Shown piece by piece: positions 1-64,000 of a stretch of DNA of 64,000 nucleotides. The position numbers were made by a program, and so were the translations under genes. Within the stretch, counting starts at the first letter, position 1; the number at the start of each line of letters is the position of its first letter. The notes under the pieces are model-generated. The model saw only the letters and a list, made by a program, of their open reading frames with translations. It ran no database searches and was not told the origin of the DNA. Location: positions 1 through 64,000 of the forward strand of contig JASANE010010021.1 of NCBI GenBank assembly GCA_030248225.1, written 5' to 3'. The stretch comes from Trileptium ribeirensis. Taxonomy: Eukaryota; Nematoda; Enoplea; Enoplida; Thoracostomopsidae.

Positions 1-829
1 GAAGGAGCTAGGTGATGAGGATGTGCATTTTAGCTGAACACGAACAGCTCCGACCACATCTTCGGGGTTGAAATAAAAAACGGGTTTTTAAAGGGTTCTT
101 TAACAAATTTAGTATACGGGTAGCAGTTTTTCGCAGACTATATCTCGCTACACAGGCTTCGCATCGAAAAACTAAGATCAGAATCCGGTCATCAACATCT
201 ACAACTTTGCTGACCTCGAGCTTTGTGGGACCACTTAATGGGCCGTTGTGGGATCCCAGAATTAACCATTTTTCGAATTACGGTATATTGCTTCGTGCTT
301 ATACGTACGAGTACCTTAGATTATCACGCACACTAAACATAACGGTTTTTCTATTTAAACTTGACTATATCATACACTTTCATGGGATTTCACGTGTTTA
401 TATATAGGTTTTTAGGTACGCTGAATATGACTCTTTGGTTATCTTGAGATCAGTACGAATATTTCCCACCTTCTTTGATGTTATCAATGGATTTAGGGTC
501 TCTGAACCCGATTGGCAAAATACAGTCTGCCTTTTTGTTGTTTGGATTCGTACGTATTGCGCACAGGGCAATAAGAATAGTCTATAAGTTTTTAGGCATG
601 CTGAATACGATGGTTTGTTTATCTAGAGACTAGCACAAATACTTCGTGCGATTTCAGTTTTTGATGGGTTTAGTGCCTACAAGGTTGTACGTTTTTGAAT
701 GGGTTCAGGGTTACAGAGGTTTTAGTGCAGTATGTACATCAAACACAAAGCCTGTTACAAGTGATTACACAAAATTACCACTTGGCAATCCACACATGCT
801 CGGTTTCATCCTCGCTTGCGAGTTGCTAG
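1..829 (+). mobile_element. Helitron-family element, 5' truncated by window edge
   Basis: Non-coding repeat whose right end looks like a Helitron 3' terminus: a short palindrome CTCGCTTGCGAG at about 811-822, four bases, then CTAG (826-829) followed by T. The last 250 bases match the copy ending at 35726 (shared phrases on both sides of a 'cacaaagcctgttac' string), and 1-300 resembles the outer part of IR2 (about 32.0-33.9 kb). No protein-coding potential is seen. The family is known to move by rolling-circle transposition; this copy is non-autonomous. Confidence 0.6.
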
Positions 830-842
830 TAATACTTATCTG

Positions 843-2032
843 CAGGGAGTAACCGGAATTCCGGTTTCGGTTCCGGCGAAAATCGTGTTCCGGTTCCGGT
901 TCCGGCAAAGGGCAAAAACCATACCGGAACCGGAATTCCGGTTTAAAAATTTTGTTTGAAATTTTCCACGTTTTTTGCTTCATCCTGTAATCCAAACATA
1001 TGTAATATATATTATACAATGATCAAGCTCCAATACAACCAAGCAAAAGAAAAGATTAACTAACCAATTTGTCGTGTGAAACGTAACTAGGGCGCATAAT
1101 TTGAGCAGGAATTTTTCATAATAACCTGCAGGAGTTTGTCAAATCAAAGCCAGGTCAATGCTTGTAGCAGCTATTTTACAGATCCAGAAGTCTGTGGGAT
1201 ACGTTTGAATTAAACCGGTCCAACTCGGTAACAGAGTATGGCTTACGCAGAAGAACTTAGGGTATAATATGCTTGTCTAATATAAATTGCGTCAAGCACC
1301 CGCCAGTGCGCTTGTAAAATTGGTAAATCAGTCTAAATTGAAGTAAACTAACGTTATCTGCAACGCAGCTAGAAATTGCTTTCTTGGCAAAGAACTGTAT
1401 TTGTTCAAACTGTGCGTGCAGCATCACAGTGTGTCTCATTTATCGCATTCTGATTAGAAAGTTATCATTATCATCTAACTTACGGGCACTGTTTGTCCAA
1501 AACTTACGGGCACTAGCCTAAACAGTGTCCCTGGCCAGTGATCAGAAAATTACCTTCTATCTATTATTTTCTCTTAGAATCATATAAACCAATAATTTCA
1601 AGTTTCCTACAGAAGAACATGCAACAAACGTATGTGTAGTAAAGGGAGGCGACTGGAGACAGATCGAAATTGTGTATTCTACGGTCCAAACTTTGTAAGC
1701 ACATTCGATTTGACGCAGTATATGCAATGGTGTATAGTGGAAGACATTTTTTGCTCTGAATGTCCAAAAACCGACATATTTGATCGATAAATAAACATTA
1801 TTAGCTTCCTCAGTCTCTTTAAAGTTTCAGAAAGGCAATAATACCATCGCAATATATTAACTTTAATGTAAAAGTTATTTTTAATGCATTTTAAATCCAC
1901 TATACCTTCATTTCTTCCATCATCTGTTTTACTATATACAAATTTCGAAGACCAGGTTCCGGATCCGGTTTAAATGGGCGGTTCCGGTTGCTGGTTCCGG
2001 TTCCGGTAAATTTTGGTTCCGGTTATTCCCTG
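843..2032 (+). mobile_element. Non-autonomous hAT element, family A copy 1 (complete)
   Basis: Ends are CAGGGAGTAACCGGAA and its inverted match TTCCGGTTATTCCCTG. An 8-bp target-site duplication CTTATCTG lies at 835-842 and 2033-2040, the length expected for hAT transposons. Next to both ends are arrays of CCGGTT hexamers, probable transposase-binding repeats (inference). The 1.19-kb interior has no intact transposase. Two further copies are at 48768-49975 (inverted) and 42996-43908 (degenerate). It sits 5 bp downstream of the Helitron end at 829. Confidence 0.9.
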
Positions 2033-2205
2033 CTTATCTGATATGCAAACGCTTATATTATTTTATCTGGAGACCCATAAACAACACATATCCAAATAGC
2101 TCGCACTAGACGAAATTATTCCGGAAAACAAATGGTTTTTACCGACAGTGGACCTTAAAGATAAGTACAATCATGCTTGGATTCTAGATGATCACATCAC
2201 TGTGT

Positions 2206-2880
2206 TCAACGTACCGAAAAAGCGATATAGTCAGAAATGCTCTGAAAGTAATGTATAACTAAACAACTGAATTGGACTATACGTATTTTCGAAATTGTAC
2301 TTGCGACTCCAAGACAACGGAAAATCACAAAAATTTCACGAAGTATACATCCTGGATTCTTTACAACCAAATCGTGTTTAGGGTACAGCATTCTTGATGT
2401 TATGCGTGCAATATAGATATACATAATTTAATAACTCACGACAGACTAAATTCTGGAAATCGGGTTCGTCGACTGTAAAATCTTTTAAACCACTGAAAAT
2501 ATATATATAAATTATGGTAACCATAATTATGCTATACCATAATATATATATTATGGTCAAATTAGACTCTATGTTATAAAACCGCCGTTGTTCAACGGGA
2601 TTTATAGCCTTAATAGTCTTGTGGAGTCGCAAATACGTATTAGCATGCTGAACTTTATTTCTGGCAAAAAGTCAGCGAATCATATTTGGGTTCTCAGAGG
2701 CCCACGAAGTAATCCCCTAGAATACTGTTGCGCAATAAAGTAGTTATTGTCGATGATCTGATTGCCGCTTGTGAATTAACCCAATTTTTTATGCAGCTCC
2801 TCTGTGCCGAGATATAGCTTGCGAACTACTGGTACCCGTTTGGCTAGAATTGGCAAAGCAATCTGAAAACCCAGTTTTTG
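2206..2880 (-). mobile_element. Old fragment of the Helitron family, minus orientation
   Basis: Read on the minus strand this stretch follows, with much divergence, the same order of phrases as 33.8-34.2 kb: an 'atatctcg..acac' segment, 'aatcagatcgt', then a 'ggat..gatggttttgctatctagag'-like segment. No complete end is visible. It is older than the other copies judging by divergence. Confidence 0.4.
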
Positions 2881-3452
2881 GCCATTTTGACTAAAAGATG
2901 GAATATAGCCTTCTTAACGTTCAACTAAACGACACGTCATATTTTTGCTGTCGAATAAAACATTTTGTGGAAATCCATCCATGCGAAAGTGCGTTATAAT
3001 AACGTCGACAGACATAAATGAATTAATCACAGTTTTGCTCCCTAGCGCTCGCAGTGGAAACGCCTTTCGCGTCGTTCGTTCTGTTTGAATAACTATTAAC
3101 CGACATGTTTCCTTACCTATATGAGAAGCAATTTTTTTTCAAAGATTCGTATGGGTTTTTTTCGTGTACTTTTTCTAAAAAATATTGGACATTTTGAACT
3201 TTCTTGTTCGTTACGCGTTAAAAATGTTATTTTCAACGCATATATACCTCATAGCTTTGTATCCAGATTGAGCCAGTTGGAAAACGCTCCCTTTTACATT
3301 TATGAAAGTTTCACGCACTGTTTATATTGTCAACATACTAACTGATAAATCTTAGTTTACAGCTTAATCGTTAGACATCGGAGTGTTGTGTTACTCTAAG
3401 AGATTATAGTGGGGCTTTGCTTTGGGGTTTACTAACTTGACATGGAGTTGTT
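2881..3452. other. No recognisable feature
   Basis: AT-rich sequence between an old Helitron fragment and the start of inverted repeat IR1. An open frame at 3121-3345 gives a Phe-rich peptide with no motif and no splice context. Nothing supports a gene. Confidence 0.5.
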
Positions 3453-3727
3453 CCGTCAGAACATGTTAGAGAGAAAAGTGAGGAAAATATTGTATGAAGC
3501 GCAGAACGTTTTGATTAGTGTTTTACTGTAACCAAAATGTTGCATATGCAAGATAAGACTTTTCAATGAATATCAGTTCCAAATGGACATAAGTTTGCTG
3601 TGTTAAGACTCGAACCAAAATTAAATTAACTTTGGACTGAGGTCAAAGATAGCATTGAACCTGGAATTTTCGACCAAAACTTCGCGATATTTCCAAACAA
3701 CGTTCAGTTTAGTTTTTTACAGTTATG

Positions 3728-4159
3728 CTGTAGCCTGTCCACATCCCTACGAAAAGTCGGGGACATGTTCTTTCTTGGGTATAAATTTGAAAGTGGGACT
3801 AGGGGACAAATCTTACATAAAAATCCTAAATATTCCCATGTTTTCTTGTTGTTTTAGTTTGTGAATGGATTTTCAACCTATAAAACGATGTTTCAGCATA
3901 ATAAACAGTTATAATTATATAATTGTACATCTAGGTTGGAACGGTTGTGGACGACGGTTTCGAAATATTTCATCTAAGTGATTTCAACATTAAAAAAACA
4001 ATTTGCAAACAACAAACATAAATTTTCAGACATACAAAATTCTTGGATTTTGTTGAACGTGGTGGGTTTCGGTCAAGTGGGGGCGGGGCGGACATGGCTG
4101 AAAATTTCACAAACGGGGTGGGAGGTTCCGCACTCTCCTACCCACTGTGGAGAGGCCAG
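3728..4159. mobile_element. MITE of the CTGGCCTGTCCACA family (diverged copy, IR1 left arm)
   Basis: Degenerate ends ctgtagCCTGTCCACA and ACTGTGGagaGGCCAG, a G/C-rich subterminal zone and an AT-rich middle with conserved 'acaatttgcaaac' and 'aaattttcagaca' phrases shared with copies at 18778-19108, 38537-38926 and 40382-40739. This copy is longer and more diverged than the others; no target duplication is visible. Confidence 0.65.
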
Positions 4160-6222
4160 ATGTTTTTGAATGTCTTTTACATAATTTTAGATTATGTATA
4201 TAATTATTTCAAAGGTTTTTTGATTGTTTCTGTCGCATTTTATAAATTTCGATGTGTTTCGCCCCTACCACCCATTCGGGGGTGTAAAATTGCAACGAAA
4301 ATATAGCTAGCTAAGTGGAGCGAGCGAAGCCATATTGCTTCGACGAGGCAGTTACAAACTGGGCGGAGGGACAACTGTCCGTGGTGATGCGGTACATGAG
4401 GCGGGATGATGTTAGCGGTGGTGGCAGACTGGTTCGTGAAAAAAACGTCAAAATAATGAAGTGGGGCCATGAACCGGGTAGTACATATTTTCACGAACCG
4501 CGGCTATAACAAGTATATATTACTGTAAATATAGCGACTCACTGTTAGTTTATCACTGATATTTTGGAGTGGCATCAATTATTATCATCATTGTGTTGAA
4601 GTGGACAAAATCGCTACATTTACAATGGGGTTAATTCTTAATCTAGTGGAATATATAATGTATGTTCTATCTTTTTGTCATTAGGTGTATATATACTAAT
4701 AATGAAGATCAATATATTAGCGATTCGCTAATTTCAGCTATAGTTTTGTGATGTAATTTACCCTGGGGTTGACAAAAGTATAGCAACATAGGATTTATAT
4801 ATTTGACCCACGCCGACGTTACATGGGGGTTTCGTTGACTTAAAACAAATCAGATGTGCCACTTCGGTGTGATCAGGTGGCATACCCGAATCTACTCTGT
4901 CGAATTACGAAGTATCAAAAATGTTATTTTTACGTATATAGAACATGTTTTAAAAATGGCTTTTTAGTGTAATTTTGGCTTCTATAATCATTTACTTGTT
5001 TGTTGGTATTCGTTCTAGCGAAATACATACGTGGACATAATTTTTCGCTTACTTTAACTTTTTTCTCTTAACTTGTGTTGCTTACGGTGCATGGAAAACA
5101 CCTAAGAGAGATTTGCAGTACCACCCTCTCCAACTCTGAAGACCCCAGTGCTGTATAATATACGTTTTAGCTATGGTTATAGATAGAGATCGTTCAGAAT
5201 AGAACTAAATTTTTGCTTACTAATCAAACCATGCTGATTATGGTATATTAATGTTAGTGCAATAATATGTTAGCCAAAGGGGCCATTTTCTTGTAATCAC
5301 AATATTATATTTTCTGCCGAGTGATGTACTAATTGAATATTATTGTGTGATGCATATACTAGTTGAATATTATTGTACTAAAAATTCATTAGCCCGCTGG
5401 GTTACCCTGAGTAATAGCAACCATTTTGGCCTTCTGTTGCTGCGTAAGCTTTGAGTGAACTAAACAAATGCTGCAGCAATTTTTACGATGGTTTCAGTGG
5501 TTCAGCAAACAGGAAAGACGCATACGTTAGGATATATAATGTGATACACATTGTCCTTCTAGAAGTGTGGTGCTTTTGTAACGGCTTTGGTAGTTCTACC
5601 CGCGAAATTCTGGTAGCCATCTGCCCGTGTTTTTATCCTGCCACGTTGGTCCGGTTTATTGCTGTTAATTATATTCTACCCGCTCTAATTTATTAAGCCT
5701 ATAATATTTATTTTATAGTGTTTCAGTCTTCTTTGGTAAACCCGCACCGTAGTTCAAATGACCCGTAACGCAGCATACATTTATTAAAACGTGGCCGAGG
5801 GGTCTAAGGTGCTGTACCGTCTTATCTGTCCAGAAAGTATGTGATAAGCTCCCATCTGCACCTGAGGTTGCATATTTGGAGGCGTTTTTGTTCTAAGCAA
5901 ATAAATGACGCCCCTTACACGTAAATCATTATGGGAATAACATGGCGCTATGAAAAAGTCATCGAAGAACATAATTGTGTCGTTTATTCTTGATGTAGAA
6001 TTGATAAACAATGAAATCATATGCTAAACTCGAGACTAGGTAGGTTCACAAACATTAACAAGCAGAACTTAGGTGCATAAATCACAATATAGCTCGCTTC
6101 AGATTAAGCATATGATTCCATAATTGTAGAAACCCAATGGTCCCTGCGACGCATCTAGTATTATTTTGATTGTATTTCAAGGCATACCATTCTCAATATG
6201 TTCAAGCAGCGCAAACAGTTGC
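4160..6222. other. IR1 left arm interior, no gene recognised
   Basis: About 2 kb of low-GC DNA. A short open frame at 5451-5696 is present in both arms but has no splice sites or family signature that I trust. Nothing else supports coding. Confidence 0.45.
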
Positions 6223-7219
6223 CCCCAAACAACCCGTAATATATTCGCTTTGAAAAAGTATAACGCTTCGTCAACAATGTCTTCACCAGCTAAAAAGCAA
6301 CATTTACAATCAAACTTTATACAAATATTGATGTTATGCATGATAAATGTCGCGATAAATGTTGCAAAGTGGTATACAGATGCGCACGGCGAGATGTAGT
6401 ATATGTACCAAAATAATAGCTTTACGCTAACTCATCCTTTAAAAAAAGCAATTTTTGTTTGGAAATGCTAAAAATAGGCTAACACGATTAACTAATTAAT
6501 TAATTACTAATAAGTTAAAGCATGTTTTGACAAAAACTATATGTCTTGCGCCTGTCGCATATTACGCCGTTCAAACAAAAAAATTAATTTGGCCCAGTAG
6601 TTATTGTAGAGTGCGACGTACGTACATACAGTGCCAATTTTTCCCACTCTGACGAAAATAAAAACGCTTCGCTTCACACCGTTCAATAATTCGTATGCAA
6701 AATCAGGCCTTGGACGCAAAGCGGCTCTGCCAATTTCAACAGATTTTTTGTCTTATTTGTCTGCAATTCTTCATTTTTGACCAAAAATTTGCAATGCTAC
6801 TGATTTCGCCAAAAAGCCACCGTGGCTTAACAAAACTACAGTGTCCTTGAAAATATATTATATAATAGACTTTTGTTACCAAAAGTTTTGACTTACAGCA
6901 ATATGCATGAACAAAGTTATTTGGACATATAAGGCAGTATCTAAATTTATCGGACGAAGTTCAAACCAAAAAAGTATGAAATATGGTTAAAAGAAAAATA
7001 TCCGGAGATCATAAGCTTTCCCTTGATGATAAAATTACCCAAGTTCACCCAGGTTGCTGCAAAATTACCTAACAATTTTCACTGAACAAAAAGGTAGGAT
7101 AGCAATGTTTCCAAATTATCGTTATAATAGTCTCTCAACTAATGTATATAACAGAAAAATTACATTCACGAGGCGCTGGTCCTTTGAAATTACTTCTGAG
7201 CGGTAGCAGTGCCATATTA
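6223..7219. other. Spacer of IR1
   Basis: One kilobase without a counterpart on the opposite arm. Sequence is AT-rich with a run of 'attaatta' near 6490-6505. No gene, no terminal repeats found. Confidence 0.6.
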
Positions 7220-8922
7220 CCAACTGTTTGCGGTGCTTGAACATATTGAGAATGGTATGCCTGAAATACAATCAAAATAATACTAGATGCGTCGCAGGGA
7301 CCATTGGGTTTCTACAATTATGGAATCATATGCTTAATCTGAAGCGAGCTATATTGTGATTTATGCACCTAAGTTCTGCTTGTTAATGTTTGTGAACCTA
7401 CCTAGTCTCGAGTTTAGCATATGATTTCATTGTTTATCAATTCACATCAAGAATAAACGACACAATTATGTCTTCGATGACTTTTTCATAGCGCCATGTT
7501 ATTCCCATAATGATTTACGTGTAAGGAGCGTCATTTATTTGCTTAGAACAAAAACGCCTCCAAATATGCAACTCAGGTGCAGATGGGAGCTTATCACATA
7601 CTTTCTGGACAGATAAGACGGTACAGCACCTTAGACCCCTCGGCCACGTTTTAATAAATGTATGCTGCATTACGGGTCATTTGAACTACGGTGCGGGTTT
7701 ACCAAAGAAGACTGAAACACTATAAAATAAATATTATAGGCTTAATAAATTAGAGCGGGTAGAATATAATTAACAGCAATAAACCGGACCAACGTGGCAG
7801 GATAAAAACACGGGCAGATGGCTACCAGAATTTCGCGGGTAGAACTACCAAAGCCGTTACAAAAGCACCACACTTCTAGAAGGACAATGTGTATCACATT
7901 ATATATCCTAACGTATGCGTCTTTCCTGTTTGCTGAACCACTGAAACCATCGTAAAAATTGCTGCAGCATTTGTTTAGTTCACTCGAAGGTTACGCAGCA
8001 ACAGAAGGCCAAAATGGTTGCTATTACTCAGGGTAACCCAGCGGGCTAATGAATTTTTAGTACAATAATATTCAACTAGTATATGCATCACACAATAATA
8101 TTCAATTAGTACATCACTCGGCAGAAAATATAATATTGTGATTACAAGAAAATGGCCCCTTTGGCTAACATATTATTGCACTAACATTAATATACCATAA
8201 TCAGCATGGTTTGATTAGTAAGCAAAAATTTAGTTCTATTCTGAACGATCTCTATCTATAACCATAGCTAAAACGTATATTATACAGCACTGAGGTCTTC
8301 AGAGTTGGAGAGGGTGGTACTGCAAATCTCTCTTAGGTGTTTTCCATGCACCGTAAGCAACACAAGTTAAGAGAAAAAAGTTAAAGTAAGCGAAAAATTA
8401 TGTCCACGTATGTATTTCGCTAGAACGAATACCAACAAACAAGTAAATGATTATAGAAGCCAAAATTACACTAAAAAGCCATTTTTAAAACATGTTCTAT
8501 ATACGTAAAAATAACATTTTTGATACTTCGTAATTCGACAGAGTAGATTCGGGTATGCCACCTGATCACACCGAAGTGGCACATCTGATTTGTTTTAAGT
8601 CAACGAAACCCCCATGTAACGTCGGAGTGGGTCAAATATATAAATCCTATGTTGTTATACTTTTGTCAACCCCAGGGTAAATTACATCACAAAACTATAG
8701 CTGAAATTAGCGAATCGCTAATATATTGATCTTCATTATTAGTATATATACACCTAATGACAAAAAGATAGAACATAAATTATATATTCCACTAGATTAA
8801 GAATTAACCCCATTATAAATGTAGCGATTTTGTCCACTTCAACACAATGTTGATGCCACTCCAAAATATCAGTGATAAACTAACAGTGAGTCGCTATATT
8901 TACAGTAATATATACTTGTTAT

Positions 8923-9728
8923 TAGAGTTGCAGCCGGGTCCGGGTCCGGGTATTTTTCGAAGAAAAATCCGGGTCCGGGTATTTACCTCCAACAAATTCC
9001 GGGTCCGGGTATTCTTCCAAAGAAAATTCCGGGTCCGGGTCCGGGAATTGTAAAAATACCCGGACCAAAGTTCAACAGTGTTGCTGTTGCCATATATACG
9101 CATTGAGCAAGGGCGTTGGATCATGTAAAGCGTTGAAATGAAACAGCATTCGTTTCTTGATATTGCGTTTATACCTGATCGCGTTCGTTAGCGTGTAGCA
9201 ATAATTGCGTTCTTTTGTGCAAAAAGCTAAGGTCAAAAATAAGGTGGTTAGGGCTGGCAATCTACTCCGAATGTTTTGTACCTAAGTACTATATATACGA
9301 CGTATAGCACGAGAGTAACAACGCATGGTTTAGAAACCGAGACTGAAAAACCTTGTGACAGTTCGTACGTTGTTAACGCCTTGCAAAGATATGTAAACAA
9401 GCGAGTATATTTCTATTTTAGAAGCGAGCCTAGGAATTTCACCTCTAGTAGGTGCGCATCTTCTCCATTGTTTCGACATTATGGCCCTGGCTATTTTACC
9501 CCCTTACAATTTTTATTCTCTCGTCAACTTCTGGGTATTCCGGGTATTTTGTTTCAAAATTCCGGGTCCGGGTATTTGCCTCCAACAAATTCCGGGTATT
9601 TCTTTCCAAAAATTCCGGGTCCGGGTCCGGGTATTTCTTTCCAAAAATTCCGGGTCGGGGTCCGGGTATTTCTTTCCAAAAATTCCGGGTCCGGGTCCGG
9701 GTATTAATTTTTAACTTTTGCAACTCTA
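8923..9728 (+). mobile_element. Non-autonomous hAT element, family B (complete), only in right arm
   Basis: Ends TAGAGTTGCA and TGCAACTCTA are inverted repeats, flanked by the 8-bp target duplication CTTGTTAT (8915-8922 and 9729-9736). The empty site is preserved in the left arm near 4503-4512, where the sequence reads through without the insert. Both subterminal regions hold runs of CCGGGT. Open frames here are low-complexity translations of those runs. No transposase. This insertion is younger than the IR1 duplication. Confidence 0.93.
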
Positions 9729-10082
9729 CTTGTTATAGCCGCGGTTCGTGAAAATATGTACTACCCGGTTCATGGCCCCACTTCATTATTCTGACGTTTT
9801 TTTCACGAACCAGTCTGCCACCACCGCTAACATCATCCCTCCTCATGTACCGCATCACCACGGACAGTTGTCCCTCCGCCCAGTTTGTAACTGCCTCGTC
9901 GAAGCAATATGCCTTCGCTCGCTCCACTTAGCTAGCTATATTTTCGTTGCAATTTTACACCCCCGAATGGGTGGTAGGGGCGAAACACATCGAAATTTAT
10001 AAAATGCGACAGAAACAATCAAAAAACCTTTGAAATAATTATATACATAATCTAAAATTATGTAAAAGACATTCAAAAACAT

Positions 10083-10514
10083 CTGGCCTCTCCACAGTGG
10101 GTAGGAGAGTGCGGAACCTCCCACCCCGTTTGTGAAATTTTCAGCCATGTCCGCCCCGCCCCCACTTGACCGAAACCCACCACGTTCAACAAAATCCAAG
10201 AATTTTGTATGTCTGAAAATTTATGTTTGTTGTTTGCAAATTGTTTTTTTAATGTTGAAATCACTTAGATGAAATATTTCGAAACCGTCGTCCACAACCG
10301 TTCCAACCTAGATGTACAATTATATAATTATAACTGTTTATTATGCTGAAACATCGTTTTATAGGTTGAAAATCCATTCACAAACTAAAACAACAAGAAA
10401 ACATGGGAATATTTAGGATTTTTATGTAAGATTTGTCCCCTAGTCCCACTTTCAAATTTATACCCAAGAAAGAACATGTCCCCGACTTTTCGTAGGGATG
10501 TGGACAGGCTACAG
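10083..10514. mobile_element. MITE of the CTGGCCTGTCCACA family (IR1 right arm)
   Basis: Mirror copy of 3728-4159 (coordinate sum 14242) with nearly identical sequence. It predates the IR1 duplication. Confidence 0.65.
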
Positions 10515-11224
10515 CATAACTGTAAAAAACTAAACTGAACGTTGTTTGGAAATATCGCGAAGTTTTGGTCGAAAATTCCAGGTTCAATGCTATCTTTGAC
10601 CTCAGTCCAAAGTTAATTTAATTTTGGTTCGAGTCTTAACACAGCAAACTTATGTCCATTTGGAACTGATATTCATTGAAAAGTCTTATCTTGCATATGC
10701 AACATTTTGTTTACAGTAAAACACTAATCAAAACGTTCTGCGCTTCATACAATATTTTCCTCACTTTTCTCTCTAACATGTTCTGACGGGAATAACTGTA
10801 CTACCCCGTACCTGAGACCCCATAAATCCAGAACCAAAGCCTTAAAGGAAAAACAAAAAAGAGACATCGGCATTTATCATTTTACTACAAAATAAAACCA
10901 TCTAGAGAAAAAATTCCAAAGTTAAGATTAAAATAACCTTGTTTCCGTGAAGGGTAATAAAATGTGAAAGGTACTAAAACGTGAGGGGTACCAAAAACCC
11001 ACATTTTGACCCCTGACCCCGGAATCAGACCCCAAATCAAAAAACGCTCGAGGATGCACACGGTAAATCGACTATGCCGGTTCGAGTGAACCCAAGATCA
11101 TGAAAATCGAAGGCGTTCCCGAGTTATGGCCGATCACACACACGCACACGGTATTTAAAAGATTTCACCCCTGCAACACAAAATCTCCACTACGTTCTGA
11201 CAAAACATTCTGCATGCGCCGTAG

Positions 11225-11370
11225 TAATACATATAGTCGCGACCAAAAATAAGACCAATCGAAAACGGTAGCAAAATTGAAATAGCATCGATCGAAATTT
11301 GGTTTAATCGCAATTGATAGAAATTTTAATCAATTATGTTGGTACTTATTTCTGGCCGTCACGGAAAATT
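11225..11370 (-). mobile_element. Mariner-like MITE, IR2 left arm
   Basis: Mirror of 34255-34395. Opposing ends read AGTCGCGACCAAAAATAAG and, inverted, GTGACGGCCAGAAATAAG, around a core with 'atcgatcgaaattt'. The ends resemble the Tc1/mariner type, but a clean TA duplication cannot be fixed. Confidence 0.4.
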
Positions 11371-12808
11371 CTGGCGATTGGGTTCATTGACTCTAAACCT
11401 ATTGAAAACAACTGAAAATGCATGAAATATTCGTGTTGGACTCTAAATAACCAAACCAATACCGGAAAACCCTATATAGGCTATGCACGATACATAACCA
11501 TAAACTGGGAATCTTGATAGTCGACCGTAAAACCCTTGCAACCGCATGAAAAGTATATGGTCATGATGGGATCTAGATAGCAAAACCATCGTATCCAGCG
11601 TGCTTGATAACCTAATACGCACTCATCGCTAGGTAAAACACACAATAACATACCGAAATCTTAAAAAAACGCTATTTCTGACACAAGGTCGGCCCTATGT
11701 GGCCCCAACGCGGCACAGTGAGTGACTTCACAAAAAAAAGTCGTGATCAGTAACGATCTGATTCAATGTGGTGATCTCAGTTTTCGAAGCGAGGCCCGTG
11801 TCGCGAGATATATGCTACAAAATACGGTACCCGTACGGCCAGATTTGGCAAACTGGGGTCTCCATTCGCGCAAAAATTTGCCAGGGGCCCCTAGTTCCGA
11901 ACCCGGGGCGCACGATTTTGCCAGAAGGCATTTTGCTAAGAGAAAAAGATTAAAAATCGTGTCAGAAACACTGCCAAATCCCTTTTGATTGAGATAAACG
12001 ATTTTGAAGCAAATTTTGACAGTTTGCGAAATTTTTGGCTTCAGAACGGAAAGTTAGTACAAATTGTATACACTCTGGAAACAAAAAATTTACCAAGAGG
12101 CAATGAACCGGGGAAGCCCAAGGCAATGAACCGGTGGGGGCACCTGTTTTAAACCAGGGGGAACCGAAAAATGCCAGGGTCCCCTATTTGGAGAGTCCAT
12201 GGCAAAGAACTCTTAAAAAAGTTTTTGCCATTTGTCCTTGAAGATGGCCGGAGATGTTCGCGTTCAACTAAAAGGCAAATCCTAGTTACTTTTGCCATCG
12301 AAAAAAAACCCCCTGAGTATATAGTGCGATGCCCCTTGAGGCTTCGTACCACCACTACCCCGCCCTTCCTTCCCCACGCCAAAAGCGCACGGAAGATTTT
12401 GGTAAAAATATGCAAAAATCGAATAAAATAAAATTTTTGAGTCCCAAAAATTTTGAAAATTTATCCCTCTTCCCTGTGAAGGACCTCCCAAAAGTACCGA
12501 CTCTCCCTCTTGGGACCTTGGGCCTCGTGCATGCATTGTTTTGGCCTAACAGTTAATTACTGACCCTGAAAGCGCTGCAAAAACATGTTTATTAAGGGTA
12601 AAACAATTTTTGAAATGTTTACGTTTTTAAACTTTAACTCCAAAATTCAATTTTAGAAAAAAAATTTCTTTATGTAAACTCCGGATATTTATTATTTAAA
12701 TTTGCCTTTTCTTATAACTTGCATTAGAGACAACAATAACATCACATTTTCATATACATATACTGAGTCAACACATTTTCATAAACATATACTGAGTCAA
12801 TCGCTTAC

Positions 12809-12990
12809 CGACAACTGAACGCAAATATAGGCAGGAATGTTCCGATGCAGCTGCGCAGTTGAGGATTATCCTTTGATACATCGCAGAACCACATCAAAGT
12901 TAATCGACACAACAGTTTCGGTGAATATATGACTTGATGAAGCAACAATTTGCATATACCTTCAGCGATAAGAAAGTGTAGCTCACTTTC
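12809..12990 (-). pseudogene. NCAPG: NCAPG exon copy (matches 32632-32813), antisense duplicate
   Basis: Inverted copy in the IR2 left arm of the exon encoding the segment with GICKLLLH, LTLMWF and FLPIFAFSC. Splice acceptor and donor dinucleotides are preserved and the reading frame is open. It cannot be spliced to the downstream exons because it points away from them. Classed as pseudogene because a companion exon at 19247-19353 is frame-broken. Confidence 0.88.
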
Positions 12991-13017
12991 CTAAAAATGC
13001 AATATTAAATTAAACTA

Positions 13018-13060
13018 CTAGTCTCTCTCAAGCGATAGTGAAACGGAGCGAGCGTGGTTT
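13018..13060 (-). mobile_element. Helitron 3' terminus, IR2 left arm
   Basis: Mirror of the terminus at 32604. On the minus strand: CGCTCGCTCCGTTTCAC, a decayed hairpin, then CTAG (13021-13018) followed by T. It is 27 bp from the exon copy at 12990. Confidence 0.55.
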
Positions 13061-13559
13061 CATTTTAAGTTAACATTTTGTTTTCATGTCACCTTTAACA
13101 TGGTGTGTTTAATGTACATGTACCCACCCTAAAACCTTAGACCCTGAATGCATTGAAAATCCTAAAACCTCGTCCACCCTAAACCATAACCTGCACGCAA
13201 TACGCAGCGAAACAACTGCATACAGACTATACTCCGGAAACAGAGCACATATACATAGATAGAAATACCTATTCTATAGACCATTCTTGAAGTCCTGCAT
13301 GCAATACGTAATCAGACAAATGACGACACACTTTTGGAAATCGGGCGTAAAACCCTTGAACCCCAAGTACAATACAGCCATGTTGCACTCTAGATAGCAA
13401 AACCATTGTATCCAGCGTGCTTGATAACCTAATGGGCACTCATTGTAACATAAAACACACAATAACATTCCAAAATTTGAAAAATTATCGACCAACCAAA
13501 TTCGGGGCCACAGTGGCGCAGGGTGTGGCTTCACAAAAAATCGAGGTCAGCAAAATTGT

Positions 13560-14660
13560 AGATCTCGACTGAATACATCTGTCTACCAGAACATAGGCAG
13601 TGCAGCATTCCATCAAGAACCGCGAAAAGTGGCCGATTTAAAGACCCGTAAACAAGGCGTGGCGGAAGCGCTGTTGGTGAAGGTAATCCAATCATACACC
13701 GTATCCAAGGCATGTGATGCAAAACCATTGAGTTCATCAAGGCTTCGATATAACGGTGGGTGCCCCATCAAGGATTAGCTCTGAGCGCCCTTCTGGTCGA
13801 TATTGCAATGCAGACAGGAGTGAAACCGCGGAATTGTGAGGTGCTATTCGCTGATCACATTGTAATCACAGCCGCACGGCATATGACCTCAGACAGACTC
13901 AAGCTTTGGTATTAAAGGTTGGAAAGCAATGAACTGAAACTCAATGAAACAAAAACCAATGTATTGGTAAACCGCAACAACTGCTCACTCGTAGAATCTG
14001 GCAGGTTTCCGTGTAGAAGTTGTGGCAAGGGAGTGTGAACCAACGCTATCATATACAGCAAGCGCTCAGGCTGGGTCCACAAAGTGTTGGGAACTCTAGC
14101 AGCGTTGCCGAACACAAATGAACGCTTCATATTTCGACCCTGTCATAACACCGTCTGTCGACTAAAGCGCTAGACAGAGGATAAGAAGCACGAAGTGGTT
14201 GAATGGTTGGTTGTATACATTGGAAACATGGTGGACAGTTAAGAAGACGTTAAACGGCCGACAAGAAGACCGCAAAATGAGTGAACGAAATCGAAAGAAT
14301 TCGCACACCTCCTCGTTAATAAACACATTCTCTAAAGCCCAGAGAGAGAAGGTCTATGACGCTGCCATTTGCTATGTCTTAACACCTGGGTGAGAAAACT
14401 GGGCTCTCACCAACGAAGCCGAACAAAATAACTGCGAGGACTGACAGGAAGATGCTCAGATAGATGCCGAGGGTGAAGTGGGAAGAAAGGATTACTGCTG
14501 ACGTCGTTTACAAAATGGTGGTATTGGCAACTGTGGAGCAAATACTGCGGAAGAGACCAATCATTTGGTTTCAAATTTTGATATACATGTCGTAGCAGTA
14601 GTCCTCTGCTATTGATGAAGCAGTAGTTCACGTGGCCCGCGCCTAGGGTAGACGAGCGTT
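13560..14660 (+). pseudogene. LINE reverse transcriptase fossil (IR2 left arm)
   Basis: Frame-broken non-LTR retrotransposon. In different frames one can read the RT block HQGLALSALLVDIAMQTG followed by LFADHIVITAA, i.e. the catalytic box F-A-D-D with the second Asp replaced by His, then a cysteine-bearing stretch CRSCGKGV and WVHKV typical of the region after the RT domain, and near 14450-14640 the C-terminal RKMLRWMPRVKWEERI and KRPIIWF blocks. Many stops and shifts: inactive. The inverted copy is at 30975-32060. Confidence 0.75.
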
Positions 14661-15053
14661 ACGCTGTTGTATAATGTATTCTTTCGTAAGCTATGCAATG
14701 TATATGTCATATATATAATGCAATTGCAAATGGAATATCTTTCAGTATTAGAAAACCCCTAAACGAATGAACGGACCGTCAATCTTCGGGTTAGGCCCAA
14801 CCCCTGAGAACCCACCTAGAATTTTGGGCCCTACGCAACACTGGACTATTCCATTTCCCAATTAGACTTGAAGACATGACGTAACTCTAAAATCGGTGCA
14901 CTCCATGTTTACAGTTTCTGCATTGAAGCACAGTCACTAATGCCTCTGATACAAAGAACAACACATCCGTAAAAATCGATCCGATAATCAAGCGCTATAA
15001 ATTTTTGTCAACAGTAATGTTCCAGTATTCTTAAAGAAAAATTCCTAACTCAC

Positions 15054-15236
15054 TTCAGTATTATCTAACATTTCTACAAACAACGATAATATACTATCGG
15101 CAATGTTGACCGCTGACACGTTAGGGTCTTCCGATTCGACCAACGGTTCGGCGATATCCGTCCCATACAAAATGAGTAGATCAAACAAGACTCGCAATGT
15201 TGTCTTTTTAACTTGCACAATATCAACTTTCAATGT
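15054..15236 (-). pseudogene. NCAPG: NCAPG exon copy (matches 30380-30562), antisense duplicate
   Basis: All 183 bases match the sense exon by eye, with intact AG and GT sites. It encodes the stretch with VKKTTLRVLFDLLILYG. Part of the inverted duplicate in the IR2 left arm. Confidence 0.9.
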
Positions 15237-15675
15237 CTATAATATTTAGATAAAGAAATCGTAATACTGGTGTCGTCTTGGTTATAGCAGGAGAATTCTT
15301 TATTCTAATGGCAGTTCGTCCATTATAGAATCTATATACAATGAACGCATTGTTTCATCTTAAAATTTTGGATGCAGTCAAATCCAGAAATTTCACAATT
15401 GCGCTAAATCTGACTCCTATTCTTTAGAACAAAAAACTAACACTAATAAATTTTGATATGCTTTGTACACAAACGCTAACACACCTTTCCAGAATCAACG
15501 AATTTGCCATAGTATTTAGTATTATTTCAAAGAATGACACAGCAAACACAGCACACATCTTTTAGAGGTAATTATCCTGATATTTGATGTTTTGAACTGT
15601 CGGGTGCAACATTAGCGTTTGTACAGTACTCGTCAAGACTGAATGTTGTTGCGAGTTCTTATCTCCCGTTCCGCT

Positions 15676-15785
15676 ACAGTCGTAACCAGGGTAGCTGAAG
15701 CACACGGCGTGAGAAAATTATGCTCACAGGAGGGATCGAACATGTAGCCTCATGATTGTGATACTTCCGCTCTAATCCATGCAGT
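15676..15785 (-). mobile_element. tRNA-derived SINE, IR2 left arm
   Basis: Mirror of 29831-29940. On the minus strand: A-box-like GGATTAGAGCGG, about 30 bases, then a good B box ATGTTCGATCCC, followed by a non-tRNA body. Internal RNA polymerase III promoter boxes are inferred. Confidence 0.6.
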
Positions 15786-16052
15786 GTGATTAATACGTAG
15801 TAATTCATTTTTATCTGTTACGTATTATGTATCAACACAATAACTATTAGTAATAACAAGAGTGCACTTGAAAAGAGCATGACACTTTCCTACACTCTAA
15901 TGTTAGCCCGTATTTGATAACGCGAGCGCTTTCGGCCTGTCCCTTCCTAGTTTTAGGGGTCGTCGTGCACACTCCCTCACCAAGTTTCACGAGGGCCAGC
16001 TCCGACCACAGTTTTTTTTGGCTGGGGAGGTCAGTTAAACCTGTAGCTGCCG

Positions 16053-16514
16053 AAATTTGTCTCTTAGTGATTACATTGCGAAGATGTGGAGAACGTACCG
16101 CATACATGGGTATCTTCACCGACATAGAAGATTGCTGGGAATAATTTTTCTCTTAGCGATTACATTGCGAAGATATGGATAAGGTCGCCGCGTATTTCTA
16201 AATCAGTTTTCCCTGTCTACAAAAGCCGAAATTATTTACGTCACAACGATGAATATAAACCAAAAACATAAAATACGCCTTATTCAAATTACCGTTACGC
16301 TGGTTATTTATAATAGATTTAATACAATATACAACTGATTCACAAGTCGGCGCTCCAGTCTACATAGTTGATTGGTGGGATTAATTTCCTCTTTTTAGCG
16401 GTTACACTGCGAAAATACGGATTAAGGTCTCCGCGTAATTTCGAAATCACTTTTACTTTGTACAAAAGCCAAAATTCTGTGCGTCACAACACTTCATATG
16501 ACCCAAAACATAAA
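16053..16514 (-). repeat. 240-bp direct repeat block, IR2 left arm
   Basis: Mirror of 29104-29565: two and a half copies of a unit containing 'ttttggcttttgtagac' and 'gtagactggagcgcc'. Confidence 0.6.
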
Positions 16515-17193
16515 CCAGTGAAGCTCGCTTGCGAGCCAGAATTCGACTGGTGAGAACAATCCCCCGAAGTCTGTTGTAGAAAGCAAACACAAACAAAGCC
16601 TACACACAGTACGCAGGTGCAGCATTATATAAACCGTGAGTGATGAGTCATAGTTACGCCCGCCTCTTTTGATAGCCAACGTATGCAGTAGACAAAACAT
16701 CATAGAACGAGCACAAAAACAATCAAATAACAATTTATTAATTCAATAAAACCCTAAATTGACAAAAGAACGTTAAAGAATTCAAACCGACACTTGAGAA
16801 AAATCTCATTTTTCATCCCAAGTATGAATCGAGAAGTATGAAAAATATTTGCCACACAATATTTTTGACACTCGCCGATCAGCTTGTTATTTAGCCACCA
16901 AAACCCCATATCCGACACTAAAACCAACAATAAGCACACATTTAGGTGCATTTCCCACGACTTTAAACCAAATATGAAATTTGGCGCCAACTATAAGCAT
17001 AAGATTCCAGATTGGAAATAGTTGAAAAACTTTCATCGACCATTGAGGTTCGAATGAGCTATCTTGCATCAAAATCCGCCCAACCGTTATCGAGATCCAG
17101 GTGCGACAGACACACAGACACGACCTCCTCAACCCCCCTCCAGAGCCGAAATTGAAAATTCTCGTTCCAGCTTCGCTCTCTCATTCCACTCGA
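16515..17193 (-). mobile_element. Non-autonomous Helitron, IR2 left arm
   Basis: Mirror of 28427-29103. Minus-strand 3' end has the perfect hairpin GCTCGCAAGCGAGC, then TTCA and CTGG, followed by T. Confidence 0.68.
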
Positions 17194-17789
17194 ATTCAAA
17201 TACGCCGCATTCAAATTACCTATACAACGGTTATTTACAATAAATTAATACAATATACAACAAGTGATTTACAAATCGGAGCTCCAGTCTCTAGGACAAC
17301 GGGAAAAGAGCAAAAAATGGAACACAGCTTCGCCCAATTCATTTTTTGCATTAAAATTGCGGGTAAATTTGTATGTTTGAAGTCAGGTTGCACGTCAGCG
17401 TTGGAATATACTGCGACAAAAATAAGGAATAAGTTACATTTCTCAGTTGGCACACCCCGTTTTCCATATTTTCCCTCTCGTTTTTCTATTTTTCCTCGTT
17501 TTCCACGTTGCTTCGGGGACCCAGTATGAAAGTAATGTTTTCGCACGTCTCCAAAAAATCCCAAAAACATTTGCACATTTCAGATATCAACCGCCACGAA
17601 CGATTTTACCAGGAATGGTTAATAAATTTCATGCCCAAAAACTGGGTCGTATACACGGGTATGAGCGTGATGCAGGCCATCACCACGGTCTCATTACTTT
17701 TCACCGCATCGGTGTTACTACAGCCAAATTAAAACAATGGCTGTAGTAAACCGAAAAGTCGCTGAGTTGTTTCTTATATCTAATCATAC

Positions 17790-17909
17790 CTGTACTAAAA
17801 ACAACATATTCCTGCTGACAAGAGTTTTGTCCAACAGGCAACACAGACCAATACCGCGGAAAGCGAGGTTTCGAATATACGGATCTTCTTCTTTAATACT
17901 TGGAGTTAT
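17790..17909 (-). pseudogene. NCAPG: NCAPG exon copy (matches 27711-27830), antisense duplicate
   Basis: Identical over 120 bases to the sense exon encoding YIRNLAFRGIGLCCLLDK. Splice signals are retained (ttctggttcag before, GTATGA after). Part of the inverted duplicate. Confidence 0.9.
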
Positions 17910-18125
17910 CTGAACCAGAAAAATCAACGATGATATGAATGAAAACACTGTTAAAACACAATGCGATTACACACAATTTGACATCCAAGACACCAAATTA
18001 TAAAAAATACAGTAAGTCCGCAATCAGAAACATTTAACACAATGTGCTCAACACAATGTTAAGTGAATTGTATATAGTTATCACAATCGATTAGAGTAAT
18101 AGAACCACAAACAAGTACGCAATAT

Positions 18126-18374
18126 TTACCACAATCCGCAACTGTAAATAAAACAATAACACAATATTAATTTGTTTTCATAATTTAGCCTTTCCTGAAA
18201 TTTTAAATTTGCAGTACTGAGTAGCAAAGCAGATAATGTATACAGCGACGGTACTTCAACAGTCTCTTCAGGATATTCAGTCATCCAAGTTTTAATGCAC
18301 AAATTAGATTCTTCTTTATGATCAAAGGTTTTCTCATGCTGGTATTTTAAGGAGCTATCGGCGCGCCATCTCAA
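18126..18374 (-). other. Unrecognised 82-codon open frame, IR2 left arm
   Basis: Mirror of 27246-27494 with the same translation. See that entry. Confidence 0.2.
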
Positions 18375-18777
18375 GGTTCGTCGAACCGATAAACACTAAT
18401 TCCTGCATTCCCACAAGGACAAAATAGTACCTAAAGTCCATTGACCTGTTAAGTCCGCCGCTATCTGGAGGAACGATAATTAACACATATATACATGAGA
18501 ATAATTTCTCCGCAAGTTACGTGCTACTACAGCTTATATAACATGTATGTAAAATTGTAAATATCAGCGTATTGTCATGCCACCCGTTAGGTTGTAATTT
18601 TGGTAGCAAGCATAATGCAATGTTTGCCTATCGAGAACAACCTTCAGCAGGCACCGCTACATTTTACTAACTACTATATTACGAATAGGTAAAATGGCAA
18701 TTTAATGTAATACTTTGGCCACCACCTCTGAATGATTATTTTTGACATAAACTAAGTAATATGTTTGCAAGTAGACC

Positions 18778-19108
18778 CTGGCCTGTCCACAGTCGGGGGC
18801 ACCCTCAGCTTTTCAAATCCAAATCCCCCCACTCGGCCAAAACCCCCATGTTCAATTAAATCCAAAAAAATTTTGTCTCAAAATTTATGTACGCAAAATG
18901 TTTTTAAACATTAATTACCACTATTTTTAATGCTAAAATATTGTTTTTTAGCTTGAAAGTACGTTCACAGTAGTAAAAATGCATGAAAACATGGAAATAT
19001 TTTGCATTTTAAGATATTTATCCCCCCACTTAAAAATTTCCCCCTAGTAATGAACGTGGGGACCCTCGAAGTTCCCCCCCACTTTTCGGAGGGTTGCGGA
19101 CAGGCCAG
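18778..19108. mobile_element. MITE of the CTGGCCTGTCCACA family, IR2 left arm
   Basis: 331 bp. Inverted ends CTGGCCTGTCCACAG and TGCGGACAGGCCAG, with a 5-bp direct repeat AGACC on both sides (18773-18777, 19109-19113). G/C-rich homopolymer-like subterminal zones and an AT-rich middle. Confidence 0.8.
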
Positions 19109-19246
19109 AGACCCACAATTTACTTGTGTGCAAAAAGCTTTTTTGTTTTTAATCGATAGGCTTGCAACTTATAGCTGTTTGAAATATGTTTTACGCTATA
19201 TTGCCATAATTCTGATATTGGAACTATAGAGTAAAAACCAATTTAC

Positions 19247-19353
19247 AAGTCATCAAGCAAAGAACGACAGGTATCCGAAAGTTGTCCCATGCGACAATTT
19301 TTAAGCATTTCACACGTTATTGAAAGGCATTTAAATAGCACAGTCGGGTTACT
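19247..19353 (-). pseudogene. NCAPG: NCAPG exon copy (matches 26251-26358) with 1-bp deletion
   Basis: The sense exon ends GACTTG followed by GTAAAT; here the minus strand reads GACTT followed by GTAAAT, so one G is missing, and using that donor shifts the downstream frame. One codon is also changed (CGT to TGT, Arg to Cys). This is the clearest sign that the left-arm copy is not maintained. Confidence 0.88.
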
Positions 19354-19551
19354 CTAAAATGGGCGACGTTATTGACCAAAAATCAAATAACAATATTATT
19401 ATTACTATTATTGATATATCTTATCCTATAACATGACTATAACGTATGTATTGTGCACTAGAATCACGATGTTTAAGAAAATATAGTTATATCTGTCAGT
19501 TTTAATAATACATTGCTGACAAATTACACTCTACGATAACTTGCAACTAGT

Positions 19552-19841
19552 CAGGCGCGACGCAACCTGATGTACTTCTGATAACGTGAATTGTAACAAG
19601 CTGACGGGCTCAGGTAGACAGTCGTGTAATTCGTCGGCCAGTTGACCACGTTACTCAGCGTGTTTTGCGGAAGATCTCCCTGGCTACAGGGGAGAACGAC
19701 CACATCTCACATGGAAAGTGTCGAACAGGATATGCAACAACGTGGCCTTAGCAACACATGGCACTAGACAGGGAAATATGGATATACGGACTGGGCCTAA
19801 CCCTACGTGCTTGAGTCAGCGGTCTCCAAAGGCGAGCAACT
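19552..19841 (+). mobile_element. 5'-truncated LINE insertion, IR2 left arm
   Basis: Mirror of 25753-26050. Flanked by ACTTGCAACTAGT (19539-19551) and a partly decayed second copy starting at 19842. Confidence 0.65.
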
Positions 19842-20034
19842 ACTTGCAACTATATATACTACATGTGAGAGTGAAAAAGGTGAAAAATACTTTTCAGTCA
19901 TTACATCACTCACTAAAATATTGAAAACAAAAGGGACACTGAACACCTTTAGAAAGTTATTTCACCCATTAAGATAACGAAAACAAGCAGATATCGAACC
20001 CCTTTGGAAAAAAGATTATTTACAATATTCTCTT

Positions 20035-21819
20035 TGCTGATGGGAAAAAAATCCGAACTATTCTGATACGATTTCTTATCCGGATATTATCGAGCAGTCT
20101 CGGAATATCCGGATATCGTGATATGCATTTGTGAGCAGTTGCAAAATGTTACTAGTTGAGAAGCGAGAAACAATGGATTTTAGGATGCCTTTTACAGATG
20201 TTTTCCTATGACCTTTTAGAAGACATTTTGTGGTTAGGCTTGCATATTGTGTGTTTAGGCAGTCAATTTTAGCGTATATATTTGCCCTAAACCACCGACA
20301 TGAAGGAACTTGAGGCGACTTTCCCAGATTTGGTTTAGTTGGAACCACAAAACTCTTTTTCTGATATATTTTTTTAATGTTCAATAGATTTTTATTCAAG
20401 TGTATTTATATTTCTGCTTTTGGGTTTGTTGCTGCTTGATGAAACGGAGCTGGCTAAGCAAGCGGAGTTTCCATTGAATTAGGTAAAACGTTTCTTTCTC
20501 TATCGGAGTAAGCCATAATCCATCTTCATGTTGGTTGATTTCGACAAAATTTTTTTTTCATTTTTGCCTTTTAGATGAGAACTAAGTTCGTTAAGACCCA
20601 TTTTTAGGGGCAAAATGGCAAAAGTTAACTTTTTAAGGACCTTCGCAAATCTGGAAACAAGGTTTCCTATGTTTCCGCATTTTATATCACGCGACACAGG
20701 CTGCCAGAGACCACTGCCCAAAATCAGCTCATGCAGATTTACTATTCTGCTCGACATCACTTTTATAAGGCCACTCCTGCCAATCCTCAGACCGCTTTAT
20801 CGTTGACAATCTCAATTTCCAAAATGCAATTTGCTTTCATTTGACAACTACTAATGTAATTCTACCAGGGTATCAAGAATAGTTTATGCATTGTAGAAGT
20901 TCTGGCGCGATGAATATTACGGTTTGGTTACATAGAGCCCGTAAAAAATTTCATACCTTTTCAGTGATTTTCAAATGCTGTAGGGTCGACAAACCTGATT
21001 TGTCATCCTTTGGTTGGATATATAAATTGCTTTAATGTCTGTCATGCTATGAAAAAAAAATTTTTGCCCACATATCATGTGTATACCCAAAACAAGGAAC
21101 AGGTAAATTTTTTAAATGATACACATCAAAGTATATTTTATATTGGAAATTACTAAATTTAAATAACAGACTCGAAAATGCCACAAGCTTGGCCTTTTAT
21201 CAGATATTATGCATTTTTATCCTCGGCCGTATGAAATTTATTGCAAATTGGTGGGTATTGTACAATCCTGCATCCTTGGCTACTAATGGGCTCTGACACC
21301 TCATCTAAATTCCAAGATATCTAAAATATCCCAAATTTCCGTAATATTCTGAATGAATTAGGGTTAACTATAAATTAAAATAGTCAATAATGTTAATTTA
21401 AAACTGTCCACTCAAATATACTTAATCGTCGTGTTAGTGTAAACCCGTATATACCTTAAACATTAGTGCAAATGCATCTTATCAAGAGAAAATGTTTGTT
21501 TATATATATATAGAGTAAATCGTAAAATAGTGGTTGTACAGTACGCGCCAGAAATGACTCGCATTTCAAGCGAGCGGCTCGCTTGTGATTTCTAAACTAG
21601 ATCAATAATAAATCCTATTTTCGGAATAAAATATTTCGACCGATTCGCGACCGAGCGACAATCATTTAAAACGGGTAATGTAGCAGTGAATGGTAAACTC
21701 TAATAGTCTTTGAAGTTTAATACAAGTTTAAAAATTTTGGACATGGTTTTCCATATCCGGATTACTGATATATCTCAATTTTACCCGGATATGGTAATCC
21801 ATATCCACACCCATCACTA
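20035..21819. mobile_element. hAT-like element, family C, IR2 left arm
   Basis: Mirror of 23775-25556, with ends TGCTGATGGG and CCCATCACTA and 8-bp flanks ATTCTCTT and ATTCTCTC. Contains ATCCGGAT-type subterminal repeats at 20080-20120 and 21750-21800. Confidence 0.6.
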
Positions 21820-21905
21820 ATTCTCTCATATCATTTACTAGTTATTTCATTCGCTAAAATACCGAAAGCAACGAAAAGGTTCACCACTACGCCATATAAT
21901 TTTAC

Positions 21906-21999
21906 ATTTGTTCTACATATAAAATGACTATAATGTTGAACCTCCAGGTTGTCCAAAATCTCATTTCGAGCGAGTATCTTTAACTTGTGATTTCTCTTA
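21906..21999 (-). pseudogene. NCAPG: Possible NCAPG exon copy (matches 23595-23688)
   Basis: Inverted duplicate of the weakly supported exon at 23595-23688, with the same translation. See that entry for the argument and its limits. Confidence 0.4.
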
Positions 22000-22625
22000 C
22001 TGAAATAGAAATGCAACAATGTTTTCAACCTCTTAAAGACAATCTATTTTATGTATCGTTAACACGAAATACATAATATCGAGTTGTGAAATTTACAAGT
22101 AAGGATTTCAGGAATTGAGGTTACCTTAAATAGTTTTTGTATTGCAGTATGTTGCTCTTATAATGATCACTACCTTAGGTTCATATTCAGTTACGTTACG
22201 GATTGGCAAACCCCTTTTGTCTTATCGGCATGTACTCATAAAATTGCATTTAAGTTCACCGAGATACTTTGATTTCGTAACTGTAGCTAGCCTTTTCAGT
22301 CTAACGAACTTATAGAAATAAACAAATACGTTTAAAGCTGATTTTTAACTATACAGTTTTCAAACGTTATAGATGCAGAAGTTCATGTTTCCATTAAGAG
22401 AATTATTTCTACTTTGTTTTCGTCACTTTGCTTGAACGAAAAAAATGGCGATGGACGTCTGTGGCACAATTTTCTTCGATAGGTCAGATAAAAACCAATT
22501 TTTGGGCACCCGCATAGAACAAATTTAGAGTATACGCAGGTAGCCAGCTACTAGAAACAGTGTTACAAAGTCACTAGAGGACTCAATTTATCAAGATACT
22601 TTTTAACGTTCCTAAACTTCTGCTT

Positions 22626-22968
22626 TATGATTTTGACCGATTTAGGTATCTACACTCTAGACTCTATGATTTGTGTTTTTTGGTCTAAACATGCTAGCTT
22701 GCCAATTTTGAGCTGCATTTTATCCAAATGTCACAATACTGGCTTTCAGCTGGGCTGCGATGGCTCTATGACAGCCTCCTCGTGATACCTGAAATACCAC
22801 AAATTGTTGCTTTTTGGTCAAATTGCTATTTACATCTGTATCTGGTCTGTAGAAAAGTAAACTTGATCAATTTGGCGCTCTGGTGAACATTGTTTCCAGT
22901 ACCCAGCTCCATAAAACTGGGCTAATCGGGGTTCTTGGGTCCACAAAAATCGATGTTTCGAAAGCGGA
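22626..22968. other. Spacer of IR2
   Basis: 343 bp without an inverted partner. It holds an extra, diverged unit of a roughly 130-bp tandem motif ('aaagta.acttgatcaa..t' followed by 'gtgaaca.tgtttc.agta'), which is also present at the inner edge of both arms. Related units occur near 39740-39990. No gene. Confidence 0.7.
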
Positions 22969-23594
22969 AGTTTAGGAACGTTAAAAAGTATACTTGATCA
23001 AATTGAGTCCTCTAGTGACTTTGTGAACACTGTTTCTAGTAGCTGGCTACCTGCGTATACCTCTAAATTTGTTCTATGCGGGTGCCCAAAAATTGGTTTT
23101 TATCTGACTCATCCAAAGAAAATTGTGCCACAGACGTCCATTGCTATTTTTTTCGTTCAAGCAAAGTGACGAAAACAAAGTAGAAATAATTCTCTTAATG
23201 GAAACATGAACTTCTGCATCTATAACGTTTGAAAACTGTATAGTTAAAAATCAGCTTTAAACGTATTTGTTTATTTCTATAAGTTCGTTAGACTGAAAAG
23301 GCTAGCTACAGTTACGAAATCAAAGTATCTCGGTGAACTGTAAATGCAATTTTATGAGTACATGCCGATAAGACAAAAGGGGTTTGCCAATCCGTAACGT
23401 AACTGAAATATGAACCTAAGGTAGTGATCATTATAAGAGCAACATACTGCAATACAAAAACTATTTAAGGTAACCTCAATTCCTGAAATCCTTACTTGTA
23501 AATTTCACAACTCGATATTATGTATTTCGTGTTAACGATACATAAAATAGATTGTCTTTAAGAGGTTGAAAACATTGTTGCATTTCTATTTCAG

Positions 23595-23688
23595 TAAGAG
23601 AAATCACAAGTTAAAGATACTCGCTCGAAATGAGATTTTGGACAACCTGGAGGTTCAACATTATAGTCATTTTATATGTAGAACAAAT
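23595..23688 (+). CDS. NCAPG: Probable NCAPG exon (weak)
   Basis: A good acceptor (catttctatttcag) precedes one base plus 31 open codons, and a donor GTAAAA follows. The peptide KLKILARNEILDNLEVQHYS aligns loosely with the charged linker of NCAPG just upstream of the next exon (E-x-L-E/D-N ... Q-x-Y/F pattern). The frame stays open past the donor to 23763, so the exon could be longer or not exist. The following intron carries the hAT-C element and a LINE piece. This is a lineage-level comparison from memory of the family, not an alignment. Confidence 0.42.
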
Positions 23689-23774
23689 GTAAAATTATAT
23701 GGCGTAGTGGTGAACCTTTTCGTTGCTTTCGGTATTTTAGCGAATGAAATAACTAGTAAATGATATGAGAGAAT

Positions 23775-25556
23775 TAGTGATGGGTGTGGATATGGATTAC
23801 CATATCCGGGTAAAATTGAGATATATCAGTAATCCGGATATGGAAAACCATGTCCAAAATTTTTAAACTTGTATTAAACTTCAAAGACTATTAGAGTTTA
23901 CCATTCACTGCTACATTACCCGTTTTAAATGATTGTCGCTCGGTCGCGAATCGGTCGAAATATTTTATTCCGAAAATAGGATTTATTATTGATCTAGTTT
24001 AGAAATCACAAGCGAGCCGCTCGCTTGAAATGCGAGTCATTTCTGGCGCGTACTGTACAACCACTATTTTACGATTTACTCTATATATATATAAACAAAC
24101 ATTTTCTCTTGATAAGACGCATTTGAACTAATGTTTAAGGTATATACGGGTTTACACTAACACGACGATTAAGTCTATTTTAGTGGACAGTTTTAAATTA
24201 ACAGTATTGACTATTTTAATTTATAGTTAACCCTAATTCATTCAGAATATAACGGAAATTTGGGATATTTTAGATATCTTGGAATTTAGATGAGGTGTCA
24301 GAGCCCATTAGAAGCCAAGGATGCAGGATTGTACAATACCCACCAATTTGCAATAAATTTCATACGGCCGAGGATAAATGCATAATATCTGATAAAAGGC
24401 CAAGCTTGTGGCATTTTCGAGTCTGTTATTTAAATTTAGTAATTTCCAATATAAAATACACCTCCACGTGGTATCATTTAAAAATCTACCTGTTCCTTGT
24501 TTTGGGTATACACATGATATGTGGGCAAAAATTTTTTTTCATAGCATGACAGACATTAAAGCAATTTATATATCCAACCAAAGGATGACAAATCAGGTTT
24601 GTCGACCCTACAGCATTTGAAAATCACTGAAAAGGTATGAAATTTTTTACGGGCTCTATGTAACCAAACCGTAATATTCATCGCGCCAGAACTTCTACAA
24701 TGCATAAACTATTCTTGATACCCTGGTAGAATTACATTAGTAGTTGTCAAATGAAAGCAAATTGCATTTTGGAAATTGAGATTGTCAACGATAAAGCGGT
24801 CTGAGGATTGGCAGGAGTGGCCTTATAAAAGTGATGTCGAGCAGAATAGTAAATCTGCATGAGCTGATTTTGGGCAGTGGTCTCTGGCAGCCTGTGTCGC
24901 GTGATATAAGCTGCGAAACATAGGAAACCTTGTTTCCAGATTTGCGAAGGTCCTTAAAAGTTAACTTTTGCCATTTTGCCCCTAAAGATGGGCTCAACGA
25001 ACTTAGTTCTCATCTAAAAGGCAAAAATGAAAAAAAAATTTTGTCGAAATCAACCAACATGAAGATGGATTATGGCTTACTCCGATAGAGAAAGAAACGT
25101 TTTACCTAATTCAATGGAAACTCCGCTTGCTTAGCCAGCTCCGTTTCATCAAGCAGCAACAAACCCCAAAAGCAGAAATATAGATAGCCTTAAATAAAAA
25201 TCTATTGAACATTAAAATATGTATCAGAAAAAGAGTTTTGTGGTTCCAACTAAACGTAAATCTGGGACAGTCGCCTCAAGTTCCTTCATGTCGGTGGTTT
25301 AGGGCAAATATATACGCTAAAATTGACTGCCTAAACACACAATATGCAGGCCTAACCACAAAATGTCTTCTCAAAAGGTCATAGGAAAACATCTGTAAAA
25401 GGCATCCTAAAATCCATTGTTTCTCGCTTCTCAACTAGTAACATTTTGCAACTGCTCACCGGATGCGATATCACGATATCCGGATATTCCGAGACTGCTG
25501 ATAATATCCGGATAAGAAATCGTATCAGGATGTTCGGATTTTTTTGCCCATCAGCA
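23775..25556. mobile_element. hAT-like element, family C (old), IR2 right arm
   Basis: Left end TAGTGATGGGTGTGG, right end reading TGCTGATGGGC on the minus strand, flanked by 8-bp near-identical repeats GAGAGAAT (23767-23774) and AAGAGAAT (25557-25564). ATCCGGATAT motifs cluster near both ends. Interior has no transposase I can recognise; an inner stretch near 24.8-25.0 kb resembles the Helitron-family 'gcaaaatggcaaaag' phrase, possibly a nested insertion. Confidence 0.65.
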
Positions 25557-25752
25557 AAGAGAATATTGTAAATAATCTTTTTTCCAAAGGGGTTCGATAT
25601 TCTGCTTGTTTTCGTTATCTTAATGGGTGAAATAACTTTCTAAAGGTGTTCAGTGTCCCTTTTGTTTTCAATATTTTAGTGAGTGATGTAATGACTGAAA
25701 AGTATTTTTCACCTTTTTCACTCTCACATGTGAGTATATACTAGTTGCAAGT

Positions 25753-26050
25753 AGTTGCTCGCCTTTGGAGACCGCTGACTCAAGCACGTAGGGTTAGGCC
25801 CAGTCCGTATATCCAGATTTCCCTGTCTAGTGCCATGTGTTGCTAAGGCCACGTTGTTGCATATCCTGTTCGACGACGCGTTTCCATGTGAGATGTGGTC
25901 GTCCTCTCCCCCTGTAGCCAGGGAGATCTTGCCGCAAAACACGCTGAGTAACGTGGTCAACTGGCCGACGAATTACACGACTGTCTACCTGAGCCGTCAG
26001 CTTGTTACAATTCACGTTATCAGAAGTACATTGAGGTTGCGTCGCGCCTG
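25753..26050 (-). mobile_element. 5'-truncated LINE insertion with 13-bp target duplication
   Basis: Flanked by ACTAGTTGCAAGT at 25740-25752 and 26051-26063. On the minus strand it encodes a LINE C-terminal segment with RRPVDHVTQRVLRQDL, GRGRPHLTWKRVVEQDMQQ, matching the Gly-Arg-Gly-Arg-Pro-x-x-x-Trp signature at the end of many animal non-LTR reverse transcriptases. About 300 bp, so severely 5' truncated. Confidence 0.8.
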
Positions 26051-26250
26051 ACTAGTTGCAAGTTATCGTAGAGTGTAATTTGTCAGCAATGTATTATTAA
26101 AACTGACATATATAACTATATTTTGCTTGAACATCGTGATTGTAGTGCACAATACATACGTTATAGTCATGTTATAGGATAAGATCTGTCGATAATAGTA
26201 ATAATAATATTGTTATTTGATTTTTGGTCAATAAGCGTCGCCCATTTCAG

Positions 26251-26358
26251 AGTAACCCGACTGTGCTATTTAAATGCCTTTCAATAACGTGTGAAATGCT
26301 TAAAAATCGTCGCATGGGACAACTTTCGGATACCTGTCGTTCTTTGCTTGATGACTTG
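26251..26358 (+). CDS. NCAPG: NCAPG exon: KCLSITCEMLK block
   Basis: Acceptor cccatttcag, 36 codons, donor G|GTAAAT. Peptide includes LFKCLSITCEMLKNRR and LSDTCRSLLDDL, aligning with the NCAPG helix that precedes the Cnd3 repeats. Phase 0 at both ends. Confidence 0.88.
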
Positions 26359-29300
26359 GTAAATTGGTTTTTACTCTATAGTTCCAATATCAGAATTATG
26401 GCAATATAGCGTAAAACATATTTCAAACAGTTATAAGTTGCAAGCCTATCGATTAAAAACAAAAAAGCTTTTTGCACACAAGTAAATTGTGGGTCTCTGG
26501 CCTGTCCGCAACCCTCCGAAAAGTGGGGGGGGGGAACTTCGAGGGGTCCCCACGTTCATTCTCGGGGGAAATTTTTAAGTGGGGGGATAAATTTTGCTTA
26601 AAATACAAAATATTTCCATATTTTCATGCATTTTTACTACTGTGAACGTACTTTCAAGCTAAAAAACAATATTTTAGTATTATAAATAGTGGTAATTAAT
26701 GTTTAAAAAACAATTTGCAAAAGAACATAAATTTTCAGACAAAAAATTTTTGGAATTAGTTGAACATGGGGGTTTTGGCCGAGTGGGGGGATTTGGATTT
26801 GAAAAGTGAGGGGGGGGTCCCCCACTGTGGACAGGCCAGGGTCTACTTGCAAACATATTACTTAGTTTATGTCAAAAATAATCATTCAGAGGTGGTGGCC
26901 AAAGTATTACATTAAATTGCCATTTTACCTATTCGTAATATAGTAGTTAGTAAAATGTAGCGGTGCCTGCTGAAGGTTGTTTCTCTCGATAGGCAAACAT
27001 TGCATTATGCTTGCTACCAAAATTACAACCTAACGGGTGGCATGACAATACGCTGATATTTACAATTTTACATACATGTTATATAAGCTGTAGTAGCACG
27101 TAACTTGCGGAGAAATTATTCTCATGTATATATGTGTTAATTATCGTTCCTCCAGATAGCGGCGGACTTAACAGGTCAATGGACTTTAGGTACTATTTTG
27201 TCCTTGTGGGAATGCAGGAATTAATTTTTATCGGTTCGACGAACCTTGAGATGGCGCGCCGATAGCTCCTTAAAATACCAGCATGAGAAAACCTTTGATC
27301 ATAAAGAAGAATCTAATTTGTGCATTAAAACTTGGATGACTGAATATCCTGAAGAGACTGTTGAAGTACCGTCGCTGTATACATTATCTGCTTTGCTACT
27401 CAGTACTGCAAATTTAAAATTTCAGGAAAGGCTAAATTATGAAAACAAATTAATATTGTGTTATTGTTTTATTTACAGTTGCGGATTGTGGTAAATATTG
27501 CGTACTTGTTTGTGGTTCTATTACTCTAATCGATTGTGATAACTATATACAATTCACTTAACATTGTGTTGAGCACATTGTGTTAAATGTTTCTGATTGC
27601 GGACTTACTGTATTTTTTATAATTTGGTGTCTTGGATGTCAAATTGTGTGTAATCGCATTGTGTTTTAACAGTGTTTTCATTCATATCATCGTTGATTTT
27701 TCTGGTTCAGATAACTCCAAGTATTAAAGAAGAAGATCCGTATATTCGAAACCTCGCTTTCCGCGGTATTGGTCTGTGTTGCCTGTTGGACAAAACTCTT
27801 GTCAGCAGGAATATGTTGTTTTTAGTACAGGTATGATTAGATATAAGAAACAACTCAGCGACTTTTCGGTTTACTACAGCCATTGTTTTAATTTGGCTGT
27901 AGTAACACCGATGCGGTGAAAAGTAATGAGACCGTGGTGATGGCCTGCATCACGCTCATACCCGTGTATACGACCCAGTTTTTGGGCATGAAATTTATTA
28001 ACCATTCCTGGTAAAATCGTTCGTGGCGGTTGATATCTGAAATGTGCAAATGTTTTTTGGATTTTTTGGAGACGTGCGAAAACATTACTTTCATACTGGG
28101 TCCCCGAAGCAACGTGGAAAACGAGGAAAAATAGAAAAACGAGAGGGAAAATATGGAAAACGGGGTGTGCCAACTGAGAAATGTAACTTATTCCTTATTT
28201 TTGTCGCAATATATTCCAACGCTGACGTGCAACCTGACTTCAAACATACAAATTTACCCGCAATTTTAATGCAAAAAATGAATTGGGCGAAGCTGTGTTC
28301 CATTTTTTGCTCTTTTCCCGTTGTCCTAGAGACTGGAGCTCCGATTTGTAAATCACTTGTTGTATATTGTATTAATTTATTGTAAATAACCGTTGTATAG
28401 GTAATTTGAATGCGGCGTATTTGAATTCGAGTGGAATGAGAGAGCGAAGCTGGAACGAGAATTTTCAATTTCGGCTCTGGAGGGGGTTGAGGAGGTCGTG
28501 TCTGTGTGTCTGTCGCACCTGGATCTCGATAACGGTTGGGCGGATTTTGATGCAAGATAGCTCATTCGAACCTCAATGGTCGATGAAAGTTTTTCAACTA
28601 CTTCCAATCTGGAGTCTATAAGCTTATAGTTGGCGCCAAATTTCATATTTGGTTTAAAGTCGTGGGAAATGCACCTAAATGTGTGCTTATTGTTGGTTTT
28701 AGTGTCGGATATGGGGTTTTGTGGGCCAACAAGCTGATTGCGAGTGTCAAAAATATTGTATGGCAAATATTTTTCATACTTCTGATTCATACTTGGTATG
28801 AAAAATGAGATTTTTCTCAAGTGTCGGTTTGAATTCTTTAACGTTCTTTTCCCGGTCAATTTAGGGTTTTATTGAATTAATAAATTGTTAGTTGATTGTT
28901 TTTGTGCTCGTTGTATGATATTTTGTCTACTGCATACGTTGGCTATCAAAAGAGGCGGGCGTAACTATGACTCATCACTCACGGTTTATATAATGCTGCA
29001 CCTGCGTACTGTGTGTAGGCTTTGTTTGTGTGTGCTTTCTACAACAGACTTCGGGGGATTGTTCTCACCACTCGAATTCTGGCTCGCAAGCGAGCTTCAC
29101 TGGTTTATGTTTTGGGTCATATGAAGTGTTGTGACGCACAGAATTTTGGCTTTTGTAGACAAGTAAAAGTGATTTCGAAATTACGCGGAGACCTTAATCC
29201 GTATTTTCGCAGTGTAACCGCTAAGAGGAAATTAATCCCACCAATCAACTATGTAGACTGGAGCGCCGACTTGTGAATCAGTTGTATATTGTATTAATTT

Positions 29301-32300
29301 ATTATAAATAACCAGCGTAACGGTAATTTGAATAAGGCGTATTTTATGTTTTTGGTTTATATTCATCGTTGTGACGTAAATAATTTTGGCTTTTGTAGAC
29401 AGGGAAAACTGATTTAGAAATACGCGGCGACCTTATCCATATCTTCGCAATGTAATCGCTAAGAGAAAAATTATTCCCAGCAATCTTCTATGTCGGTGAA
29501 ATTACCCATGTATGCGGTACGTTCTCCACATCTTCGCAATGTAATCACTAAGAGACAAATTTCGGCAGCTACAGGTTTAACTGACCTCCCCAGCCAAAAA
29601 AACTGTGGTCGGAGCTGGCCCTCGTGAAACTTGGTGAGGGAGTGTGCACGACGACCCCCTAAAACTAGGAAGGGACAGGCCGAAAGCGCTCGCGTTATCA
29701 AATACGGGCTAACATTAGAGTGTAGGAAAGTGTCATGCTCTTTTCAAGTGCACTCTTGTTATTACTAATAGTTATTGTGTTGATACATAATACGTAACAG
29801 ATAAAAATGAATTACTACGTATTAATCACACTGCATGGATTAGAGCGGAAGTATCACAATCATGAGGCTACATGTTCGATCCCTCCTGTGAGCATAATTT
29901 TCTCACGCCGTGTGCTTCAGCTACCCTGGTTACGACTGTAGCGGAACGGGAGATAAGAACTCGCAACAACATTCAGTCTTGACGAGTACTGTACAAACGC
30001 TAATGTTGCACCCGACAGTTCAAAACATCAAATATCAGGATAATTACCTCTAAAAGATGTGTGCTGTGTTTGCTGTGTCATTCTTTGAAATAATACTAAA
30101 TACTATGGCAAATTCGTTGATTCTGGAAAGGTGTGTTAGCGTTTGTGTACAAAGCATATCAAAATTTATTAGTGTTAGTTTTTTGTTCTAAAGAATAGGA
30201 GTCAGATTTAGCGCAATTGTGAAATTTCTGGATTTGACTGCATCCAAAAATTTCAAGATGAAACAATGCGTTCATTGTATATAGATTCTATAATGGACGA
30301 ACTGCCATTACAATAAAGAATTCTCCTGCTATAACCAAGACGACACCAGTATTACGATTTCTTTATCTAAATATTATAGACATTGAAAGTTGATATTGTG
30401 CAAGTTAAAAAGACAACATTGCGAGTCTTGTTTGATCTACTCATTTTGTATGGGACGGATATCGCCGAACCGTTGGTCGAATCGGAAGACCCTAACGTGT
30501 CAGCGGTCAACATTGCCGATAGTATATTATCGTTGTTTGTAGAAATGTTAGATAATACTGAAGTGAGTTAGGAATTTTTTCTTTAAGAATACTGGAACAT
30601 TACTGTTGACAAAAATTTATAGCGCTTGATTATCGGATCGATTTTTACGGATGTGTTGTTCTTTGTATCAGAGGCATTAGTGACTGTGCTTCAATGCAGA
30701 AACTGTAAACATGGAGTGCACCGATTTTAGAGTTACGTCATGTCTTCAAGTCTAATTGGGAAATGGAATAGTCCAGTGTTGCGTAGGGCCCAAAATTCTA
30801 GGTGGGTTCTCAGGGGTTGGGCCTAACCCGAAGATTGACGGTCCGTTCATTCGTTTAGGGGTTTTCTAATACTGAAAGATATTCCATTTGCAATTGCATT
30901 ATATATATGACATATACATTGCATAGCTTACGAAAGAATACATTATACAACAGCGTAACGCTCGTCTACCCTAGGCGCGGGCCACGTGAACTACAGTTCT
31001 TGCTTCATCAATAGCAGAGGACTACTGCTACGACATGTATATCAAAATTTGAAACCAAATGATTGGTCTCTTCCGCATTATTTGCTCCACAGTTGCCAAT
31101 ACCACCATTTTGTAAACGACGTCAGCAGTAATCCTTTCTTCCCACTTCACCCTCGGCATCTATCTGAGCATCTTCCTGTCAGTCCTCGCAGTTATTTTGT
31201 TCGGCTTCGTTGGTGAGAGCCCAGTTTTCTCACCCAGGTGTTAAGACATAGCAAATGGCAGCGTCATAGACCTTCTCTCTCTGGGCTTTAGAGAATGTGT
31301 TTATTAACGAGGAGGTGTGCGAATTCTTTCGATTTCGTTCACTCATTTTGCGGTCTTCTTGTCGGCCGTTTAACGTCTTCTTAACTGTCCACCATGTTTC
31401 CAATGTATACAACCAACCATTCAACCACTTCGTGCTTCTTATCCTCTGTCTAGCGCTTTAGTCGACAGACGGTGTTATGACAGGGTCGAAATATGAAGCG
31501 TTCATTTGTGTTCGGCAACGCTGCTAGAGTTCCCAACACTTTGTGGACCCAGCCTGAGCGCTTGCTGTATATGATAGCGTTGGTTCACACTCCCTTGCCA
31601 CAACTTCTACACGGAAACCTGCCAGATTCTACGAGTGAGCAGTTGTTGCGGTTTACCAATACATTGGTTTTTGTTTCATTGAGTTTCAGTTCATTGCTTT
31701 CCAACCTTTAATACCAAAGCTTGAGTCTGTCTGAGGTCATATGCCGTGCGGCTGTGATTACAATGTGATCAGCGAATAGCACCTCACAATTCCGCGGTTT
31801 CACTCCTGTCTGCATTGCAATATCGAACAGAAGGGCGCTCAGAGCTAATCCTTGATGGGCACCCACCGTTATATCGAAGCCTTGATGAACTCAATGGTTT
31901 TGCATCACATGCCTTGGATACGGTGTATGATTGCATTACCTTTACCAACAGCGCTTCCGCCACGCCTTGTTTACGGGTCTTTAAATCGGCCACTTTTCGC
32001 GGTTCTTGATGGAATGCTGCACTGCCTATGTTCTGGTAGACAGATGTATTCAGTCGAGATCTACAATTTTGCTGACCTCGATTTTTTGTGAAGCCACACC
32101 CTGCGCCACTGTGGCCCCGAATTTGGTTGGTCGATAATTTTTCAAATTTTGGAATGTTATTGTGTGTTTTATGTTACAATGAGTGCCCATTAGGTTATCA
32201 AGCACGCTGGATACAATGGTTTTGCTATCTAGAGTGCAACATGGCTGTATTGTACTTGGGGTTCAAGGGTTTTACGCCCGATTTCCAAAAAGTGTGTCGT

Positions 32301-35300
32301 CATTTGTCTGATTACGTATTGCATGCAGGACTTCAAGAATGGTCTATAGAATAGGTATTTCTATCTATGTATATGTGCTCTGTTTCCGGAGTATAGTCTG
32401 TATGCAGTTGTTTCGCTGCGTATTGCGTGCAGGTTATGGTTTAGGGTGGACGAGGTTTTAGGATTTTCAATGCATTCAGGGTCTAAGGTTTTAGGGTGGT
32501 ACATGTACATTAAACACACCATGTTAAAGGTGACATGAAAACAAAATGTTAACTTAAAATGAAACCACGCTCGCTCCGTTTCACTATCGCTTGAGAGAGA
32601 CTAGTAGTTTAATTTAATATTGCATTTTTAGGAAAGTGAGCTACACTTTCTTATCGCTGAAGGTATATGCAAATTGTTGCTTCATCAAGTCATATATTCA
32701 CCGAAACTGTTGTGTCGATTAACTTTGATGTGGTTCTGCGATGTATCAAAGGATAATCCTCAACTGCGCAGCTGCATCGGAACATTCCTGCCTATATTTG
32801 CGTTCAGTTGTCGGTAAGCGATTGACTCAGTATATGTTTATGAAAATGTGTTGACTCAGTATATGTATATGAAAATGTGATGTTATTGTTGTCTCTAATG
32901 CAAGTTGTAAGAAAAGGCAAATTTAAATAGAATATCCGGAGTTTACATAAAGAAATTTTTTTTCTAAAATTGAATTTTGGAGTTAAAGTTTAAAAACGTA
33001 AACATTTCAAAAATTGTTTTACCCTTAATAAACATGTTTTTGCAGCGCTTTCAGGGTCAGTAATTAACTGTTAGGCCAAAACAATGCATGCACGAGGCCC
33101 AAGGTCCCAAGAGGGAGAGTCGGTACTTTTGGGAGGTCCTTCACAGGGAAGAGGGATAAATTTTCAAAATTTTTGGGACTCAAAAATTTTATTTTATTCG
33201 ATTTTTGCATATTTTTACCAAAATCTTCCGTGCGCTTTTGGCGTGGGGAAGGAAGGGCGGGGTAGTGGTGGTACGAAGCCTCAAGGGGCATCGCACTATA
33301 TACTCAGGGGGTTTTTTTCGATGGCAAAAGTAACTAGGATTTGCCTTTTAGTTGAACGCGAACATCTCCGGCCATCTTCAAGGACAAATGGCAAAAACTT
33401 TTTTTAAGAGTTCTTTGCCATGGACTCTCCAAATAGGGGACCCTGGCATTTTTCGGTTCCCCCTGGTTTAAAACAGGTGCCCCCACCGGTTCATTGCCTT
33501 GGGCTTCCCCGGTTCATTGCCTCTTGGTAAATTTTTTGTTTCCAGAGTGTATACAATTTGTACTAACTTTCCGTTCTGAAGCCAAAAATTTCGCAAACTG
33601 TCAAAATTTGCTTCAAAATCGTTTATCTCAATCAAAAGGGATTTGGCAGTGTTTCTGACACGATTTTTAATCTTTTTCTTTTAGCAAAATGCCTTCTGGC
33701 AAAATCGTGCGCCCCGGGTTCGGAACTAGGGGCCCCTGGCAAATTTTTGCACGAATGGAGACCCCAGTTTGCCAAATCTGGCCGTACGGGTACCGTATTT
33801 TGTAGCATATATCTCGCGACACGGGCCTCGCTTCGAAAACTGAGATCACCACATTGAATCAGATCGTTACTGATCACGACTTTTTTTTGTGAAGTCACTC
33901 ACTGTGCCGCGTTGGGGCCACATAGGGCCGACCTTGTGTCAGAAATAGCGTTTTTTTAAGATTTCGGTATGTTATTGTGTGTTTTACCTAGCGATGAGTG
34001 CGTATTAGGTTATCAAGCACGCTGGATACGATGGTTTTGCTATCTAGATCCCATCATGACCATATACTTTTCATGCGGTTGCAAGGGTTTTACGGTCGAC
34101 TATCAAGATTCCCAGTTTATGGTTATGTATTGCGTGCATAGCCTATATAGGGTTTTCGGTATTGGTTTGGTTATTTAGAGTCCAACACGAATATTTCATG
34201 CATTTTCAGTTGTTTTCAATAGGTTTAGAGTCAATGAACCCAATCGCCAGAATTTTCCGTGACGGCCAGAAATAAGTACCAACATAATTGATTAAAATTT
34301 CTATCAATTGCGATTAAACCAAATTTCGATCGATGCGATTTCAATTTTGCTACCGTTTTCGATTGGTCTTATTTTTGGTCGCGACTATATGTATTACTAC
34401 GGCGCATGCAGAATGTTTTGTCAGAACGTAGTGGAGATTTTGTGTTGCAGGGGTGAAATCTTTTAAATACCGTGTGCGTGTGTGTGATCGGCCATAACTC
34501 GGGAACGCCTTCGATTTTCATGATCTTGGGTTCACTCGAACCGGCATAGTCGATTTACCGTGTGCATCCTCGAGCGTTCTTTGATTTGGGGTCTGATTCC
34601 GGGGTCAGGGGTCAAAATGTGGGTTTTTGGTACCCCTCACGTTTTAGTACCTTTCACATTTTATTACCCTTCACGGAAACAAGGTTATTTTAATCTTAAC
34701 TTTGGAATTTTTTCTCTAGATGGTTTTATTTTGTAGTAAAATGATAAATGCCGATGTCTCTTTTTTGTTTTTCCTTTAAGGCTTTGGTTCTGGATTTATG
34801 GGGTCTCAGGTACGGGGTATGGCGTCCCAATGGTTGCTCATTGCCGGTGTGGTTTTGCTCTGTGACCCATGGGTGTGAGGGTATGGCGTCCCAAGTTTCG
34901 TGGTCAGAGAGCAAAATAAATGTTTTTTTACCTCATTTTAGTACGCATGACGGAAGCAAGAACTTTGGAATTTTTTTATCTGGTTGGGTTTATTTCATAG
35001 TAAAACGATGAATGCCGATGCCTCTTTTTTGTTTTTCGATTACGGCAGCGGTTCATAGGGTTTGAGGCATGGCACCCCCTTGGTTCCTTGACCCAAAATC
35101 CGAAAATTGTTTCTGACGTTCTGAGGGGTTAAAAAGTTTTACTTGGTGGTTTTTGGGCAAGGCAAACTCGTTACTGGTGTTGATTTTGCTCTGCGATCTA
35201 TGGTTGTATGGGTACGGGGGTATGGCGCTGCCATGGTTCATCTATCCAAAGTTCCTAATTTTACTGTTACTTCCTGGGAGGCTGATAGCTTGCACTTGGG

Positions 35301-38300
35301 GGTTTTGGGGCATGGTAAACTTATTGCCGGTGTTAGTTTTGTTCGAACTTGTGCTGTATTGTGCGATATCCACATATAGCATATCGATGTATGCTATCGA
35401 GAGCTGATTGGCTGTGCACGAAAAACGCGTAGGTGTACCTATGCTCTACTACGTTCTGCGATCTCGATAGAGTTACTAGTGAATAGGTTTTTCTGTACGC
35501 TGAATAGATTGTTTAGTATCTAGAGACTAGCATGAATAGTTTGTGCGTTTTCAGTTGTTTTCGAAGGGTTTAGGACTAGTTTTTAGGGTTTTCATTGGAT
35601 AAAGGATTACATGATTTTAGTGTAGTATGTACATCAATCACAAAGCCTGTTACAAGTGATTTTACAAAATGACCACTCGATGAAGGTACGCTAGCTCTGT
35701 TTCACCCTCGCTTGCGAGTTACTAGTCTGTATAGTGTTGTGTATAACTAAGTTGTGTGGGAAGCATTTTGTCAGAACGTAGCGAAACGTAGTGGAGATTG
35801 CGTTGCAGGGGTGAAATCTTTAAAATTTCGTCTGTGTGATCGGCCATAACTCAGGAACGACTTAATCGGTTGTCATGATCTTGGTTTCATTCGAACCGGC
35901 TTAGTCCATTTACCTTGCACAACACTGGGTGTTTTTGATTTGGGGTTTGGTTCCGGGATCAGGGTCAAAATGTGGGTTTTTTGCACCATTTTAGTGCCCT
36001 TCACGGAAACAAGATTATTTTATCTTAATTTTCGAATTTTTTTCTCTGATTGGTTTTATTGCATAGTAAAATGATAAATGCCGATGCCCTTTTTTTTGTT
36101 TTTCGATTAAGGTTCCGGTTATGGATTTATAGGGTTTGAGGTACGGGGGTATGGCACCCCAACGATTCCTCGACCCAAAATTTGAAAATTTGTTTTGGCA
36201 TATTGGGCGGTTGATAAGTTTTACCTCGGGGTTTCGGGCATGGGAAATTCATTGCCGGTGTTAGTTTTGTTCTAACTTGTGCGGTATTGTGTGGTATCCA
36301 CATTTAATATATCGACGTATGCTATCGATAGCTGATTGTATGAAAAGGTGTAGGTGTACCTATGCTTCACTACGTTCTGCAATCTCGATAGAATTACTGG
36401 TATGAAGTGGTTGTGGTATTATACCACCAGTGATGGGAATTTTCAGATGGTCTGGTCTTGTGTAATATATGTTCCTGGTGTTAATATATTTTCATAATAG
36501 TCGCTGAATTGTGATGGATATGTTGAACTTTAATCGAAATCTGTTTTTATTCTGCATTTTGATTGAAAGGTTGTGACTTCATTTTTCCTGTATCATAGAC
36601 ATTAGTTTTGCATCACTTCTTAGTGTTTGGAGTTTATGAGTTTAGTAGAAATGATTTTCTGACCATTATACAGTGTTAATAGTACCTGGGGTTTTGAGCT
36701 AGGACGCTCAGGTTCCGGCATGTTGGTCATCAGAAACACACGAAGGAATTACACCAAATGTTAGCTATGGAATCGTGTCCCACAACCGAAAATTCGTATT
36801 GCAGCAGGCCGCACTTAATTTTATTCACTAAAAAGCATAGGTAAATAAGACATATTTTAACTGTTTTGTTAAGATGGTTATTTTTATTGTCATGTCACTT
36901 CCCAGGGGTTCTAGGGGTCGGGTAAGGGAAAAATTTGGCTGGGGCATGACTCTCTTTGAATCGTCGAAATGTTGGGGAGTTCGAAATCCTGGGTACCGTA
37001 ACTCCATTGTGTAGAGGATAGGACTTAGGGAAAACGTAAATAATCAGTTTTAGACGCAACCAAGAAGCGATTCAAGAAGCATTTTTTATGATTGTGCGAA
37101 CCCTACTGTATGCTCCAATCGACAGCCCACTTGCTAAGGTGGATATTAACAACGTCTCGAGCTTTCTCGTGCAACTGACTAATGAAAAGCATTTGAGTCC
37201 CAATGCGCCAGGAGCTAAAGTTAGTTTTTAATAATATTGAAAGATTGTTTTAAGCAAATTGAAAAATGTAACCACTTAACCTATTCCAGCGTAGTGAAAC
37301 TATTATTGTCTTGACCGGAACATTTTATCAGCTGGTTTGTTTCATTGTTAAAGTGGTGAGATCTGAATATACTCACTTATTGCGTAGGGTCTCACAGGCC
37401 AATAAAAACCCATTTTCTCACGCTAGCGCGGCGTCGTAAGTGTAAGCACAATAACAAAGCAGCGTGTATAGCTTCATAGAGACTGAATTGCGTTCAAATC
37501 CAATATCATACAAATCGTTCGAGAGATTGCGGGGATGTTGCAGTTTTCGTACCTGTGTTAGACTACAAGATCCTCATCTAAGAACCATTTTTATGCAACC
37601 CAGCCATGTTGGAGAACACAATAACTACATGAGCTAAAAAGCTGCACAGAGGCTGGTTTGCTTAGAAAAAGGACCCAATATCGCATAGTAGCGGTTATGG
37701 TGATTGGAATATATATGTTGTGTGTTTTGGGTCTCGCGGCCCAACTAAAAACATCTTACCCAATCCCTCACCGTAACTATAGCACTATAACAATTGAAAC
37801 GGCATATAGGATGATTTGCTTTAATATTGCAGTTTTCCTGTATTTTGGGCTGTAGAACCCATACGTAGAGTATGGATTCCTCTAAAAAATGATTCTAATT
37901 TCACCATATACAGTCGCGGCCAAAAATCGAAACCGAAATCTACCTAAATTAAATTTCGTTTAATCGACATTTTATAAATTTGAAATTGATTTAAACTTCC
38001 TTAAAATAGAAATCGATCGAAATTAGTGTCGGGCCATAGTAAAAGTGCTTGGCTGATTTTACCGATTCGTTCGCCGCAAAGTTAGCCCAGTGCTACTGGG
38101 TTTGCTTTGGCATACAGAGTTAAACTAAATTTAATGATTATGACAGTTAATCCTACCATGATTTTAGCAAAACCTTGTTCTGTTGGACTATACCGTATTC
38201 AGAACTAACAATTAAATTAAAACAACATTTTCTCCGGTACATTTTTGCACATTCTGCACAAGGTTAGCTTACAGAATGCTATTCGCTAAATTTATAGCAA

Positions 38301-41300
38301 CAAGGTCCTATAAATGGTTCCCAATTACAATCACTGAACGATGCATGCTAACGGTTTATCGAAGCAAAGACCACTTCCGTACTATTTTATTCAATTCTTA
38401 CTGGGTTTTGGTTGTAAGTCTTCAGGAATATAAAGCGCCACTCCACCCCTGTAAAGTTACGGTTATGGCCAGAACCATGTCAAATTTGGTGTTGCACTAT
38501 TTTTGTTCTTAATTATTTGCTTGACGTAATGTAATACTGGCCTGTCCACAGCCCTCTGAAGAATGGGGGGACTTCGGGGGGCCCCCATGTTCATCCTCGG
38601 TGGAAAAGTAAAAGTGTGGGGGGATAAATTTTGCTTAAAATACTAAATATTTCTATATTTTCATGCATTTTTACTACTGTAAATGTATTTTCACGCTAAA
38701 AAATTTTTTAACATTTTAGCGATATTTTAGCATTATAAATAGTGCTAATTAATGATAAAAAACAATTTGCAAACAAAAAACAAATTTTCAGACAAAAAAA
38801 ATTTTTGGAATTAGTTGAACATGGGGGTTTCGGCCGAGTGGGGGAACGGACATGGGGGAACACCTCACGAACATGGGGGAATTGGAAAGTGGGGGTCCCC
38901 TCCACCACCCCACGGTGGACAGGCCATAAAGTCTTGCTTATCAGATAAATTTTTTGTTTGTTGCATGGATGTAGTGAGGCAGATTAAAGAAAAAAGAATG
39001 TTCATTTTGAAATTAAAAATAACGGACTAAACTCCTACTGAATCCGGCCCTTCGCTTTTTTTTGCACTTTGCCCAGTTAGGGTTATTATTAACGATTTAT
39101 GGATTGTGAATGAATTTATATCATGAACCAGAAAAAAATTCAAAAATCCGATGTATGAAGCTTCGCGTATTTCTGCTGTACGTTAAAAGCGTGATCGAAA
39201 AATTATGAAAGTTGAGGGACTAGATACATGTCAAAATGGTATCTTACAAAATATGAACAATTCCGTAACAATTCTTTCAGTCCAACAGTCCCAATCGGTG
39301 AATCTGATTTATGGTTTTGGGTGGTTCCTGTGTTAACGTGTGGGGCATTTGGTTTTTAAATGATGTTTTAACGGCAAGATAAGTTTGTAAAACGTTCCGG
39401 TACGTATTGACAACTAACGGTCTATTGGCGTTTTTGTAACTAAGCGTGCCCTGGATTACCGTTGACAACCACAGATTTAAGGTGTTTATTTTGGTTTCGT
39501 ATGAATAAAATAGTTGTTGCTATACAGTCACGGACAGAAATAACTTGAGAGAAAAAAGAACGCAACAAGATTGCTTTGTTAACTAACGTTATAGCCTTCG
39601 TTCATAAACATTCGTTCAAAAATATAACATGCTGTTTACGTTTGTGTTAGCGTTCGTTTGTGTTTACATTCGTTCGCGTTCCTCATTGATTTTAAATGCA
39701 CTTTTTTTGTCCGTGACTGTAAAACTTGTGTACACTAGACTTTGTGAGCACTATTTCGAGTATCTACATTCCTTTCTATATTTCTAAACTTTTGCTAACT
39801 GCTTTTAAGTTGGACCGAAACTTCGATTTTTTGTATCTGGCTCGCCCGCAAGTGCTATTTAGGTCAGCAAAAAGTAAACTTGCTAACTTGGGCAATGTAA
39901 TCACTGTTCAGCACGATTTCGGGTACTTACATAGCTTCCTATATTCCTAACCCTGGGCTAAACCCATTTCCGGGAAACCAAAAGTTCGATGTTTCTTATC
40001 TCTTTGGCCCAGAGCGCGATTTAGGTTGAATAGTAAATATATCACACCGAAATCCTTTAGAAGGTAGATATTTTACTTACTTCTCACTGAGATATCGAAA
40101 ACTAGAAAATTGAACACCTGTAGAAATATTTTTTCATTACGTTTTCTCCCACTTTTGTCAGCTGTTTCAGTCATTAAAATATCGTGACAACTAAACCGTC
40201 GACCCCTACAGCAAACCTGAATTTTCATTCAGAGGCGCCAGGGGAGAGCACCCGACTCCGTGGGAGAGCCAGGTGGTGATATTTAATTTTTGAAATTTTA
40301 TGGTTATAGCGTTTGGCACTCTTCTAGTCAAGATCACTTCAGTAACTCAGTTTTAACTACATTCTATTAGTGTGTATATTGCTGGCCTTGTCCACATCCA
40401 TCCGAAAAGTGGGGGCAATTTTGGGGCCCCCAGGTTCATTTTCGGGGGAAATTTCACATTGGGCGATAAATTTTGCTTAAAATACTAAGTATTTTCATAT
40501 TTTCATGATGATTTAGTGCCGTAAATGTATTTTCAATATATAAAACCATGTTTTAGCATTATAAATAGTGGTAATTAATATTTAAAATACAATTTGTATA
40601 CAAAAAACTTAAATTTTCATACAAAATTTTTTTGTTCTTAGTTGAACATGGGGGCTTTCGGCTGAGTGGGGCGGACGGACATGTTGGGATTTGGAAATGG
40701 GGGGGTCCCACCATCTCCCTTTCACTGTAGCCAAGCCAGTATTATGGGCTTAAGCTTATTTTTACGTTTAGGCTGAGCCTTTAAGCTAAGTCAAGACCTG
40801 AACCATTATCTTAGCCAAGGCTAAGTCTAAGCTTAGGATTACTGGATTATCGTTAAAGTGGGATTATTGTTGACTAGCTGAGATACTCGGCGTTGCCCGT
40901 TGTTGGAAAACATTTGCGGCATTGGCGAATTGATTACCATTACCTATGTGAGTTTTTTTGCGTAGGTTATATTGAAGGTTCGAAATGTGCGAATTCTCCA
41001 AACTCAATGAACTTAATAGACAACTTTGATCAGGCAAGGTTCATTCAGAAGAACGGAATAAGTTTGGCTATCGTCTGTAATCAAGTCGTAAGTCGTTCTC
41101 ATCATTGTGAACCACCGGTTTTCATTCAGCCGATATTATAGAGAACATACAGACAGACATACGATATGAACTATGGTTTCTTTTAAAAGCACGCAAAAAC
41201 TACTCGCCTAATACACACATTATCACCTACCATGTCTTCTATTCACAGCTCACAATTATGTTACACAGGACTGTAAAATGTGTGTTGTTTTTCTTGCACG

Positions 41301-44300
41301 TCCTTCCGTAAATATAATGTCAGAATGTATATAGTTCGCGCGGTATAATGTGAGATTCGACAGGTTCAACCACGCTTGTGAATTGAGATTGAAAGCAATG
41401 CTTTCAGCTCAACCAACTATGCGATGGATATGTAGAATGCAGTTATAAACTGAAGTGCCAATGTCGAACCCACGTCCACGCATCGACGCCACAGACTGGA
41501 CGCTATGCGCTTTCGGCGCAACGTAAAATAAGTTTTAGGCATTAGGCAAAAAGATTAAAAAAAATTAAGTTGAAACTTAGGTAAATACACATGACTTATT
41601 ACAGTAATTTTATGTACAGTCATTTACTTACTGATGATAAAATGTTAGCCCAAATCTCCACCCAAAAAGAACGTGAGGCATTTTGAAAAATAATTTAAAA
41701 GTATGTTCGACTGCGCCGAATAAACGATCGACGGACGTATCATACGGGAATAAAACTAAAAGAAAAACGATTACGTGTGTTGACTATAAAAACTAAAAAT
41801 GAGTTTCGATTCAGTCGTAATAATTACACACATCCGCATATTTTGACTAAACAACATTTACACAAATCCTTATACAAACTGAATCTATACAATACTACTT
41901 ATAATAAACTGTTTAGTCACACAAAAGTAGCTCCGGCGTCTTGAAACTATGTAAAAACTGTGTTCCAGTAAGCTTGGACGACGTCGGTACTTCCATATGG
42001 TAGCCAATACTACACCAAACGGCGGAGAAACGCGAGCAGCGAAGAATAAAACCATTCAAAGGAAGGTTTTACGTATCTTATACACATAGCACAGTACTTA
42101 TTCGTTTCATTGCACTACACTATGACACATTAACACCACGAAAAAAGAGATTAAGAAAAGAAAAATACTATATATACGAAATAAATTGACTCACATTGTC
42201 TCTGGATCGACGCTTGCCGGTAGAAGCCGCCGTGCACCGACGTAGATCACCACCTTTTCGTCTTCTCGGCATTTTGTAAAGGGAATTCGAAAATAATCCG
42301 CAGAATATGAATGAATTGTGGAAAACGCTGCGTCATAAAGAGAGATGAGTGCTCGAATAAATAAGTCCGTATCTCGTATAATAATGATTGCTTGAAGGTT
42401 GCGTTTATAAGTGACAGTAAATATATATAACTAAATAAACGCCACGCAACAGGCTAATTAAAAACACTTGCATAGCGATGGAATAGAACACGACCCTACT
42501 GCTGAATAGCGGTGGAATAGAACACGGCCCTCATGCTGAAGCGCCGCCCACTGATCAACTGCGCTAATGTGGACATCCTAAAGTGCACCAATTAACTCAG
42601 TACTTAAGCTAATACGTAATTACCTAACCCCAAACTGTACATACTAGTGGTTTAAAAATATGTTTACCTTTTCCAAAAGTTGGGCTTTGTTGATTCAGAA
42701 TACATATGGGTTGGGGGTGTATATATAATACTTTTGACAGAGTTCAAAGACAAACATTCAGACAAATAATAAACAGACGAAAATCTCTCCTCTTATATAT
42801 ATATGCTTTTAAAGAGTGCCTAGCATCCAAAGTGATGTTGCAATAATTTACCATGTTGTTGGAAATCCTAGGTTTTGAAGGGTACGTACTGTATTTATAT
42901 ACCTTAATAATATTGAATTTTAATATGTACATGAAATTATCGATTTGGCTTGGCCAATCCGGTGTAGTACTGTTACTAAAGCTAATTATAAATATCAGGA
43001 AGTAACCGGAATTCCGGTTCTAGCAAAATCGTGTTCCAGCTGCGATTCCGACAAAAGACCATAATCATACCGGAACCGCTATTTCGGTTTTTAAATTTTT
43101 CACATTTTTGTTTCATATGTGCTCCAAACATGTTTTAACACAGTTATTTTACCCATTCCGAAGTCTGCGGCGTATGTCAGGATTTAACCGGTCCAACAGA
43201 CTATGGATTATTTAGATGTAATTAGCTGGCAGCTGGGCTAACATTAATTGCATCAAGCATCAGTCCGGGCGCTTGTACACTTTGTAAATCAGTCTACATT
43301 GGAGTAAAGTACCATATATGTAACGCAGCCAGAAACTGTGTTCTTGGAAATGAACTGTATTTACTGAAATTGTACGAGCAATAACAGTTTGTCTCATTTA
43401 TAGCATTCTGAGCAGAAAGCCATCAGCACTAGTTACCCTACGCTAGTCTCTAAACGTCTCTAACCACTGATCAGGAAGTTATAGTATACTGTATTTTAGA
43501 ACCATATAAACCAATAATTGCACGTTTCCTACGGAATAACATGTAACAAACTTTTATCTAGTAAAGGGGGCGATTGGAGGCAGAGCGAAAGTGTTAAGTC
43601 TACTCTCCATACATTACAAACACATTCAGTTTGACGCAGTTTACGCAAGAATGTATAGTGGAAGGTATTTTTGCTCTGGGGGTCCAAAAACCGTCATTGT
43701 TCGATAAATAAACATTGGCTTCATCAGTTTTATCACCGTTCTAGATGAGCAATATTGTCACCGCAATACATTAAATTTAATGTAGACGTTATATTGTAAA
43801 TCCATTGGATCTTCATTTTTTCCTTCATCTGTTTTACTATATGTAACTTTTGAAGATCCGAATCCGGTTTAGATGGACTGTTGCGGTTGCTGGTTTCACT
43901 TGTTCCCTCATCTTTTGCAATTGTTTTGTTCGACAGTTAATGTTATTCTCTCATTTTAATGGTAGTGGATATAGCATTTAAATAATTTACTCATAAATAT
44001 AAATTATGCTTTCTAACCTGTGTTATCTTCAAAAAATATTCCACCGTCAAGTGTACAGTATTTCGGGCAAATTCCTGGCTCTACTAAATCTACTAGCTGA
44101 ACTGGTACTTCTTTCGGATATGGCTCGTCACCTTTTCTTGATGTTCCGAGCATACCAGGGTCGCCTCTTAACCCAATGGCCCCGGACTGTCCGTTTCGTG
44201 TTATACCATTTGAACCTATTGAATCATTTGGACCAGGTAGTCCTGGCTTACCTGAATCACTTGCCGTAGGCCCCGCGCCGTGCGGTTTGTTGAATGTGCC

Positions 44301-47300
44301 GGCACACCGTTCTTGCCAGGTTCACCCTTTGCCCATGGTCGACCAGCCTCGCCAAGAGGACCTTGTTCGCTAGCATCTCCTGGTCCTCCGTTCTGTCCAG
44401 GTGCTGGTTTTGCTATCTGACCCATGGTTCCATGGGTACGGCGGTATAACGTTTCATGGTTCGGGGTCAGAGGTCAAAACGAGGGGTTTTCACCCCATTT
44501 TAGTACCCTTCACGGAAGCAAGGTTATTTTTATCCTAACCTTTAATTTTTTTCTGTGGTTGGCTTTATTTCATAGTAAAATGATAAATGCGGATGCTTCT
44601 TTTGTTTTTCGGCTTAGGCTTCGGTTCTAGGGTTATTGGGTTTGAGGTATGGCATCCTCTTATGGTTTCTCGACCTAAAATTTGAAAATTTGTTCTAACG
44701 TCCTGCACTTGGGAGTTTTCGGGGATGGAAAATTCATTGCCGATGTTGGTTTTCCTCTGCGACCCATGGTTCCATGAGTACGGGGGTATGGCGCTTCTTT
44801 GTTCGGGGTCAGATGTCAAACTGAGGTTTTTAGCACATATTAGTACAGTTCACGGAAGTAAAGTTATTTTTATTTTAGCATTCGAATTATTTCTCTGGTT
44901 GATTTTAATCCATGGTAAAATGATAAATGCAGATGTTTCTTTTTTGTTTTTACATTAAGGCTCCGGTTTTGGAGTTGTGGGGTTCCTCGATCCAAAATGA
45001 GAAAATTTGTTCGGACGTTCTTGGCGGCTAAAAAGTTTCGCTTGGGGATTTTCGGGCATGGGAACTCATTGAGTTTGCTGGTGTTACTCTACGACCCATG
45101 GGTACGGGGCTATCGCGCTCCTTGGTTCTGGTTCAGAAATAAAAATGGTGTTTTACTTCATTTTAGTGCCGTTGACGGAAGCTTGGTTATTTTTATCTTA
45201 ACTTTTGAATTTTTTGTCTGGTTGGTTTTATTTCATAGTAAAATGATAAATGCCGATGCCTCTTTGTTGTTTTGCGATTAAGGCTCCGCTTCATGGGATT
45301 TGAGGTATGGCACCCTCGTGGTTCCTCGACCCAAAATTTGATAATTTGTTCTGATGTGCTGGGCGGCTGAAAAGTTTTACTTGGTGTTTTCGGGCATGAC
45401 AGACTCATTGCCGGTGTTGATTTTGTTCTGCGACCCATGGTTCATCAACCCAAAATTCCCTACTTTATTGTGACGTCCTGGGAGGCTGACAGCCTGGACT
45501 TGGGGTGGTTTCGGGTATGGGGAACTTATTGCCTGTGTTAGTTTTTGTTATAACTTTCGCGGTATTGTGTGATATCCACATATAGCATATCGACGTATAC
45601 TATCGAGAGCTGATTCGCTGTGCATGCAAAAGGCGTAGGTGTACCTATGCTTCAGTACGTTCTGCAATCTCGATAGAGTTACTAGTTGACGAAGGCAAGA
45701 CGAGCCACCGAAGGTGGCGAGTCGCAGCCGGAGGCGTACATTTAACTTTATATATATATCAATATACTAGACGCAAAATTTCAATTTTCTCTGTGACTTT
45801 TTTTTGTTTGTCACAGACAGGTCTGCAGGTTGAACGCTTGGGCCGATTTTAGAAATTTTTTTTTCTTCGTGTTGCATATTCTCTTGCGGAGTGCCCTTTC
45901 ATTGAGCGCTTTTTTCTACGAAAATTGCTTTGTACTCAAAATTAAGCAAATGTTGCTCAAACTTAGGGATTTTTGCCATTTTTTCAGCTTTTTCACCGCA
46001 TCTCGACAACCGTTCGTGCTATTTCAGCGATTTTTTTTACATAAAATGTATTTTCACGTTTTCTAAACAGCTGTATATAGCTGATTGACGTATTTCATCT
46101 CTTTCCTTAAAAATTAAGCAAATTCTCTTAAAATTGACTTAGAGAAACCTAAGTTCATCATATCTTACTTATATGATTTGTTTCCCTCATCTCGTGTTCT
46201 AGTTTTATCACGCGTGCTTGGGTTTTTGTTTAATGCATGGATTCATGGTTTTTAACTTTGGTATTACATAAAAAGATGATAGTGTTTGTCACATTTTGAG
46301 CCTATAACGCTTACTACTCAAACACTAACAAAATAACACTTGTCATTTTGAATAGTTCAAATTATACGTATCGTTCATAGTCAAATTCGAACATTATTTT
46401 ACAGAATAAATTCAGTTTCTTAAAATTGTTTTCATGGTGAAAATTCGAAGATGAGGTGTAGCTACTCGATTTAAATGAGTATGTTACTTTTAAACTGTTA
46501 CCAAAAATGTTAGAAATGCCACAAGCTGTATGCACTATTCACGCCGTTGTTAACCACCATGCCTCCGTCACCCACGTTTACGTGTTACTAGTATGTATAT
46601 TGATTTTTGCATGAACAATGTTGTAGCCCTCGACCAGTGGAATCTCATAGTGCCTTGCATTTTTCGCTGCACTCTGCGGCCTATTGTACTCGAATCATTA
46701 TGTGTACCGTATGTTATTTCGAGTATCGAGTTTTTGCGGACTCTGCAAACATTGCTTTGTTGTTCGAAAACCATTCTTGTACCGAAATGATAGACGTAGC
46801 CCTGAACCGACAGAAACGCAAAGTGCTTTGTATTTTTCACCGCCATCACTCTTCCACCTGTTATAACTTGAAACATGGGTCCCGTATTTTATTTCAAGTA
46901 TCGGTTTTTTGCACAGTCTGCAAACAATACTTTATTCCTCAAAAACTGTTACTTCTCCCGAAAATGTTTATATCGACAAAGTTCTGACTAGTAGAATCTA
47001 ATAAGGCTTTGTGCTATCGAGACTCTGCGACCCATTATAACTGGAAACCAGGAGTCCCATACATGTATTATTTTGAGTTTCGGATTTTCGCGGTGTATCA
47101 TGAACATCTGAACATTGGCTTATTGATTTAAAATGGTTACTCTCGCGAAAAATATTTGTAATGATAAAGTTGTAGCCCTAAACCAGTAGAATCTTGTAGT
47201 GCTTTATATTTTTTGCTGTCATGACCCTGCGACCCGGTATAACTGAAAACATCATGGGTCGTATGTTATTTAAATTATCAGGTTTTCGCAGTCTTTGTAA

Positions 47301-50300
47301 GCATTGCTTTATTGCTCGAAAACTGTTACAGCTACCAAATATGTTTATATAGAAAAAGTTGTAGCCCTGGACCAATAGAATCTAGTAGTACTTTGTATTT
47401 TTGTTGCCATGACTGTGACCTATTAAAACTGGAAACATCGCGGTGCCATATGTCATTTCGAGTGCCGGGTTTTCGGTGTCTTGCTTATTGCTTAAAAACT
47501 ATTACCTCTACCAAAAAATGTTTCCAATGGTCCCTTGGAACCAAAAATTTTCGAGAATAGCTTTTCTCGATAAATGTATAATTTTATATACAGTATCAAT
47601 CGAACCGCGTTGAGGAGTTATTGTCATTTATATGAAATCTTAATCGTAAGGCTATACCTAAGTGTAACGACGCCTAAGATCCTCTGGACAAAATCTTATG
47701 CTCGCCGATAAGATTCGGATGAAATTTAGCTTACTCAACTCCTATGGGTCTAACAATCCCTGGAATATGTAGTATGTGTGCCTCAAACTATGCGCACGTA
47801 TGTATGGTGGAAGAGTACCCAAAAACAATTGTTAAAAGGGGTGAGTATGACCGTGAGGTCTAATAATAACTGGATATGTGTCACCAGCCAACACAACTAA
47901 ATGGGCAAAAGGAAGGGAATTAGCGTCCTTCCCCACAGTACTTAATTCATAAGCCACAATGATATGATCAAACGCCCAGGCTCGTAGGGTACCACAATTA
48001 TACCCAAACTCCGCGACTAAGTTCTCAATTACAACTATGTTCCAGTGTACTTATACTCAACACTTAACAAAAATTTTTAACACACAAAAACAATAGAACT
48101 ACTTACCAGCGGCAACAGCATCGGAGAGAACTCTCCGACTGAGCCGTGCAACTAGCTTATATACCGAATCTTTCCCAATTAAAATCTGCATTTTCGTGAT
48201 TCTATTATTCACGGTTGGGTGTTTGTTGCAAAAATCATTTTGTATTTCGGTGGTTATTAATTTTAATATCGTTTTAACCCTCTTAATCGTGGAGAATTAG
48301 CGAGTGCTTTAGTTCCCACTATCAGGAACAAAAATTTAACACACACAACAATTCGCTAAAATAATTTTTGTTAAATGTTTAGTAGGTCTTTTAATTCGAT
48401 TTAAGATTGCAAAAATAATAGCAGTTTACACATTAGTACCCCGATAAAAACTGCACCCGTCCACCGACACAACTTTCGAATTCTCAATGTTATTTTTTTA
48501 CTCTATGAATCAACACACATAAGTGCTGCTGCTATATACATGTAAAGGCTCCAGCTTTATAATGTGACTATCTAATATAACCAATTAAAAGGCGTTTGCG
48601 CCCAAGCATATAACTCTTAAATGTGAATTCAAGGTGAGGTGTTAGGTACATTAAATCCAATAGTATAATACCGCCAATGCAGACGAATTATTATAAACAT
48701 GTAATAACAATCGACGTGACGCTGCTGCACTGCGCACTTCCCAGACGCAATGCCCATACGACCCCGGCAGGGAATAACCGGAACCAAAATTTACCGGAAC
48801 CGGAACCAGCAACCGGAACCGTCCATTTAAACCGGATCCGGAACCGTCCATTTAAACCGGATCCGGAACCGGAACCTGGTCTTCGAAATTTATATATAGT
48901 AAAACAGATGATGGAAGAAATGAAGGTATAGTGGATTTAAAATGCATTAAAAATAACTTTTGCATTAAACTTGATGTATTGCGACGGTATTATTGCCTTT
49001 ATGAAACTTTAAAGAGACTGAAAAAGCTAATAATGTTTATTTTTCGATCAAATATATCGGTTTTTGGACATTCAGAGCAAAAATGTCTTCCACTATACAC
49101 CATTGCATGTACTGCGTCAAATCGAATATGCTTACAAAGCTTGGAGCGTAGAATACACACTTTCGCTCTGTCTCCAGTCGCCTCCCTTTACTACACATGC
49201 GTTTGTTGTATGTTCTTCTGTAGGAAACTTAAAATTATTGGTTTATATGATTCTAAGAGAAAATAATAGATAGAAGGTAATTTTCTGATCAGTGGTCAGA
49301 GACACTGTTTAGGCTAGCGTTGAACAAACAGTGCCCGTCAGTTAGATCATAATGATGATAACTTTCTAATCAGAATGCTATAAATGAAACACACTGTGAT
49401 GCTGCTCGCACAGTTTCAATAAATACAGTTCATTGCCAAGAAAGCAGTTTCTAGCTGCGTTGGAGATAACGTTATTTTACTTCAAGTTAAACTGATTTAC
49501 CAAGTTTACAAGCGCACTGGCGGGTGCCTGACGCAATTTATGTTAGCCAAGCATACCCTAAGTACTTCTGCGTAAGCCATACTCTGTTACCGAGTTGGAC
49601 CGGTTTAATTCAAACGTATCCAACAGACTTCTGGATGTGTAAAATAGCTGCTACAAGCATTGACCTGGCTTTGATTTAACAAACTCCTGCAGGTTATTAT
49701 GAAAAATTCCTGCTCAAATTATGTGCCCTACTTACGTTTTACACGGCAAATTGGTTAGTTAATCTTTTCTTTTGCTTGGTCGTATTGGAGCTTGATCATT
49801 GTATAATATATATTATATATGTTTGGATTGCAGGATAAAGCAAAAAACGTGGAAAATTTCAAACAAAATTTTTAAACCGGAATTCCGGTTCCGGTATGGT
49901 TTTTGCCCTTTGCCGGAACCGGAACCGGAACACGATTTTTGCCGGAACCGGAACCGGAATTCCGGTTACTCCCTGGACCCCGGCTATCGTGACTTCAAGG
50001 GCGGCCCTGATGGGTTTCAACGCGAGTCAGGCCCAAGAAATGACGGAGCTTAGCAAGCCGCAGGAGCGCTTCACAGGATGTGTTCTGATCCTGCCGGACG
50101 GGTTGCGCACGTAGTCTACGAGGTGCTACCTTTGAGGTCCCCAGGGAGGTCGGCTCCGTCACCTGCTCACAGGCCAAAGAGACCGTACCACTATTTCCTA
50201 TCCATGTTCGAACCGGGAGGTATAAAATTTCAAATACCTAAGCTTAAGTTTGATCGAAATTAGTTTCTGTTTATCAAGGCAGCTATTTTATTGAATTTAG

Positions 50301-53300
50301 CCAGTGGCCCCCACTAGGGTCCGATAAATCCCTAGACGTTTAACGTCGGATCCGCGCGTGTCTATGTTCCCTACTATGGGTGCTCAGCGTGAGTTTATAA
50401 ATCTTTCGAATTTGTGAGTCGCACCAGTCGTACCTATACAACAACAGTAGTTAATAAACAAACTAATAGTAATCGGCGAGTCACGCTGAGGTTTGCTTCT
50501 TCAATGCGCGTGTCAAACCTGAACGTGGGTCGTCGATTCGGGGTGACAGATTTCGAACCCCTTCACTTCCTATCGCTACTACGGGTCAACAAAACACTTG
50601 TACAATGCGGGTTTCCAGTGAGCTTTTATTGATGAGTTGCACAAAATTTATGGGTACTCGGACAGATACATATTGTACGGGCAGATACAATAAGCGATAT
50701 GTCACAATAATGGCACGCTAGAACACAATGAGCAGAGCATCAATTGAGGGAGGGTTGCGGAGTCATCGCCTTTTTCACGGAACTCTCACGGCAGGTACTG
50801 TGAAGCCTTATGTCATGACAGCTGCGCTTACCTTACTCATGAAAATAGTAGTGGGTCAAATACGAGTCCGTACCAGTAGGTGCTACGGTTAGTTATCAAT
50901 CATATAAAGGCGCCATTGAACTAACCATTTGCTCGGTACTACATTCATTAACAGGGTTGGGTACTCCAATAAAACAATAGATTCAGGTAAGCGAAAGGCG
51001 GGACGAGGCGGGGTACGGGGTTGAGCGTGCTACGGGACGTTTGCGAGACTACATCTTGCTCATGCAAATCACAAAACTATGATACATAATAATCGGTTAC
51101 TTATTTTCGCAATTAATAGCGATGAGGTTAATCTATAACCACGTGATACAACAATGCTTAATGATATCATGACAAGAGTATGAAACATTCCTCGGTACGA
51201 CTCCTGAACTCTAGGGTGCGACCGTGCTGAGATACAAAGTTTTCTTTCCTACTCGCATACATACATACGTGTTTAGAGTGACCTTGTAAAATTTGTAGGG
51301 TAACTTTTAAATAGGCTGACTAACTTTGATATTTATTTTCCACGCGTTTACTCTGCAAACTTGAGGCCATAATTATACTCGGCTTTTGATCCGGGACATT
51401 GCAAGAACAGATACTTCGAATACACCAACTCAAGTGGTAACAGCAGAGAAAAGGAACGATTAGGCGGACTGCCTTTCGAACAGCTTACGGGGTCCCGGTA
51501 GACTGAGCTTGGGACTAAATTTTGAGCGTTTCCTAATATGAGGCCTGGTCCAATTTACTACGCGGGCGGTACCTTGCATTGTAATTAAACGGGTAGTATT
51601 AGCGACGGGATGTCGTGGACCATCGGCGTCGATTGACTGATGCAAAAATCTATATTACTTTGATTTAAAAACGTTCCTGAACGAGTAATATTTGATACCA
51701 AAATTTAACTATCACTTTGAGCAACTTCTGCTCGACGCAACGAGGCGATAAACAGAGGCCCCGGTTGTCAAGTCAACCGTAGCCAATTTTCTAACTTAAT
51801 TCGACTCGATTTGCTTACTTGAATTGTTCGGTACGCAATTTTCGGGCTAAGCTTTTGAGCACAATTCAATCGGGGCTGGGGGAATCTTTTGCCTTCTGAT
51901 AGCTTTCCAATTTGAGGGTGTTTTCAATGCAGTTTTGTACTGGGACTGGGCTTGGCCTTACGTGGCGATTTTCTAGGACCGGGTCAGCGGTCCTCCCAAA
52001 AATGGTCCGTCGGGCCAAGGCCCGATAGACTCGATGTCGCATTTAGCGACTTCGATGACCTCACGACTAAAATGTTTTCACGGTTTGTATAATCTATCAA
52101 CACTGGGGAAGATAATATTTTTCTCTCCCCAGCTGAAATACGTGCAAAGACAAGACCAAAGCAGCTTTGCAGAAACAACGTAATCCATAAAATTTGGACG
52201 GTAAACTGAGTCACGGTTGTGCGGGTCGGGTTTAGATTGCCTATAACTTCTGAATGGGCCAGGGCTTTGCCGGGCTCAATAGCTTAAACGAAAGGCCTAC
52301 TGGGCCTATATATCTACAAGAAAAATCGTCAAGTTTCCTGACACTGATGTCAAGTTATTAATGTGTAAAGTTCGGCTAAAAGTGGATCCCTATTGGGCCA
52401 TCGGGTTTGGTATTCTAACGTGATAAAGTTGAGTCTTGTGATAGTATTCGAAGGTAAACATGCCTGCGAAGAAACTGCGAGACTTTCACCTAGATTCCTG
52501 GAGAGAATCTTGAGATATTTTAATTTCAATCTGGAACCTACATTTCAGTGGGGTCAGGCCACTTCGAGGCCGTCGGGTTTAGGCTCCCAAGGCGGAATCG
52601 ACCCGTTTTAGAGTCCTATTTATAAGAGGACATTACTACGAAGAAACTGCCAGGGTTTCAGCAAAATTCCTGGAGAAAAACTTAAAATATTTCAATTTTA
52701 CTCTTAATTTGACGTTTTGGCTGGGTTAGGCCTTTTCAAGGCTGTCGGGTTTAGGGTTCCGACTTGAAATCGATGGATTTTACAGTCCGATTCAGTGGTA
52801 AATAATGCTATAAAGAAACTGCAAAGGATTCAGCTATTTCCTGGAGTAAATCCTAAGATACTCAAATTTTTACCTTACGGTGGGGACGTGTCCCTTGTTT
52901 GGGTCGTCGAGTTTGTAATTCTGATGTGATCTTTGACCGTTTTGGGTGCTCAACCGATACCTCCTAGGGATCCGAGTAAGGTTTTAGTCGAATTGCTGGG
53001 GAAATTCTCGAGATATGTCAAATTTGCCTAGGTGAGCTATTTCGCTTGCAGGGCGGCCTCTCAATATGCTTATCCGCGATTTAGAACAATTTTTTTGTAT
53101 GGGTAAGGCCTGCGCCAGTTCTGCATCGTTGTCAAAATGTAGGTTGAGCTCCCTGAGCAAATCAATCCGCGAAACACTGGTAAATCCCTATCAATGAAAC
53201 GTTGAAAACCGATGGACGGCTCCGCGTCCAAAAAACCGTAAAACGTATAAACCCTATAAATAAACTTCGATAATAACTGAGTAAAACGTGTGCGTGACCG

Positions 53301-56300
53301 TGGATGATTCGAAGTACCAATCGAGACGTCTTGTTTGGACAATGTACTTTCATGTAAAATGTTTGTTTAACCTCGGTCGGCTCAGGGAATAGTTTCCGAA
53401 ATCCTACCTCGACTCAGGGATTCATGTAAAATTTGATCTCGACGCGAGTGTCGCGTTTGTGTATCCTAACTCATAGACCGAGGGAGGTCCAGTACGACTT
53501 CGGCTATCCAATTAAATGAGGCGATCGACTAACCACTACTACGTGCCTGCGGGACAAGCTAGGACGGGCGGGACTAACATGTAAATTGACGTATGGACAG
53601 GGAGTCCATAACGATTTGCGCTTACACTGAATCAATATAACCGATTCGGCTCCCCACCTTAAATAACCCTATCCGATGTTAACTATTTTCGAGGCCTAAC
53701 CTACGCCTCCCTGTCCATACTTACAATACTCGAGGTCTTTGAATCGTCGTTCATCGCATCCATCCAAGCACAGAAACCAAAAACAAAAGTCGTATTGCCA
53801 AAGCGAAATGATAGTAAAACCATAACAATGATTAAGCGCCAGAGCCGGTCTGCAAAACGACCGAACTCTGCGCTGCCGCAGTCGTACTGAACGCTCTCGT
53901 TTTCTTGCGCTTCTGCTTTTATACTCCGATTTGAAATTTTGAATTTTTAAATTTATCGGACGGTTAGAGTGCTTATTCAGCACTTTTCGTCCGATTTCTG
54001 ATTTAATATTGCCCAATTAAGCAAACAGTCTTATCGGTCAAATTCCGATCATATTTTCGGAAATTTCGGACCGATTTTATTATAAAATTTTACTCAATTC
54101 TAATGATTTATTACCTTATTTATATTAAATTTGTACGAAATTAATATAACCGTTTCTAGAAACTTCCAAATAAAACTACTTTAAAACCTCATATTACAAG
54201 CTACCATATCAAACTACCAGCCTACATCTCGTACAATTAGCGGGTTCGCATCTGTTTACACACACAGTGGTTCTGCAAATGTCAAGCTAATATAAACTCT
54301 AATAAAACTCATTTCGGCGGCTAACAATAGGTCTCTGGAACAACAAATAATTCAAACTTTAAATAAAGTTAGTATTAAACTGTTCATAACTTCCATAAAT
54401 TGGGAGCCCTGTTTACTTATTCAAGTAGCGGCTGCAATGCATAAATGTAGACTTTGTAGGCGGCGGTAACATCAGAAGTACGAAGCTTGCTGGGTCAAGT
54501 ACATCTGCTCAGTATCATTGCTATATAGATGGTCCTAGCAGCTTCAATACAGCCTTCGAGTATTAACTTCATATTACTTCGCCAACTGATAAGAACTCGA
54601 TATAAACTTGTCTCAGTCTTAATATTAAATTAATATAACCCAGTGTTCTCCGTTGTACTTGCTTTGTTGACACAACTAGCTTGATAGATCGTTACTCGAA
54701 ACCAGCCACGCAGCTAACAACAACGCAAGCATAAGTTATACTGGTCGTACCGATAGACAACTACCTTATATAAATTTCTTATTAAGTTATTTATTGACCT
54801 AGCTCTAATATTGCTTTGATATTAATACTCATTTCCCTTATATAAATGAAAATACAAGACGCGGCTTATGTAAACAAAAGAAAGGGGAAAGAGGGCAAAG
54901 GGGTAAAAGGAGGGTGGGGGTCCCTGGGCCATGGCCGAAGTGCCTAAATAGGCCCGGATTCGGACTCAGAACGTCCGTCCGGTTAAGATGATATGTAACA
55001 GGACCGTATTCGGTCTACAGGGGGGAACATAGACTCTTGGGGGAGGGTCCATGCCAAAATTTCCAAAAATCGGGGTGTTTCAACGGCTCCCCTGGGCTCG
55101 GGGCACACTTTTCTGGGGAGTTTTATACCTTTCTGAATTCGTCTCGATACGGGGAATCTGATGAGGGGTGACACGCCTGTCCGGGCGTGATTTCTAAAAT
55201 CTACTTATGGAGTACCTAAAAGTGGGCGCAGCTAGACCCGTCCGGGCTTAGATTAAAGCCTCGGGTCTGGGGATTATAACGATACCACTCACACGGTTTT
55301 CTGTCCATAATTCGTCGAATTATTTAGTTAAGTGCATTTTACCAGCTTACTTATATACTAATTTGTCCCTAAGTCCGTGGATCCGGGTCGGATTTCCACG
55401 AAACCGGTCTCATTCGAAAGACCGTGAACTTTGCTATAAGAAATATTGAGTATAAAATTTTGGAATTCCCAACGGTTCCGGAGTTATGGACCGGAGCCGC
55501 TATTTTTCGACACCAAAATTGCTAAATTTTCTAACTTTTCTTTCTTATCTTGACCAGCGAAATTGAACGCTGGTAAGTGATATTTCGTTAAGTTTGACTA
55601 ATTACCAGTGTAGCGAGCACTGGTAAACTTTATAATTTAGAGTTGAACTTATATTTTCCGAGGAATTTCCTCAATTGCTGTTCGCTTTCGGGCGAACAGT
55701 CACCTTTTTTGTGGTCCTCATTCGTGAGGACGGTCGTGACGGGTATCCGTCACGGCCAGTATTTCCTACGACGATTCGAAATGAACTTCGCGGTCCTACC
55801 ACTCGGGGTAGGGTTATACCTATATATACTTTTACACTGGGTCCGGCGGGGGAGTCGTACCGTCCTAAAATTCTCTGTAAGTAGAGCATGGCAAGGGCTC
55901 ACCATGCTCACGCTCTACTCCTAAAATTTACCAATCTCCATACGTAAAGATCCCTGAAATTCCTCCTAACATTATCCCAAATACATTTCACTCAATGACG
56001 TACTGCCAACCTAAAAAATTTACAAAAATTACGACAAAATATGACAAGCACAGTACATAAATTCCTGGCCAAACATAGGCGCTTTTATGGGCTGACCAGT
56101 CAAATAGAATAGTACAATCATAGTACAGAATGATCAATGCACGGTATATAACGACAATAATAGGGCGGCGCCTTTATGGCCGCATACTATACAACGAACG
56201 GCATGAATACGGTACCAAAATTAGACATGTGCATATCCAGCTAACGATTCATCCCAATCGGTCTGATAGCTTATGTACCTGAAAATACATGTGAGCAACA

Positions 56301-59300
56301 ATAACGGTTTCAATGATACACAGCTATGTGATACGAGCATGGTAACATATATCGAAAATATGCCTTTATGGCCATCAAACGAATAACAATGACAATGATA
56401 ACGATACGTAATTCAAATGTATATATCAAAGATGCCTTTATGGCCAATGATACTATAGAGAAATCATGCAAATGCCAATATATATGTACCAAGGCGTGCC
56501 ATCGGGGCACTACAATCAATATGTATATAGCCGAATATAAACATCTGTACAAACGGTTACGATTCCTCAGCGATTACCCATCCCTTAAATAACAATAACG
56601 ATACCCTTTTCGATCAAAACGATGTCGGCGGTGCAGGCCGAAATACTGGCAATGCGAGTCGGTTACATAGCGGGACTAGTTGAACCTGATCATTTCGTTC
56701 AGCTCTACATATATAGATATGCTCATAAGGTGCTATTAAACTGGTTCCGATATCGTACGTATATACTTTGGTTCCGGTTCTGTTCCAATTATCTACGTAT
56801 GTACCTGATACTTTCTGATTTGTTATAATTATGTACTTACATAACTATATTGATTTTACGAGTTATTTCGATTGCTGATTTACGTATATACTGCGGTTCA
56901 TAATTTGTGCCAGTTAAGCGATCTATCTATGAGGTGACAACAGGGTTTTACGGTCGATGTGTGTATATAGAGAGACTCAATTTATATATATTTGCTTGCG
57001 ATCGATTAATTCTGGTTACATAAATGTACGTACTGTGGGGCGAGGGTGGGTTCCGTACCCTTTTGGGCTGTTCCTGTCAAGTGTTCAGGTTGGGGAGAAA
57101 CTGGTGACAGAATTCGGAAATGTTGGCCACTATACACGTGGTCATGATTATTGGGGAACTCGACTAAATGTTGACCATTACTCTATGGACAGGATTTTTG
57201 GTAGTCGAAAAAATGTTGTCCATTACACTATGGACAGGATTTTTGGTAGTCGGAAAAATGTTGTCCATTACACTGTGGACATAATTGTTGGTGGTCGAAA
57301 AAATGTTGACCATTGCACTGTGGTCAGATTTATTTTTGTTCGGAAAAAGTTAACCATTGGGGTGTGGTCAGGATTATTTATGTTCGAAAAAAATGTTGAC
57401 CATTGGGGTGTGGTCAGGATTTTCGTAAATGTTGACCATTATCGTGTGGTCGAGATTATGAGTTTTCGGTAAAAGTTGGCCATTAGGCTGTGGTCAGGAT
57501 TATCCACCTCGTAACGATCCGTAAGGATCTGTTACAAACAATTATATACCATATTTATTTACCTAGATTTGGAGGCTGAGTTAAGGCTGCAACAACAAAT
57601 TTGCAGTTTTCGTATATAATTGCTCGCAGGGGAACGGGAATCCGTATATTTAAGGTGAGTTTGATCTCTTGATCACAATACTCGATTACGGCAGGTAATT
57701 ATTAGCAGATAACGTGTGATAATTCAGTGACTGAAATCTTTAGGAGGGTTTTTTTATTATATATAAAAACATCGCTACAGTGAGGCATGTAAAATTCTCA
57801 GTAGCCTATCCTTGTTTTCAAACATTTTCTAGTGCAATACTCGTAAAGGGCACATTCAGAACGCATTCTGAAAACACATTTTTGAAATTCAAGCAAAATC
57901 AAAGCGTGACGATAGTCAGGGTTCCAATTTCCATACGTTGTGTTTTTAAATCAAAATTTTTCTGATATTATATACAGTTTTTAAGCTGTGTATCGTGGGG
58001 CGTGCTTACAGTAAAAGGCTAGTACTGTGAGTGCTCATTTGACTATGGTCAAATTGTCAATACTGCTAATAGGTGCATGGAGTAATTGATTTTATAGCTA
58101 ATCTGGAATCCGTTCCGATCGATTTCGCTGTAGGCACGCTTTACTATATTAAGAACAGATATCTTTTTAGATGTGTAAATGAACATTTTTCAAAGATTAA
58201 ACCCGATGCTTCCAAACATTTCGCATCAAAAATTATGAAACATTACACTCCATGAAAATTAAATGTTCATTTAGGCTTCAGGTAACAGCTCACGATGCGA
58301 ATGTAAAAGCAGCTGGTAAACACCAAATTACACACCCGGTGGTGGGCATTAGCAGGGGCAGGATCCACAGCGTCCAAAATTTTTACCAAGGTCGCGCTCT
58401 TAATACGAACAGCATAAAAACCCCAAAAAAACTTAAATGACAAAACCCGAACGATCCAACTTTTACACATCCTTAGCAAGAGAAATTGAATTGTCCAACT
58501 CACAAGTTTGATCAATATTTTCTTTATTGACAAAGAGCACACATAACACAAAACAGATTTATCCACTTTTCGTTATAAAATATTTCTAAATTATTTGCGG
58601 TTCTCGAACCAACTGTCATGATAATACGTGGCATATAGACATCATTAACACGAAATCCAAAGGTCGAATCAATTTTACAGAATTCGCGGCAAGCTGAGTG
58701 TATGATTCGTGTATGTCGTAACAACTAGCTAATTTGACGAGTATGGAAGGTAAAATAGTGAACCGGTAGGCTGTCTTCCGAATAGCGATCGATTGTATCT
58801 AGTAAAAATAAATGTGAATCCTAGGTTTGGTATATACTTTTTCCAAGATATGAAGGGTTACACTTCGATTATACATGTGATCACTATAGTCATAGGCTCA
58901 TAAGTAAGTGGCACTAGTTTCTTATAAGATGAGAATTACTATAACAAGCTCAAAACACAGCTACAAAAATCATTCTGTTATAATGCGAACACTTAAGCTG
59001 TCTTTGGAAATATAAATTATCGCATTCTTAGTACATCAAATTCTGATAAACAACGACATTCCAAGCTCAAGAAAAATGCCGAAGATTGACAAACTTGGAG
59101 TTAGATTTTTATGATCTTATTAATTCACTGGAAAAGAAATTTTACACTTAAACCAATCACTATAAAACGTTTACAATACCGCATCTAGTAGCCTTTTTGG
59201 TGTTGGCAATTTTTTTTAATTATTATAGGGTTGCAGCTGCATCAGCAATCAACAAAAATTGAAGCCTTTTAAATAGACTAATCATAACGATGCACCACAT

Positions 59301-62125
59301 ACTTTATCGCACGTCAAAAAAATCTTAAAAAATTTTTTTTGCATCAATCTAGCTTTCGCGTCTTTAACTGGCGCATTTAATATTAACTTCGAACGATCGG
59401 GTCAACACACAAAAAACAACAGCACCAGTATTTCGATGAAGATAATTCGGTAATATTAAGCACCTATAGACAGTCAAACCGTGAATTGATGCTGGCATTT
59501 ATTAGTTTGATTATATAAAAAACCCCAGAATATTTAATACAAATATCGTTATTCCGGCTTAGAAAATAAGGGGATAATTGGCGATGAAAGCCATGTAACA
59601 AAAGTGATTTAAATGACCCTTCACATTCGTATACAGAAAATATTAACGAGCCTAAGAGATTAAAACTTCTTCGTTCGTGCAATATTTCCAATGTAAAAGT
59701 TTTAAAGCTATTCGTTCTTTGTTCCCAGCTACATACATTATAAACCTTTCAACAACACGGAACAGCGATTTACTTTCAGAAAACGCCGCCACAGCCCGCA
59801 ATTTAAGCTGCCGCAGTTTTCGCTTCTTGCACATTATATTTTGACGTCGGTTAAATCTTTAAAATCTTTGACTTTTCATTCGGTATAATAAAAAAACTAA
59901 CAAGCTATTATACTAAATGTCATAATGATGCTAAGATGTGTTATAAATATAATTTTAAATGTTTTGGATTACATTTCCCTGACAAACACACGCTGCAACA
60001 ACCACATATTTAATATCTAGCGATTATTGACTGCAGCAAATTAACGACAGTTCTGGAGGGATCAATAATAGGTCTATAGCTGTCAACAAAATCATGGTGA
60101 CTCAATACGTGACAAACATTTGTAATTAGCTTGATAAACCTAAACTTTTATACATAAATTCCTTCGAAGAAAAACGTCAGACGAATTAAACGAACTGCTA
60201 ACAGCTTTTGAGCATTCCGAAAGAGCGGAAGAATACACCTGAACTATTTATGCGGGCTTTAGCACAGTATAATAGAATCGTCGAGGGCGTGTGTCCATAA
60301 TTTTGGGACCAGATTCAGCAAGCGGCAATCGTCCGTAAACATTGGTCCTTCCGAGACATAATCCACTTCTGAGATTATTCCAAGATACGTATCTTAAGCA
60401 AAAGTCACCCTGTCGGCGCTTTCACAAAAAAAATATCATGATTCACTCACTTCACATGACGCCATGGCAAGCATTGACATTGTCAAAACAAAAACCCATA
60501 TCGAGACGCTAAACATTTCAGATAAAGCTGGATACGCCCCTAGATTAATGAGGCATTGTTAAAACAGATAACCGGAAATACCGAGAACAGACACAAAGAG
60601 ATCAGAAAGCCGCCGCCGACAAAGTTAAGACTCTTTCGAACTGAACGTTTAAGCTTTCAACTTCTGAAATTATGCAAATTTTTTTTCTGTAAACGTAGCT
60701 AATCTATTATATATATTATTATAGGGAATTAAATAAGGAACTTTATCTGCGAAGTTAGCTTAAACGCTGTTGTGCGATACTGCGATATGGGGGCTATCAT
60801 AGGCCACATTTTTTTCATAATTTTTCCAGGTTACTATCTGTAAACATAGGCTGAACAAGCCGAGATCGACATGTCGTTTTTAGCAGACCTAAAACACATC
60901 CAACCGTTTCATAAGTGTAAGTCGCTAACCCATGAACTAATTGAGATCTGTTCGACTCAGCTCGTAAATGAGGTTCGAATAGCACCAATATTGTCGCTGT
61001 ATCCATAAAATTGATAAATTTCGACCTGGGGGTCTAAGGAAATTATACAAATTTTTTTTGTAATGTTAATACACGAGTCATTAGCTTCGTCAAACTTCTC
61101 AAATTTCGTAAAATAGTTATCTCGGTCGTGGACATTTTCATCATTATCAGCGGAAAGCGGAATAAATAAGTAATATAAAGATGAGATGGCTTTAAATGTG
61201 CTGAAAATGGTTGTTCACTGCACCGAAACTGACTCTTTACGTTTTCATCTTTTGCCTTTCTTCAAATATAACTAATGGATTCAGGAAGCTACATTACTCG
61301 CCAAAAATGAGTTTAGCTCACATCGCGACTCGCCCAAAATAAGTTTGTTCGAGCAATATAATTTATTAGTTTAAATAGTTTCGAAATTTCGAGCGACCAC
61401 TTGTTGGAAATGCGACATTTTTTTTGGCGCGTGTATACTGTAAATTTATGGTTGCTTGATTTATGGATCATCATGTTGTGTCTAGTTTTCGCGCCCTATC
61501 AGTGTGATATATGCACTAACAGTCGATTAACAGCCGCGACGTGCTTAATTTGCCAATCCTGTTTTAGGAGCCAAGCGTGCATGGAGCGATTGCAATAGAC
61601 ACATGCCACGAAATTTTGAAAGATCCTGATGACATACACCGCGTACGGATTTTCGTAAAGGTGCTGAGTCAGTTGGAGTACGACAACGTGGAAACGTCGT
61701 CGATACGTGATCTTATTCAGTTGGTAGACAACTGTATCGATGTAAGCTGCTTAGGGCTTTAATCATTTTAAAGTATTTAGTATTGTGCACCATTTGAAGT
61801 TGCTTGATAAAATTGTGCTCCCTTTTAACAGCTATGGGTTTGTGTATTTTAAATACAATACTCGCCAATTATTGACAAGTTTTGAACGAACGTCGAGCTT
61901 AATTTGAACACATTTTGTATCCATGAGCGTATCTCGTACACCATTCAAATAACCAAATTTTTCGAACAAAACAGTCATTTTTTGTACTGAGCGAATTGAA
62001 CACTGACTGTAATGATTTAATAGTTCTGTTTTTCTGAAGTAGTGTTTTAGGAAGCTGGTCATGATCAAAAACAGACTGCGAAAATGCTTCAGAAAGTTGC
62101 CGATAAGCTAACCGAAATCATTGAG
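26251..62125 (+). CDS. NCAPG: Condensin complex subunit 3 (NCAPG/CAP-G), C-terminal half, seven exons
   Basis: HEAT-repeat subunit of condensin I, which binds the kleisin subunit and DNA during mitotic chromosome compaction. Exons: 26251-26358, 27711-27830, 30380-30562, 32632-32813, 37054-37219, 61568-61741, 62051-62125. All have AG acceptors and GT donors and the junction phases agree, including the phase-2 join where CG plus A makes Arg. About 336 codons are covered. The order of conserved blocks (KCLSITCEMLK, YIRNLAFRGIGLCCL, LRVLFDLLILYG, AEGICKLLLH, LRSCIGTFLPIFAFS, NQEAIQEAFF, SPLAKVDINNV, CHEIL) is that of NCAPG's Cnd3 region. The N-terminal HEAT half is not in the window as far as I can see, and the protein may continue beyond the last exon. 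Whether this locus is a working gene is not shown. Confidence 0.92.
26497..26839. mobile_element. MITE of the CTGGCCTGTCCACA family, IR2 right arm
   Basis: Mirror of 18778-19108 with 5-bp flanks GGTCT (26492-26496 and 26840-26844). It lies in the NCAPG intron between the exons at 26251 and 27711. Differs from its mirror by small indels in the poly-G tracts. Confidence 0.8.
27246..27494 (+). other. Unrecognised 82-codon open frame
   Basis: Open frame in an NCAPG intron, translation identical in both IR2 arms. Central part KTFDHKEESNLCIKTWMTEY looks protein-like, but there is no family match that I know, and it does not fit between the flanking NCAPG exons. It may be a chance frame or the end of an unknown element. 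Confidence 0.2.
27711..27830 (+). CDS. NCAPG: NCAPG exon: YIRNLAFRGIGLCCL block
   Basis: Acceptor tttttctggttcag, 40 codons, donor CAG|GTATGA. The peptide pattern Asp-Pro-x-x-Arg-x-x-Ala-x-x-x-x-Gly-x-Cys-Cys-Leu is the best-conserved block of the Cnd3 domain. Identical to the left-arm copy. Confidence 0.93.
27831..28426. other. Intron segment, repeat-like but unclassified
   Basis: Overlapping open frames on the minus strand (27874-28173) and plus strand (28044-28385) exist in both IR2 arms. None has a recognisable motif. The last 90 bases match the 240-bp repeat unit that resumes after the Helitron at 29104. Confidence 0.35.
28427..29103 (+). mobile_element. Non-autonomous Helitron with inferable empty site
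   Basis: Starts TCGAGTGGAATGAG and ends with hairpin GCTCGCAAGCGAGC, TTCA, CTGG (29100-29103) followed by T, as Helitrons do (5' TC, 3' CTRR, host T). Sequence on both sides belongs to a 240-bp repeat unit: the left flank 'ggtaatttgaatgcggcgtattt' and right flank 'atgttttgggtcatatgaagtgttgtgacg' are contiguous in the next unit at about 29320-29375. No coding content. Confidence 0.72.
29104..29565 (+). repeat. 240-bp direct repeat block
   Basis: Unit copies start near 29104 and 29344 ('gtgttgtgacg...ttttggcttttgtagac', exactly 240 bp apart), with a partial third copy from about 29508 ('cttcgcaatgtaatc.ctaagag') and an earlier partial one at about 28330-28425. Confidence 0.65.
29831..29940 (+). 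mobile_element. tRNA-derived SINE, IR2 right arm
   Basis: A-box-like GGATTAGAGCGG, then the B box ATGTTCGATCCC at about 29872-29883, in the spacing of a tRNA gene, followed by a pyrimidine-bearing body. Not a functional tRNA: no acceptor stem pairing. Sits in the NCAPG intron, sense orientation. Confidence 0.6.
30380..30562 (+). CDS. NCAPG: NCAPG exon: LRVLFDLLILYG block
   Basis: Acceptor aaatattatag, 61 codons, donor GAA|GTGAGT. Contains VQVKKTTLRVLFDLLILYG followed by an acidic linker (VESEDPN) and ADSILSLFVEML, the expected HEAT helices and acidic loop. Phase 0 at both ends. Confidence 0.93.
30975..32060 (-). pseudogene. LINE reverse transcriptase fossil (IR2 right arm)
   Basis: Mirror of 13560-14660 with the same broken blocks, including the Asp-to-His change in the catalytic box (around 31765-31775). 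A few indels differ between arms (e.g. three extra bases near 30996). Lies antisense in an NCAPG intron. Confidence 0.75.
32088..32604 (+). mobile_element. Helitron-family 3' portion ending 27 bp before an NCAPG exon
   Basis: Shares phrases with 1-829 and 35480-35726 ('ttatcaagcacgctggatac.atggttttgctatctag', later 'tagggtggtacatgtacat'). Ends CTAG (32601-32604) then T, after CGCTCGCTCCGTTTCAC; the terminal hairpin has decayed. The exon acceptor is at 32630-32631, so the element forms most of the upstream intron flank. Confidence 0.6.
32632..32813 (+). CDS. NCAPG: NCAPG exon: AEGICKLLLH...FLPIFAFSC block
   Basis: Acceptor tgcatttttag, 60 codons plus two bases, donor TCG|GTAAGC. Peptide runs from ESELHFLIAEGICKLLL through LCRLTLMWFCD to LRSCIGTFLPIFAFSC. 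This matches the NCAPG segment with Glu-Gly-(Leu/Ile)-x-Lys-Leu and Leu-Arg-x-Cys-(Ile/Leu)-Gly-x-Phe. Phase 2 end fits the phase-2 start at 37054. Confidence 0.93.
33060..34250. mobile_element. Helitron-family sequence, IR2 right arm outer part
   Basis: Non-coding. Contains G-rich short direct repeats around 33430-33530 ('ccggttcattgcc' twice) that recur at 63610-63745, and the 'cacgctggatacgatggttttgctatctaga' phrase family. Open frames here are low-complexity and appear on both strands. Confidence 0.5.
34255..34395 (+). mobile_element. Mariner-like MITE, IR2 right arm
   Basis: Ends GTGACGGCCAGAAATAAG and, inverted, AGTCGCGACCAAAAATAAG. Core shares 'atcgat..gaaatt' runs with the related copy at 37911-38040. 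Boundaries approximate. Confidence 0.4.
34421..35479 (+). mobile_element. Helitron2-like element with asymmetric terminal inverted repeats
   Basis: Begins TCAGAACGTAGTGGAGAT and ends with an internal inverted copy CTCTACTACGTTCTG, then ATCTCGATAGAGTTA, CTAG (35476-35479), T. The 5' repeat is terminal and the 3' one lies about 20 bp inside the end, the layout described for Helitron2/Helentron-type elements. Interior holds roughly 260-bp repeats marked by 'tagtaaaatgataaatgccgatg' (34735, 34999; spellings vary). The IR2 boundary at 34819 cuts it. Confidence 0.68.
35480..35726 (+). mobile_element. Helitron-family 3' fragment
   Basis: Matches the last 250 bp of the copy at 1-829 and ends with the perfect hairpin CTCGCTTGCGAG, TTA, CTAG (35723-35726) and T. 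Lies between two Helitron2-like elements. Confidence 0.65.
35771..36400 (+). mobile_element. Helitron2-like element, short copy
   Basis: Starts TCAGAACGTAG (35771), with a second 'aacgtagtggagatt' following, and ends CACTACGTTCTG, AATCTCGATAGAATTA, CTGG (36397-36400), T. Same family as 34421-35479 with one internal repeat unit only. Both copies are preceded by TTTTG. Confidence 0.68.
36401..37053. other. Intron segment, nothing recognised
   Basis: Apparently single-copy intronic sequence leading to the acceptor aatcagttttag at 37042-37053. No open frame or repeat found. Confidence 0.5.
37054..37219 (+). CDS. NCAPG: NCAPG exon: NQEAIQEAFF...SPLAKVDINNV block
   Basis: Begins with one base completing an Arg codon from the previous exon, then 55 codons, donor AAA|GTTAGT. 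Peptide has RNQEAIQEAFFMIVRTLL, APIDSPLAKVDINNVSSFL and LSPNAPGAK, aligning residue for residue in pattern with the Ser-Pro-Leu-Ala-x-(Val/Ile)-Asp-Ile-x-Asn-Val block of NCAPG. First exon outside IR2, so it proves the right arm is in gene order. Confidence 0.93.
37911..38040 (+). mobile_element. Mariner-like MITE, degenerate
   Basis: Left end TACAGTCGCGGCCAAAAATCG; right end roughly inverted (gtgtcgggccatagta). AT-rich core with 'aaatcgatcgaaatta', related to 34255-34395. Confidence 0.4.
38041..38536. other. Intron segment with an unrecognised 78-codon frame
   Basis: A frame at 38276-38512 on the plus strand follows an AG, but has no family match and no good donor. Otherwise nothing. Confidence 0.3.
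38537..38926. mobile_element. MITE of the CTGGCCTGTCCACA family
   Basis: Ends CTGGCCTGTCCACAG and ACGGTGGACAGGCCA. Same G-rich flanking blocks and AT-rich middle ('aattagttgaacatgggggttt') as the copies in IR2. Target duplication not clear. Confidence 0.75.
38927..39532. other. Intron segment, nothing recognised
   Basis: AT-rich sequence with no coding evidence; a minus-strand frame at 39277-39468 has no motif. Confidence 0.45.
39535..39719. mobile_element. Tc1/mariner MITE (complete)
   Basis: 185 bp with perfect inverted ends CAGTCACGGACA and TGTCCGTGACTG and TA target duplication at 39533-39534 and 39720-39721. Interior has CGTTCGTT-type short repeats. Confidence 0.88.
39740..40020 (+). 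repeat. Two tandem units of about 160 bp
   Basis: 'gagcactatttcgagtatctacattcctttctatatttctaaac' at about 39747 (quoted only in part) recurs diverged at about 39909, each followed by a Phe-rich pyrimidine stretch. The 'aaagtaaacttg' motif links these units to those at the IR2 centre. Confidence 0.45.
40382..40739. mobile_element. MITE of the CTGGCCTGTCCACA family
   Basis: Ends CTGGCCTTGTCCACA and CTGTAGCCAAGCCAG, flanks TATTG and TATTA, consistent with a slightly decayed 5-bp duplication. Interior as in other copies. Confidence 0.72.
41350..41530 (-). repeat. Two tRNA-like sequences
   Basis: On the minus strand, CATAGCGTCCAGTCTG then a B-box-like GGGTTCGACATTG at about 41460-41472; further on TAGTTGGTTGAGC, a perfect stem GAAAGC-att-GCTTTC, then GTGGTTGAACCTG. 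They resemble tRNA A and B boxes with an anticodon-like hairpin. Could be SINE heads or tRNA pseudogenes. Confidence 0.4.
42195..42272 (-). CDS. Possible first coding exon of a Helitron Rep/helicase gene
   Basis: From an ATG (42272) 26 codons run to a strong donor AAT|GTGAGT. The peptide MPRRRKGGDLRRC...GKRRSRDN is very basic, like the N-terminus of Helitron replication proteins, and lies in an element with a Helitron 3' end. No downstream exon was found, so this would be the relic of a shortened autonomous element. Other basic N-termini (chromatin proteins) would look alike. Confidence 0.35.
42480..42575 (-). repeat. tRNA-like sequence with duplicated B-box region
   Basis: Minus strand: A-box-like TTAGCGCAGTTGATCAG, then GCCGTGTTCTATTCC, and the segment GTGTTCTATTCCA is repeated 41 bp on. 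Two mismatches from a consensus B box. Confidence 0.35.
42996..43908 (+). mobile_element. hAT family A copy 3, degenerate and shortened
   Basis: Left end CAGGAAGTAACCGGAA, right end ACTTGTTCCCT, against CAGGGAGTAACCGGAA in copy 1. Interior follows copy 1 in the same orientation with deletions totalling about 280 bp. No target duplication remains, so it is the oldest of the three. Confidence 0.75.
44013..44411 (-). pseudogene. Nematode-type cuticle collagen, C-terminal remnant
   Basis: Minus-strand Gly-X-Y repeat: PGQNGGPGD, QGPLGEAGRP, KGEPGKNGVP, then after a frame change GKPGLPGPN, GQSGAIGLRGDPGMLG and the tail GICPKYCTLDGGIFFED followed by a stop (44013-44015). The Cys-Pro-Lys-Tyr-Cys...Asp-Gly-Gly-x-Phe-Phe-Glu-Asp ending is that of a nematode cuticle collagen group (structural protein of the exoskeleton). 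Gly spacing is broken in places, a frameshift lies near 44270-44285, and upstream sequence is replaced by Helitron2-type repeat from about 44412. Dead fragment, but it identifies the host lineage. Confidence 0.82.
44412..45685 (+). mobile_element. Helitron2-like element, 5' truncated, with 330-bp internal units
   Basis: Ends TACGTTCTGCAATCTCGATAG, AGTTA, CTAG (45682-45685), T (same 3' end as 35479). Interior has three or four tandem units of 320-340 bp marked by 'taaaatgataaatgc' at 44576, 44917 and 45239 and by 'cgacccatgg'. The 5' TCAGAACGTAG end is absent; the collagen remnant abuts instead. Confidence 0.6.
45686..46600. other. GC-rich hairpin stretch, then AT-rich DNA
   Basis: 45690-45740 is GC-rich with the hairpin GCCACC-gaa-GGTGGC (45704-45718), followed by TA repeats and a T-rich segment at 45780-46080. 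No gene recognised. Confidence 0.4.
46610..47560 (+). repeat. Diverged tandem repeat, five units of 178-190 bp
   Basis: Units start near 46618, 46796, 46981, 47170 and 47360 at 'gttgtagccct.gaccagtagaatct' and run through 'ctttgtattttt.gctg', 'gacccattataactggaaac' and 'gttttcgcagt.t'. Degenerate satellite-like array. Open frames in it follow the repeat and have no coding signature. Confidence 0.78.
47561..48759. other. Intron segment, nothing recognised
   Basis: About 1.2 kb of AT-rich DNA without open frames above 60 codons of interest, repeats or known motifs. Confidence 0.45.
48768..49975 (-). mobile_element. hAT family A copy 2 (complete)
   Basis: Ends CAGGGAATAACCGGAA and TTCCGGTTACTCCCTG with an 8-bp duplication GACCCCGG (48760-48767, 49976-49983). 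Inverted relative to copy 1 and clearly homologous along its whole length. A 111-codon plus-strand frame (48931-49266) is partly kept in copy 1 but matches no transposase block that I know. Subterminal CCGGAA/CCGGTT arrays at both ends. Confidence 0.92.
49984..51900. other. Unclassified, GC-richer segment
   Basis: 49984-50250 is clearly GC-richer than its surroundings and continuous with 48700-48760 if hAT copy 2 is removed, which makes it a candidate for an older element or gene fragment. No family recognised. The rest is ordinary AT-rich sequence. Confidence 0.35.
52440..53040 (+). repeat. Diverged tandem repeat of about 180 bp
   Basis: Three or more units, starting near 52467, 52640 and 52813 at 'gaagaaactgc.ag..ttca', then 'ttcctggag.aaatcttaagatatttcaatttt' and 'gtcgggtttagg'. 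An older, weaker unit may lie at 51900-52100. Confidence 0.65.
53041..54880. other. Intron segment, nothing recognised
   Basis: Unclassified; minus-strand frames at 53070-53342 and 53696-54016 lack motifs. Confidence 0.4.
54884..54920 (+). other. G-quadruplex-type motif
   Basis: Five G tracts of three or more (54884-54887, 54893-54895, 54900-54903, 54912-54914, 54916-54920) on one strand within 37 bases, in otherwise AT-rich DNA. Folding is inferred from the pattern only. Confidence 0.55.
55553..55918. other. Array of eight consecutive hairpins
   Basis: Inverted repeats at 55553-55574 (ACCAGCG/CGCTGGT), 55603-55625 (TACCAGTG/CACTGGTA), 55660-55672 (GAGGA/TCCTC), 55678-55699 (CTGTTCGC/GCGAACAG), 55714-55731 (GTCCTCA/TGAGGAC, loop TTCG), 55732-55757 (GGTCGTGACGG/CCGTCACGGCC with one G-T pair), 55795-55812 (CCTACC/GGTAGG) and 55881-55918 (GTAGAGC/GCTCTAC enclosing GAGCATGG/CCATGCTC). 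Loops are 3-10 bases. No protein family fits. More hairpins lie upstream at 55172-55189, 55376-55400 and 55405-55424. Function unknown: structured RNA, fold-back element or a terminus of an unknown transposon are all open. Confidence 0.75.
56170..56450 (+). repeat. Dispersed GCCTTTATGGCC motif
   Basis: GCCTTTATGGCC occurs at about 56169, 56363 and 56433, and a variant GCTTTTATGGGC at about 56080, in a region of irregular AT-rich repeats. Meaning unclear. Confidence 0.4.
57120..57510 (+). repeat. Minisatellite of about 50-54 bp units
   Basis: Seven or eight units of the form 'aaaatgttg.ccatta..ctgtgg.caggatt.ttggt.gttcg'. The first units are multiples of three, which keeps a 171-codon frame (56957-57472) open with a repeated RKNVVHYTMDRIFGS peptide; I regard this as a by-product. 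Confidence 0.8.
57511..61567. other. 3' part of the 24-kb NCAPG intron, nothing firm
   Basis: Four kilobases of AT-rich DNA. Short frames at 57780-57965, 58073-58255, 58252-58440 (plus) and 59652-59834 (minus) have no recognised domain or convincing splice sites. Confidence 0.4.
61568..61741 (+). CDS. NCAPG: NCAPG exon: CHEIL block
   Basis: Acceptor ccaatcctgttttag, 58 codons, donor GAT|GTAAGC. Peptide has AIAIDTCHEILKDPDD and RIFVKVLSQLEYDN, matching the Cys-x-Glu-Ile-Leu and Arg-(Val/Ile)-(Tyr/Phe)-x-Lys-x-Leu-Ser-x-Leu-Glu blocks of NCAPG, which in relatives follow directly after the block in the 37054 exon. Phase 0 at both ends. Confidence 0.92.
62051..62125 (+). CDS. NCAPG: NCAPG exon: C-terminal helix
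   Basis: Acceptor gtagtgttttag, 25 codons, donor GAG|GTATGT. Peptide AKMLQKVADKLTEIIE is the last helix of the Cnd3 region. Phase 0, 309 bp after the previous exon. Confidence 0.82.
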
Positions 62126-62418
62126 GTATGTTATGTTTACGCAGCAAAATTTGCTCTTTTTGCAAGTTTTGTTTTGCTGTACCGTCACGTTATGGATTAG
62201 CTTTAAATTCCACTTAACAGTATTGCTGTTCCTGATCCAAAGTATTCCATTAACCGATTCAAAGTTAAATTGCTGAACACTTTTGCGCTTGTTCGTTACA
62301 TCTGTTAACCCCATGCCATCATAGTTTACAGTTACATGGTGTACGCGCGTCAAAAATATGACTGGTGAGTTTTGGGAAGAAACAAAACAAAATATCTGCC
62401 AACTACTGAACAGACTTC

Positions 62419-62838
62419 TTATCTGCTATATGGCGCTTTAGATTTCCGCAAGTTCCAACGCCATTCGAACAAAGTTATTAATATTGGTCTCGACCGGAGA
62501 AAAATAATTTGACGCGAATAAAGTTTGTGCAAATCTTGGACACAAGTATTTAATATTAGAGGCTCGTCACATAAAAATGTGTGAGAAGCAAAAATAATAG
62601 TTTTGCTCTCTTTATACAAACTATATTCCAATGTAACGACAATCTGTGGTTTAGTTGCTGAGATTGGCTCTTTGCGATCGGGTATGGGGATTTTAACACC
62701 GAAATTTTCTCTACTGTGTATAACCGCATTATTATATACTTCGTATTTATTTACATAGAATATATTTACAACCGCATAGTGGAGACATTCAACTACAACT
62801 ACAATACACGATATAATTATATAACCGAATAGGATCAC
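62419..62838 (-). CDS. Hypothetical 139-residue protein
   Basis: Longest non-repetitive open frame in the window, antisense within or just after the NCAPG 3' region. Residues 1-20 are hydrophobic (ILFGYIIISCIVVVV), like a signal anchor, followed by a polar part with Cys residues and a basic tail. No family recognised, no homologous piece elsewhere in the window. In DNA of this composition one chance frame of this length in 64 kb would not be surprising. Confidence 0.3.
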   Translation of the reverse strand: MILFGYIIISCIVVVVECLHYAVVNIFYVNKYEVYNNAVIHSRENFGVKIPIPDRKEPISATKPQIVVTLEYSLYKESKTIIFASHTFLCDEPLILNTCVQDLHKLYSRQIIFLRSRPILITLFEWRWNLRKSKAPYSR

Positions 62839-63199
62839 AAAAATGTATGTTGAAAAATAGTTGTCCGGAAAGTGTGTGATTAAAAATCTCGGGGGTTGGC
62901 TTGGAAGGTTAGGGGGTCGCCTCCATGTAAACAGACTTCCATATGACTTTCCTGCCTATATAAAAACATGAAAAATGATGCAGGGTTAACACTTTATTTT
63001 AGCACTTGGGTCCGTCTCATTTTGAGTTATAATGCTTTTCATTCGAGATGAGAGATGGAGAACGCCATGCAGAATCCTATCGCCAGTAACCTGTGAGTAA
63101 AAATGGAGGGAGCAACAAATTATTATGCTACTGACTTGTTCAAAGCGTGATAGGGTGCCCTGACCTATTACCAAATAATCGAAATTTCGTATTTTCCGG

Positions 63200-64000
63200 A
63201 CTTCCAAATTCACGATTTTAACAATTTCGATAGATTTTTAATTTTCGGTTGATTTTTTGGACTAGTCATATTTCTGAACTTCACTTTTGGTGTTACAGCT
63301 TGTTGAAACGGATTGAGTGGAGTTTCCCGTACGGGCGGTATATATTTGGGAAAATCACCTCTTGGGGTAACATACAACTCACCTTCGTGTGGATTAACCA
63401 CAACGAAATTTTCTCTTTTGTGCCCTTCAGTTTAACACTAAGAGTTCTGACCACATCCTTTCGGGTCAAAATGGCAAAAATCACTCGACTGGTGCCGTTT
63501 TATTGTTAATGATCTCGATTACAGGAATGTAGTCTGTGGTCATTTGCCTGGTCGTGTATTGCTGCCTGGGCATCAAGAATGGTCTATATATAGGCCTGGA
63601 CTCTCCAAATTGGTTGAGGGGCCTGGCATTTTTCGGTTCCCCCTGGTTCAGAACAGGTGCCCCCGGTTCGTGCCCCTTGGCAAAATTTTGGGCTCCCCCG
63701 GTTCGTGCCCCTTGGCAAAATTTTGGGCTCCCCCGGTTCGTTGTCGCTAGGCAGATTTTTTGTTTCCAATGTATCCAAAGTATGTAAAATTTGATCAAAA
63801 TTTGTACTAAAATTGCGTTCTGAAGCAAAAAATTTCGCAAAATTTGTTAAAAATTTGCTTCAAAATCACTTTTTCTCTCCATCAAACGCGTTTGGCAGTG
63901 TTTCTGATACGATTTTTAACCGTTTTTCTCTTGGAAAAATGCTCACTGGCAAAATCGGGCGCGCCCGGTTCGGAACCAGGAGGCCCCTTGGCAAAATTTT
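63200..64000. mobile_element. Helitron-family repeat with 34-bp tandem units, runs off the window
   Basis: Shares with 33400-33730 the phrases 'tggcatttttcggttccccctggtt' and 'gtttctga.acgatttttaa' (in part), in the same orientation. 63655-63745 has tandem units of about 34 bp around 'ggttcgtgccccttggcaaaatttt'. Open frames are by-products of the repeat. Confidence 0.55.

What the first reader, a model, noticed from the sequence alone, without database searches (positions are those of the whole stretch)
10802..34819. 24-kb palindrome carrying an inverted duplicate of four or five condensin NCAPG exons
Arms of about 11.8 kb around a 343-bp spacer. Sense exons in the right arm continue into exons outside the repeat, and the left arm has the same exons pointing the other way. 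Exons at 27711 and 30380 are identical to their mirrors while one exon (19247-19353) has lost a base. A host-gene palindrome of this size inside an intron is rare, and could be a recent fold-back duplication kept similar by arm-to-arm conversion.
Basis: partly seen in the sequence, partly recalled or inferred. Interest (0 to 1): 0.9.

Follow-up and report, generated by a model that had tools for sequence, protein, structure and literature searches.

The report
Two abutting palindromes in a condensin gene
Part of a cell-division gene is preceded by its own mirror image, which is joined end to end to a second, smaller mirror-image pair; this looks like the scar of a DNA break whose two ends folded back and copied themselves, but an assembly error is not excluded.

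Summary
The 24-kb interrupted palindrome is in the sequence: arms 10802-22626 and 22961-34819, 98.4% identical, spacer 334 bp. The right arm holds four in-order exons of condensin subunit NCAPG (Pfam Cnd3); the gene continues at 37052 and 61574. No NCAPG exon was found to the left, so "inside an intron" is unproven.

One of its arms carries an 806-bp hAT-like insertion; the other has the clean empty site.

Most of the arm difference in the large palindrome does not look like ordinary divergence. It is micro-clustered, rich in single-base G/C deletions and, where it can be polarised, mostly derived in the left arm. Consensus error (or a mutation burst) fits, so the "lost base" exon and gene conversion are weakly supported. 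Outside three noisy zones the arms differ by 0.22% in substitutions.

Best reading (about 0.5): a double fold-back scar, in which both ends of one break folded on microhomology, copied 2.8 and 11.9 kb, and were joined. Main rival (about 0.35): a chimeric or haplotype-mixed assembly. No reads or genome could be consulted.

The parts
3446..6221 (+). arm A of the small palindrome P1 (first sure base about 3453)
   Evidence: self-BLAST 99.4% (1071 columns) and 98.6% (1716 columns) to the reverse complement of 7221-10797; arm pairs
6222..7220 (.). spacer s1 of P1, 999 bp, no second copy in the window
7221..10797 (-). arm A' of P1, inverted copy of A (sure match ends about 10789)
8923..9728 (.). hAT-like insertion in A' (ends TAGAGTTGCA/TGCAACTCTA, 8-bp target duplication CTTGTTAT at 8915-8922 and 9729-9736); intact empty site in A at 4506-4513
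   Evidence: ends and empty site; 814 columns absent from A
10790..10803 (.). junction between the outer ends of A' and L, with 4-12 bp that match neither parent cleanly
10802..22626 (-). left arm L of the large palindrome P2, inverted copy of R with antisense NCAPG exons
22627..22960 (.). spacer s2 of P2, 334 bp; a piece of it (22853-22886) is a diverged copy of 22984-23018 in R
22961..34819 (+). right arm R, the gene copy, continuous with the right flank
26248..26361 (+). NCAPG exon Ea (human residues about 551-588; acceptor AG at about 26249-26250)
27711..27833 (+). NCAPG exon Eb (human residues about 589-629)
30386..30565 (+). NCAPG exon Ec
   Evidence: ORF 30380-30571; within the matched stretch
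32635..32814 (+). NCAPG exon Ed (human residues about 705-764)
19244..19356 (-). mirror of Ea in L: one G missing, two C/T differences
17787..17909 (-). mirror of Eb, identical
15051..15230 (-). mirror of Ec, identical
12808..12987 (-). mirror of Ed, identical
37052..37207 (+). NCAPG exon E5, outside the palindrome
61574..61741 (+). probable NCAPG exon E6, outside the palindrome
   Evidence: 30.8 bits, E 0.011

Best explanation
The window holds the scar of an inverted, templated rearrangement with the order A s1 A' | L s2 R. Proposed mechanism: one double-strand break lay between s1 and s2. Each resected 3' end folded back on itself at a short inverted microhomology, leaving loops of 999 bp (s1) and 334 bp (s2). 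Each was then extended by copying its own chromosome, 2.8 kb of A and 11.9 kb of R including four NCAPG exons. The two new ends, A' and L, were joined by end joining with a few filler bases. Shown: both palindromes, their spacers, their back-to-back junction, the gene exons, and a hAT-like insertion in A' only. Inferred: that both palindromes come from one event, that s1 and s2 were neighbours, and that the structure is in the chromosome.
For: Two interrupted palindromes end back to back within about 4-12 bp, which one double fold-back predicts and two independent events would give only by coincidence (chance not computed). Spacers of 334 and 999 bp and short inverted matches at the inner ends: 5 bp AAAGC then one mismatch in P2, 12 bp CGCAAACAGTTG then one mismatch in P1. 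Human fold-back duplications have 21 sequenced spacers of 766-70,466 bp, and 13 junctions with 2-8 bp of inverted microhomology (PMC3907307, passages). In yeast a folded-back end is extended and captured by the other break end through NHEJ (PMC11724301, passages). L stops inside a repeat that runs on past 34819 on the R side, so L is the derived copy. A' has a hAT-like insertion with an 8-bp target duplication and A has the intact empty site, so A and A' are not one molecule read twice. P1 differences are isolated: 0 of 18 spacings at 3 bp or less.
Against: No read, depth, second assembly or relative could be checked. Three zones, R 22961-23460, 23961-26989 and 28441-29599 (4,688 bp), hold 94 of 110 substitutions and 50 of 62 indels in a pattern like poor consensus. 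The outer 5.2 kb is cleaner but still has as many indels (12) as substitutions (12), mostly in runs of one base, so some consensus error may remain there too. All four 1-bp indels of P1 are missing from A'. P1 (14 substitutions in 2,747 bp) and the clean part of P2 (16 in 7,171 bp) differ in divergence (p = 0.025), while one event predicts equal ages. No NCAPG exon is found left of P2, so the left flank may not belong to this locus. The P2 spacer is shorter than any of the 21 sequenced in PMC3907307.
Confidence: 0.5

Rival explanations
1. Assembly artefact: chimeric molecules with inverted repeats (whole-genome amplification or fold-back reads), or a mixture of both haplotypes, were built into the contig. 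A' and L are second-haplotype or low-support copies of A and R. Real arm identity would be near 100% or equal to heterozygosity, and the hAT difference would be allelic.
For: Differences are micro-clustered (31 spacings of 3 bp or less against 10.1 expected in R 24100-27000, maximum of 2000 simulations 23), mostly derived in L where they can be polarised (19 against 7, p = 0.029; 13 against 2 where two or more outgroup copies agree, all of these in one stretch of about 340 bp), and rich in single-base deletions outside runs (15 missing from L against 4 from R, p = 0.019; 13 of the 15 are G or C). MDA gives inverted chimeras with intervening deletions and 2-21 nt priming matches (PMC1855051, passages), and reads with several inversions (PMC13265396, passages). 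ONT fold-back reads are about 0.55-0.6% of gDNA reads (PMC12870357, passages).
Against: A' carries isolated differences plus a TE insertion, and the outer 5.2 kb of L next to it is much cleaner than the rest. Spacers of 334 and 999 bp exceed the 200-bp default limit by which Breakinator calls fold-back artefacts, although that paper shows one artefact read with about 2 kb between its segments. Three chimeric joins inside about 15.4 kb would be needed. A real inverted duplication also lowers nanopore base-calling accuracy (PMC7229812, passages), so the noise is not proof of an artefact.
Confidence: 0.35
2. A replication-based triplication with an inverted middle copy (ODIRA or DUP-TRP/INV-DUP type; these names and models partly recalled), with an internal deletion in the inverted copy. 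In the ancestral order A would lie downstream of NCAPG, and the left flank would be a second copy of DNA to the right of the window.
For: Same junction anatomy: an inverted copy bounded by two short interrupted inverted repeats. No NCAPG 5' exons found in the left flank. ODIRA was seen as title and abstract opening only (PMC4689423).
Against: No near-identical second copy of A or of 1-3446 lies in the right flank to 64000, only repeat-family matches of 91% or less, so the spared segment would have to exceed 29 kb. An extra deletion is needed.
Confidence: 0.1
3. An older palindrome kept alike by arm-to-arm gene conversion, as in sex-chromosome palindromes, with unconverted blocks keeping older differences.
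For: Alternation of near-identical and roughly 3% blocks; three of four exons identical.
Against: Unconverted neutral blocks should hold evenly scattered differences, equally derived in both arms; the first prediction fails clearly and the second fails at p = 0.029. The indel to substitution ratio, 62:110, is high.
Confidence: 0.05

Closest known systems
Fold-back inverted duplications with disomic spacer (human, PMC3907307; passages read)
   Same: Unduplicated spacer between inverted copies, short inverted microhomology at the spacer edge, copy ends in a foreign junction
   Different: Those in the passages seen are Mb-scale, beside terminal deletions or translocations, and single-sided; here two interstitial fold-backs with 2.8- and 11.9-kb arms meet head on
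Templated fold-back inversions at HO breaks in yeast (PMC11724301; passages read)
   Same: A 3' end folds on an imperfect inverted microhomology, is extended, and is captured by the other break end through NHEJ
   Different: There 2 to about 150 bp and one end; here kilobases and apparently both ends
MDA inverted chimeras (PMC1855051, PMC13265396; passages read)
   Same: Inverted copies with an unduplicated interval, short priming matches, several inversions in one molecule
   Different: In vitro; does not by itself explain isolated differences and a transposon insertion in one arm, unless haplotypes are mixed
Sex-chromosome palindromes (for example PMC3723533; search listing and abstract opening only)
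   Same: Large inverted repeats with genes in the arms
   Different: Arm identity there is kept by conversion; no clear sign of it here, and no whole gene is duplicated

Membership tests
Fold-back inverted duplication | Unduplicated spacer between inverted copies | tested here: met
   334 bp and 999 bp, no second copy in the window
Fold-back inverted duplication | Inverted microhomology at spacer edges | tested here: inconclusive
   5-bp and 12-bp matches with a mismatch beside each; without the parental allele they cannot be told from the arms
Fold-back inverted duplication | Derived copy truncated and joined to other DNA | tested here: met
   L stops at 10802 inside a repeat that continues past 34819; 4-12 bp of unexplained bases at the join
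Fold-back inverted duplication | Present in the organism's DNA | not testable with these tools
   no reads; the genome search did not complete in eleven tries
Palindrome kept alike by gene conversion | Arms more alike within a species than between species | not testable with these tools
   no relative or second individual held
Palindrome kept alike by gene conversion | Differences in unconverted blocks scattered evenly and derived equally in both arms | tested here: not met
   micro-clustering; L-biased derivation, 19 against 7
Assembly or library artefact | P1 arms are copies of one molecule | tested here: not met
   hAT-like insertion in A' only, with empty site in A; haplotype mixing stays open
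Assembly or library artefact | P2 arms are copies of one molecule | tested here: inconclusive
   no marker like the hAT insertion; differences look partly like consensus error
Assembly or library artefact | Junctions lack independent read support | not testable with these tools
   no reads
NCAPG (condensin subunit 3) | Cnd3 C-terminal domain in consecutive exons | tested here: met
   PF12719 E 3.8e-30, PDB 6igx_B E 2e-17
hAT-type transposon (the 806-bp insert) | 8-bp target duplication and short terminal inverted repeats | tested here: met
   CTTGTTAT twice, TAGAGTTGCA ends; hAT hallmark recalled
hAT-type transposon (the 806-bp insert) | hAT transposase or a known autonomous parent | tested here: inconclusive
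   one ORF of the insert (9252-9707) has no Pfam match (protein 5); a parent element was not looked for

The most novel reading that the evidence does not exclude
One germline double-strand break was repaired by fold-back synthesis at both ends, kilobases long, followed by end joining. This left two back-to-back palindromes inside a working condensin gene, so that its pre-mRNA would carry four of its own exons in antisense upstream and could fold into an 11.8-kb hairpin over them.
Probability: 0.15. Interest if true: 0.65.

Novelty: new member of a known kind. Interest (0 to 1): 0.4.

Why it matters
If real, the pair of palindromes would be a readable fossil of fold-back repair at both ends of a break, with loop sizes, priming sites and the join all preserved. 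It predicts one exact ancestral join (7220 next to 22627) that a single read or a sister genome can confirm. It would also ask how a cell transcribes and splices a condensin gene whose transcript could pair with itself over 11.8 kb. If it is an artefact, it is a useful warning: a gene annotator would count these exons twice.

Tried and rejected
Whole-genome search (genome search, own assembly) was asked with the same request and never answered, so copy number, 5' exons, other palindromes in the genome and the organism stay unknown. Protein homologue searches found nothing: 47 candidates (region coordinates probably misplaced over the padding) and 494, none at E 0.001. Rfam and tRNA scans: 0 matches. 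Pfam on seven other ORFs of the window: 0 of 7 matched.

Considered and rejected: A as a transposon present in two inverted copies; its ends show no terminal inverted repeats or exact target duplications by eye, and it contains a fragment of another repeat family. A strong one-way substitution bias such as A-to-G: L-to-R counts are AG 19, GA 11, TC 16, CT 14. P1 as a misread single molecule: excluded by the hAT-like insertion. Origin of the junction filler: 9-10-base matches elsewhere in the window look like chance. Runs of L-side and R-side indels along the arm: 24 runs, not significant (p = 0.085).

Limits of the polarisation: five stretches were compared (35 events: 19 L-derived, 7 R-derived, 9 ambiguous). 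One search covered three more stretches, in the clean zone: one without differences, one with a single unresolved site, one with a single R-derived site; adding that site gives 19 against 8 (p about 0.05, by hand). The subset 13 against 2 was read off (p = 0.007 by hand) and lies in one stretch of about 340 bp. The clean and noisy zones were chosen after seeing the difference density.

Full report
Observation. Self-comparison of the window returns one long inverted match: 22961-34819 against 22626-10802, 98.37% identity over 11,890 columns with 98 mismatches and 66 gap openings. The spacer is 334 bp. On a MAFFT alignment the arms differ by 110 substitutions and 62 indel events. Translated exons of the right arm plus one exon outside it hit Pfam Cnd3 (PF12719, E 3.8e-30) and condensin subunit 3 in the PDB (6igx_B, E 2e-17). 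A recalled human NCAPG placed exons in order at 26248, 27711, 32635, 37052 and 61574; those inside R have a mirror in the left arm. Exon Ec (30386-30565) was recognised from its ORF and lies between them. So four exons are duplicated and the gene runs on to the right. No convincing NCAPG exon lies in 1-10801 among the 40 best hits. The exons that should come next upstream may be too diverged to see, so this is weak evidence.

A second interrupted palindrome lies directly to the left: 3446-6221 and 7221-10797, 98.6-99.4% identical, 999-bp spacer. Its outer end at about 10789-10797 meets the outer end of the large palindrome at 10802-10804, with 4-12 bases that match neither side cleanly. The order is A s1 A' | L s2 R. 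Arm A' contains an 806-bp insertion (8923-9728) with ends TAGAGTTGCA/TGCAACTCTA and an 8-bp target duplication CTTGTTAT; arm A has the uninterrupted site. These are the marks of a hAT-type element (hallmark recalled). The insertion post-dates the split of A and A', whether they are duplicates or alleles.

Which copy is original. R is continuous with the gene, and at 34819 it sits inside a repeat that runs on to the right and has relatives at 35785 and 44834. L stops inside that repeat, so L is the derived copy.

The differences between L and R. They are far from evenly spread: 44 of 171 spacings are 3 bp or less, against 7.2 expected (maximum 17 in 2000 simulations). Within the noisiest stretch, R 24100-27000, there are still 31 against 10.1 expected, with an identical run of 379 bp. 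Using other repeat copies in the window as outgroups, 19 events are derived in L, 7 in R and 9 unclear (p = 0.029). Where two or more outgroup copies agree the count is 13 to 2, but these sites lie in one stretch of about 340 bp. Adding the one site from the clean zone gives 19 to 8. Deletions of a single base outside any run are missing 15 times from L and 4 times from R, and 13 of the 15 are G or C. Outside three noisy zones, 7,171 bp hold 16 substitutions and 12 indels, while the other 4,688 bp hold 94 and 50 (zones chosen after seeing the density). The clean zone is not beyond doubt either: its 12 indels all lie in the outer 5.2 kb, as many as its substitutions there, mostly in runs of one base. 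Neutral duplicates and gene conversion predict evenly scattered differences derived equally in both arms. The observed pattern is that of poor consensus in parts of L, or of a mutation burst in newly made DNA. The base missing from the first mirror exon lies in a noisy zone. Nanopore reads lose accuracy in inverted duplications (PMC7229812, passages), so the noise does not by itself decide between a real palindrome and an artefact.

Mechanism. The whole structure can be made in one step: a break between s1 and s2, each 3' end folding back on itself, copying 2.8 and 11.9 kb, and the two new ends being joined. At the inner ends there are short inverted matches next to a single mismatch: CGCAAACAGTTG in P1 and AAAGC in P2. 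That is what imperfect microhomology priming would leave, although chance is possible. Precedents: human inverted duplications have unduplicated spacers of 766-70,466 bp and 2-8 bp microhomology (PMC3907307, passages). In yeast a break end folds on a 10-bp imperfect inverted repeat, is extended by Pol delta and is captured by the other end through NHEJ (PMC11724301, passages). Kilobase fold-backs at both ends joined head on were not described in the passages I saw. The one targeted search listed 12 of 20 papers, and none of those titles or abstract openings names it. This is a narrow search of open-access papers only.

Rivals. Whole-genome amplification makes inverted chimeras with intervening deletions (PMC1855051, passages) and reads with several inversions (PMC13265396, passages). 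ONT fold-back reads occur at about 0.55-0.6% in genomic DNA, with virtually none in the PacBio HiFi sample examined (PMC12870357, passages). A chimera that also mixes two haplotypes would explain the hAT difference. Against this, A' has only isolated differences, and the outer 5.2 kb of L that meets it is much cleaner than the rest. A triplication with an inverted middle copy remains possible if A's original place is beyond 64000. The unequal divergence of P1 (14 substitutions in 2,747 bp) and clean P2 (16 in 7,171 bp), p = 0.025, counts against a single event.

Verdict. Fold-back duplication is the better biological reading, gene conversion is not supported, and misassembly stays a serious rival because no reads or genome could be consulted. 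The organism was not identified.

Noticed in passing
8923-9728: 806-bp hAT-like element with CCGGGT-rich minisatellite near both ends, present in one arm of the small palindrome only.
   Followed up: yes
26497-26821, 38537-38844, 40382-40709, about 3764-4114: Copies of one interspersed repeat family (about 73-82% alike), used here as outgroups; one copy lies inside arm A.
   Followed up: partly
843-2033 and 48767-49975: Inverted pair of a 1.2-kb repeat, 91% identical; a diverged third copy (72%) at 43141-43896.
   Followed up: no
34425-36401 and 44400-45686: Cluster of partly overlapping diverged repeat copies; the outer end of the right palindrome arm lies inside it.
   Followed up: partly
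22853-22886 and 22984-23018: Diverged short direct repeat across the spacer edge, one copy in the spacer and one at the start of the right arm.
   Followed up: partly
57166-57503: Tandem array of units of about 36-45 bp (AAATGTTGACCATT...), inside the long gap between the last two NCAPG exons found.
   Followed up: no
63660-63741: Perfect 35-bp tandem repeat (2.3 copies) at the right end of the window.
   Followed up: no
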